Of a stretch of 62,000 bases of DNA, positions 1 to 62,000 are shown one piece after another. The notes under the pieces are model-generated. The model did no database searches and was not told where the DNA came from. It worked only from the letters and a program-made list of their open reading frames with translations. Every line of letters begins with the position of its first letter. Position 1 is the first letter of the stretch. The translations under genes and the position numbers were made by a program. Source of the stretch: Tubulanus polymorphus (taxonomy: Eukaryota; Nemertea; Palaeonemertea; Tubulaniformes; Tubulanidae); assembly GCF_964204645.1 (NCBI RefSeq), contig NC_134033.1, positions 1,547,631-1,609,630 on the forward strand. The letters run 5' to 3'.

Positions 1-2
1 AA

Positions 3-233
3 ACCGGAATGTCTCTACGAGAACGCGTCACGCATCACGTCTCACGCATCAGAACGAAGAATTCGACTCCAGTCTCGGACCACTTCAACCAAGTCGACCA
101 CACCCGCGAACACTTTCGGGTGTACGGTCTCCAACACCTACCAGGCTCCACGAGACCGATCCGCGAAGCAGCCGAACAACACTGGATACGACGACTCGAC
201 ACGAACAAGCCCCGAGGCATGAACGTCCCGTAG
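3..233 (+). pseudogene. 3' end of a Penelope-like element, GIY-YIG endonuclease tail
   Basis: An open frame enters from the left edge and stops with TAG at 231-233. The visible protein has a block SLRERVTHHVSRIRTK, then TPVSDHFNQ, then EQHWIRRLDTNKPRGMNV. That series (R..H near the core, T.V..HFN, then E..WI..L.T..P.G.N) is the usual C-terminal pattern of the GIY-YIG endonuclease carried by Penelope-like retroelements. The family cuts DNA to prime reverse transcription. The reverse transcriptase part lies outside the window, so completeness cannot be judged. A related GIY-YIG-bearing retroelement is the main alternative. Confidence 0.55.
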
Positions 234-1132
234 ACCGCCTCACTACAACAATTAACTTTTACTACTTTTTTTACAGGGATAACCCGCTGCCCGTGCACTA
301 GTGGGGTCTCCAAACCTTCGGTTTGGTCCCCTAACCTCTATCTCTAAACCTAACCCCGCCCCGATTCCCGGCCATTATGAGTTTTCCGGGGTAGTCTAGA
401 GAGGCCAATGAAAACCCCGGTTTGCTGAACTACCCCTCTTTGCGGGGATGCGGTATGATGTTTGATCTGACAGTTTCAAGTGGTTAATGGCTGTTTCAAG
501 TGCTTAAACGATGCTTATTACTTCGTGGTACCGTGGTTTAAAAAAAAAGATTTCATAATAATATCGCTCACCGCGTGTTACGGTGTCAAACTAGAAAGGA
601 TTCGCCATTGAAAATTCATAAATTGACCATCACTGACCACCACTGCCCTAGTGAAACTTCTCGAATATCGTGGTCGGATTCGAAAGTGCTTGTCGTCGTA
701 TTGTTATTTCTAGAGAGATATTACGGGTTTGCATACATGTAAAATTATTATTTTCAAAATACTCAATTTTCCCCGCCGATTTTGAAGAAATTCTGTCATC
801 TCCGCTCGACACATGATTTCACTTCGGTGCCTTTTAAGGGAGTGCCCCTTAAAGTTGAGTTCATGCTTAGTCAAACAAGGAGATATGCCTGATTTCTTTT
901 TAAAATTTAAATTCGACATATATCATCAAATTACTAGAAAGGGACAGCAACTTTCGGTCATCCGCGAAAAGATACCTAAAATGCAGTCCTAGGGTTATGG
1001 AAAAACAGGACACGAAACATACAGAAAAACCCTTTGTTTGGTAGACTGAAATTATTGAACTCTTAAATAGCAACATTCACAGAAACAAAAACATAAGAAT
1101 ATATTCTCGCCCAGCCTAAAAACATAACGTAA
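234..1132. other. Non-genic flank of the retroelement fragment
   Basis: No gene is visible. A GC-rich stretch at 285-440 includes a small perfect hairpin around 308-326 (CCAAACC / GGTTTGG) and a loose telomere-like CCTAAC pattern at 329-357. It may be the 3' untranslated part of the Penelope-like element. The rest is AT-rich without recognisable structure. Confidence 0.4.
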
Positions 1133-1208
1133 TGATATGAGGGCCACGGGTCATCTTTAATTGAAATCACATGATTTCAATTAAAGATGACACGTAGCCT
1201 CATATCAA
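1133..1208. repeat. Near-perfect hairpin
   Basis: A 20-bp arm at 1150-1169 is perfectly complementary to 1172-1191 with a 2-nt spacer. An outer arm TGATATGAGG (1133-1142) pairs with CCTCATATCA (1199-1208). Confidence 0.8.
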
Positions 1209-3220
1209 ATGACAGAGCCTATATATTCATTCTCTTACGAGGATGGGTCTCCACATTCATAGGATAGGAGAATTGTGGGTTCGAATGATGAATACAACTG
1301 ATAAAGCGCCAATTTCACTGATTCTTGTATATAAATGTTCAAAAGCGCTTTAGAGTAATCGAGTAAGCAGATATGTTTTTAGGAGTCTTTGGAATTTGAT
1401 TTCAAATCGGGTGTTCATGACGACTATAATTGAGCATTCTAGGGCTGGGGCAAGAAACGTGTGGGATCGTCCGCCAAGGTATCGCTAAGGAGATAATAAG
1501 GAGCCAGTCCGTGGTGGCTATTGAAAGCGACGACCGCATATGAATGCATTGATTGAATGACATCTCAAAAGTCAGATTATATAAAATCAAAAATGATACA
1601 TGGATAAGTTATTCCATATATACTGGTAAAAATGATGCCCAATATGTGATATAAATGTTCAATCAAATAATAGAAACTGAAACCATAATTCAGTATGGTA
1701 TTGTTACAACATCAAACACACAAATTCAATCCTTTGTTAAATTGGTAGCCAGTGTAGATGAGCAAGTATCGTGGTCCCTAATTTTAGCTATCGCAATAAT
1801 TCAAGCCACGCGATTTTGAACTGTTCAACAAGTTGGAGTTTGTGTAAAGATGAATGAGTTTGAAATAGAGTGGAATTCAGATATTACTGTTTGCATGTTT
1901 ATGTCTATTACCGGTACTCAATCTTTTTACTAATCATAGAAAATTGTGGTAAAATATTTGACTACGTTTTAGATTGTATCTCTCCACGCCAGAGGTAATC
2001 ACGGATATCGGACTACAAAAGCATTCCTTGTGTAAAGCTCAACTTTGTAAATTCCTGGAAAAGCTCGCCTCGGATATTTCAATAATGATTAAACATTAAT
2101 TTTCACAACGAAAAACCTAAACCTAAACCAATGTACGCTTGCTTCAAGTTTAACAATGCACTATCGTTGCTTTTTCTAGCTATTTGTACTGTTTGCCACA
2201 AAAAGATTGCATCCTCTATTACAGGAATTAAGGATACAACTCTGGGACCAGTTAGTTTAGATTAACCATTATACAATATGATACATGGCCAAATACACTG
2301 TTAATATGAACAAGATCCACTATGTACAGATTTCAAATTTCAAACCAAGTTTTATCATTAGAACATTACGACACAACGTTCAATTTCTCACTAGAGATCA
2401 TCTTTTTGAATTTGTTTGAACACAGTGAGTTTTCGTATCGTATTATCGTATTATCGATTCTCCGCATTTGAGTGTGACTATTTTACAAGTACAAAGTTAT
2501 TTTAGCAATGAAGTTTTAATTGTCATTATTAATGTTAACTATCCACTGGTAAACTTACTAACTTTTGGCAACTGACCTTAGATCGTGGAATAGTCTCAGG
2601 TGGCCTGCAGATCCACTCTTGATTTGTACTACTAAAGAAATAAACATTATAAGACTTAACAAGTATATTAAAGTACCATTTATCTTTATAACGCGATAAT
2701 TCGCGTACGTATGATTGAAAAACGATATTCTATCGAATCTCATGTTACGTACTTATGATTATTGTGTATAGAATCAATAATTAGCAACCTTCCACGGATA
2801 CGAAGCGGCCTAAGTTTACATCCTACCATAATTTTCCTCGAAACTCTCAGCATTATTTCAAGGGTCGGTCTTATATGAAGAAAATATATGAAGGACATGT
2901 TCACAGGGTTAGGCCAAAAATCTTCCCCGAAAACTTCAAATTTTTACAAGCAAATATAATATACTTCATGCTTTTCGTGCAGAAAAAATGCATGTTCACA
3001 AATTGTAAATTGTGTTTTCAAAGTAAACGATTGAGTGTGGAATTGTTTTGAATTCAGGGTTCTCCAATTAACTCTCCGGTATTTTACAATTGCTTCAATA
3101 AGACAAGTCACTATTGTTGTGATCAGATGGCCAATTGAATACTTCTTCATTATATTGAAAGATACGTTATACTTAATGCATCTTTTCTTAGGCCTTACAG
3201 CTTTCTCTATTGGTCAGCGT
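1209..3220. other. No gene seen
   Basis: AT-rich DNA. Frames on both strands are short and look like chance. At 2365-2425 the plus strand reads like a decayed version of the hammerhead-like motif at 31,701-31,738 (shared block CTAGAGATCATC), so a degraded retroelement end may lie here. Confidence 0.4.
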
Positions 3221-3268
3221 AAACTTATGGGTAATTTTGAGTGATCACTCAGAATTACCCATAAGTTT
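3221..3268. repeat. 48-bp palindrome
   Basis: Arms of 24 bp meet at GTGATCAC (3241-3248). They differ at a single position (A versus G in the outer arm). Confidence 0.8.
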
Positions 3269-3779
3269 GAATTCTCGCTGAACTACTACATCCCTATAAC
3301 ACATTAATATATACTTCATATCAGGCGATTAACTTTGATCTGTGGTCAGTGGACAGCAGCTACGAAACTACTACATTATCATTCCTTCTATATTCATATA
3401 TATGATATGATATAATATCTTCTTTAATGTTCAGTTTGAACAAGTCTCGCATAATGGTACCGATAGGCACGTTCACGCGAGTGAAATGTGCACGTTACAG
3501 GCTCAAATGCGCACGTTACAATTACAAATCGAAACATTGTTCGTTCAAAACCCCACGAGATAAATCTTTTGCATTTAGTAGGAAATTCCAAAGTTAGCTC
3601 GCTACCTACAATAAAAATCTGACAAGACTTTTCAAGCGACAAATTTAAATATAAGAGCTAGTAGTTCTAACGAAGGGTTCAGGCAAAACCCCGTGTCATT
3701 TCTAAAAACATTTAACCAGTAATTAGAGAGAACTTGTGTAGCTTATACATGTAAAAGAGATGTTATATTTACGTTCAGG

Positions 3780-4360
3780 CCAAATGAAATCATTTGATAC
3801 CAGACACGACTAAGTTGTTTCTGAAACAGATAAATATAGCTATGTGGTCAGTATTGGTCAAGATTTGGTCAGTTGGAATAGTGTTGTTAGATGAAAGCCC
3901 ACACAATATCTAATTATTAGACACCAAACACGACTGCGTTGCTTCTAAAATAGACAAATTACTTAAAGTATTAGTCAGTATTGGTAGAAAATAGGTCAGT
4001 TAAATAGTTGTTAGATCATAGCCCGCGCCATATTTAGTCGCTCGACGCCCAAACACGATTTTATGGCTTTACTAAACATATAAATTACTTATGGGGGGTT
4101 ATGGTTAGCACTGATAACTGGTCAGTACTGGTCAAGTATTGGTCAGTTAAACAATTTTTAGATTAATGCCCACATCATTTCTAGTTATTTGACACCAAAC
4201 AACTTGATTGTTTGCAAAACAAATAATTTACTTTATATGGTACTGGTCATGCAGTGGTCAGTTAATAGACCATGGTCCGAGCCACATTTGATACCAAACA
4301 TGATTGGATTGTGTCGTTTCGAAAATTTATCTGGTGGGCAATTTGTGGTCAGCCCTGGTT
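3780..4360. repeat. Diverged tandem repeat, about 130-bp unit
   Basis: Four to five diverged copies share the order: 'gcccac', 'gacaccaaacacgac', 'ataaattactt', then runs of 'ggtcagtattggtca'. No open frame is conserved between copies. Confidence 0.65.
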
Positions 4361-4419
4361 CGTTAGGTTCTTATTTTGCGGGCATTTTATCTCGAACCAC
4401 CGAAAGACTGAATTACTAA

Positions 4420-5149
4420 TTAATTCAACAGATCATTAATTGCTGAAAATGTCATGAAGATTATGTTTAACTAATAGTCCTTGTCTGAATAAAATGTCTC
4501 TAGTATGGGTGCTATGGAATCATGTCCTTAACTGTACACCGTACTGTATCTTTCCTGTATCTTTTTATTTTCACTACTACCGTAATTGACTATGATGTTT
4601 TCAAGTGGTCTTAAGTACCGCTAATAGCCGAAAGTCGTTGATTTATGTGAAATTTACATACAGCGCCACCCGTTGGTAGTAAAACTAACCCGAGCAATAC
4701 GGGTGTTAAAGAGATACGCTCTTCCATGTTCTCCCCCATGTTCTCCCCCATGGTCTCCCCCATGTTCTCCCCCATGGTCTCCCCCATGGTCCGCAGGCAC
4801 TAAAGAGAGTCTCTCCCTCAGGAGGTAGCTAGCAATTCACTCATTGTTACACAAGGAAAATCAATAGAATTATCCGAAACATTAAAAAGAAATTTATTCA
4901 AAAAGAACAAAATTATTACAATGACGATTGAAAATCGATTAATTTATTAAAATCGATTACAAGTATATAAAAACAATACATGTAAATGTTTTAGCCGAAA
5001 TATCAAGAGACTTCGTCTGGGACTTACATGAACATTTTTACTAATAAAACATGAGCTAACAAGAGTAATTAAAGCCGGGGATGAAATCTTAATCGCAATT
5101 ATTTCTAAATAAGGTTTCAAGTTATTTTTGAAAGTGTTTGGTTGGTATC
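4420..5149. other. Non-genic, with a short tandem repeat
   Basis: About six copies of a 12-bp unit (CTCCCCCATGTT or CTCCCCCATGGT) lie at 4721-4790. No gene or RNA was recognised in the remainder. Confidence 0.5.
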
Positions 5150-5154
5150 GGTTC

Positions 5155-5896
5155 CAGGGGCGGATCTAGGCCCAAATTCAAGGGGTAGCACTCAATCAAG
5201 AGGGCACCAAGGTACGAAGCCACCAAGGGGTTTAGAATCAGTTAAAAATTTGAAGCCCAGCTATCAGAGCATCTGAGGCATCAAAATAGCAAAAATACCC
5301 TTGTCTGAATTTTAGGCAATAACAAACCACTCTTAGTATTTATTGCAATTTGAATGTGCCCCTTTTAGAATGTGATAGTTATTAGTCATTTTTTTGAGCC
5401 AACTATTTTTGAGGCCTTTTCTGAATTTTTATGAACGTGCCCTTTCGGCAATACAATGTGCCTTTAGAATTTTTTTTGGCAATTTGAACGTGCCGATAGT
5501 CACAGAGTTGTGCCCTGTCAGAGCACATCAGTACGGTAATATGATTGAACACATGCGCCCTCATTTTGGAGATTAATCGTGCCCATAACAGGATTTTTCA
5601 AACTATTTTTGGAGCACTTTTCTTAATTTTTTTGCAAATGAACGTGCCCTTTTTCGCAATATATGTGCCCTTCTTGACAATATAACGTGCCTTTTGGCAA
5701 TTGATTCAATGAAACGTGCCATTTTTGCAATATAAAGTGCCCTTTTCCGCAATAATTCAAATTCTAATTAATTTCATAGGTCCGGACGTCGGATTTTGCA
5801 GGCGCTGTATTTTCATGAGAATCTTTTTGAAAAGGGCACTTCACAAATTCAAGGGGTCGCACGTGCCGCAGGTGCGACCCCCTGTATCCGCCCCTG
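5155..5896. mobile_element. Non-autonomous TIR DNA element with 5-bp target duplication
   Basis: The left end reads CAGGGGCGGATCTAGG and the right end is its inverted counterpart ending CCGCCCCTG. Both sides are flanked by GGTTC (5150-5154 and 5897-5901), a convincing target-site duplication. Subterminal 'aaattcaaggggt' occurs at both ends in direct orientation. The interior has many diverged copies of 'gtgcccttttgcaatat' and no transposase frame. I do not assign a superfamily. Confidence 0.75.
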
Positions 5897-5901
5897 GGTT
5901 C

Positions 5902-6470
5902 ATAGCCTAGATAGTGCCGATGGCCGATACGCAGTCCGCGTTCAACGTTTCATCCGGCCCCTGGCAATCGAGGATGATGTGAGTTGTTTGGTCGTCGGGC
6001 GTCCGTAAAATCTTAAAAAAATCCGATACTGATATTAAAAGATCTACGATATAATCATTTCTATTTCTATCGATAGTCGAATTGATATTTCGATACATCA
6101 ATTGAAATTGATAATGATATATCATTTCGACGGTTCGGTTATAGAATCCGTATCCGAGTGCCGCCGATTCAAACACACCACGTGGTCCGGCATCCGATAG
6201 TATCCGTTCCGTTGATTGGATCCTATTGTTTCCGTCACGGTGATTGGCTCGCCCGTTGCGCGCATTATCATTCATGCTAAATCGAGCGATGTAAGTAAAC
6301 GTGTTGGTGATTTTTTTCGATTTAAATCTCTTTACATCCGTTAAATCGGATCGTTTTGCGGTAGATTTTACGGCCAATATCACAGAAGAGGTCGTTTGGA
6401 CGGCGTAGAAATAGTTTTTGACGATCATCTATTGATGTAAACTGATATTTCAGACGATGTTTTAACTCGA
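5902..6470. other. No supported gene
   Basis: A 173-codon minus-strand frame covers 5907-6428, but it shows no recognisable domain, signal or compositional support, and its 3' end abuts the transposon boundary. I treat it as chance or as a very old remnant. Confidence 0.3.
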
Positions 6471-6725
6471 TATTCCGTCGTCTGAAATGGCGCCACTTTC
6501 CGCACCCATCCCGCTCCTCAATCCTGATCGCCGCCGATATTCTTGAGGCCGATCTTTTTGAGATCTCAAATTTCTGCAGGAGAATATCATCACAGCAGCG
6601 ACTGGTTGAAAAAATGAGATGGTCGAACGAACGGCAGAAGAAAACTGAAGAAACAAAGCCCCGTCGGCGGCGATCCCTCTCCCTCCTACCTCTTCAGCCC
6701 GGTGGCCATTTTTTGTAAACTAGGC
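6471..6725 (-). promoter_or_regulatory. CpG-rich island, possible first exon on the minus strand
   Basis: This 250-bp stretch is distinctly GC- and CpG-rich inside AT-rich DNA. On the minus strand it holds ATGGCCACCGGGCTGAAGAG followed by GTAGGA, which resembles a start context plus donor. A possible acceptor (ctcctgcag) lies further down and would give a frame reading RNLRSQKDRPQEYRRRSG up to a TAA near 6462. No further exons were found. It may be a promoter remnant rather than a gene. Confidence 0.2.
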
Positions 6726-7744
6726 CTAAGTTTTTGAAGTGAAGTTTTGATTTTAGACCCGAGCTTTATTTATACGTAGCTAAGGGTAGCAAAATAAACA
6801 AAGCTTCCAGGTTGTGGTAGAGCTAGCTGAGTTCATTTTTGTCCAGTGTTAAGGGGTGTGAAATTAGTTCTAAAGATCAGAAATTATTTTGATAAGAATT
6901 ATTCTGAATTGAGAGCTGCATCTGAAAATCAGCATTCGATCTCGGTTTCATCTTTGGTTTACTTTGAGTTAAAATTAGTTCATTTCAATTTGCTTTAAAC
7001 CTGAACTCTAAATCTGAGTTCAAAATTGATTGTAGTTAAAACATTGAAAATGAACTCAGTTAGCTCTAACTTACAACTGTGGAACTGGGTCCAGAACTGT
7101 GAAACTGGATCCTGATAGCTGCCTATATGAAATATACGACCCTGGGTACATTTTCCCAAAACGAAATTAATCCTAAATCGATTCAATATGCACCCGTGTT
7201 GAAATAATTTTAAAGCGATTTTAGAGTAAGATTTTCTTCACGTAGGGCCTAGTCTAATTAGGTCCAGGGGTCAGTTTCACAAAAAATTTATTGCTGAGAT
7301 AAACTGAATTAAATGTAAATATTTCTAGAATCGATTTGAAAAACTTTCTTGCCAAGCTCATCTGCCAGCGGACAATTTAATCCGATAGACACTCATAATT
7401 CATAGTATCCACTAGATGGCGAACTAGTCAAACCCTGGCAAACCCTTAGTCAAACCCTGGCTGCTCAAAATGTAACGGCATGTCTTACAGTTGTTTGAAT
7501 ACAATACAACTCACTGAGACCTTAGATCACTATTAGCTGTGGATGATGTTGATACAAATCAACGAATACTAGGCAAAATATTATTATATTCTAGAATTAT
7601 CTATTCTCATAAAATACTGAGCCATGAAATAGATTTTGGTGTCAAATTTATGTCATGAAATTGCTTCCCCGATTTTAGTTGGCCCTGGTTTTACAAGATT
7701 TTTGTATCCATTAGTGTTGGTAAAGAATATTGTTTTTCGATTAA
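6726..7744. other. No gene seen
   Basis: AT-rich DNA. At 7070-7115 there is a copy of a dispersed motif 'aactgtggaactgggtcc' that recurs at 28,496-28,615 and 30,305-30,545. Confidence 0.4.
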
Positions 7745-8420
7745 TTTCTATTTCAACTAGATTTGGCCGCACATCAGGTGGCCTAGCTCAGTCAGTTTTG
7801 GTAGTACGTAACCTGTTATAAAGGTCTCAAATGAGATGGCACAGAGATAGGCGGCCAACCTAAAACTTTGATATTTAATCCATTTTACGTTGTATTGAAG
7901 ATCATTTGAGTTAAAGAAGATTTAGGTTATCCCTCAATGCAGTTTAAATGGAACCGATGCTTTTAGATCAGCTGCCCATCTGTGCTTACCCTTTTGACCC
8001 GTTTCTTTAATATCAGGTATATACTACCTAAACTTACTGAGGGGCAGTCGTTTTTTAATCCATTGCACACTGTATCAAATGATTACAAAAAAGCCTTAGC
8101 AACTGAAGTTTGCTATGTAGGCATGGAAATGAATTGTTAGAATTTAATGTTGGAATCATAGAGCCACTTTTGTTAGAATGTTAGAATCATAGAGCCACTT
8201 TTGTTAGAATGTTAGAATCATAGAGCCACTTTTCTTTATTTTAACTGTTTTCAATGAAGACTTTTTTGCAATCCTTAAATACAGTGTAGAATGGATCAGA
8301 AAACAATGTTTTTCGTCAACTGCCAGTCCTTTCTGGTCCTCATAAGACTTCTATCAGGTATATACCACTAAAACTGACTGAGCTAGGCCACCTGATGTGC
8401 AAGTCAAGTCGAAATAGAAA
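7745..8420. repeat. Fold-back repeat region
   Basis: The sequence around 7745-7806 (containing 'cacatcaggtggcctagctc') recurs inverted at 8361-8420. Between them are diverged arms of the fold-back MITE seen intact at 9895-10,320, plus three copies of a 34-bp direct repeat ('gttagaatcatagagccact') at 8135-8232. Confidence 0.55.
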
Positions 8421-8988
8421 ATAGCTGTACAAGAGAAACTGACTCTTGGACCCAATTAGACTTGGACCCACTTAGATGAAGAATATCTTAGGCTAAAAAA
8501 AATTGATACCTTGTTTTCTCCGCTCTGCTGAGCTTAAATGTTGACCCGGCCGGCCGCCTATCTACCCTATACATTACTTTTTTAAAAAATCGTGATCAAT
8601 TTTACCATAACAGACCCGGCCGCTATAGAAATGAACTGTTTATAAATTTTATCATATTTTACAAAAATGACCCGGCCGCTGCAGGGAAACAAGATATCAT
8701 TTTTGTTTAGCCTTACACTTAGAATCGATTATAAAATTTCATCATTAACTAAAGTTTATCTCGCCAATAAAATTTTTGTGAAACTGACTGTTAGACCCAA
8801 TTAGACTAGGACCCACTTAGATAAAAAATATCTTACACTTAAAATCGATTTTAAATTTCTTCATTAATGCAGGTGAATTAAGTGAGTGTTGAATTGATTT
8901 ACAGGGTTTTATTTTTACGTTCATGAAACGGAATGGACCGATGTCTTCATAATTTTTGCATGACATCCGTTACTTTGTGACATTTCTC
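8421..8988. other. No gene; three copies of a GACCCGGCCG motif
   Basis: GACCCGGCCG occurs three times about 60-70 bp apart (near 8542, 8611 and 8669). These are isolated GC spikes in AT-rich sequence. Nothing else was recognised. Confidence 0.4.
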
Positions 8989-8992
8989 TTAA

Positions 8993-9890
8993 CCCTTTCA
9001 GTGCTGACTGATCAATAGCTTATAGTGCTGGAGATAATTTTAAAATTTTGAAAAATTCTGCCCTAGTTTGTTGAATAACGGGAATACCACTGTAGTGCGT
9101 CTAAACCGCGGCGCGGTGTATCATTAGCTACCGTATTTTCCGGCCAATAAGCCGAGGGCAGTTTTTTAGCCTAAAATACATGGATTTCATAAAGCTTCGC
9201 CCAATAAGCCGAGGCCCTTCATCAGAGATTTTAATTCACTGATTTGTCAATTAGTTCGTCTTAATTGACATTTAAGAGGCTGACAGTAGCGCCCGCCGAT
9301 GTGTGTGAGTGCTGTGTATACTATCATCGCGCCGAGTGACTGTGCTATATATAGACTCACTCAGCTGATTACTATACACACAGCCATACACGCAGTACGC
9401 GGCTCACTGCTGATTTGCATATGTACTAATGTATGAACTGACATGTGGTAGTAGATGAACTCGCGCATTATATAAATGTATACCATCGCCGCTGTGCGGT
9501 GATGGAACAATCAAAGTAAAAATAAAATAGTTCAAAATAGATTATAATTGGTAGTAAATAATGACCTCAAATAAATGTCGACCACTTTTCTTGATTTTGA
9601 TGATCATTGAGAGCATTAGAGTGGCATAGATCGGGAAGTGATTTTTTATGTCAGATCGTATCCGCCCAATAAGCCGATCACGATATTTTGGGTAAAAATC
9701 TGAGGCTAGAAAATCGGCTTATTGGCCGGAAAATACGGTACTAGTATTTCACTATGTTTGACAGGTGCTGTCATCTTTCAATAGAGATAAAAACTAATCA
9801 CTTGTTACATCAAGACACCACAGTGCGGTGAATTAGCAAAATCCATCACCGATTTATATACCACACTGTGCTGTAGACGCACTGAAGGGG
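8993..9890. mobile_element. piggyBac-like MITE (interrupted)
   Basis: Left end CCCTTTCAGTGC and right end GCACTGAAGGGG are inverted repeats directly flanked by TTAA on both sides (8989-8992, 9891-9894), the hallmark of piggyBac insertions. No transposase is present. Without the nested element at 9131-9738 the MITE is about 290 bp. A truncated inverted relative lies at about 31,436-31,612. Confidence 0.75.
9131..9738. mobile_element. TIR MITE nested in the piggyBac-like MITE, TA target
   Basis: Including the flanking TA, the outer 27 bases at 9129-9155 are the exact inverted complement of 9714-9740 (CCGTATTTTCCGGCCAATAA side). The relative at about 31,470 shows the uninterrupted site with a single TA, so the insertion duplicated TA. 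No coding frame is present. Confidence 0.8.
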
Positions 9891-9894
9891 TTAA

Positions 9895-10320
9895 ACTTTT
9901 GAACACACCTCAATTTGGTCTCGATACGACCAGAGTGAAAATGTGCAGTCTGAATAAACAGTTGTATTTACATCCACTTTACACCATATTGAAGAATTGC
10001 CAAAAAGTCTTCATTTTCTCATGTTGCAATTACAAAAGATCAGCCATTTTTGAAATTCTAACAAAATGTTTCTTGTGTTTCCATGCCTCTGAAATATGAT
10101 TTTTGATGATTTGAAAATAATTTAAAATGGTAGGCATGGAACGTATTGTTAAAATTTATTTAGTTCATAAAATGTAGTCTCTTTTCTCTGATTCAAATCA
10201 GTTAAAGACGATTTTTTGACAATCCTTTGAAAACAGTGTCAGATGGATATAGAAACGATGGTTTATCTGGACTATACAGTTTCACTGGTCCTGTTGAGAC
10301 CAAGTTGAGAAAAGTTTAAA
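9895..10320. mobile_element. Fold-back MITE
   Basis: Long inverted arms start 'ctcaatttggtctcgatacg' on the left and end 'accaagttgag' on the right, each followed by matching internal blocks ('aataaac', 'atccactttac'). Related copies are at 35,966-36,388 (complete), 31,928-32,165 (half) and within 7745-8420. Confidence 0.65.
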
Positions 10321-10790
10321 CACGAAAATAAAAAATTTAGTGTGTATTACTTTGGATAACTGATCTGGGATTTTTGGCACCCTACACAAATTTAATTTCT
10401 TCAACAAAAATTTCAAAAAGATTTCATTTAAAGCGGCTATCAGGATCCAGTTCCACCGTTCTGGACCCCCCAGTTCCACATTTCTTGATCAGTTTTTTAG
10501 ATTTAAAACATTCTGAAATAAACCAAATTTCAACTGGTAATGAAAAATGGTAGGGAATCGTTGGTGCCCTCAAAATGTCTTCAACAGAAAATATCTTTAG
10601 GGTCTTATTCATTGATTAGCCTTGCCGGTATCCCATTGCGTCCAAAACTGTTGAACTGCATGTATGGCCTGATGGTTTACTGAATGAAACCCTAAACAAA
10701 ATATTTTGTTGAAATTTTAAGGTGCGTTAAGCATTTCATTGAACTAATCAATACTCGAAAGTGCTGGAGATGTAAAGATTTAAAAAATTC
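10321..10790. other. No gene seen
   Basis: AT-rich DNA between two repeats. Short minus-strand frames here are not supported by any motif. Confidence 0.4.
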
Positions 10791-10794
10791 CACC

Positions 10795-11062
10795 TCAGCA
10801 CTTAGATAAACAGGCATACTCATGGTTCCCACAGAACGCAGAAATTGGGAAAAACTTTGGAATTTTGAAATGATAATTCCTAGTTTGGAAATATTTCCAA
10901 AAATAAATTTCGGAAATTTTCATAAAATCAAGGAAATATTTGGGTAATTCATTTATATTTTGTGTATTTACCAAGTGCAACTTTCGTCAGCGAATTCCCT
11001 TGAGAATCATCTGTAACTGGTTGATACAGATGATTCTCAAGGGAATTCGCTGACGAAAGTTG
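10795..11062. mobile_element. Dispersed repeat ending in a perfect 38-bp hairpin
   Basis: 10,815-10,990 is related to 38,333-38,530 ('ggttcccacagaac', 'gggaaaaactt'). At its right end 10,978-11,015 is the exact reverse complement of 11,025-11,062 with a 9-nt loop, whereas the copy at 38.5 kb lacks this snap-back. This is probably a non-autonomous element with a rearranged end. Confidence 0.6.
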
Positions 11063-11236
11063 TTAATGTGTTGTCTCTGAAATTGTTTCTATTAAAACCC
11101 AAGGGCTACCCTCCATAGCACTGACTGATTACAGATCTGTCATCTGGCGGATTTGTTTACAATCGATATGCCAATTTTCAAATGATGATAAGTGTCGTCG
11201 CTCAAATGTTTATGATGTCTCTATTTTGTTTTCTAG

Positions 11237-11264
11237 AAATATGGCTCCAAAACGAAAGCAGATA
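11237..11264 (+). CDS. Exon 1, start codon
   Basis: After ttctag the exon reads AAAT then ATG, encoding MAPKRKQI, followed by donor GTAAGT. Eight codons, exits in phase 0. Upstream sequence back to about 11,130 may be a 5' intron or the promoter; which is not decidable here. Confidence 0.65.
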
Positions 11265-14200
11265 GTAAGTATTCATTTTTTTTTGTTCCAATAATATGTC
11301 TGTATCTACATTGATACCTAGTATACTTACCTGAGTAGATGTGCACTACGTCATCGATATTTTTGAGATAGTGCGCACTATTTCATTGATATATCGGAGC
11401 TAGATTTAAATCCCCCGCCCCCACTCCCCCTGGTGTTGGCGTTCATACCAACCCATCAAAGATACCGTCCACTCCACCTCACTAACCATCCAGGATACAG
11501 ATGGAATAATGAATTAAATGTGGAATTGAACCCGGGACCGGTTATCATTTGATGTTACAATCAATATTCAAAACTGAAACATTTTCTGGGGCCGGTTCCA
11601 TAGTCAGGGCTTTGACTTAAGATCAGTCTAAGACCAACTTGGTTCTATAGCCAATCTAACAACTTAAGACCAGTCTTAAGATTTAAGACCACTTTCGGAC
11701 TTAAGTCTCGATTGACGTGCAACCACCCCCAGATGCTTATTTTTCAAATAATTCTAATGAATGTGAATGTTATTGTTCTTTTCTAACAGCCAGAAGTCCT
11801 GGAGGAAATTCCGCCGCCAGTAAGTTTAGATTTGATGATATCATTTTATGTAAACCTGTTTTGTTTAACCTGGTCCTCTGAAGCCGGTTAGACTGGTATT
11901 ATGTTTAACCCGTGCTCAGTTAACTGAATTCACTTTTAATCAAGTAAACCCAGATTTATTAAAGTAAACATTGGTCTCCATAAAACTGGCGCTTAGATTC
12001 ATTGATCATTTAATGAATGATTTTTATAGATATGAATGTTAATTCTCTTTTCTAGATAACAGTAGAAGCGGAAATTCATTTTGTAAGTTTTCTATTAATC
12101 TCCTCGGTGGAATATGATATCTACCATTTTCGCTGAGAGTCATTGAAACTTCATAACTCTTTAAGCAAGTTGTAACTGATTTCGTCTTCAGTTTGTGCGC
12201 GCGCTCACTTACACATACGCTTATATTTGCGCATATAGTTCATAATTATCATCAAACTCGTAGTAATAACGATAATAGTAATGATAATAATTACAATTGT
12301 CATTTTTAAAGTGCAAATATCCCGATAAAAGGAATTATCAAACTGATTTATCACGTGGTGTTTTTGGTTTTCTCTCATTGTAACAAGTTTACTCTGATGA
12401 AATCTTTTTCCAGATATTAAACCTGTCTGGTATTCGTTTTAATAATGATCTCTGTTAAATGTGTGCTACTCAATATGAAATAACAACGCAATTAATTACT
12501 ATTCTTTCATCGCGACAGTTTGCTGCTGCAGCGGCAGCAGCAGCAGCAGCAGCAGCAACGACAACAGAAGTTTGAATTTTTCTGTTTCATGGACTCTATC
12601 GTTTGAATCAAACTGTAAAACAAACGAATACAGAAATATCAAAGTTACAGAGATCAGAGTTTTAATGCAAGAAATTAATGAATTCTCTTTTCTTTTATTG
12701 CAACAGAACAGACCAACAGCGACGAATACAGTAAGTTTGAATTTTTCTGTTTAATGGACTTTATATTGTTTAAATAAAACCCTAAAACAAACGAATACAG
12801 AAATATCAGGGTTTTTCCAAATACAGATATAAAACTTGTCTCTTGTTTTAATTATAATATGATCTCCTGTGTTTAATGTTTGCTACTGAATATGAAATAA
12901 TGTAAGAAATTCATGAATTCTCTTCTTTTTTTATTGCGACAGAATTCAGCGACGACGACGACGACGACAAAAACGACAGCACCAGAAGTAAGTGAGAAGT
13001 TTTCTGTATCATGGAATTTCTAGTCGTGTTTATTTCTTTCTTACAGACGATGATTTGTTTGTGATTTTCATCGTATATTTCATACCGGGAACAAAGTCAT
13101 GAAAATAATCCTGCTTTCAATGAAATAAATTCCCGTCACTTAGAATTATTTTATAATCAAGTTTTTTTTATATAATATTAGCGCACACAGTAAAATCTGG
13201 AAGCATTTGCTCACGGATATATGTGCATATATTTTATGTATCTCTTTTATTGATGTATTTTTATTTACTGTATTTAACGTGTGAACGTGAAATAACAAAA
13301 CTAAAATGAATTCTCTTTTTTTCTTTCATGTCATCAGCGTAAACAAACAGCAGCAAAGGCAGTAAGTATTAATTCTTCTGTTACCTTGAAACAACCGATT
13401 CTTATGAGTTTTTCAACAGAATTATCATCAAAATTACAGAATTTAATCGGAGTTCGATTCCCTTCATAACTTATCGTTTTTGACCTGAATGTGAATGTTA
13501 TTGTTCTTTTCTAACAGCCAGAAGTCCTGGAGGAAATTCCGCCGCCAGTAAGTTTAGATTTTATGATATCATTTTATGTAAACCTGTTTTGTTTAACCTG
13601 GTCCTCTGAAGCCGGTTAGACTGGTATTATGTTTAACCCGTGCTCAGTTAACTGAATTCACTTTTAATCAAGTTAACCCAGATTTATTAAAGTAAACATT
13701 GGTCTCCATAAAACTGGCGCTTAGATTCATTGATCATTTAATGAATGATTTTTATAGATATGAATGTTAATTCTCTTTTCTAGATAACAGTAGAAGCGGA
13801 AATTCATTTTGTAAGTTTTCTATTAATCTCCTCGGTGGAATATGATATCTACCATTTTCGCTGAGAGTCATTGAAACTTCATAACTCTTTAAGCAAGTTG
13901 TAACTGATTTCGTCTTCAGTTTGTGCGCGCGCTCACTTACACATACGCTTATATTTGCGCATATAGTTCATAATTATCATCAAACTCGTAGTAATAACGA
14001 TAATAGTAATGATAATAATTACAATTGTCATTTTTAAAGTGCAAATATCCCGATAAAAGGAATTATCAAACTGATTTATCGCGTGGTGTTTTTGGTTTTC
14101 TCTCATTGTAACAAGTTTACTCTGATGAAATCTTTTTCCAGATATTAAACCTGTCTGGTATTCGTTTTAATCATGATCTCTGTTAAATGTGTGCTACTCA

Positions 14201-17200
14201 ATATGAAATAACAACGCAATTAATTACTATTCTTTCATCGCGACAGTTTGCTGCTGCAGCAGCAGCAGCAGCAGCAGCAACAACGACAACAGAAGTTTGA
14301 ATTTTTCTGTTTCATGGACTCTATATCGTTTGAATCAAACTGTAAAACAAACGAATACAGAAATATCAAAGTTACAGAGATCAGAGTTTTAATGCAAGAA
14401 ATTAATGAATTCTCTTTTCTTTTATTGCAACAGAACAGACAAACAGCGACGAATACAGTAAGTTTGAATTTTTCTGTTTAATGGACTTTATATTGTTTAA
14501 ATAAAACCCTAAAACAAACGAATACAGAAATTTCAGGGTTTTTCCAAATACAGATATAAAACTTGTCTCTTGTTTTAATTATAATATGATCTCCTGTGTT
14601 TAATGTTTGCTACTGAATATGAAATAATGCAAGAAATTCATGAATTCTCTTCTTTTTTTATTGCGACAGAATTCAGCGACGACGACGACGACGACGACGA
14701 CAAAAACGACAGCACCAGAAGTAAGTGAGAAGTTTTCTGTATCATGGAATTTCTAGTCGTGTTTATTTCTTTCTGACAGACGATGATTTGTTTGTGATTT
14801 TCATCGTATATTTCATACCGGGAACAAAGTCATGAAAATAATCCTGCTTTTAATGAAATAAATTCCCGTCACTTAGAATTATTTTATAATCAAGTTTTTT
14901 TTTATATAATATTAGCGCACACAGTCAAATCTGGAAACATTTGCTCACGGATATATGTGCATATATTTTATGTATCTCTTTTATTGATGTATTAATATTT
15001 ACTGTATTTAACGTGTGAACGTGAAATAACAAAACTAAAATGAATTCTCTTTTTTTCTTTCATGTCATCAGCGTAAACAAACAGCAGCAAAGGCAGTAAG
15101 TAGAAATTCTTCTGTTACCTTGAAACAACCGATTCTTATGAGTTTTTCGTCAGAATTATCATCAAAGTTACAGAATTTAATCGGAGTTTGATTCCCTTCG
15201 TAACTTATCGTTTTTGACCTGAATGTGAATGTTATTGTTCTTTTCCAACAGCCAGAAGTCCTGGAGGAAATTCCGCCGCCAGTAAGTTTAGATTTTATGA
15301 TATCATTTTATGTAAACCTGTTTTGTTTAACCTGGTCCTCTGAAGCCGGTTAGACTGGTATTATGTTTAACCCGTGCTCAGTTAACTGAATTCACTTTTA
15401 ATCAAGTTAACCCAGATTTATTAAAGTAAACATTGGTCTCCATAAAACTGGCGCTTAGATTCATTGATCATTTAATGAATGATTTTTATAGATATGAATG
15501 TTAATTCTCTTTTCTAGATAACAGTAGAAGCGGAAATTCATTTTGTAAGTTTTCTATTAATCTCCTCGGTGGAATATGATGTCTACCATTTTCGCTGAGA
15601 GTCATTGAAACTTCATAACTCTTTAAGCAAGTTGTAACTGATTTCGTCTTCAGTTTGTGCGCGCGCTCACTTACACATACGCTTATATTTGCGCATGTAG
15701 TTCATAATTATCATCAAACTCGTAGTAATAACGATAATAGTAATGATAATAATTACAATTGTCATTTTTAAAGTGCAAATATCCCGATAAAAGGAATTAT
15801 CAAACTGATTTATCGTGTGGTGTTTTTGGTTTTCTCTCATTGTAACAAGTTTACTCTGATGAAATCTTTTTCCAGATGTTAAACCTGTCTGGTATTCGTT
15901 TTAATAATGATCTCTGTTAAATGTGTGCTACTCAATATGAAATAACAACGCAATTAATTACTATTCTTTCATCGCGACAGTTTGCTGCTGCAGCAGCAGC
16001 AGCAGCAGCAACAGCAGCAACGACAACAGAAGCTTGAATTTTTCTGTTTCATGGACTCTATATCGTTTGAATCAAACTGTAAAACAAACGAATACAGAAA
16101 TATCAAAGTTACAGAGATCAGAGTTTCAATGCAAGAAATTAATGAATTCTCTTTTCTTTTATTGCAACAGAACAGACAAACAGCGACTAATACAGTAAGT
16201 TTGAATTTTTCTGTTTAATGGACTTTATATTGTTTAAATAAAACCCTAAAACAAACGAATACAGAAATATCAGGGTTTTTCCAAATACAGATATAAAACT
16301 TGTCTCTTGTTTTAATTATAATATGATCTCCTGTGTTTAATGTTTGCTACTGAATATGAAATAATGCAAGAAATTCATGAATTCTCTTCTTTTTTTATTG
16401 CGACAGAATTCAGCGACGACGACGACGACGACAAAAACGACAGCACCAGAAGTAAGTGAGAAGTTTTCTGTATCATGGAATTTCTAGTCGTGTTTATTTC
16501 TTTCTGACAGACGATGATTTGTTTGTGATTTTCATCGTATATTTCATACCGGGAACAAAGTCATGAAAATAATCCTGCTTTCAATGAAATAAATGCCCGT
16601 CACTTAGAATTATTTTATAATCAAGTTTTTTTTATATAATATTAGCGCACACAGTAAAATCTGGAAACATTTGCTCACGGATATATGTGCATATATTTTA
16701 TGTATCTCTTTTATTGATGTATTTATATTTACTGTATTTAACGTGTGAACGTGAAATAACAAAACTAAAATGAATTCTCTTTTTTTCTTTCATGTCATCA
16801 GCGTAAACAAACAGCAGCAAAGGCAGTAAGTAGAAATTCTTCTGTTACCTTGAAACAACCGATTCTTATGAGTTTTTCGTCAGAATTATCATCAAAGTTA
16901 CAGAATTTAATCGGAGTTCGATTCCCTTCGTAACTTATCGTTTTTGACCTGAAAAAAGGCGGCTCTAAATCCAATTCGGTTACAGATATCAAACCTGTCT
17001 ATTTTTGGTTTATTTGTATTGGTCATCAAATTCAATTCTTGGCGCACATTTTTATGCCCATAAACTGGTGCTGATTTTCATAAGCGCAACGATTGAATAG
17101 ATTCCGACTCGTTTTTTTCTTTCCCCTGGTAGATTTTCTGCAAAACAAGATGATGTTTTCCATGGTCGATTTACCAATTCCTAGGCTTTGTATTAATGAA

Positions 17201-20200
17201 TTTTATTCTTTTACAGCATCACACTGGAACGAGGTCCACGTTGGCGTCCCCAGACATCGAAGTAAGTTTAGATGTATCCGTTCTGTTGGCTGGTTATCAA
17301 TTGTAATATGTTGAGACTTGAGATGAAAATGTGAGATGTGCGGGGAAGGCAAAACACAAAACGCCGAACAGCAAAATGTCGTGTCCGTTGAACATTTTAT
17401 TGTTTGTGGGCAAAACGTGTTCTGAAAAGTGTGTTTTCTGTTTTGGCGAAACAAATGTTATGCCGGGTGCGGCGGGCTTATGGCGAGTGAATAATTAGGG
17501 TATATGAGAAAAAAAAGCGGGAATATAAATGAAGAACATTCGTAACTCTTTGCCTGCCACGCCTATTTTTCAGGCAATGCTGCGTTTTGCCAGGATTTCC
17601 GTGTTTTTCAGAGATTCATAAAACAAAAACAAGAAGAGATATCTTCTCATCAAATTTGTTTATATCTTTGATCTGGTCTTGCATTTTCATGTAAAATAAG
17701 CGGCATTTCTTCTAAGAGTGATAAAATCTGTAGCGATAACCAGTGCAGAGGGAGTATTTTGCAGAATATATGCTCGTTCATGCGTGTTCAGCCCCCATTT
17801 CAATAGATGATGTCACTCGCACACTGTATAGAACAACTGATGAGTTTGTTTAGTAGTAAAAGGCATTAAACTAACTGGTGTTGTGCGATGAATTCGCCAT
17901 CTATCGTTAGAGTTAAGAACCAAGCCAACCATATCGGTACGGTTTTGAGTTAAGAATCAAGCCAACCGTATCGGTACGGTTTTGAGTTAAGAAACAAGCC
18001 AACCGTATCGGTACGGTTTTGAGTTAAGAATCAAGCCAACCGTATCGGTACAGTTTTGAGTTAAGAAACAAGCCAACCGTATCGGTACGGTTTTGAGTTA
18101 AGAAACAAGCCAACCGTATCGGTACGGGTTTGAGTTAAGAAACAAGCCAACCATTTTGCCAGTACGGTTTTGGCAGGAATGTGATGGGAGATAACGAACA
18201 TACGAGAACGTGTTTGGGTGGAAATGAATTAAGGAGTCACGTCGGATCAACCCTCCTCCCAGTATATATCATCCAAGGGCATAACTCTTTCAGCACTCAC
18301 GGGTGATTTGATAAAAAAAAACACTCAGAGTGCCCATCATTGTTAACATAAAAGTAGGAAAATCAATAGAAACTTTCGAGCTCCATAGAGTGAAAACTGT
18401 AAGAGATAGAGCTTAATGTTAATTGAAAGGTTTCTAGGGTATCACTGACCCTTAGAAAAGATTGGTAACAATTTTTTGAAAAATGATCTAATTTGCACGA
18501 ATTATAGCTCTTTTTAAGAGCCTCAAAACGCTAAGCGCCACACATGGCATTATAAGTGGATTCGTTGTTTAAGAGACCAGAGAAAAACATTCGACTAAGA
18601 AACTCTGTCGTCACAAAGGTTTGAACCTATAAACCCTGGATTGATGAGACCAGTGACCGGCGGCTTAGTCCACTTGGCCACTGCGCCTCTCCAATTAATT
18701 ATAGCTCAGCGACCTATTTATTTGCTAACTCCTTAAATTTCAGGTATAGGATAAACAACCCAAGGGCTTAACGACAATTTATTGAAATGTCGTTTTTGAG
18801 ATGCTCTCACGATTCAATCTTTTGATGCAATTTTTTGGTAATTCGACTGTATTATTTAACGGGAGGGAGTGTTAATAGCGAAGCGAATATCGCAACTTTT
18901 TTGATGCCGTAAAAACCGGAATTACAACGATGTTCATATACATTCATACCTGTGCGTTATTTAAAACAGGTTCTCATAGGCGTCCCCAGGAATTTTCATA
19001 CGGGGTTCGAAATAAGCATCAATCCAGCATCCAAGCACAATGTCTGGTGTTTGGGGGGCCTCCCCCAAAAAACTTTTTTTTAAATTTGAGGCTTTAGAGA
19101 CGTTTTCCAGGCTCTAAATGAATCACTTAGAGTTAAAGGACTTAAGTCAAATTGGCAAGAAAAATCTTGAACATTGATTACATGTTAACTTGAGAAGTTA
19201 GCTATCTTGAAAAGGGTCCGCTACCCCTGCACCCCCCTCGGGGACGCCTATGGTTTTGTGCGAGTCAATGTGCGCTACGTCATCAATATTGGAGCAATTC
19301 AAAATAACAATTACAATTGTGAATGTTCGCTTATCCATTTTGTAATATAACGCTTGCCAGGGGTCAGGTATCACTCCCGAACTCGCCACCAGCCCCCTGG
19401 CCTCATGAAGCGTGATTTCATTACTGGCGCTGTTGCGCGTGACGTCATATATCGATTTGCGAAATACTTCCTTGTTCGGTAAAACGTTCGCTGATTGGTC
19501 TATGTAACGGGAAAACCAACATAAGTCAACTGACGGTTTGTTACAAGGGCTGTGATTGGTACGACCGGATTCTGGTCGGCTAGTAACGACTCCAATGACT
19601 CGTGAGGTCAAGGGGTTCGGGGAACAGCTTTAGCGTAGTGGGTTCGAATCCCTTGACAGGTGAAGATTTCAATATTGAAGCATTTCAAAATAACAATTAC
19701 AATTGTGAATGTTCGCTTATCCATTTTGTAATATACAGTGTTGCCACTTCTCCGGATTTCTCCGGAATTCCGGATTTAAAAAAAAATCCAATTTCATTTC
19801 CGGATTTTCGGGAGAAGTCAAATAACCACAAAAGAAAACATCGCGAAAAAAATAAAATCAATTCGGGATTCGACCCTAAACATCAAAACGTGACGGCTCC
19901 GTAGAGGGTTCGAAAAAGCCGTATTGTGCTGCCACGTAGTGGCAACAACCCCGCGCGCAGTACATGATTAAACCAAGATGACGCAACGATCGAAATCGAC
20001 TGACGCTTCGTTTGTTTTTTGGCTCTCTGGTTAATATATGAGGTGTATTTGCCGGAGCCAATTGCTATTTGAAAAAAAGATCTATAAGCGGTAATGAAAG
20101 TGAGGCCTATAACGCGTATTGCGCCAGAATGCATCTCCTGGCGTTCTAATTTAAAAAATTTTTGGGGGAGGGCCTCAGACCCCCGACTTATTTTCCGGAT

Positions 20201-23200
20201 TTTTAGCTTCACATAAGTGGCAACTCTGAATATAACATATTTCATTCTGTATGTTTTCTGTTCGATAAATTTTATATATGTCTTATTGACAATAGACATT
20301 TGTGTACCGGTATTACCTCGTTGATATATCGGGGCTAGAGACTAGAGATTTTGCCGGTCCGTTCAATTCAATCATCGATATATTCAAATTCAACATATAT
20401 TTATTGATCCTGCTAGTAGTCACACTGATTGACTACCCCGACTCATCGGACGGAACAGGAACACGGAGAACTTGAAGAATAAAGATGTAACTGACATACG
20501 ACAACACTGCTTTCGTAACTTTCATTCCTATGAAAGGAAAATACAGAATTCGACCCCGATTAATTCATATATCGTCAATCGTTGACAAGCAATTCATGTG
20601 TCATTCAAGGTGTCAATAAACACCTCTTTCAGTTTTCCTCTAATTGATATTTATGGAGATGTAAAATTTTCATTTATATTTCAGGAAATCGAAACAGTTT
20701 TCGAATTAAAGTTGGGGACGTCGCTCAGGGCCTCGTTCCAGAAGACGCTGACGCGAAAACATCCGGTAATGTGAAAAAGATTGATTTCAAAGGAAGTGCA
20801 GCTTACCCTAGGGGGAGCCACTTTGATTACATAAATTAAACAGTCAAAGGGTGAAAATGCTCTATACATTTTGTATTCAATTCATTACTTTCACGTTAAA
20901 ATGACTTTAGATATAACGACTTATCTAACTATTTGTTAGTTTTATTATAAACCTGAGAATTCCGTCCAAAATAAAACATTTTAATAATTTCATATCGATT
21001 ATAAACGAACAGATTACTGAAATTCATTGTTGTATATAACGAGCTTTCAGTGAATGACGTTTATTTCTCATCACTTTCAAACTGCTACTGATTTAAAATG
21101 CTCATACGGTCTCTTTTGTTCTCTATTTACAGCAAGTGATGGTAGATTTGCCGAGAGTTCATGCCATCGTGGTAGTTCGTGGGCCGAAAGTAGCAGTTGA
21201 CAACTGCTACGAGTACGCCCACGAACTACGCGACCGGCTCGTCGCGCAGGAGGTAAGAATAATAGTGTTAATAATATCCATACTTGATTATGACAACTAT
21301 AATATGAGAGTATATTAATGTTTCTTCGGTTGTGGGGGCCATCTAATCTTACTCAGTGTGTGCAGTCCCAGCATCATCCAGCCTGCAATCCTCGGTGCGA
21401 TATAGGGCACACGTTAACCCCTATTGAAGGATGTCATCGGCGGCCATCTTGAATTTATTTTTAGCGCGACAAAGCCTGGACGAACTTTGGTTATCGCAGT
21501 TAGTCGACTATTTGTGAACTAAGTGCAACAGAATGTCAGTTATGACTATAGTCAGAAATGATCGACTGTGGTATTGAGCACGGTCGCTGTAGTTCGGACT
21601 TCATGATTCCAAGATGGCTGGAATATGTTTCGACTGAGCTATCGCGCGTTCAGTGATTTCCAACCATTGGTCGACTAGCGACGAAAAACCAAAGTTTGCC
21701 CTGTATTTCTCGATGGATTCCCGTGAAACTTCGCTTTAAGACGGCTAAGCTTAATTCTTTCGAAGTCAATAACAAATTAAGTAAACTCTGTCGTTTTTTA
21801 CGAAGACTGCAACATTCTTTACCTGTCTTCCAGTTGTTGCCACTTTGCTAAGTTTTAGTTTCTCCTCATTTTAACAGCTCAGCTGATACCAAACAATCAC
21901 ACAATAATTTCTAGTTTATCGTCGCCGATAACAATTTCTATTGTTGATTACTCTCATCACTCTTGAAAATAGAAAAAGAATTTAATTGAATCGTTTTTAT
22001 TTAATAGACTCTGAAAGAGAAGAGAAAAATGGAAGTAAGTAAATTCTTTCGAATAATTACAGGCGGATTTAGGTCACACAGTTACTGAGTCTGAAATAAC
22101 AAAACTAAATAAATTAATTCTCTTTTCTTTCCAGAGGGAAAGGAAAAAAAAAGCATTAGAAGTAAGTTTGAATTTGTCTGTTTAATGGACTTTATATCTT
22201 TTAAACCGTAAAACAAACGAATACAGAAATATCAATTTCAAAGTTACATAAATATCAGAGTTTTTCCAAACACAGATAAAAAACTTGTTTTTTGTTTCTT
22301 TTGTTTTAATCAAGATATGATCTATGTTTAATGTTTGCAACTGAATACAAAATAACGCAAGAAATTCATGACTTCTCTTTTCTTTTATAGCAGATGAAAG
22401 CAGCAGCAGCAGCAGCAGCAGCAGCAAAAACAGCAGCAGCATTTGTAAGTTTGAAGTTTTCTGTATCATGGACTTTTTTGTCCGTCTGTTCATCTCTCCA
22501 TCTGTTCACTTGCGACATTTTCTATGATAGTGACGAGTTTCAAGGTCAACGGTTTTTGTATATTTTCACCAGGGGGCGTTGAATATTAAATAAGTCTGAT
22601 TATCAAGCGTCCAAATCATTTTTCGCGTGGGATTGGCGACTGGACCACAAGTTCATTGATAATATTAACCAACAGATATATGTAAACCAATGATCATCAA
22701 ATAATATAACAATCGATTCTTAAAGAGCTTTTCATCAGAATTTTGTCAAAAGTTACAGAATTTAATCTGAGTTCGATTCCCTTCAAAATGATTTACCATG
22801 TGGCATGTTTGATTTTAACTTAATGTAAGAAATTTATGCTAATGACATCAAAATCATTTTTCAGATACAGATATCTATATGAACCTGTCCAGTTTTTATG
22901 TCTACTGTGTTTATTAACGTTTGCTGCTGAATATGAAATTTAAAACAAAACTGAATTTTCTTTCTTTTATTGCAGCAGAAACCACCAACAACAACAGCTG
23001 CAGCAGCAGCGGCCGTTCCTGCACGAGTAAGTTTCTATTTTATAATTACGATTTTATGATTACGTTCATTTCTCTAACCGAGACCGAAACTTCTCGCACC
23101 TTACACTTTACATCCCTATTTCGTTACCTGATATAAGCATTTCATGAGGCTGTGGTAAACCTCTCGGCCTATGGGCAATTATTTTTTGCGATTTTCATCG

Positions 23201-26200
23201 ATTTCCAGACACAGATATTAAACCTGCCCAGTTTTTGTGTCTTCTGTGTTTAACGTTTGCTGCTGAATATGAAATATAAAAAAAAAAACTTATTGAATTT
23301 TCTTTCTTTTATTGCAACAGAAACCAACAGCTCCAGCAGTGGCAGCGGCCATTCCTGCACGAGTAAGTTCAATTTTATAATTAAGCGTCATTCGTTTCCC
23401 ATGTATACCCGCGTAGATGATCCTGTCTTAACATCAACTTTAATCCATTAGCACTCAGGAATTGCACTTAACTTAATGTAAGATATTTATGCTAATGACA
23501 TCAAAATCATTTTTCAGATACAGATATCTATATAAACCTGTCCAGTTTTTGTCTACTGTGTTTATTAACGTTTGCTGCTGTATATGAAATATAAAAAAAA
23601 AAAACTTACTGAATTTTCTTTCTTTTATTGCAACAGAAACCAACAGCAGCAGCACCGAAGGAAGTAAGTCAGCATTTTTCTGTATCATGGATTTTCTGTC
23701 GTGTTCATTTCTATCTGACAGCCAATGTATTTCATACCGGGAACAAAGTCATAAAAATTCTCCTGTTCGTTTTATTAAATAACGATACAGAATCAAAACA
23801 ATATAACGAGGCATCCGTCGCTTAGAACTCATTTATTACGTATATTGATACCTACGTGTGCTACTGAACATAAAATAACAAAACTAAAATTAATTCTCTT
23901 TTTTTCTTTCATGGCATCAGTGCAAACAAACAACAATAACAACAACGAAAGAAGTAAGTTTTGGCCATGTTTTTAGTTTTCGCTCATCGCTGACATTACT
24001 GATATCTTTCCTCGCAGTCTTAAATCGGCTCCACTCAATTTCTCTCATGAAATGCTTTCCATGTTCGAACTACACGTGATCATGAACTTGAAAATGAAAA
24101 ATGATTAAATCTAAATGTTGCTCGTTTATTTTATAGGTCACCAGAAAGCGACGCCGATCCGTCGACGAGGTCAGTTTGAATTCTATCGAATCGTTCTCCC
24201 GTTATTACTTTCAATCTGTCTTTTCGTCCATAGATAGGATCTCACAATCGCCAGTGGTATAGGCATTGTTCAGCAATTCAAGGGTGCTAATGTCCTAGAA
24301 AACCTGGCAATCTCATTGAATCAGAAAGATTGGGGAATTTGATAGATTTTTACCAAAATCCTGGAAAACACAGGGGATTTATAAATTCTTAATACTACAA
24401 AATCAGGAAAAAAAGTGGTCTACCGTCGGTCGGTCGGTCGGTCGGTCGGTCGGTCGGTCGGTCGGTCGGTCGGTCGGTCGGTCGGTCGGTCGGTCGGTGA
24501 TGTTCACGTCTCTGAACCCACAGCTTATGGTTATTCATGAAGACTTGACCATTATTTCCTGTTTTAAGTCGTGTAGATTATTATCAATGTGTATCCAAAT
24601 TCTGAATGTTGATTTCAACTTTTTTAAAAATATTTTACAGCAACCTGTAAGCCCGCCGAAGATTCCGCGTGAGGAGGTAAGTTTCAATTTCATTAAATCA
24701 TTTTCGATATCGATGTTAAATATTGATAACCTTAGCCCTGTTTCATAGACTGTATATCAATAATACCCTGGAGGTATTTCTTCAACCTGAGCCCGATTTT
24801 GTAAACCGGATATCAATGTTACCCAGAGTTGCCAACTGTTCCTGATTTTCGGTATTTGTTACTCTTTTATGACAAGAAATACTGATTTGTTTTGTTCGAT
24901 GCATATGAAAAGTATGAAAGATCTAACTGAGGGTCTTACTGTTGATTACTGATTGATTTGAACATTTATTTTCATATTACAATTTGTTACTGATAGCACT
25001 TTTCAGAGGTTGGCAGCCCTGTTGGTTGCCTATAGGTAAATCTTCAACATAGGTGACAACTTCATAATGAAAACCTTGGTAATAACTGAAAAATTTCGAA
25101 ATGATCCCAGCTGGTATTATTTTTTCCCAACATCTATGAAACTTGGCTCTGGTGAACGCCTAGCCTCACTGGCAAGCAATTGTGATACTATCGTGACCAT
25201 ATGTCACTTGTGATCAGTAAGTGTCATTTACCAAAAACATACGTACGTTTTATCGTAATAAATTTTTTGTATTCTTTTTTATAGGACATCAATTTATTCG
25301 ACGACCTTTGGGTAAATATCCTTTTGATCGCCTACTCGTTCTCAGTGAATTTGGAGCCATCCCTTTCATTAGTGGGTGGCTCCATATATACTCGCTTTTA
25401 GGGTTAGCTAGAATTTTTCATGATATTTCATGTTATTTTGATTACTAGAATGATGATTTCCCAGAGCCGCCGCCGCCGGAGCCCGAGGCTCCTACCATTA
25501 TCGTAAGTTGTAAAAGATAATTATTTTCGTAGTTCACCAGATTATTATAATCTGATATTGATTTTCCTGCTGAAATATCCATGTTCTAAGAGATCCCATA
25601 GCATATCTCCACCAAGGTCAAACTTGGCTAAAGCTACGACCAATTTTGCTCGTAGGCTAAAGGCACCTAGTTTTTGCTAGCTTATTTGTTGTTGGAAAAC
25701 ATAAACACTGGTAATTGTGACCGATCTGTTTGCTGCCGCTATACGGTATCATGGGTTCAATTATAAAATGTCATTACTTAGGGGCAGTTCCGTGGGGGGC
25801 TGGTGAATTTGGCTATATTCCTTAAAGATATTTTTTGCCTGACCGCTGCAGCTGCCGCAGTTTAGGGGTCCTAACCAATAAGAATTTTGAAATATGTTCT
25901 AATTTCCTTGTATCTGGGACATTCTGTTGGATCGAGTTACTTTAAAAAAAAAAATGTTATTCTGACTATATTCCGGAATACAATGGAATCTAGTTTGGAT
26001 CCGCTACTGATTAAGCTATATAGAGTAGTATCTTCGGTCCTAAATTAATCACAGCTGAAGCCAGTTATATCTAAAGAGTGTTTGAAAGTAGTCGCACTCG
26101 GTCACAGTTTGTATCGATGCGAATATTCATCTTACCGAGTTCATATTATTCGTAAAATTGGTATTGATAATAGCGTGAAGCAATGTTTTTAAGTGAAACT

Positions 26201-29200
26201 AAGAATGTTTAAAAGTTGCGGCTCGGTCACAGTTTTGTATCGATGTGAATATTCTTCAGACCGAGTTAGTAGAATATTGAAATCATGTCACGCAGCATCC
26301 ATCGGTTCAATTATCCTCAAAATAGCCTCTAAATCGAGGGTCAACTAAGAATTTAGATCATGGAATCTTTGATCCGTGGTATAGTTATTCAAAACTTGAT
26401 TTCAAAATTTTTTTTCTTTACATTTCTAGGAATCGGAAATCGTGCGTATTGTGCAAATTGACGTAAGTTTACAATAGACGATTTCAGTTACACATGTTGA
26501 CACCCAGTCACTTTATAAATACCACCTGCCTGCCATCTACTGACAAAAACTTGAACTTTATTCCATAATGTACACTATACCGTTGTGGTTCTCATAAATC
26601 CGATCATTAGTAACAACCTATAACGTAATAATAACTATTTTTGATGGTTCACCAGATGAGGCTTTTTCTTAAATAGCTTGGTTTACGGGAACCGCCTCCC
26701 GAAATTTGAAGAAAAGTCAAACAAAAGTAGAATTTTTTTTTACTCCCATCCGTGGAACAAATTCAGTGGAAAACGAGCAAAAAAGTTTTTCACCTTCGCC
26801 GAATGAGAATCCCGGCTTGAATGATGAAAAAATTGAAAACTGCGCGTTTATTCTTTTTTTGATCACATTTGTGTGCAGAATTCGAACTTTCCAAGGATCA
26901 TTGTTTTGGACATATGTATATTGCCCTATCGATCGTTCCCTCTTCCTTCAAAAACTGTGTTTATCGCGCTGAGCGAGTTCTTTTTTTTTAAAATTTTCCG
27001 AAATGATATTTCAATAGTCTACCCTGTCAACCAAGCTATTAAAAAAATGCGAGATTTGAGATAATTTATTCTGATTTTCATAAATGCTAAATTGAGCTCT
27101 TGTTTTTCTTTTTATGTAGAGAAATGAATTCCACACGTGCGTGAATGTGCCGGTAAATATTGTGAACATTTCTATTGAATTTACAGTTGAACACAAACGA
27201 CTGCAGATGAAATATGTCTGAATTTTTGTTGACGTTGTTAAACTAAAGTTGATTTTTTATTTTATAGAAGAGGAAGCTCGAGGTACCGGCATCGGTGAGT
27301 TTGAATTTCATCAAATCATTTTACAGTCCGTTCGTCTGTCCGCCTGTCTCTCCGTCTGTCCGCCTGTCTCTCCGTCTGTCCGCCTGTCTCTCCGTCTGTC
27401 CGCCTGTCTCTCCGTCTGTCCGCCTGTCTCTCCGTCTGTCCGTCTGCCGACGGGATCTTGTGAAAGTTTAAGCTTACGACAACTATGATTTGTGATTGCG
27501 ACGAGAGTTTGTCGATGCGAAAAAAAACCACTTTCCAAGTGGCTTGAACATCTATTTTGGGCATGGAAAAAAAGGCACAAGATTTTCGCGATGGTAGTAC
27601 GTGCCTCTTGTGATTGTGGAGAGTTTGTTGAAGCCCTTTTTGCAAGTGGTGTTGTCGTTTCTGCACCTGCAGTTCATGGTTATTCATTTCCATTTTTTAG
27701 TTGTGTAGATTATCATTTTCGTGGCTCACCAAAGATTATTAAGATAATCTGAAATTGAGATTTCCTTCAGAAATATGTTTGAAAATTCTGGATGTTGATT
27801 TCAACTTGTTTTTATTTTATAGGACCCCGTTAGCCCTAAACGGGCACGCGTCAGACCAATCAAAGTAAGTTTGATTTGAGTCAAATCATTTTAAGTGAAG
27901 CTAATTTCAAATAAGTTTATTGATAATCTGGGCAGGGTTTTATAGACCACATCATTTTCTCCTAGGGGTAAATCCTCAACCGTGGCCCGATTTCATAGAC
28001 CGGGTTTCAATGTTGCCCCTAGCGGTAAATCCTCAACATAGGTGACAACCACCATTGTAACAATGATAAACTATGGTAATAACTGACAAATTTTTAAATG
28101 TTTCCATTTCGAACCACTTTTCAAGTGATTTTCGCGTCTCTGCACCCACAGTTCATGGTTATTCATGAAGACTTGACCATTATTTCCTGTTTTAAGTCCT
28201 GTAGATTATTATCATTGTGGTTCACTAATGATTATGGTGATATTTTATTGTTTTCAAAATCTGCATCGGAAAAAGAATTAAAATAGTGTAGAATTCTTCT
28301 GCTTTGGATCTCGTGGCACCAAAAAATCGAAACCAAAAAAAAAGTAAAAATACCTAATTCTGGGGCGGCGGGACAGGGAGAGATCTAGAAATTTATGACA
28401 ATCGGCTTGATGACCATCGCACGGAACTAACTGAATATCATTGGCTGGAAAACTAGGATCCAGCATCGGTAACTCTTTACTAGATCATAACTTCAAACTG
28501 TGGAACTGGGTCCAGAACTGCGGAGCCAGGTTCTGTAACTGTGGGACTGGGTCCAGAACTGCGGAGCCAGGTTCTGTAACTGTGGGACTGGGTCCTGAAC
28601 TGTGGAACCAAGTTTTATTATATTAAGTTGAAATGAATCATTTTCATGTTTTTATAACCAATGGAAATATCGTTTTTTTACTTTTTAGACTGAAACACCT
28701 GCGACGCCGCCGCCGCCGCCGCAAGCTGATGTAAGTTTGAACTATAAGTGAAAATAATTATAATGCATCAAATACACTGAATGTGTTGATCATTACTGAC
28801 ACGTCAATGAACAGGAAGACATACAGAATCCCTGAATCTCTCTGGTCCTACCGAACTATTCACATATAGAATCCCTGAATCTCTCTGGTCCTACCGAGCT
28901 ATTCGCATATAGAATCCCTGAATCTCTGGTCCTACCGAACTATTCACATATAGAATCCCTGAATCTCTCTGGTCCTACCGAGCTATTCGCATATAGAATC
29001 CCTGAATCTCTGGTCCTACCGAGCTATTCACATATAGAATCCCTGAACCTCGCTGGTCCTACCGAGCTATTCACATGTAAAATCCCTGAACCTCGCAGGT
29101 CCTACCGAGCTATTCACATATAGAATCCCTGAATCTCTCTGGTCCTACCGAGCTAATTCTGATACCGAACTCTCCAAACAGTAAGAAATCATTTGATGTT

Positions 29201-31771
29201 TCGATGATTTAATCAATGTTGATCGTTTTGTTTTTTCCAGAGAGACGAGATACCGCAACTACGCCGCTCCCCGCGGCTCCGACGCCGTAGAGTAAGTTTG
29301 AATTGTTTACTGAGTTATTGGTATTCCAGACCTGATAACGACTTTGAGAGTAGTGCCTCCATTTTAAGAGCTTTGAAATATCAAAATACTTTCAAGATCA
29401 CAATGATTTCTAGTTGTGGTTATTTCTTATTCAACTACCATTTTTGATATTAGAGCCCTTGCGCTGTCATATATTCAGGTGAAAACTACTCAAATTAGAG
29501 ATATCAAATTGTCAGGTATTTTTAACCGTAATGATATGATCCAGTGCTCACTATTAATACAATAAGAGATGCGCGAAAAAATATCGATGCTCTAATTTGA
29601 CGACTTCTTGTCGCGCAGACGACGTCTCTGAAATTCACTTTCTGTCCCATTAGATTGTCTCACATACCTAAGCGGTGCCATCTGAAGGGATAGCTGGCGT
29701 GCCAGTTCCCTACTGTTCAAATTTCATGAAAGCGATGATGAAAGGATTATCCAATGAACCGGAACTGCTATACATAAACGGCGAATGTACTATAAAGAGA
29801 AATCAAGAAAAACTTTGAAATTGTGATTTCTTGGTTTGTTTGGAAACTTTGCGCTGCATTAGTTGAGCTCTTGAAATGCTCTTGTTTGCAGGCTCTATTT
29901 CAGCTTTTGATTTCATATAGGGAATTGGCCCCATTATCTCTCTAATTACGATTCGTGTTATCGAAACGCTAGTAAAAACTGCATAAATTTTGACAAATTT
30001 TTGTTGTTGTTTTCTTAAACCTTAACATCATGATTGTTATTATATTATAGGCAGAAAATGCAGCTGCCGCCCCCGCCGCCCCCGTCGATGCGACGGAAAA
30101 TGGTAAGTCTACACATATTCATGATCCTATTTAGATATGTCCGTTTGTAGCCAGACATTTTTAGCAGAGCTGCCCAAACTGTTACTGATTTTCGGTATTT
30201 GTTACTATTTTATGACAAGAAATACTGAATTTGTCTCTGATTTGAACAGAAATATGAAAGATGTTACTGAGCGCCTTACTGTTGATAACTGATGATTAAT
30301 TTAGTTAACTGTAACTCACAACTGTGGAACTGGGTCCTGGATCCCGAGTTCAGAGTTAACTTTAACTCGTAACTGTAGAACTGGATCCTGAGTTCAGAGT
30401 TAACTTTAACTCGTAACTGTAGCACTGGATTCTGTGTTCAGAGTTAAATCTAACTCATCTGTGGAACTGGATCCTGAGTTCAGAATTAACTCTCGCAAAT
30501 GTAGAACTAGATTCTGAGATCAGAGTTAACTCATTTGTGGAAATGGATCCAGCACGTTAAAATGCCCAAAATCATGTCACTCCTGATGGAGTATGGCGGC
30601 AGTATAACGGACTTTGACTGTATTGTCCACGTTGTAAAACTCCTATTGATCGTCCATGATTTAATGAAATACTAATAATTTTTCTCATTTATTTATTTTA
30701 CAGTCATCGAAGAGATAAGGCGGAATATCGCCGCGGATCCGCGGTATCTACTTAATTTTTTGACGCGATGTAAGTACAACTTTTTGCATTTATACCTCTC
30801 TCCTCTCTCTTTCCACTGATCACATCATTTTTCATCCCCCCCCCCGCTCGTGTTAAGTATCCTCAACGTACATTGAATAAGGTACTGGCTGCGTACAGAT
30901 GGCGCAAAAATACACTCGTTGATACGCGATGAAATTAGTTTATTTTCGAACTCGATTTTCGCTTAGAAAATTCAAATATAATCAAACGAATTTTTGTTCG
31001 AGCAACTTTCGCGTTGAGGAGAGAATCCCACAATGATAATAAAAAGTCCAAAAATTAAACTTCGAGATAGTAGTTTATTTCAACGTTTCGACTATATCGA
31101 AGTTTCATTTTCGGACTTTTTATTATCATTGTGAGATTCTCTCCTCATCGCGTCAACACGGATATAGTGTTCTACCAATCGTGAACTTTCGCGTATTGAT
31201 AAAGCGATGAGTCGGCTACAGTTCAATCGGGAAGTGTCGACGAAATTGAAGCACGGTAATTGAGGAGTAACCACTAGCTGATCCTCGCTTGCCACAGTAA
31301 CGCAGCCACTGCCTCATCAAGCCCCGGGTATTATTGACGGTACATCCTAGAAATAATTGAAATCGAAAAACGAGATCATTGTTCCCTTTCTGTTTACAAC
31401 AGAATTCTGTATAACAAAAGCCTATTTATTTTCGTGTGGCGTCAACCATTTTCAGACACATCGTGAAATATCAGTAACTAACGATACACCGCGCCGTGGT
31501 GTAGACGCACTGTAGTGCTATTCCCGTTATTCAACACACTTGGGTGGAATTTTTCAAAATTTTCAAATTATCTCCAGCACTATAGGGTATTGATCAGTCA
31601 GCACTGAAAGGGTTAATAAGATAAAAACCAACTTTATTTACAAATTAAAAGAATTCTAAAATCGAGAATTTATTTATGGAAACAATCTAAAACATAAGAA
31701 CACGACGTTTCGATCTCACCCTAGAGATCATCGTCAGGTGTGAGATATTGACTGAAAACGGATATATATAT

Positions 31772-31841
<70 letters not shown>

Positions 31842-33829
31842 CAGGTTAATTGAGTGATTTGGTGAGTAAGTAATTAGTGTTTGGCAAGGCATGAAGTAAT
31901 ATACTCCATATACCATATGTCGCTCATTGTTTTAAACACATACCGCATCAAATTTGGTTTAAATACGACCAGTGAAACCGCGCGGTCTGAATAAACCATC
32001 GTTTTTGCATCCATTTTACGCTGTTAATTGAAGCATTGCCAAAAAAGTCTTCTTGAACTGATTTGAATCGGAGAAAATTGACTGCATTTTATGAACTAGA
32101 TCAATTTTAACAAGTTTCCATGCCTACCATTTAGAATTATTTTCAAATCATCATGAATCATGGTTTGCGGTTATGGCAGGGGTTCACCTGATGGTTAAGT
32201 GATGGTTCGCTGATGGTATGACACCTATTTATTTGTTCATGTGACTGAACAATGCAATGATACGATGTTTAGTTACTTCTATGCTGTACTGTAGTAACCC
32301 TGTCCCGACGACCCTAAACTCTCAACCAGCCCATCAATGTCACTCATCGAGACTGATATTGTATTCTTTCCGCATCCCACATTCTGCTGCATGATGATGT
32401 CACAAATTATTGGCAACCAATCACACTTCAAGTGGAAAGTCAGCCATTTTGTATTAATGAGATTACTAGCTACACTGGGTTCACTGTAAATCTACAAGGG
32501 CTGAGCCAGGATTTTTGGAAGGTTTACTGAAGGGCACATGAGCACTCGTGAAGGGATGAAAGGGGTCTTAAGTGTTTCTCCCAAGAAAATTTTGAAATTT
32601 TGTTGCACGAGGCTATTCGATAGCCATCATGAGAGAATACTTTATCTTTCTTTATAAAATGGAAAAAGAAATTCCTAAAATATCTTGAGGGCACCTGAAG
32701 ATATTAAAGGCGGGGGACTGGATCCGCCCTTGATATATTAATTGTTTCTCCTGATGGTTAATGTATTTCTTTCTATTTTATATTTTACAGTGGAACCAAT
32801 ATTAATTGAGACGGTGGAGGATGGTCCGGAGGACGTGAAAGAGGCCATAGACCTCTTTCACTTGAACCTTGGTCCTGTCTTGGATGACCAGCTGGCAGAC
32901 CCCGTTCCAGCTGCTGCCTCCCCGGATAGGCGCCCTGGGCAGCGGACCCTCCGGCAGCCGCACCCTTTTGCACAGAGGTGGTCCCGTCGCGTGGACGGGC
33001 GGCTGTGGGAGGGGGAGTTACGGGAGGTAAGCATCATCTCAACATTAACTGTTTTTTTTTATATTTCTCTCGGTTTTGATTTCGAATGTCAATTTCTCTC
33101 ACACGAACAGTTTTTATGAATCACTTATAATATCTTTTCTTTAATAATACTTTCATTTTCAGCGAGCCATCGTCATTTTTTTTTTTTGCTTTATTTTCTA
33201 ACCCTTTAGAATATTGTTTCCCAGATCGCGACGATTTATCTCTTTGTTTATATGTAATCAATTGTTCCATTATTTCAGCTCGGTTACTGATCCGAAAATT
33301 TTCTGTAAAAAATCACTTTTCAACCGATCATTTAGTAAATGAATGTTTTCTTTTTTTGCAGACGGGCACGCGCACCGCTCGGCATCGAAGACGACGCCGT
33401 CCGGCGGTTCGTCGCGGTGGTGTGGCGCCTCCCGAGGGGGAGCGACGCGGTGGCGGAGGGGAGGAGATCGGCGTCGTGGTAGTTCCGGAGGTGGTGGAGG
33501 CGGTGCCGGTGCCGGAGCCGGAGCCGGAACTGGAACCGGTGTTTGAACCGGTCCCGGAGCCGGAGCCGGAGCCGGAACCGGTAGAAGAGGAGATGGTCGT
33601 GGAGGTTGAGGAGGTAAGAGGGGTTCCTCCTGCCCCCGTGGAGCCGTTGGCCGCTGCCCCGGTTTCGGCGCTGGACAGAGTTCTGTCCAGCGACCGATGC
33701 CGCGCCGAAGTGCGGGTGGTGGCTCGCGGTTCCGTGGGACCGTGGGAGGAGCTTCTATCTTCGTGTAGATCAAAGGCTCTTTTACATGATTTAAAATCGG
33801 TCTTGTTTAGGCGTGGGTACAGGGAGTAG
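11241..33829 (+). CDS. Micro-exon gene, about 43 exons, unrecognised proline/glutamate- and arginine-rich protein
   Basis: The model joins exons at 11241-11264, 11790-11819, 12056-12082, 12519-12569, 12707-12730, 12943-12987, 13338-13361 (last six repeated twice more), 17217-17261, 20685-20765, 21133-21252 and so on to 33362-33829, each listed separately. Exons 1-39 all begin and end in phase 0 and nearly all have GTAAGT-type donors and pyrimidine-rich acceptors. The reading stays open for 777 codons, or 727 without the three poly-Ala exons with poor donors. Features: MAPKRKQ start, Ala/Thr/Pro codon-repeat exons, basic clusters (RKRRR, KRK, PKRAR, RLRRRR, RHRRRRR) suggesting a nuclear protein, and a Pro-Glu-Val repeat near the C terminus. 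No signal peptide or membrane segment. An acceptor (ttctag) just before the ATG suggests an upstream non-coding exon. The family is unknown to me; function is not inferred. Confidence 0.75.
11790..11819 (+). CDS. Exon 2 (module copy 1)
   Basis: Ten codons PEVLEEIPPP between ttctaacag and GTAAGT, phase 0-0. Identical in copies 2 and 3. Confidence 0.75.
12056..12082 (+). CDS. Exon 3 (module copy 1)
   Basis: Nine codons ITVEAEIHF between tttctag and GTAAGT, phase 0-0. Confidence 0.72.
12519..12569 (+). CDS. Exon 4 (module copy 1), poly-Ala, weak donor
   Basis: Phe, twelve Ala codons, TTTE. The acceptor gcgacag is good but the donor is GTTTGA, as if four bases of GTAAGTTTGA were lost. Reading through gives an immediate TGA. 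The exon is probably skipped, or used rarely. Confidence 0.4.
12707..12730 (+). CDS. Exon 5 (module copy 1)
   Basis: Eight codons NRPTATNT between attgcaacag and GTAAGT, phase 0-0. Copies 2 and 3 have Gln in place of Pro. Confidence 0.7.
12943..12987 (+). CDS. Exon 6 (module copy 1), poly-Thr
   Basis: Fifteen codons NSATTTTTTKTTAPE, with five ACG in a row, between attgcgacag and GTAAGT. Phase 0-0. Confidence 0.72.
13338..13361 (+). CDS. Exon 7 (module copy 1)
   Basis: Eight codons RKQTAAKA between gtcatcag and GTAAGT, phase 0-0. Its upstream intron end matches that of exon 29, showing common origin. Confidence 0.72.
13518..13547 (+). CDS. Exon 8 (module copy 2, PEVLEEIPPP)
   Basis: Exact copy of exon 2 with the same splice signals. 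Confidence 0.75.
13784..13810 (+). CDS. Exon 9 (module copy 2, ITVEAEIHF)
   Basis: Exact copy of exon 3 with the same splice signals. Confidence 0.72.
14247..14294 (+). CDS. Exon 10 (module copy 2), poly-Ala, weak donor
   Basis: Phe, ten Ala, TTTTE, followed by GTTTGA instead of GTAAGT. An alternative acceptor (ctgctgcag, ending 14,259) would open a 66-codon poly-Gln exon running through the following intron to 14,457 in phase 0. Confidence 0.4.
14434..14457 (+). CDS. Exon 11 (module copy 2, NRQTATNT)
   Basis: Eight codons, phase 0-0, GTAAGT donor. It could instead be the 3' end of a longer exon beginning at 14,260. Confidence 0.7.
14670..14720 (+). CDS. Exon 12 (module copy 2), poly-Thr
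   Basis: Seventeen codons. It differs from exon 6 only by two extra ACG codons, a whole-codon change. Donor GTAAGT. Confidence 0.72.
15072..15095 (+). CDS. Exon 13 (module copy 2, RKQTAAKA)
   Basis: Exact copy of exon 7, phase 0-0. Confidence 0.72.
15252..15281 (+). CDS. Exon 14 (module copy 3, PEVLEEIPPP)
   Basis: Exact copy of exon 2; acceptor ttttccaacag. Confidence 0.75.
15518..15544 (+). CDS. Exon 15 (module copy 3, ITVEAEIHF)
   Basis: Exact copy of exon 3, phase 0-0. Confidence 0.72.
15981..16031 (+). CDS. Exon 16 (module copy 3), poly-Ala, donor destroyed
   Basis: Phe, nine Ala, Thr, two Ala, TTTE. The donor position reads GCTTGA, so even the GT is gone. As in copy 2, an alternative acceptor would open a poly-Gln exon that runs through to 16,194. 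Confidence 0.3.
16171..16194 (+). CDS. Exon 17 (module copy 3, NRQTATNT)
   Basis: Eight codons, phase 0-0. One silent change (ACT for ACG) relative to copy 2. Confidence 0.7.
16407..16451 (+). CDS. Exon 18 (module copy 3), poly-Thr
   Basis: Fifteen codons, same protein as exon 6, GTAAGT donor. Confidence 0.72.
16802..16825 (+). CDS. Exon 19 (module copy 3, RKQTAAKA)
   Basis: Exact copy of exon 7. The repeat ends about 130 bp downstream. Confidence 0.72.
17217..17261 (+). CDS. Exon 20
   Basis: Fifteen codons HHTGTRSTLASPDIE between ttcttttacag and GTAAGT, phase 0-0. A 3.4-kb intron follows, filled with repeats. Confidence 0.7.
17909..18170. repeat. 37-bp tandem repeat, seven copies
   Basis: Each unit has GAGTTAAGAA, CAAGCCAACC and GTATCGGTACGGTTTT. 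The AACCGTA / TACGGTT pair makes each unit a small hairpin. It lies in intron 20. Confidence 0.9.
18618..18689 (-). repeat. tRNA-derived repeat (SINE head or tRNA pseudogene)
   Basis: On the minus strand GGCGCAGTGGCCAAGTGGAC gives an A box and GGTTCAAACC gives a B box about 50 nt later. The acceptor stem does not close, so it is not a working tRNA. Confidence 0.55.
19270..19735. repeat. Duplicated 65-bp block with promoter-like middle
   Basis: The block at 19,280-19,345 recurs at 19,668-19,735 ('aataacaattacaattgtga'). Between them are a CRE (TGACGTCA near 19,440), two ATTGG boxes and a tRNA-type B box (GGGTTCGAATCCC near 19,640). A minus-strand frame (19,198-19,611) across it has no recognisable domain. 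Confidence 0.45.
19736..20228. mobile_element. hAT-like MITE
   Basis: CAGTGTTGCCACTT on the left and AAGTGGCAACTCTG on the right are inverted and resemble hAT termini. Flanks share AATATA (19,730-19,735 and 20,229-20,234). The duplicated block near 19,345 shows the same site without the insertion. No transposase frame. Confidence 0.65.
20685..20765 (+). CDS. Exon 21
   Basis: Twenty-seven codons starting EIETVFELKLGTS and ending LTRKHP, between tatatttcag and GTAATG. Phase 0-0. It looks like structured protein rather than low complexity. Confidence 0.72.
21133..21252 (+). CDS. Exon 22, forty codons
   Basis: Reads QVMVDLPRVHAIVVVRG, then PKVAVDNCYEYAHELRDRL, ending VAQE. Acceptor ctatttacag, donor GTAAGA, phase 0-0. 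The alternating hydrophobic stretch followed by a likely helix suggests a small folded unit. I do not recognise the family. Confidence 0.75.
22008..22034 (+). CDS. Exon 23 (TLKEKRKME)
   Basis: Nine basic/acidic codons between ttaatag and GTAAGT, phase 0-0. Confidence 0.7.
22135..22161 (+). CDS. Exon 24 (RERKKKALE)
   Basis: Nine codons between ctttccag and GTAAGT, phase 0-0. Resembles exon 23 in charge pattern. Confidence 0.7.
22391..22444 (+). CDS. Exon 25, poly-Ala
   Basis: Eighteen codons QMKAAAAAAAAAKTAAAF. Acceptor tatagcag allows loss of the first Gln (NAGNAG). The downstream intron resembles the one after exon 6, showing module homology. Confidence 0.7.
22979..23026 (+). CDS. Exon 26 (KPPTTTAAAAAAVPAR)
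   Basis: Sixteen codons. Tandem acceptor tgcagcag could add one Gln. Donor GTAAGT. Related to exons 27 and 28 including flanking introns. Confidence 0.7.
23321..23362 (+). CDS. Exon 27 (KPTAPAVAAAIPAR)
   Basis: Fourteen codons between attgcaacag and GTAAGT, phase 0-0. Diverged duplicate of exon 26. Confidence 0.72.
23637..23663 (+). CDS. Exon 28 (KPTAAAPKE)
   Basis: Nine codons between attgcaacag and GTAAGT. Its intron upstream matches that of exon 26; its intron downstream matches that of exon 6. Confidence 0.7.
23921..23953 (+). CDS. Exon 29 (CKQTTITTTKE)
   Basis: Eleven codons between ggcatcag and GTAAGT, phase 0-0. A relative of exon 7 (RKQTAAKA). Confidence 0.7.
24137..24169 (+). CDS. 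Exon 30 (VTRKRRRSVDE), basic cluster
   Basis: Eleven codons between ttttatag and GTCAGT. RKRRR is a candidate nuclear localisation signal. Confidence 0.7.
24425..24498. repeat. (CGGT)n microsatellite
   Basis: About 18 uninterrupted tetranucleotide copies in the intron after exon 30. Confidence 0.98.
24641..24676 (+). CDS. Exon 31 (QPVSPPKIPREE)
   Basis: Twelve codons between attttacag and GTAAGT, phase 0-0. Confidence 0.72.
25285..25311 (+). CDS. Exon 32 (DINLFDDLW)
   Basis: Nine codons between ttttttatag and GTAAAT, phase 0-0. An acidic-hydrophobic patch of the sort used as short binding motifs. Confidence 0.65.
25449..25502 (+). CDS. Exon 33 (NDDFPEPPPPEPEAPTII)
   Basis: Eighteen Pro/Glu-rich codons between gattactag and GTAAGT, phase 0-0. 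Confidence 0.72.
26430..26462 (+). CDS. Exon 34 (ESEIVRIVQID)
   Basis: Eleven codons between catttctag and GTAAGT. The pattern resembles SUMO-interacting or short beta-strand motifs, but that is only a guess. Confidence 0.7.
27120..27152 (+). CDS. Exon 35 (RNEFHTCVNVP)
   Basis: Eleven codons between tttatgtag and GTAAAT, phase 0-0. Confidence 0.65.
27268..27294 (+). CDS. Exon 36 (KRKLEVPAS)
   Basis: Nine codons between attttatag and GTGAGT. KRK start is basic. A similar 12-nt fragment (GATCCAGCATCG before GTAACT) at 28,457-28,468 may be a decayed relative. Confidence 0.68.
27325..27445. repeat. 20-bp tandem repeat
   Basis: About six copies of a unit built from GTCTGTCCGCCTGTCTCTCC, in the intron after exon 36. 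Confidence 0.95.
27823..27864 (+). CDS. Exon 37 (DPVSPKRARVRPIK)
   Basis: Fourteen codons between attttatag and GTAAGT. PKRAR.R resembles a monopartite nuclear signal. A paralogous, partly changed version (SKRARVGAVK) lies inverted at 39,877-39,910. Confidence 0.75.
28496..28615. repeat. Tandem copies of a dispersed motif
   Basis: Two and a half to three copies of a 46-bp unit containing 'aactgtgggactgggtcc' and 'agaactgcggagccaggttc'. The related 30,305-30,545 stretch has about five looser copies. Confidence 0.7.
28689..28730 (+). CDS. Exon 38 (TETPATPPPPPQAD)
   Basis: Fourteen codons, with five CCG prolines, between actttttag and GTAAGT, phase 0-0. Confidence 0.72.
28820..29157. repeat. 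43-bp tandem repeat
   Basis: Seven to eight copies of 'atagaatccctgaatctc' plus 'tggtcctaccgagctattc' in the intron before exon 39. An inverted array of the same unit lies at 39,112-39,472. Confidence 0.9.
29241..29291 (+). CDS. Exon 39 (RDEIPQLRRSPRLRRRR)
   Basis: Seventeen codons between tttttccag and GTAAGT, phase 0-0. Strongly basic. A minus-strand duplicate at 38,979-39,029 has kept its frame and splice sites. Confidence 0.75.
30051..30102 (+). CDS. Exon 40
   Basis: AENAAAAPAAPVDATEN plus one base, between atattatag and GTAAGT. This is the first exon to leave in phase 1, marking the shift from the micro-exon part to the C-terminal part. Confidence 0.7.
30704..30769 (+). CDS. Exon 41
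   Basis: Phase 1-1, encoding VIEEIRRNIAADPRYLLNFL then TR. It looks like an amphipathic helix followed by a hydrophobic turn. Acceptor attttacag, donor GTAAGT. Confidence 0.72.
31010..31152. repeat. Long inverted repeat (45-bp arms) in intron 41
   Basis: 31,010-31,054 pairs with 31,108-31,152 with few mismatches ('gataataaaaagtcc' / 'ggactttttattatc'). The loop holds a second, smaller inverted pair around 'aaacttcgaga' and 'tatcgaagttt'. Confidence 0.8.
31436..31612 (-). mobile_element. Truncated piggyBac-like MITE, empty-site copy
   Basis: Inverted relative of the MITE at 8993. The right end GCACTGAAAGGG is followed by TTAA (31,613-31,616). It has a single TA where the other copy carries the nested element. 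Confidence 0.65.
31701..31738 (-). ncRNA. Hammerhead-like ribozyme core, probably from a Penelope-like element
   Basis: On the minus strand CTGACGA is followed by T, a perfect 6-bp stem GATCTC / GAGATC with a 6-nt loop, then GAAAC. The two boxes around a helix II match the hammerhead core known from Penelope-like elements and retrozymes. The extra T and the very short helix III make activity doubtful. Confidence 0.4.
31762..31841. repeat. (TA)n microsatellite
   Basis: About 80 bp of nearly pure TA, interrupted once by CGG, in intron 41. Confidence 0.98.
31928..32165. mobile_element. Half copy of the fold-back MITE
   Basis: Matches the left arm and middle of the element at 9895-10,320 ('aaatacgaccagtgaaac', 'tccatgcctacc'). 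Confidence 0.55.
32791..33026 (+). CDS. Exon 42, large exon
   Basis: Enters in phase 1 and leaves in phase 0 at GTAAGC. Encodes LEPILIETVEDGPEDVKEAI, DLFHLNLGPVLDDQLADP, a Pro-Arg linker and WSRRVDGRLWEGELRE. The first half looks like a small helical domain. Part of this exon is duplicated inverted at 39,911-40,053. Confidence 0.78.
33362..33829 (+). CDS. Exon 43, terminal exon
   Basis: 155 codons and a TAG after cttttttttgcag-type acceptor. Order: arginine-rich start (TARHRRRRRPAVRRG), Gly-rich linker, Val/Glu/Pro repeat (PVPEPEPELEPVFEP), acidic EEEMVVEVEE, and a globular-looking tail with ALDRVLSSDRCRAEV and LLHDLKSVLFRRGYRE. A consensus donor (GAG then GTAAGA at 33,614) sits in frame inside it and might be used for another 3' end. 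Confidence 0.78.
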   Translation, partial: TGTRTARHRRRRRPAVRRGGVAPPEGERRGGGGEEIGVVVVPEVVEAVPVPEPEPELEPVFEPVPEPEPEPEPVEEEMVVEVEEVRGVPPAPVEPLAAAPVSALDRVLSSDRCRAEVRVVARGSVGPWEELLSSCRSKALLHDLKSVLFRRGYRE

Positions 33830-33916
33830 ATGAATCGTAAATGATCCAGTAACGAGGTAGGCTTGTTTGTTCACTGCTTCACTGGGTCATTTACGATTCA
33901 ACTGCTTCCTGTATCC
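33815..33916 (+). promoter_or_regulatory. 36-bp stem-loop spanning the stop codon
   Basis: 33,815-33,850 and 33,881-33,916 are inverted repeats with a 30-nt loop. As RNA: 31 Watson-Crick pairs, four G-U pairs and one A-A mismatch. The TAG at 33,827-33,829 is inside the 5' arm. Confidence 0.65.
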
Positions 33917-34009
33917 GGGTAATCAGCAGTTCAACGAAACAGTTTTTTTCATCGGTCATGGTAGTCAGTTAATCAGCAGTAGTAGTGTAGTCCTTCAGTC
34001 AAGTTACGC

Positions 34010-34970
34010 AGTCATACTAGTCATTTTTTGGTTAGTAGTAGTCACTAAGTTGTAGTCAGTGACTTGTAGTAGTCATTTTGTCATTAATAGTAATAGTATT
34101 GGTGACTCTGTAGCAGTCACTCAATCACAGCAGTCATGATCAGTAGTAGTCAGTAAGTCTTTATAAGTCAGTTGTAGTAGTCATTTTTTGGTTAATAGTA
34201 GTCACTAAGTTGTAGTCAGTGACTCGTAGTAGTCATTTTGTCATTAATAGTAATAGTATTGGTGACTCTGTAGCAGTCACTCAATCACAGCAGTCATGAT
34301 CAGTAGTAGTCAGTAAGTCTTTATAAGTCAGTTGTAGTAGTCATTTTTTGGTTAATAGTAGTCACTAAGTTGTAGTCAGTGACTCGTAGTAGTCATTTTG
34401 TCATTAATAGTAATAGTATTGGTGACTCTGTAGCAGTCACTCAATCACAGTAGTCATGATCAGTAGTAGTCAGTAAGTCTTTATAAGTCAGTTGTAGTAG
34501 TCATTTTTTGGTTAGTAGTAGTCACTAAGTTGTAGTCAGTGACTCGTAGTAGTCATTTTGTCATTAATAGTAATAGTATTGGTGACTCTGTAGCAGTCAC
34601 TCAATCACAGTAGTCATGATCAGTAGTAGTCAGTAAGTCTTTATAAGTCAGTTGTAGTAGTCATTTTTTGGTTAGTAGTAGTCACTAAGTTGTAGTCAGT
34701 GACTCGTAGTAGTCATTTTGTCATTAATAGTAATAGTATTGGTGACTCTGTAGCAGTCACTCAATCACAGCAGTCATGATCAGTAGTAGTCAGTAAGTCT
34801 TTATAAGTCAGTTGTAGTAGTCATTTTTTGGTTAATAGTAGTCACTAAGTTGTAGTCAGTGACTCGTAGTAGTCATTTTGTCATTAATAGTAATAGTATT
34901 GGTGACTCTGTAGCAGTCACTCAATCACAGTAGTCATGTTCAGTAGTAGTCAGTAAGTCTTTATAAGTCA
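34010..34970. repeat. 160-bp tandem repeat in the 3' flank
   Basis: Six nearly identical copies, themselves made of 'gtagtagtca' variations. They may be in the 3' untranslated region or just beyond it. No coding frame. Confidence 0.95.
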
Positions 34971-35218
34971 GTGACTCGGTCGTAGTAGTCAGTTGAAAGT
35001 CGATCAGTCGATAAATTGATAATCAGCTCAATTGAGTTCAGATTATTCGAAAAACCGTCGATCGATATCTCGGCATTTTCTTAAACCGATTTTTTCTAAA
35101 ACAATATTTTGCGTGTCAAACGTTTTTTCGACGTGTTCGCCTCGTCGATATTTTCTAATTTTCAGCAATTTGAGTAAAAATTACTCTTTGCGAAAATTGC
35201 AGTCAATTTTCCAAGTGC

Positions 35219-35525
35219 AGATACTATTAGGTACAGGTGCAGATCCTTTTAGGTACAGGTGCAGATCCTTTTAGGTACAGGTGCAGATGCTCTCAGGTAC
35301 AGGTGCAGATCCTTTTAGGTGCAGGTGCTGTTAGGTGCTTGGTACATATGTATTCAGGTACTAAGTATGCATATGACCAGTTGTACACATGGCTGGGTGT
35401 GCGCATGGCTGGATGTACACATGGCTGGGTGTGCACATGACTAGGTGTACATATGACTAGGTGTGCACATGGCTGGATGTACACATGGCTGGGTGTGCAC
35501 ATGACTAGGTATATACGTGGCTAGG
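35219..35525. repeat. Two adjacent short tandem arrays
   Basis: A 22-bp array of 'aggtacaggtgcagatcc' (35,219-35,335), then a 16-18-bp array of 'acatggctgggtgtgc' variants (35,385-35,525). Confidence 0.9.
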
Positions 35526-35559
35526 TATTCTTGTGACTAGTCAGACTCTGTATTCTGTT

Positions 35560-35880
35560 TTACTAGTTGCTATCATTGTTTCTATGGTTGGGCTACCTCT
35601 CGGAGTTACTAGTCATATCTCGATATGAATCGTACGGTGCTGGGTTGATGGCCGCAGATCCGGGCCTTCCGGAGATAAACTCGTACGAAACATACATCCC
35701 ATTCTTCCATAGCTGGCAATGGCGTATTTCCGTCGGAAGTGACGGAATAGGAGGTATAAAATCTCCCGAGGCTGTAGCACGAGGCATAAGACCTCCCGAG
35801 GCTGCAGTAGGAGGCCCGAGATCTTGGCCCCCCTCTTCCTACCTTTTTTTTTATAGTTTAGGTTTAGTGATAGTTTAGGC
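35560..35880. other. GC-richer block with unassigned frames
   Basis: A 103-codon plus-strand frame and an antisense frame overlap here. The end has paired 'cctcccgaggctg' copies separated by 'tagcacgaggc'. Composition differs from the flanks, which suggests a transposon remnant or a conserved exon. No family recognised. Confidence 0.3.
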
Positions 35881-35965
35881 TTTATTATTACAATTTTAAG
35901 GAGTTCGGTTTTTTTTCTTTTTTTTTCTTATCTAACATAAGTCTTATATTTTTCTGTCTGTGGTA

Positions 35966-36388
35966 GATTTTTTTGCCTCGAGTTTGGTCTTGATATGATA
36001 GTGAAACGGTGCAGTCTAAATGAACTAGCTTTTATATCCATTTTATGCTGTATTGAAAGATAGAAAAAGAATCTACTCTAGTTGAATAAGAGACAAGAGA
36101 CTCCATTTTTTTCATTTCTAACAATGTGTTTCCAATTTTTTCAAGCCGACAAATTATAATTTTGATCATTTGGAAAATATTTCAGTATTTAGGCGTGAAA
36201 GGTGTAGGCTAATTTCTGAACTTAATTTATTTTTGATTTATTTAAAAAAATTGAGTCTATTGTTCTCCCTATTAGACTTGTTGACAATTCTTCCATACAG
36301 TGTAAAATGGATTATAAGAAACAATGTTTTATTCAGAGTACACAGTTTCACTTGTCGTTTAAGCCCAAGTTGAGGCAAGTGTTCAAAT
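35966..36388. mobile_element. Fold-back MITE copy
   Basis: Complete relative of 9895-10,320: left arm 'gagtttggtcttgata', right arm ending 'gcccaagttgag'. Confidence 0.6.
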
Positions 36389-37229
36389 GATTCAAGGAAA
36401 TATCCGAAAAAATCGATCCCAGACAAAATATATTAGGTTAAATTAGGTTTAACTTAGGCAAAATTCTAGGCAAAATTTTTTCTGCGTCGGGAACTACTGA
36501 GAATGTTTTGATATTTTAGAAAATTTTTGAAATAATCATTATTAAGATTGGTCTTCTTTTGTTTTTTCTCAGAAGAACGTAATTGAAAATTTGAAATAGA
36601 TTTGGAGTTCGGATTTCATAACAATTCGTGATGTTTCGATCCTAGGCAAAGTTAAACAAAAACGTTTGGAAACTCGTTTAAGGAGTTGATACTTTTTTGT
36701 GAATCCATTAATTGAATGAAATATTCGAAATTAATTTCAACGTTTCAATTACGAAGCTTCTCTTAGTATGTGTGTGCGTGTGAATGTTGTATACAGTGAA
36801 TGTTGGTTCTGTTTTTGCGAGAATGATTGTTAGTTCTTCACGCGTGTCGTCTGAACCCATTAAACCCTGGGATGGGGTGTAGGGACATGGTTGAGGATGG
36901 GTTCGGGTTGTGGGGGTGGTTGGTATTCCTATGTGGGCCCAGTTTCACGAAGATATTCAGTTTAGGATTGAGTTAGAACCAATCATTGTCAAATTATACT
37001 CCGTGAAACTGGGTTCGTTGCTCTTTAGACCATTCTTAAAAATCATATAGCAAAAATATTCAAAATTTGTCACAATATTTTCAGAAATTCCTGATTTTTT
37101 TCCAAACACTTTTTTAGGTATTTCGTTTTCTTAGGTTTTTTTTTCTTAGACTTTTTTTTGTAGGCCCTCCCCATTTATCTTGGCACGTAGATTCTTGGTA
37201 TTTTCACTTAGTATAACTGGATATTGCAT
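36389..37229. other. No gene seen
   Basis: AT-rich DNA without recognisable genes or repeats. Confidence 0.4.
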
Positions 37230-37675
37230 CCCTAGTTTTGGCTCCCTCTTTCCTCTACCCTCTACCCTGCTCCTCCTCTCTCTTCTTTTCCTCCTCCCTT
37301 CCACGTTTCTTGCCTCTCTCCTTTACCATCCTCTCCTTACCCTAACCCTCTTCCTCTCATCCTCTCCCATACCTGATCCTCCCTCTCTCCCTTTCCTCTT
37401 CACATCCTCTTCCCTACCCTGCCCTAATGTCTTCTCTCTATGCTCTGCCCTCCTCTTTCACTTCCTCTTGTCCTCCCTCCCTGCATCCCTCCCTCCCTGC
37501 ATCCCTCCCTCCCTGCATCCCTCCCTCCCTCCCTCCCTCCCTCATATCCTCTTCTCTTTATACTCTGCCCTCCTCCTTACCTCTTTTCTATCTCCCTCTT
37601 ACTCCCATTTCTGCTCCCCTCCCAAATTCTCCCATAGTCCTGCCCTATTCCCTCCCTGGTCTACCCACTCCCCTC
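37230..37675. repeat. Polypyrimidine tract with (CCCTCCCTGCAT)n core
   Basis: About 440 bp almost wholly C and T on the plus strand, with three to four 16-bp repeats near 37,480-37,540. Plus-strand frames of Ser/Leu/Pro are a by-product of composition. Confidence 0.9.
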
Positions 37676-37701
37676 TAAATTGTTGCTGAGCTTTTACTCA
37701 G

Positions 37702-37845
37702 GTCCACGTTGCCGGTGCAGATATCAAGTATTTACGCCCAACACGCGCCGCGAGCACGCATTCAGCCAGCAATATGGGAAGATGTAAGAGGGTTTTCAAA
37801 AGCGGGTATTCTGGTTGGTCTGGATATGGTCACCTTCCTGGTTAG
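37702..37845 (+). CDS. Possible alternative terminal exon
   Basis: After gcttttactcag, a phase-0 frame of 47 codons begins VHVAGADIKYLRPTRAAS and ends in TAG. The start GTCCACGTTG also occurs in exon 20. It could be joined from the in-frame donor at 33,614. The long pyrimidine tract before it would serve as acceptor signal. Speculative. Confidence 0.25.
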   Translation, partial: VHVAGADIKYLRPTRAASTHSASNMGRCKRVFKSGYSGWSGYGHLPG

Positions 37846-37959
37846 ACCGCTACGATTCACGGGATATGTCCAGTAACTCCCCAGAGGTTTCTCCAACCCT
37901 CTGGAAACAATGATAACAACTATTAAAACACGAATGCAGTCTCTGACTAGTCACCTGAA

Positions 37960-38240
37960 TACTTAGTCAGGTGTATACCTAGTCATGTGTATGTCTAGTC
38001 ATGTGTGTATCTAGTCATGTGTATGTCTAGGTATGTGTATGTCTAGGCATGTGTATGTCTAGGCATGTGTATGTCTAGGCATGTGTATGTCTAGGTATGT
38101 GTATGTCTAGGTATGTGTATGTCTAGGTATGTGTATGTCTAGGCATGTGTATGTCTAGGCATGTGTATGTCTAGGTATGTGTATGTCTAGGCATGTGTAT
38201 GTCTAGGCATGTGTATATTTAGTCACATGTATACTTAGTT
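37960..38240. repeat. 16-bp tandem repeat
   Basis: About 17 copies of AGGCATGTGTATGTCT and close variants. Confidence 0.95.
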
Positions 38241-38332
38241 ATTCTTATAAAGGTACATTCTCAAATTATAGACACCAAATTATTTTTTTCGATTTTTGCT
38301 ATGCATCCGTTTACGATGTGCGGATTATACCG

Positions 38333-38655
38333 TATGGTTCCCACAGAACAGGGAAATTGGGAAAAACTTGGGAATTTTGTAATAATAATTCCCGGTTTGG
38401 AAATATTTGGGAATTTGAAAAAAATTTTCCTTATATCAGGAAAATACTTGGGAAATTCATTATATTTCACATGTTGTATTTGCCAAGGGCGACTTTCTTC
38501 AGCAGTTTCCCTTGAAAATCACCTTTATCAACCAGTCACCGCTAAAATGTTGACTGTTGCATGACGATATGTGTTCATTGCCATTTGGGAAAATTGAAAA
38601 ATCACCCATGAAATACTTGGGAATTCTGAATTCATATAACTGAGGGAACCGTGAT
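38333..38655. mobile_element. Dispersed TIR-like repeat
   Basis: Begins 'ggttcccacagaac' and ends in inverted 'gagggaacc'. The left 190 bp match 10,815-10,990. Confidence 0.5.
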
Positions 38656-38978
38656 ACCAGCATGAAAATGTTTTTTGCTTCTCACTCTCAAGTTTTGTCA
38701 GTATTTGAGATAATTTAGGATTTCTTTTGATACATAATCTTCTGATTATCGGTCGAACAGGAAAGTGTAATTGATAACGGATAGAGCGAGATAGTTTTAC
38801 AACTCCCCCTCCCACTGCCAAGGTTCAGATGAAAGAGATCGAAAAATAACCACAACTAGAAATCATTGTGATCTTGAAAGTATTTTGATATTTCAAAGCT
38901 CTTAAAAATGGAGGCACTACTCTCAAAGTCGTTATCAGATCTGGAATACCACTAACTCAGTAAATAATTCAAACTTAC

Positions 38979-39029
38979 TCGACGGCATTGTAGCCGCGGG
39001 GAGCGGCGCAGTTGCGGTATCTCGTCTCT
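38979..39029 (-). CDS. Inverted copy of exon 39 (RDEIPQLRRSPRLQCRR)
   Basis: Seventeen codons with intact acceptor (tttttccag) and GTAAGT donor. It differs from exon 39 only near its end (QCRR for RRRR). Whether it is transcribed is unknown. Confidence 0.45.
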
Positions 39030-39111
39030 CTGGAAAAAACAAAACGATCAACATTGATTAAATCATCGAAACATTAAATGATTTCTTACTGTTTGGAGAA
39101 TTCGGTATCAG

Positions 39112-39472
39112 AATAACTTGGTAGGACCGGAAAGGTTCAGGGATTCTACATGTGAATAGCTCGGTAGGACCGGAAAGGTTCAGGGATTCTACATGTGAAT
39201 AGCTCGGTAGGACCGGAAAGGTTCAGGGATTCTATATGTGAATACCTCGGTAGGACCAGAAAGGTTCAGGGATTCTATATGTGAATAGCTCGGTTCAGGG
39301 ATTCTATATGTGAATAGCTCGGTAGGACCGGAAAGATTCAGGGATTCTATATGTGAATAGCTCGGTAGGACCGGAGAGATTCAGGGATTCTATATGTGAA
39401 TAGCTCGGTAGGACCGGAAAGGTTCAGGGATTCTTATATGTGAATAGCTCGGTAGGACCAGAGATTCAGGGA
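39112..39472. repeat. 43-bp tandem repeat, inverted relative of 28,820-29,157
   Basis: About eight copies of 'agctcggtaggaccggaaag' plus 'gttcagggattctatatgtg'. Confidence 0.9.
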
Positions 39473-39876
39473 TAATTCTTTTTCCGATGCAAATTTTGAA
39501 AACAATAAAATATCCTCATAATCATTGGTGAACCACAATGATAATAATCTACATGACTTAAAACAGGAAATAATGGTCAAGTCTTCATGAATAACCATGA
39601 ACTGTGGGTGCAGAGACGCGAAAATCACTTGAAAAGTGGTTTGAACGCTCGGACAACTGGAAACATTTAAAAATTTGTCAGTTTTTACCATAGTTTATCA
39701 TTGTTACAATGGTGGTTGTCACCTATGTTGAGGATTTACCGCTAGGGGCAACATTGAAACCCGGTCTATGAAATCGGGCCAAGGTTGAGGATTTACCCCT
39801 AGGAGAAAATGATGTGGTCTATAAAACCCTGCCCAGATTATCGAACTTAAAATGATTTGACGCAAATCAAACTTAC

Positions 39877-40053
39877 TTTCACGGCACCAACGCGGGCTCT
39901 TTTCGATGAGATGATGCTTACCTCCCGTAACTCCCCCTCCCACAGCCGCCCGTCCACGCGACGGGACCACCTCTGCGCAGCAGGGTGCGGCTGCCGGAGG
40001 GTCCGCTGCCTAGGGCGCCTAACTGGGAAGGCAGCAGCTGGAACGGGGTCTGC
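39877..40053 (-). CDS. Fused exon 42/37 copy
   Basis: Runs from the copied ADPVPAAAFPVRR region to GELRE, through the former donor (read as VSIIS), directly into SKRARVGAVK and a GTAAGT donor. The join preserves the reading frame. The 5' end is a breakpoint without a clear acceptor. Confidence 0.35.
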
Positions 40054-40059
40054 ATTCGT

Positions 40060-40740
40060 TTATCTAGAGATCTGCATCAATTGGTGACATTGAGAATTCT
40101 TTCCTTCAGGTCGGCCAATTTTAAGTCTGCCGGCCTTTTCCTATTATAACTTTGTTACCCGCACCCAAATTTTTATTAGGGAATAGAGAAATGTATCTGG
40201 GCTCTTCCCGGTGACCATTGAGTCGTCTCGGCTGTGTTACAAATAGCTTAGTTTCTTCTGTCATTCAACGTGCAGAAGTTGCGAGCGCGATAATTAGTTA
40301 AAACAAAGCGTAAAGAGGAGGCAGCCATTATATAACGTAGGAAGAAAAAGTATAATTAGACTTCGATAATTTTGCAAAATGATTTATTTCATTAGAATTG
40401 AAATGGAGACGTTCATTACCAATTCGGAGCAAACTTAGATTAAAATCTAGCAAAATTAGATTACGATTGAAATGGACGTTCATAACCGTATTTCCAAATG
40501 GGTTTTACTTCCCTGAATTTAGCTGTGTCGTTATTAAGACTGTCGTTGAAACTATTGTTTTCTGTATGAATTCTGCGCCGTTTACTATTTCCTCCGTGAA
40601 GGGCGGACAACGTTATAGTTCGATTCAAATGCGGTAGAATCTTATGGTTTTTGTGTGGTGTCTATAATTTGAGAATGTGCGTATCTAACACTTATTTTTG
40701 TATCAATACCCGGTTAATGATCCATCGGTTATTATCATAC
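40060..40740. other. No gene seen
   Basis: Ordinary AT-rich DNA. A 79-codon plus frame (40,398-40,637) has no supporting motif. Confidence 0.4.
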
Positions 40741-43700
40741 AAATCTTTTTTCACTTTGGGATAAGTTGAATACCGCCCCAGTTTAGTAATACAAGAATCT
40801 TCTTTTTGAAGTAAGATAAACTGCACCTGTTGGAATCACTTTGGGGTAAGATTTAAGCTATCAACCCCTGTTTAGCGATACATGAATCTGTACTTTGTGC
40901 TAATATAAGCTTTTCACTTTTGACCTATATAAACTGCACCTGTAAAAATATTTCCACTTTGGGGTAAGATAAGCTACCCCTGTTAGAATCTCTTCTCTTT
41001 GGGGTAAGATAAACTACCCCTGTTAGAATCTTTTTATTATTAGGGTGACCACCTGTTAGAATCTCTTTGGGGTACGACGGAATACCCCTGTTAGAATCTC
41101 CTTTCTCTTTGGGGTAAGATAAACTACCCATGTTTATTTTAGTAATACAAGAATCTTTTTGGGTAAAAGATCTATATACTGCTCCTGTAAGAGTAAGAAT
41201 CCCTTCTCTTTTGGGGTAAGATAAACGCTACAAACCCTGTTTAGTAATACATGAATCTTTTCTTTTTGGGGAAAGATAAAATGTTCATGTAAGAGTCTAT
41301 TCTTACTTTGGGGTAAGATAAACTACCCCTGCAAGAAATTTTTCTGTTGAGGTAAGATAAATTTAACCCCTGTAAAAATGTTTCACTTGGGGTAAGATAA
41401 GCTTGATGTATGTTAAGTACCCTTGAGGAGAGGTATGGCTAACTAGATGAGTTCAAACCCCAAACAATCCTCTCTGGGGTAAGACATACTTCCCCTGTGA
41501 GTATCTTTGGGGTAAGATAAGCTACAACCCCTGTTTATTCAGTGAATCTTCTCTTTGGGGTAAGATAAACTACCCTGTTTATTCAGTGAATCTTCTCTTT
41601 GGGGTAAGATAAACTATTCCTGTAAGAATCTGTTTATTTTGGGGGAAAACAAACTGCTCCTGTAAGAATCTCTTCTCTTTGGGGTAAGATAAGCTACCCC
41701 TGGAAAAATGTTTTCATTTTGGGGCAAGATAAACTGCTCCTGTTAGAATCTCTTTGCCCTGTGGGGTAAGATAAACTACCCCTGTTAGAATCTCATTTCT
41801 CTCATAAGCAGCAACATTTCTTAGAAAAATATCCATCGTAAAAATACAAGACAAACTGTTCCTGTATCTTTTCTTCACTTTGGGGTAAGATGAGCTACCC
41901 CTGTAAGAATCATATCACTTTGGGGTAAACTACTCCTAGAATCTCATTTCTCCTACGGGTAAGATAAATATAACATTATTAATAAAAGAAAAACTTGTCA
42001 GAATCTTTTCTTCACTTTGAGGTAAGACAGGCTACAACCCCTGTAAAAATGTTTCACTTGGGGTAAGATAAGCTTGGTGTATGTTATGTATAGCTATCCT
42101 TGAGGAGAGGTAAGGCTTACTAGTTTGAGCTCAGTCTGTGAGTTCAAACCCCGATCTTCTTTTCGGGGTAAGATAAGCTACCCCTGTAAGAATCTGTTTA
42201 CTTTGGGGTAAGATAAATATAACCCCTATTTATTTAGTAATACATGAATCTTCTCTTTGGGGTAAGATAAACTGCCCCTGTAAGAATCTGTTTACTTTGG
42301 GGTAAGATAAACTACCCGTGTAAGAATCGCTTTTACCTTTGGAGTAAGATAAACTACCCCTGTAAGAATCTCTTTTCTCTTTGGGGTAAGATAAGCTATC
42401 CCTGTAAGAATCATTTTACTATGGGGTAAGATAAACTACCCCTGTAAGAATCATTTACCTTTGGAGTAAGATAAACTACCCCTGTAAGAATCTCTTTTCT
42501 CTTTGGGGTAAGATAAGCTACCCCTGTAAGAATCTTTAACCTTTGGAGTAAGATAAGCTATCCTTGTAAGAATCATTTTACTATGGGGTAAGATAAACTA
42601 CCCCTGTAAGAATCTGTTTACTTTGGGGTAAGATAAGCTATCCCTGTGAGAATCATTTTACTATGGGGTAAGATAAGCTACCCCTGTAAGAATCTTTTAC
42701 TTTGGAGTAAGATAAGCTATCCCTGTAAGAATCATTTTACTATGGGGTAAGATAAACTACCCCTGTAAGAATCTTTAACCTTTGGAGTAAGATAAACTAC
42801 CCCTGTAAGAATCTCTTTTCTCTTTGGGGTAAGATAAGCTACCCCTGTAAGAATCATTTTACTATGGGGTAAGATAAACTGCCCCTGTAAGAATCTTTAA
42901 CCTTTGGAGTAAGATAAGCTATCCTTGTAAGAATCATTTTACTATGGGGTAAGATAAACTACCCCTGTAAGAATCTGTTTACTTTGGGGTAAGATAAGCT
43001 ATCCCTGTGAGAATCATTTTACTATGGGGTAAGATAAACTACCCCTGTAAGAATCTTTTACTTTGGAGTAAGATAAGCTATCCCTGTAAGAATCATTTTA
43101 CTATGGGGTAAGATAAACTACCCCTGTAAGAATCTCTTTTCTCTTTGGAGTAAGATAAGCTGCCCCTGTAAGAATCTTTTACCTTTGGGGTAAGATAAGC
43201 TATCCCTGTAAGAATCTTTTACTTTGGAGTAAGATAAGCTACCCCTGTAAGAATCTTTTACTTTGGAGTAAGATAAGCTACCCCTGTAAGAATCTTTTAC
43301 CTTTGGGGTAAGTAAGCTATCCCTGTAAGAATCTTTTACCTTTGGGGTAAGATAAGCTATCCCTGTAAGAATCTTTTACTTTGGAGTAAGATAAGCTATC
43401 CCTGTAAGAATCTTTTACCTTTGGGGTAAGATAAGCTATCCCTGTAAGAATCTTTTACTTTGGAGTAAGATAAGCTACCCCTGTAAGAATCTTTTACCTT
43501 TGGGGTAAGATAAGCTATCCCTGTAAGAATCTTTTACTTTGGAGTAAGATAAGCTATCCCTGTAAGAATCTTTTACCTTTGGGGTAAGATGAATATAACC
43601 CCTATTTATTTAGCAATACATGATCTTCTCTTTGGGGTAAGATAAACTACCCCTGTCAGAATCTTTTACTTTGGAGTAAGATAAGCTACCCGTGTAAGAA

Positions 43701-44290
43701 TCTTTTACTTTGGAGTAAGATAAACTACCCCTGTTAGAATCTTTTTTCTCTTTGGAGTAAGATAAGCTACCCCTGTAAGAATCTTTTACTTTGGAGTAAG
43801 ATAAGCTATCCCTGTAAGAATCTTTTACCTTTGGGGTAAGATGAATATAACCCCTATTTATTTAGCAATACATGATCTTCTCTTTGGGGTAAGATAAACT
43901 ACCCCTGTCAGAATCTTTTACTTTGGGGTAAGATAAACTACCCCTGTGAGAAATTTTTACTTTGGGGTAAGATGAATATAACCCCTATTTATTTAGTAAT
44001 ACATGAATCTTCACTTTGGGGTAAGATGAGCTACCCCTGTCAGAATCATTTCACTATGTGGTAAGATAAGCCACCCCTGTTAGAATCTCATTTTTCCTAC
44101 GGGTAAGATAAATATAACATAAGAAATACAAGACAAGCTGCTCCTGTAAGAATCTTTTACTTTGAGGTAAGATGAATATGACCCCTATTTATATTTATTT
44201 AGTAATACATGGATCTTCTCTTTGGAGTAAGATAAGCTCCACAAGAATCATTTCTTCACTTTGGGGTAAGATAAACTATAATCCCCTATA
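40740..44290. repeat. 3.5-kb satellite of hairpin units with GGGGTAAGAT core
   Basis: Roughly 35-50-bp units built from TTTGGGGTAAGATAAACTAC, then CCCTGTAAGAATCTTTT. GGGGTA and TACCCC pair in each unit. Variation grows toward the left edge; higher-order units of two or three appear in the middle. A spacer with 'tatttatttagtaatacatg' recurs. Confidence 0.95.
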
Positions 44291-44396
44291 TATAAAAATG
44301 CCGAGATATTCGTTTCATTAATTGGTAGTAATTGTTAATGAGTTTACAGTACGATGCAGTTATTCATGTTAAAAGTTCAGGCATTAGCCTTTCTCT

Positions 44397-44456
44397 ATGT
44401 ATGAAGTTGCACTCGCTTTCTGCATCTTATCCAGGAATATTTTCAATATTTTTGAT
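44397..44456 (+). CDS. Possible small first exon
   Basis: ATG with a 20-codon frame MYEVALAFCILSRNIFNIFD directly before GTAAGTATG. The hydrophobic start could be a signal peptide. No partner exon was identified. Confidence 0.2.
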
Positions 44457-44526
44457 GTAAGTATGTTTACAACATACTCACTACAACTAAACCAAGCTTT
44501 TATCTTGGATGTAAAACTAAGTGTGT

Positions 44527-45066
44527 TCGTTAGTTCAAAGAGTATGACTACTCATTCGTTAATTCAAGTATACGACTACTCATTCGTTAGTTCAAGTATA
44601 CGACTACTCATTCGTTAGTTCAAGTATACGACTACTCATTCGTTAGTTCAAGTATACGACTACTCATTCGTTAGTTCAAGTATACGACTACTCATTCGTT
44701 AGTTCAAGTATACGACTACTCATTCGTTAGTTCAAGTATACGACTACTCATTCGTTAGTTCAAGTATACGACTACTCATTCGTTAGTTCAAGTATACGAC
44801 TACTCATTCGTTAGTTCAAGTATATGACTACTCATTCGTTAGTTCTAGTATATGACTACTCATTCGTTAGTTCAAGTATACGACTACTCATTCGTTAGTT
44901 CAAGTATATGACTACTCATTCGTTAGTTCAAGTATATGACTACTCATTTGTTAGTTCAGGTATACGACTACTCATTCGTTAGTTCAAGTATACGACTACT
45001 CATTCGTTAGTTCAAGTATACGACTACTCATTCGTTAGTTCAAGTATACGACTACTCATTCGTTAT
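44527..45066. repeat. 28-bp tandem repeat, about 19 copies
   Basis: Unit GTTAGTTCAAGTATACGACT plus ACTCATTC. Very homogeneous, with ATACGAC/ATATGAC as the main variant. Confidence 0.97.
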
Positions 45067-46290
45067 TTCGTAGGTCAAATTAGTTGACTACGTGTGTTTT
45101 GCTGCTGGTTACCCTTTTTTTGCCTTCGATCTATCTGAAGATACCTTCGCCTCTTCCATGCTCTCCTCTGTCCGTGCTTCACTGCTTCTGCGCTGTTCCA
45201 CGGTTTATGCTGCGGCGCTGTGATCTGAGCCTCTGTCGACTGTATGCGTCTGCTTTTGCCAGTAAGTACCCTTTTATTTTTTTGGTGGGTCCCGGGATGT
45301 TTTTTATCGATTTTTTCTCCGCTGCGGAACATTGCCAAGTCACTTTTTTGAACTCGATAAATTGGCGTGAGCCTCGGGATAATGATGATAATTATCATCA
45401 TCCGAATATGTGTTGCAGTGTTGCGACACTTTAACTGTGGACCGTTGATGGTCTTTATATATATTATTACTGATCTTTATGTGGCTTGGCAATTAGATCT
45501 AGTTGGGGGCCCTTGGACTTCAAAATGTTTTGGGGGGCCCCACCCACCCGTTATAACAATGTGATGATGAGGTCAACTATATATATTTTCATCTATTTCA
45601 CAATGAAATAGATTGCTAAAGGTTTATGGTTTTCCTGAAACCATATTTCATTAGCAGTTTAACTGCCATCTTATGTAAAAAGTCTTAAAATCTGATCTAA
45701 TGTTGAATACAGAGTTTTGCTGTACTCTGATATTTTGCGATGAAATAGATTGCTGAAGGTTTGCAGTTTTTACTGAAACCAGATTTCATTGAGATTTTTT
45801 TCCCTTCGATCTATAGTTTTTACTGAAACCAGATTTCATTGAGATTTTTTTCCCTTCTGAAGATACCTTCGCCGTTTTTTACTGAAACCAGATTTCATTA
45901 CGCAGTATAACTGCCATCTTATGTAAATAGATTCAATAATACAAACTGACTTAATGTTTAGATCAGTTGTAACTGAGGGCGTAACCTTGGTATTTTTACT
46001 GTACATGAAAACATTCCTGTGAAGAAATGTTTTACCCTGTTAACTTTTTAATATTGATATCGCGATAAACTTGTTCCTCTCATATTATCACATTTTACCC
46101 GCCCGATATAGGATTCTTGTTTATTTGGTTCAGGGATATACCACGGGTTAGTTGAGGGATTTTTATGCCGCAGTGGAGCTTTATTGTAATCATAAATGGT
46201 TTTTGTTCGATTATATTTCGTAAAAGGCTTTACCCGGACCATCCTTTTACTTGTCTCGATTCGTCGTCGTCGTCGAACCCGGATCCGCTA
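45067..46290. other. Unassigned region, possible transposon remnant
   Basis: Overlapping frames on both strands at 45,075-45,434 lack recognisable domains; a GTAAGT donor is seen at 45,262. At 45,600-45,920 three diverged copies of 'gaaatagattgct ... ctgaaaccatatttcatt' occur. A (CGT)n stretch lies near 46,262. Confidence 0.35.
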
Positions 46291-46339
46291 CCATCGCGAT
46301 ATTCCGCTTATGATCGTTAACGTTTACGTTTTGATTAAA

Positions 46340-46550
46340 GTAGCGATCGACTGGCACCGCTATCATTTACCGTCAACGCGCGGTGGTCAACTGAACCTAA
46401 TGTCAACTCACCGCGTGATAAACTGGCACTGCTATCATTTACCGTCAACGCGCAGTGGTCAACTGAATCTACTGTCAACTCACCACGCGATCGACTGGCA
46501 CTGCTATCATTTACTGTCAATGCGCGGTGGTCATCTAACCCTGCGATCAA
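46340..46550 (+). repeat. 72-bp array, unit 1
   Basis: Three copies of a unit containing 'ctggcactgctatcatttac' and 'cgcgcggtggtcaactgaac'. Open on both strands. Confidence 0.9.
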
Positions 46551-46596
46551 CTCAGTACTGTCAACTCAAACTGCGGTCAACGCTACTCTCGGCTAA

Positions 46597-47575
46597 ATGT
46601 CGACTCAATGGTCAGATCTAATGTCAACTCTATCTTGGAGTCATTCAGTCTTATTACTCCACCAACATTCAACGGTCAACTGGGCAAACAACTCAAGCAA
46701 ATCAGGTAATTATCTTTCTCATCACTTCTCACTTTAAAATTTGTAGTTTTGTGTAATATTTTGATGTGTTTGAAATCTGTATTTATATTTTGTTTTATTT
46801 CAGTTTCTCCAATTTGCTGTTGTTACTATGAACCGGAAAACACTGCTTCGCAAAAACAACGTCGTACAGTGTGAACAAATCTGATCAATCAAAATCCACT
46901 ATATTGCTATCAGTTGCATCTCGTGGACAGTATCGCTATCAGTTGCGTCTCGTGGACAGTATCGCTATCAGTTGCTTCTCGTGGACAGTATCGCTATCAG
47001 TTGCTTCTCGTGGACGGTATCGCTATCAGTTGCATCTCGTGGACGGTATCGCTATCAGTTGCGTCTCGTGGACGGTATCGCTATCAGTTGCTTCTCGTGG
47101 ACGGTATCGCTATCAGTTGCGTCTCGTGGACGGTATCGCTATCAGTTGCGTCTCGTGGACGGTATCGCTATCAGTTGCGTCTCGTGGACGGTATCGCTAT
47201 CAGTTGCGTCTCGTGGACAGTATCGCTATCAGTTCCATCTACTGGACAAACAACTCAAGCAAATCAGGTAAATATTTCTTTCTCATAATTCCTTGTATTC
47301 GAATTACTTTGTAGCTTTGTAATATTTTGATCGGATTGAAATCTATATTTATATTTTGATTATTTTGTTGTTTTTCAGTTTCTACAATTTGCTGCTGTTA
47401 TATGAACTGTAAAGCAGGATGTGCCGAACAGTGTGAAAAATCGCATTCAGAAAAAAATGTACCAAACCAATGTGATTACAAAACATCAATCTTGCGATGT
47501 AAAGTAACATGGAAACAATTCGATCTATCGAAACATCAGGTTTGCTGTTATCAGTCAAGAGACTATCTGATATAA
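46597..47575 (+). CDS. Cysteine-rich peptide gene, unit 1
   Basis: Exon A 46,597-46,705 has 36 codons starting MSTQWSDLMSTLSWS and ending WANNSSKS plus one base. Phase-1 introns: 46,706-46,803 and 47,268-47,378. Exon C (47,379-47,575) continues VSTICCCYMNCKAGCAEQC, later NQCDYKTSILRC and HQVCCYQSRDYLI, then TAA: ten cysteines. Splicing A to C gives 101 residues. If exon B is kept the frame ends at TGA 46,872 after VSPICCCYYEPENTASQK (60 residues). No convincing signal peptide. Secretion is only an inference from the cysteines, and I do not assign a function. Alternatively the unit is a non-coding transcript. Confidence 0.4.
46912..47232 (+). repeat. 29-bp VNTR, unit 1 (about 11 copies)
   Basis: Unit TTGCGTCTCGTGGACGGTAT plus CGCTATCAG inside exon B. 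All three plus-strand frames are open. Confidence 0.97.
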
Positions 47576-47737
47576 ATGCGTGAGAGTCACCTGCTATGCT
47601 ATCCAGTCTTACGGGACCGTCTCATACAATGCGATATCGAGTATGAAAGTTGAATGATACCCACAGCGAAAAGGCTTATATGATACAATACGTCATGTTC
47701 ATCAGTAACAAAGAAACGAGACGAACTGAGTTGAGAC

Positions 47738-47900
47738 ACCAAGGATCAAGTAACCCGCTATCTGTCGTGGATCCAGTAACCCGCTATCTGTCATAGATCC
47801 AGTAACCCGCTATCTGTCATGGATCCAGTAACCCGCTATCTGTCGTGGATTCAGTAACCCGCTATCTGTCGTAGATCCAGTAACCCGCTATCTGTCATAG
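47738..47900 (+). repeat. 26-bp array after unit 1
   Basis: About six copies of 'gatccagtaacccgctatct'. Confidence 0.9.
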
Positions 47901-48224
47901 GGCTGTCGTATATAGTCCAATACGTCACGATCGCGAGTAATAACGAAACGGGTCGAATCACAAACGTTCCAGTGCACAAATAACTCGCTAGCGTTCCTTC
48001 TCGCTTGCGATCTCGAGATATTTTCCAGAAAGAAAAATTTGGTTGAAAGTGTACGTTGTGTAATCGGGTAGTGGAAGGAGTTAAAGGAGCTGAATCACCT
48101 CGTTCGTTCGTTCGTTACTACGTTTGGTTACTTCGCGTAATTAGACTCGTTTTAAAATTCGTAAACGCTTCATCACCATCGCGATATTCCGCTTATGATC
48201 GTTTACGTTTTGATTAAAGTAGCG

Positions 48225-48425
48225 ATCGACTGGCACTGCTATCATTTACCGTCAACACGCGGTGGTCAACTGAACCTAATGGCAACTCACCGCATGATAA
48301 ACTGGCTCTGCTATCATTTACCGTCAACGCGCGGTGGTCAACTGAACCTAATGGCAACTCACCGCGTGATAAACTGGCTCTGCTATCATTTACCGTCAAC
48401 GTGCGGTGGTCATCTAACCCTGCGA
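48225..48425 (+). repeat. 72-bp array, unit 2
   Basis: Three copies, as in unit 1. Confidence 0.9.
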
Positions 48426-48475
48426 TCAACTCAGTACTGTCAACTCAAACTGCGGTCAACGCTACTCTCGGCTAA

Positions 48476-49654
48476 ATGTCGACTCAATGGTCAGATCTAA
48501 TGTCAATTCTATCTTGGAGTCATTCAGTCTTATTACTCCACCAACATTCAACGGTCAACTGGGCAAACAACTCAAGCAAATCAGGTAATTATCTTTCTCA
48601 TCATTTCTCACTTTAAAATTTGTAGTTTTGTGTAATATTTTGATGTGTTTGAAATCTGTATTTATATTTTGTTTTATTTCAGTTTCTCCAATTTGCTGTT
48701 GTTACTATGAACCGGAAAACACTGCTTCGCAAAAACAACGTCGTACAGTGTGAACAAATCTGATCAATCAAAATCCACTATATTGCTATCAGTTGCATCT
48801 CGTGGAAAGTATCGCTATCAGTTGCATCTCGTGGACGGTATCGCTATCAGTTGCGTCTCGTGGACGGTATCGCTATCAGTTGCATCTCGTGGACAGTATC
48901 GCTATCAGTTGCATCTCGTGGACAGTATCGCTATCAGTTGCATCTCGTGGACGGTATCGCTATCAGTTGCGTCTCGTGGACGGTATCGCTATCAGTTGCG
49001 TCTCGTGGACGGTATCGCTATCAGTTGCGTCTCGTGGACGGTATCGCTATCAGTTGCGTCTCGTGGACGGTATCGCTATCAGTTGCGTCTCGTGGACGGT
49101 ATCGCTATCAGTTGCGTCTCGTGGACGGTATCGCTATCAGTTGCGTCTCGTGGACGGTATCGCTATCAGTTGCGTCTCGTGGACGGTATCGCTATCAGTT
49201 GCGTCTCGTGGACGGTATCGCTATCAGTTGCGTCTCGTGGACGGTATCGCTATCAGTTGCGTCTCGTGGACGGTATCGCTATCAGTTGCGTCTCGTGGAC
49301 GGTATCGCTATCAGTTCCATCAACTGGACAAACAACTCAAGCAAATCAGGTAAATATTTCTTTCTCATAATTCCTTGTATTCGAATTACTTTGTAGCTTT
49401 GTAATATTTTGATCGGATTGAAATTTATATTTTGATTATTTTGTTGTTTTTCAGTTTCTACAATTTGCTGCTGTTATGATATGAACTGTAAAGCAGGATG
49501 TGCCGAACAGTGTGAAAAATCGCATTCAGAAAAAAATGTACCAAACCAATGTGATTACAAAACATCAATGTTGCGATGTAAAGTAACACAGAAACAATTC
49601 AATCTATCGAAACATCAGGTTTGCTGTTATCAGTCAAGAGACTATCTGATATAA
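48476..49654 (+). CDS. Cysteine-rich peptide gene, unit 2
   Basis: Exon A 48,476-48,584, exon B 48,683-49,349 (about 18 VNTR copies), exon C 49,455-49,654. Exon C has one extra codon (CCCYDMNC) relative to unit 1, an in-frame indel, plus changes such as T for I and Q for W; all ten cysteines and the stop are kept. A to C splicing gives 102 residues. Confidence 0.4.
48790..49310 (+). repeat. 29-bp VNTR, unit 2 (about 18 copies)
   Basis: Same unit as in unit 1, more homogeneous toward its 3' half. Confidence 0.97.
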
Positions 49655-49826
49655 ATGCGTGAGAGTCACCTGCTATGCTATCCAGTCTTACGGGACCGTC
49701 TCATACAATGCGATATCGAGTATGAAAGTTGAATGATACCCACAGCGAAAAGGCTTATATGATACAATACGTCATGTTCATCAGTAACAAAGAAACGAGA
49801 CGAACTGAGTTGAGACACCAAGGATC

Positions 49827-49925
49827 AAGTAACCCGCTATCTGTCGTGGATCCAGTAACCCGCTATCTGTCGTGGATTCAGTAACCCGCTATCTGTCGTA
49901 GATCCAGTAACCCGCTATCTGTCAT
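49827..49925 (+). repeat. 26-bp array after unit 2
   Basis: Four copies of the 'ccagtaacccgctatctgtc' unit. Confidence 0.9.
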
Positions 49926-50259
49926 AGGGCTGTCGTATATAGTCCAATACGTCACGATCGCGAGTAATAACGAAACAGGTCGAATCACAAACGTTCCAGT
50001 GCACAAATAACTCGCTAGCGTTCCTTCTCGCTTGCGATCTCGAGATATTTTCCAGAAAGAAAAATTTGGTTGAAAGTGTACGTTGTGTAATCGGGTAGTG
50101 GAAGGAGTTAAAGGAGCTGAATCGCCTCGTTCGTTCGTTCGTTCGTTACTACGTTTGGTTACTTCGCGTAATTAGACTCGTTTTAAAATTCGTAAATGCT
50201 TCATCGCCATCGCGATATTCCGCTTATGATCGTTTACGTTTACGTTTTGATTAAAGTAG

Positions 50260-50750
50260 CGATCGACTGGCACTGCTATCATTTACCGTCAACGCGCGGT
50301 GGTCAACTGAACCTAATGTCAACTCACCGCGTGATAAACTGGCACTGCTATCATTTACCGTCAACGCACGGTGGTCAACCGAACCTAATGTCAACTCACC
50401 GCGTGATAAACTGGCACTGTTATCATTTACCGTCAACGCGCGGTGGTCAACCGAACCTAATGTCCACTCACCGCGTGATAAACTGGCACTGCTATCATTT
50501 ACCGTCAACGCGCGGTGGTCAACTGAACCTAATGTCAACTCACCGCGTGATAAACTGGCACTGCTATCATTTACCGTCAACGCGCGGTGGTCAACTGAAC
50601 CTAATGTCAACTCACCGCGTAATAAACTGGCTCTGCTATCATTTACCGTCAACGCGCGGTGGTCAACTGAATCTACTGTCAACTCACCACGCGATTGACT
50701 GGCACTGCTATCATTTACCGTCAACGCGCGGTGGTCATCTAACCCTGCGA
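50260..50750 (+). repeat. 72-bp array, unit 3 (about seven copies)
   Basis: Longest 72-bp array. It gives a 209-codon plus frame with repeated HCYHLPSTRGGQLNLMSTHR and a 167-codon antisense frame. Confidence 0.95.
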
Positions 50751-50800
50751 TCAACTCAGTACTGTCAACTCAAACTGCGGTCAACGCTACTCTCAGCTAA

Positions 50801-51773
50801 ATGTCGACTCAATGGTCAGATCTAATGTCAACTCTATCTTGGAGTCATTCAGTCTTATTACTCCACCAACATTCAACGGTCAACTGGGCAAACAACTCAA
50901 GCAAATCAGGTAATTATCTTTCTCATCACTTCTCACTTTAAAATTTGTAGTTTTGTGTAATATTTTGATGTGTTTTAAATCTGTATTTATATTTTGTTTT
51001 ATCATTTCAGTTTCTCCAATTTGCTGTTGTTACTATGAACCGGAAAACACTGCTTCGCAAAAACAACGTCGTACAGTGTGAACAAATCTGATCAATCAAA
51101 ATCCACTATATTGCTATCAGTTGCATCTCTTGGACAGTATCGCTATCAGTTGCATCTCGTGGACAGTATCGCTATCAGTTGCTTCTCGTGGACGGTATCG
51201 CTATCAGTTGCGTCTCGTGGACGGTATCGCTATCAGTTGCGTCTCGTGGACGGTATCGCTATCAGTTGCGTCTCGTGGACGGTATCGCTATCAGTTGCGT
51301 CTCGTGGACGGTATCGCTATCAGTTGCGTCTCGTGGACGGTATCGCTATCAGTTGCGTCTCGTGGACGGTATCGCTATCAGTTGCGTCTCGTGGACGGTA
51401 TCGCTATCAGTTGCGTCTCGTGGACGGTATCGCTATCAGTTGCGTCTCGTGGACGGTATCGCTATCAGTTGCGTCTCGTGGACGGTATCGCTATCAGTTG
51501 CGTCTCGTGGACAGTATCGCTATCAGTTCCATCAACTGGACAAACAACTCAAGCAAATCAGGTAAATATTTCTTTCTCATAATTCCTTGTATTCGAATTA
51601 CTTTATAGATTTGTTACATTTTGATGGGATTGAAATCTATATTTATGTTTCGATTATTTTGTTGTTTTTCAGTTTCTACAATTTGCTGCTGTTATGATAT
51701 GGGACAGTCGAAGCGCAAAGTCGATACTCAAGAGAAATTGATACTCAAAGAATTTTGGATATCAAATCTGTGA
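50801..51773 (+). CDS. Cysteine-rich family, unit 3 with a different tail
   Basis: Exon A 50,801-50,909, exon B 51,011-51,561, exon C from 51,673. Exon C begins VSTICCCYDM, then switches to GQSKRKVDTQEKLILKEFW and ends at TGA (51,771-51,773). A to C splicing gives 69 residues with only three cysteines. The tail lacks the ten-cysteine part, so this unit is either truncated or an alternative form. Confidence 0.35.
51117..51530 (+). repeat. 29-bp VNTR, unit 3 (about 14 copies)
   Basis: Same unit, inside exon B. Confidence 0.97.
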
Positions 51774-51949
51774 AATTGAGACCAAAATGATCAAATGTGC
51801 GTCTCAATCCTATGAAATTGAGATCAAATGTTCCATATTGAAATATCAAAATTGTCTATCAAATCTTTGAAATCGAGACCAAATTGATCCATGATCCGTG
51901 AAACTATCATTTCCTTCAGAATTTAAATATGGAATCTCAGTTATTTGCC

Positions 51950-53170
51950 TAATTCAATTTTCTTGCCAACAGGATTTGAACCTGTAAATGGATAAATCAT
52001 TCTGGATGATAATGATGTATTACTAAACGGCAGGACGCAGTTCTATAGGGTTCTGAGTTCAGATTTAACACAAAAAGTTAAATCATGCGTTAGCAATGTA
52101 CTAATTACTAATTCTAGTTGAAAGATTTGATTATTTGAGTCTTCGAACTCACGAAGCTGAACTTAACAAAGGAAACTTCTATGATTTCCAATGAATTGCC
52201 TTTTGAAAAACGACCAAATTATTTTGAGGCATTCATTATTCGGGAATTTTACCTGAATAGAATCCTATTTTTATTGAAATGAAAAGCTCAAGTGAAACAC
52301 GCGAATAAAATCTCGTGTCTACGTTGGAAACACTTTGTGAAATTTTTCGAATTTCAGAAATTGTCATCAGGAATCGAACCTGAAACTGCACAGATTATTA
52401 TATCTGGTTTACTCTTACCAATGAGCCAGATGGTGAACTTTAAACAACGTTGAGCAACAGTCAAAATGCTCTCTAAATCTGGATAATTTCGTCATCATTT
52501 TTGATTAAATTGCCATTTTTTGACGTCAAATTACTTTCATTTTTAGCAAAAAAACGACTACAGTATCAGTTAAGTCTTATTCACAGATTTTCATGATCTG
52601 GACCTGATATTGAACTTCTGAAATTTGGCATTCGTTTTTCTTACAGATATCGTCATCGAATTATTGAAACTGAAAGGATTTTCCTGTTGGAATTTCTTTT
52701 TAGTTTCCATGTTTTGTATTCGATGCTGGTTTTGAACAAGTAAAAAATTTTTAAGGAGAAATCTCTAACATTTCTCTGCTTACAGGGACCGAACCTGTCA
52801 CTATAAAATTACCAAGTTTTGTGTGATATCAAAATCTGCTATTTTTGGTATCAAATACTTTCATTTTCAGCGAAAACTACAACAGTTATGAAGTTATGTC
52901 TTATTCATAACTTCATAAACTGAACCTGATATCGAACTTCTCAACTTTGGAAAATTTGTTGGGAAGTTTTTGTGAAATTTATTGTCATCAAAGTAAAATC
53001 CTAAAAGGAGTTTCTTATTCATGGAATCATGTATGTTTTAGTTTCCATGTTTTGCATTTGATGCTCGGTTCAAAAGAACCCGAAGTGTTTAGAAATGATA
53101 AAATCTTTAACACTTTTCAGTTTAGTAGAAATAATGTGTATCTTCAGGGACCGAACCTGTAAACATTATT
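51950..53170 (-). repeat. Diverged quasi-tandem series with tRNA-type B boxes
   Basis: T-arm/B-box sequences on the minus strand (GGTTCAAATCC, GGTTCGATTCC, GGTTCGGTCCC twice) are near 51,970, 52,369, 52,786 and 53,147. The second is preceded by a good A box, TGGCTCATTGGTAAGAG, at about 52,430. Other shared blocks ('tagtttccatgttttg') confirm a repeat of 360-420 bp. Acceptor stems do not close, so these are not working tRNAs. Confidence 0.55.
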
Positions 53171-53529
53171 TCAAGTCTCATGTGACTTCATCAAAATAAA
53201 TTATGAAAAATCTCGATGTTATACGATTATTTATTGTTCGACATTTCAGTCGACTCGGGTTCGAACAAGGGAAAAAAACGTTTGTGTAATGTAAGAAAAA
53301 AAATCATGTAAGAAAAAAAAATATATTGTAAGAAAAAAATATATATTGTAAATCAACAACCACGATGACGACAACAACGGGAATGGCAATGATGGACAAC
53401 AACAGTAACCATAGTAACAACTAATTGGCTCCGTTAACTCCTGATACAACATCCACTCTATGACCACACGTTCAGTTGTCAACTTACCGGTAAGATCTAA
53501 TGTCAGTGATCAACTCCGTGCTATCGATT

Positions 53530-53660
53530 GATTCGCTCTGCTATCATTTACTGTCAACGCGCAGTGGTCAACTGAATCTACTGTCAACTCACCACGTGAT
53601 CGACTGGCACTGCTATCATTTACCGTCAACGTGCGGTGGTCATCTAACCCTGCGATCAAC
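53530..53660 (+). repeat. 72-bp array, unit 4 (about two copies)
   Basis: Shortest 72-bp array; the leader of the other units is missing upstream. Confidence 0.85.
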
Positions 53661-53705
53661 TCAGTACTGTCAACTCAAACTGCGGCCAACGCTACTCTCA
53701 GCTAA

Positions 53706-54731
53706 ATGTCGACTCAATGGTCAGATCTAATGTCAACTCTATCTTGGAGTCATTCAGTCTTATTACTCCACCAACATTCAACGGTCAACTGGGCAAACAA
53801 CTCAAGCAAATCAGGTAATTATCTTTCTCATCACTTCTCACTTTAAAATTTGTAGTTTTGTGTAATATTTTGATGTGTTTGAAATCTGTATTTATATTTT
53901 GTTTTATCATTTCAGTTTCTCCAATTTGCTGTTGTTACTATGAACCGGAAAACACTGCTTCGCAAAAACAACGTCGTACAGTGTGAACAAATCTGATCAA
54001 TCAAAATCCACTATATTGCTATCAGTTGCATCTCGTGGACGGTATCGCTATCAGTTGCGTCTCGTGGACAGTATCGCTATCAGTTGCATCTCGTGGACGG
54101 TATCGCTATCAGTTGCGTCTCGTGGACGGTATCGCTATCAGTTGCGTCTCGTGGACGGTATCGCTATCAGTTGCGTCTCGTGGACGGTATCGCTATCAGT
54201 TCCATCAACTGGACAAACAACTCAAGCAAATCAGGTAAATATTTCTTTCTCATAATTCCTTGTATTCGAATGACTTTGTAGCTTTGTAATATTTTGATCG
54301 GATTGAAATCTATATTTATATTTTGATTATTTTGTTGTTTTTCAGTTTCTACAATTTGCTGCTGTTATGATATGGGACAGTCGAAGCGCAAAGTCGACAC
54401 TGCGCATATATTAGTAACTGTCAACTTGCTCAATGGTCAATTCAAATCTACGGTCAACTGGACAAACAACTCAAGCAAATCAGGTAAATATTACTTTCTC
54501 ATAATTCCTTGTATTCGAATTACTTTGTTGCTTTGTAATATTTTGATCGGATTGAAATCTATATTTATATTTTGATTATTTTGTTGTTTTTCAGTTTCTA
54601 CAATTTGCTGCTTTTATGATATGAACTGTAAAGCAGGATGTGCCGAACAGTGTGAAAAATCGCATTCAGAAAAAAATGTACCAAACAAATGTGATTACAA
54701 AACATCAATGTTGCGATGTAAAGTAACATAG
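53706..54731 (+). CDS. Cysteine-rich family, unit 4 with an extra exon and early stop
   Basis: Exon A 53,706-53,814, exon B 53,916-54,234, an extra exon 54,346-54,483 (VSTICCCYDMGQSKRKVDTA to WTNNSSKS, 46 codons, phase 1-1), and a last exon from 54,595. The last exon reads VSTICCFYDMNCKAGC, then TAG at 54,729-54,731 where the other units continue, so it loses the final two cysteines. A to extra to last stays open for about 127 codons. The extra exon looks like a duplication of the exon end plus the CCCY start. Confidence 0.35.
54022..54200 (+). repeat. 29-bp VNTR, unit 4 (about six copies)
   Basis: Same unit, shortest array. Confidence 0.97.
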
Positions 54732-54966
54732 AAACAATTCGATCTATCGAAACATCAGGTTTGCTGTTATCAGTCAAGAGACTATCTGATATAAATGCGT
54801 GAGAGTCACCTGCTATGCTATCCAGTCTTACGGGACCGTCTCATACAATGCGATATCGAGTATGAAAGTTGAATGATACCCACAGCGAAAAGGCTTATAT
54901 GATACAATACGTCATGTTCATCAGTAACAAAGAAACGAGACGAACTGAGTTGAGACACCAAGGATC

Positions 54967-55090
54967 AAGTAACCCGCTATCTGTCGTAGATCCAGTAACC
55001 CGCTATCTGTGGTGGATCCAGTAACCCGCTATCTGTCGTGGATCCAGTAACCCGCTATCTGTCATGGATCCAGTAACCCGCTATCTGTCA
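54967..55090 (+). repeat. 26-bp array after unit 4
   Basis: Five copies of the 'ccagtaacccgctatctgtc' unit. Confidence 0.9.
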
Positions 55091-55379
55091 TAGGGCTGTC
55101 GTATATAGTCCAATACGTCACGATCGCGAGTAATAACGAAACAGCTCGAATCACAAACGTTCCAGTGCACAAATTACTCGCTAGCGTTCCTTCTCGCTTG
55201 CGATCTCGAGATATTTTCCAGAAAGAAAAATTTGGTTGAAAGTGTACGTTGTGCAATCGGGTAGTGGAAGGAGTTAAAGGAGCTGAATCGCCTCGTTCGT
55301 TCGTTACTACGTTTGGTTACTTCGCGTAATTAGACTCGTTTCAAAATTCGTAAACGCTTCATCGACGATGACGACAACT

Positions 55380-58310
<2,931 letters not shown>

Positions 58311-58313
58311 GTT

Positions 58314-59030
58314 TTTAGGATGTTTGTCATCATTAGGAACTATATATTGACATTTTTGTTTGTTGATCAGGACTACATCGAACTGGATGTTGGCAAGCGT
58401 TAGAACTCACCGAGAGGATAAACAAACAATCGAACAAATATTGGGAGAACTTGACGTCAGTTATAGTGAACTTTACGAGGACTAAATATGTGACACTACC
58501 GATTTGCTTTTGAACTAAAAACAGGGCAACTGAAAAAAAACTGTGTGGCATCTAGAACCTGTCGTTCTCTCCCGGACGAAACTAGGAATATCCCCGATTC
58601 AAATTTACTCTTAAGCCTAATTCTTTCATAGAAAGTTGTTCCTTTAATAGTTTCAGAGCATTTTTTCTGGTTACAGTGTTAGTGGTAGTTGAATGCACTA
58701 TTTTAGAGAATAAAATTTAATTTGCTCAGAATTCTTCCTTTGGCATGTGAGCCTATCGCTTTACCGGATGCTAATACATTCCGCTGACAAAAGAGTTCTA
58801 TCAAAAATGGTTTGAAATTCGTTTTAAAAAGATGATCCCCTTCAAAAAACCTTAAACGACAGTAGAATTATTCATATACAATGGAATCGTATTAGATAAT
58901 CAACGAAATTCGGCTAAGAAAAATATCTTTATTACTCGCATTCCACAGTAAGATAGCGAGGCCGAGTTAGATATCTACCGTACAGTGCTGCCCCTATGAA
59001 TTACGGTAGCGGAATTTCTGTGAACTAAAA
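58314..59030. repeat. Duplicated block, left copy
   Basis: Recurs at 61,450-62,000 in the same orientation, with an internal deletion in the right copy. Shared landmarks: 'ggatgtttgtcatcattagg', 'gaggataaacaaac' and 'accggatgctaatacattcc'. Confidence 0.9.
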
Positions 59031-59587
59031 TAGTAGCGCATATTTACCGCCGGAATTTAAATTTCCTTATTACGTACAATACGGACCAGTGTGGCGCCTA
59101 ATTCTGATTGAATATGATACTATGAAAACGTTCTGAATTTTGTATGATATTTCCTAATTTTATAGGTAACATATTTAATTCTTTTAGCTAAAATTCACTT
59201 ACCTATCAATTAATGTAGTATTTATATACAGAATAACTTATTCGTTTACATTTTTGAATGATAAAATTGACAAAATGTCCATATTTTTTCTTCGATATAT
59301 TCTAATTGCGCAGAAATAATCAGGGAACATACAAACACCTGTCGCTCTCTCCCAGACCATACTAGAAATACCCCGATTCAAAAGTACTCTTTCAAGGCTT
59401 ATTCTTTCATAGAAAAATTGTTTGGCCAGACGTTTCAGAGCAGTTTTCAGAGTTTGAGAAATTTCCTCGGAATCCGGCCCGCAAATCGGTAATTAGTTCG
59501 TCCACTACGGCCGTTCGAAGACTCTGGCAAGCGAGTATTATGTTAGTTCACGTTTTCCACGCTATCGTTATACATAGGGGCAGCACT
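58984..59587. mobile_element. TIR element
   Basis: AGTGCTGCCCCTATG (58,984-58,998) is the exact inverse of 59,573-59,587. Similarity continues inward for about 55 bp. No transposase frame and no clear target duplication. A second left end is at about 61,963. Confidence 0.6.
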
Positions 59588-59589
59588 AG

Positions 59590-60540
59590 ATGGTCAAGAT
59601 TAGATCGCACTATTTTTACTGTGGAGCGGGCTCAATTCAATCGCTAATTCTTTATTTACAGTGAACTATTCCCTCAATTGATAAAGACTTTAAAGCCACG
59701 ATGATTTTAAATGTACGACTTTTGAATTGGGTAAAATGATAAGAATTCATCATATTTTATGTCCTCAGGGCCCCGGGGACGCACAGGGAGACCTCACTCC
59801 ACCGCAAACACGTCACGACACACTAGTCAGGCCCTGACTCGACCAGTTAGTTACAATGGCTTTCTCCCTGCCACAGGCTGGGCTCTTGTGAAAAACGAGA
59901 ATCTGTTAAACCAGTGTGACCAGGGGACTGAAAACTGCTGAAAACCTTTGCTGAAGCCTTTAGGCTACTATGTCAGAGTAATTGTACTGTTTTGCTCCCC
60001 TTTTCACCCATCCTCCCTCAACCTCTCACCCCATCCTCCCTCAACCTCACCCAACCTCATCATCCCATTGTCCCCAACCTCTCACCCCATCCTCCCTCAA
60101 CCTCTCACCCCATCCTCCCCCAACTACTCTCAGTCAGTCTCCCTGTTAATGTGATTTCAATTTTAGTATTTCAGGTTTTCCTGTCGGGCTGTCGTGTGTA
60201 AACTTCATCATGAATACTGGATGTGGTGGACTTCAACTGAAATTTATCACAGTTTTACTTCTTCCGGACTACTAGTGAACTAACCAGACTATATGTGAAC
60301 TAACCGGACCATTTAGTCCATTTAGGACCATTTAGATTGATACTCATAAAAAACAGTCAGTGGTGGACTTCAGGAGGTGTGGAACTCTGTGGATTTGTGG
60401 GACTCGGTGGACTACCATTACTGCTAGACAAGGGCTGGTGAGTGTGAGTAGAATTTCTTAAAAGTTTCCCAAACAATTATGAGAAAGCAGTTTATCTGTA
60501 AACACTGTTTACTGCATTTCATAAGAATTGTCAATGGGGT
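59590..60540. other. Possible exon and pyrimidine-rich repeat
   Basis: A 60-codon frame (59,759-59,941; MSSGPRGRTGRPHSTANTS) follows an acceptor-like tgtcctcag and is GC-richer than its surroundings, so it may be a terminal exon; no partner was found. At 60,000-60,125 a 20-bp 'cctctcaccccatcctccct' repeat occurs. Confidence 0.25.
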
Positions 60541-60599
60541 TATTTGAAGCAGCCTGTAATTGTGTTGCAGGAATTATAATACAGGGTTTTAGTAAGAGC

Positions 60600-61340
60600 A
60601 TCAATTTCTACCTTAAAAATTAATTGAATATTTGACATCATTGAATAAAATTCGATTTTGGGCCGAATTTCCCAGGCAAATTTCATCAAAATTTGTGACG
60701 AAATTAAGGGGGTCAAAACACGAAATCCTGAATATCTCATTTTAGTTGCCTCGGATCCTAAATCTAACCCCATATTCGTAATCAGCACCCCAAAAAAACA
60801 TGTCTGCACTAAGTTTCATTAAAATTGGGCAAAAAAAAAATTTTGACTTTGTACCCCATTTTTGGGGTGCATATTTTGGGCATTAAAACCCTTATTTTCC
60901 CATGAAGATGAATTCCGATTCAAAATCTGATTGCGGATCCGGAATCTACACCTCAGAATACATATTCCTACCAATTTTAGAAGGAATCAGAGAAAAAAAA
61001 TTTTTCGCCGAAAAAAAACTCCTGGACTTACACCTTAGATTTTTGCCATTTTTGGCCAAAAAACCGAATCTCTTCGATTTGCTTGAAATTTTAGTCCTTT
61101 ATAATCTCAGGGGTGCTGATTCCAAATCTGTAATCAGATTTTGAATATCTCAAAAACTCTGGGGTCCAAGGCCTTTTGAAAATTAAGGGGTCCCCCCAAA
61201 AATTCGAATTTCTCATTTTCTGGGCCTCGGATCCGGAAAATTCGTTCAGATTTGCGATCAGCACCCCTTAATACATGTCTGAACGGAATTTCATCAAAAT
61301 CGGAGACAAAAAATATTTGACCCCTGACACTCATTTTGGG
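60600..61340. repeat. Diverged tandem repeat, about 300-bp unit
   Basis: Recurring phrases 'cctcggatcc', 'aatcagcacccc', 'atgtctg', 'tttcatcaaaat' mark two to three diverged copies. No coding frame is conserved. Confidence 0.6.
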
Positions 61341-61449
61341 AGTAGCCTACCTTAGATTGCCATTTCTCTGATACACCGGTAACTAGACTTAACTCTAACT
61401 GTGTATAACTGATTGGTGGCATCAAATCTATTAAGTTTCTTTTATATCT

Positions 61450-62000
61450 TTTAGGATGTTTGTCATCATTAGGATGGAATTATTTTGAGTTTGATGATCA
61501 GGATCAGATGAACTGGGTAAATATGTGTGGGCAGTGTTAGACCTCACCGGGAGGATAAACAAACAAACGAACAAATATTGGGAGAACTTGACTTCAAATT
61601 TACTCTTAAGCATTATTCTTTAATAGTTTCCGAGCATTATTTCTGGTTACAGTGTTAGTGGTAGTTGAATGCACTATTTTAGAGAATAAAATTTAATTTG
61701 CTTGAAGTTCTTCCTTTGGCATGTGAGCCTACCGCTTTACCGGATGCTAATACATTCCGCAGACAAAAGAGTTCTATCAAAAATGGTTTAAAATTCGTTT
61801 TAAAAAGACGATCCCCTTCGAAAAACCTTAAACGATAGTAGAATTATTCATATACAATGGAATCGTATTAGATAATCAACGAAATTCGGCTAAGAAAAAT
61901 ATCTGTATTGCTCGCATGCCACAGTAAGATCGCGAGGCTGAGTTAAATATTTACCGTACAGTGCTGCCCCTATGAATAACGATAGCGGAATTTCTGCGAA
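61450..62000. repeat. Duplicated block, right copy
   Basis: Direct duplicate of 58,314-59,030. It runs off the window end inside the left TIR of the element described at 58,984. Confidence 0.9.

Follow-up and report, generated by a model that had tools for sequence, protein, structure and literature searches.

We found that the 62,000-nucleotide stretch of Tubulanus polymorphus DNA analyzed here (the window; C9:1547631-1609630) carries, on its forward strand, a gene of 43 exons and 778 codons (11241-33829, ATG to stop) in which most exons are very small and both begin and end in phase 0. With a probability of roughly 0.7, the gene truly encodes a protein and belongs to an amplified family, apparently restricted to one lineage, in which a symmetrical micro-exon arm of variable length is joined to a tail with a conserved domain. 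The N-terminal two thirds of the presumably transcribed gene would encode a low-complexity arm, probably disordered and nuclear, that grew mainly through successive tandem duplications of small symmetrical exons and their introns. The C-terminal third (exons 40-43) would end in a small conserved domain common to a wider family. Because the micro-exons are in phase 0 on both sides, they can be gained, lost or skipped without a frame change, such that arm length and charge vary from copy to copy and perhaps, by splicing, from transcript to transcript. Such a protein may serve on chromatin or RNA as a linker whose length varies.

The 43 exons were placed in 11237-33829, part of them from a splice scan and part by eye. 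Starting at the ATG (11241), the concatenated sequence has 2337 nt, or 778 codons plus the stop, uninterrupted by any internal stop codon. This agrees with the preliminary description of the locus, which had claimed about 43 exons, mostly of 8-18 codons, and 39 successive phase-0 exons: exons 1-39 all enter and leave in phase 0, and 37 of these 39 are 24-54 nt long, the remaining two being 81 and 120 nt. Exon 40 exits in phase 1, exon 41 is phase 1-1, and exon 42 is phase 1-0. The phase-0-0 exons of 24-54 nt make up 1314 of the 2337 coding nt (56%).

Exon 1 (11237-11264) reads AAAT and then MAPKRKQI, with the acceptor ttttctag directly 5' of it. An acceptor directly 5' of the start region is found in five of five copies of this gene, and the gene of a second family type (the C6 type, described below) has one 3 nt before its ATG. 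With an acceptor in this position, exon 1 is likely preceded by either a non-coding exon or a trans-spliced leader. By eye, a perfect inverted repeat with 38-nt arms and a 9-nt loop was also seen at 10978-11062, about 180 bp 5' of the start codon.

Exons 2-19 lie in three successive forward-strand repeat blocks. Block 1 (11758-13485) contains exons 2-7 (11790-11819, 12056-12082, 12519-12569, 12707-12730, 12943-12987, and 13338-13361). Block 2 (13486-15219) contains exons 8-13 (13518-13547, 13784-13810, 14247-14294, 14434-14457, 14670-14720, and 15072-15095). Block 3 (15220-16953) contains exons 14-19 (15252-15281, 15518-15544, 15981-16031, 16171-16194, 16407-16451, and 16802-16825). Exon 20 (17217-17261) is nucleotide-identical in all five copies and is followed by the two longer exons, 21 (20685-20765; 81 nt) and 22 (21133-21252; 120 nt). 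Exons 23-29 (22008-23953) are at 22008-22034, 22135-22161, 22391-22444, 22976-23026, 23321-23362, 23637-23663, and 23921-23953, and exons 30-39 (24137-29291) are at 24137-24169, 24641-24676, 25285-25311, 25449-25502, 26430-26462, 27120-27152, 27268-27294, 27823-27864, 28689-28730, and 29241-29291. Taken together, exons 21-39 have a pI of 10.0. The tail consists of exon 40 (30051-30102), exon 41 (30704-30769), exon 42 (32791-33026), whose end is common to the C6-type family, and exon 43 (33362-33829), which holds an acidic stretch (PEPE) as well as the roughly 50-aa conserved domain at the C terminus.

The claims of strong splice sites in nearly all exons and of introns of 100 bp to 3 kb also hold. 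All 42 acceptors are AG, 41 of 42 donors start with GT and 32 of 42 are GTAAGT, and intron lengths are 100-3423 bp with a median of 350. The exceptions are the alanine exons 4, 10, and 16. Exons 4 and 10 are followed by a weak GTTTGA and exon 16 by GCTTGA, which is no GT donor and is counted against the gene reading; these three exons may therefore be skipped in splicing. For a comparison with chance, we counted strong AG...GT pairs 21-130 nt apart at one fixed threshold of generic splice scoring. The forward strand of 11200-33850 has 33 such pairs; the length is a multiple of three in 29, and 25 have an open phase-0 frame. On the opposite strand there are two, neither of them open in phase 0. 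Fifty first-order Markov sequences have a mean of 3.12 pairs, with a mean of 0.22 and a maximum of 1 open in phase 0. Because any subset of exons 2-39 preserves the frame, the very large set of variants through alternative splicing that had been proposed is possible.

The array has grown by duplication. Exons 2-7 form a 1.73-kb block that is present in three copies at 97-99% identity, which gives 18 exons in total, and the introns of exons 24-29 are homologous to the introns of this block. By similarity of flanking introns, 24 of the 39 exons examined (exons 2-40) fall into four families, namely, exons 2-19 and 24-29. The uniform phase of these exons can thus be explained by the duplication of symmetrical exon-intron units. 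The earlier interpretation, a host of phase-0 micro-exons attached to a C-terminal part of conventional structure, is supported by the comparison of copies below; it lacked the repeat-block origin of 18 exons, the shared intron ancestry of later exons, and the membership of an amplified family.

The genome compared comprises 267.8 Mb in 77 contigs. Exon 42 has 61 matches across it, and matches to exons 21, 22, 33, 41, and 42 occur together in nine places: two on C9 (one of them the window), six on C11, and one on C8. Partial copies were found at C11:3.01 Mb and C8:13.95-14.00 Mb. Four other copies were aligned with the window over the whole gene and a fifth, on C8, over exons 21-43 only. From about 4.4-4.8 kb to 38 kb, the window matches the four copies in long aligned blocks, mostly at 93-99% identity. 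Every exon recurs in the five copies except exon 16, which is absent from C11c, and nearly all splice sites are kept. The acceptor of C11c exon 26 is AA (the next AG is one codon in), which also counts against the gene reading. C11a and C11d have additional exon-27-like exons, one of which begins a codon earlier. The C8 copy is open over exons 21-43 and is diverged by 3.2% in introns and 5.0% in exons; it has one extra exon-26-like stretch, and the acceptor of its exon 25 was not confirmed in the alignment. The copies have 30, 30, 31, 30, and 33 phase-0 exons above threshold. The exon array is therefore still changing in number between copies. With exons 16 and 27 left out, all 88 pairwise exon length differences among five copies are multiples of three vs 72 of the 478 found in introns (counting indels of at most 60 nt), where the pairwise counts are non-independent and many exon indels sit in trinucleotide repeats, which change by three anyway.

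Coding constraint was assessed among the five copies, again without exons 16 and 27. Micro-exons without repeats have a pN/pS of 0.29 (98/7689 vs 108/2427 sites), and exons 21-39 have a pN/pS of 0.27 between the window and the C8 copy. The pN/pS is 1.05 in repeat-rich micro-exons and 0.91 in exons 40-43 (0.67 against the C8 copy). Recent constraint is therefore visible in the non-repeat micro-exons and not in the tail. An older constraint on the tail is indicated by the sequence of its C-terminal domain, which is 40-44% identical between window-type and C6-type proteins. The little or no recent purifying selection in repeat-rich micro-exons and exons 40-43 is counted against the gene reading. 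It also bears on a somewhat improbable explanation, namely, that the family is a by-product of amplification caused by the instability of the distal chromosome regions in which it lies, and that the gene is a weakly functional orphan of recent origin whose micro-exons are tolerated rather than used for diversity. Consistent with this, no full copy or near-identical tail is more than about 3.1 Mb from an end of its contig, pN/pS is near 1 in the repeats and the C-terminal part of recent copies, and no credible relative was found in a set of 5.8 billion proteins. However, the frame, the splice sites, and the non-repeat micro-exons are under constraint. This explanation overlaps with the preferred one, that of an amplified family with a variable micro-exon arm, and both take the gene as real.

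Among copies, exons are more diverged than introns (1.92% vs 1.24%), mostly because the exons are CpG-rich; this, too, is counted against the gene reading. We considered selection on RNA as a cause, and exon CpG density mostly explains the difference instead. In the micro-exons, 7 of 59 fourfold CpG sites are variable vs 11.8% in introns, which is no excess, and 6 of 99 fourfold non-CpG sites are variable vs 2.0% in introns, which is a modest excess (p 0.015). In exons 40-43 (32791-33829 region), none of 154 fourfold sites is variable among the five copies; this is below the prediction from the intron rate for CpG sites (0/50, p 0.005) but not clearly below it for other sites (0/104, p 0.28).

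Separately, the differences between copies cluster inside single micro-exons, at 29241-29291, 24641-24676, 21133-21252, and 27823-27864, to a degree reached by 0 of 20000 permutations. In exon 39, 11 of 51 sites are variable (nine of them synonymous), and in exon 31, 9 of 36 (about half synonymous). Apart from a gap after exon 39, the 12-nt flanks are unchanged. The pattern would be explained by gene conversion confined to exons, with an old paralogue or a cDNA as donor.

A hairpin surrounds the stop codon (33815-33916, forward strand), with 36-nt arms that are 86% complementary, a 30-nt loop, and a z of -10.8. Downstream, at 38844-40053 on the reverse strand, pieces of the same gene recur in inverted orientation, namely, a portion of exon 42, exon 39 and its flanks, and the introns after exons 37 and 38. 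These features raise the unlikely alternative of an RNA-silencing or drive conflict in which the family is one side: the hairpins and inverted antisense fragments of its amplified copies would yield small RNAs that target the mRNA of the family itself, much as in flies, where sperm drivers are suppressed by hairpin RNAs. The alternative is compatible with a real gene and competes over what the family does. In its favor, the window-type hairpin is kept in all eight loci L001-L008 (including that of the window, with one base changed in two) and in the C8 copy, and the C6-type copies C6x, L039, L040, L041, and L048 have a shorter stop-codon hairpin of unrelated sequence, which is weaker in L042 and L046. 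An opposite-strand match to exon 42 lies 6.7-7.6 kb downstream in all eight C9 and C11 copies (in the window, within the patch of inverted fragments), the C6 array contains many degenerate inverted copies, and the clustering of differences inside single exons also fits. On the other hand, L038, a scrambled C8 piece, has lost the hairpin, and at the stop codon of the degenerate C6-type copies L043, L044, L045, and L047 none was found. Furthermore, foldback duplication also produces inverted fragments and hairpins, and the fourfold-site excess in micro-exons is modest after allowing for CpG. Joining silencing to the variable arm in one system, where distal amplification and in-frame changes of micro-exon number diversify a nuclear protein and small RNAs from hairpins and inverted pieces police the copies, seems quite unlikely.

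Some family members have junctions without introns. In three diverged C8 units (locus L037), exons 21 and 22 are joined with one frame across the junction. One of these fused units is open from its acceptor, and two are frameshifted upstream of the junction; the latter two are counted against the gene reading. Other than these exon 21-22 units, we sought processed copies of the window-type gene and found none, which is also counted against the gene reading. When exons 30-41 were joined and searched against the genome, the matches were confined to the places of exons 33 and 41. Among 42 junction probes in the fetched loci, no intronless window-type junction was found at a threshold too strict to recover even the diverged 21/22 units, and control probes of unrelated exon pairs gave one match among at most 60. 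For the C6 type, one inverted partial copy has exons 1, 2, and 3 joined with both introns absent and the start of the next intron still there, and a second has exons 1 and 2 joined. At L049, inverted partial copies of the C6 array lack single introns yet retain others, as if they had passed through an RNA intermediate.

The C6-type protein starts with MPKANKKTRG, and some exons of its gene are short and in phase 0. Its 51 C-terminal residues have 87 matches in the genome, of which 34 are full length at 98-100% identity (18 on C6, 10 on C3, and six on C8); those on C6 are spaced mostly 30-36 kb apart or about twice that. A profile search, as proposed in the preliminary description, found no Pfam family up to E 1 for the complete protein, the piece from exons 21-25, or the window tail. 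Membership in DUF6508 was considered and rejected: the C6-type tail scored 16.6 bits (E 0.007, Pfam), below the cut-off of 23.6, and of five tails compared with DUF6508 three gave weak matches (best E 0.012) and the window tail none. Three sequence searches of the PDB returned nothing credible (best E 0.18, 0.054, and none). In the 5.8-billion protein set, residues 520-778 gave one chance match (E 0.89) among the 7998 candidates sharing most words that were scored, and the tail alignment as query gave no match in this set. The tail model has four predicted helices at a mean pLDDT of 67, with no credible fold match, viral folds included. The exon 21-22 unit model (pLDDT 47.8) is too poor for use. 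The appearance of the sequence had suggested cohesin-like, histone-like, and viral origins, none of which was kept. These results also bear on whether a large mobile element or endogenous virus carries the gene, which we regard as very improbable. Dispersed copies of a segment of >30 kb, hairpins, and inverted repeats would fit such a carrier. Against it stand the 42 host-type introns, the tail model with no credible viral fold match, and the window ORFs of at least 90 codons, among which visual inspection revealed no frame for a transposase, polymerase, or capsid.

The closest known system appears to be that of schistosome micro-exon genes (MEGs). In MEGs, very small symmetrical exons hold most of the coding region (PMC4350168); these genes form a family of several members, contain 10-20 very short exons, and encode an N-terminal signal peptide on which secretion depends (PMC10526429). 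The window gene shares with MEGs more than half of its coding region in very small symmetrical exons and a family of several genes, but unlike MEGs, it has 39 phase-0 exons, stretches that are basic and of nuclear type, and a C-terminal part that is long and conventional. Its start (MAPKRKQIPEV) is, by inspection, hydrophilic, not a signal peptide. We take the gene to work like a MEG without being one, and its protein to look nuclear rather than secreted. In the portions available to us of the micro-exon gene literature (schistosomes, tapeworm, other parasites, plants, and annotation software), no family of this kind is described.

Collagens, elastin, and the PEVK region of titin have repeat arms with many symmetrical exons and known mechanical roles. 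The window gene resembles them in having a flexible low-complexity arm derived from in-frame exon duplication, but here the family is an amplified orphan, and the exon number differs between copies. Small in-frame exons are also shared with neuronal micro-exons, which are single switch exons inside conserved genes. The locus is a case in which interchangeable phase-0 micro-exons make up most of a gene whose protein is probably nuclear. Its many copies in one genome provide a natural experiment on the growth, shrinkage, and frame keeping of an exon array, and for such arrays, the diversification of proteins by gene copy vs by splicing becomes a directly testable question.

Elsewhere in the window, the region downstream of the gene (42246-57020) contains long minisatellite arrays with units of 40, 29, 72, and 26 bp and an AT array, and outside it, an 18S-like end was seen at two places on C12.
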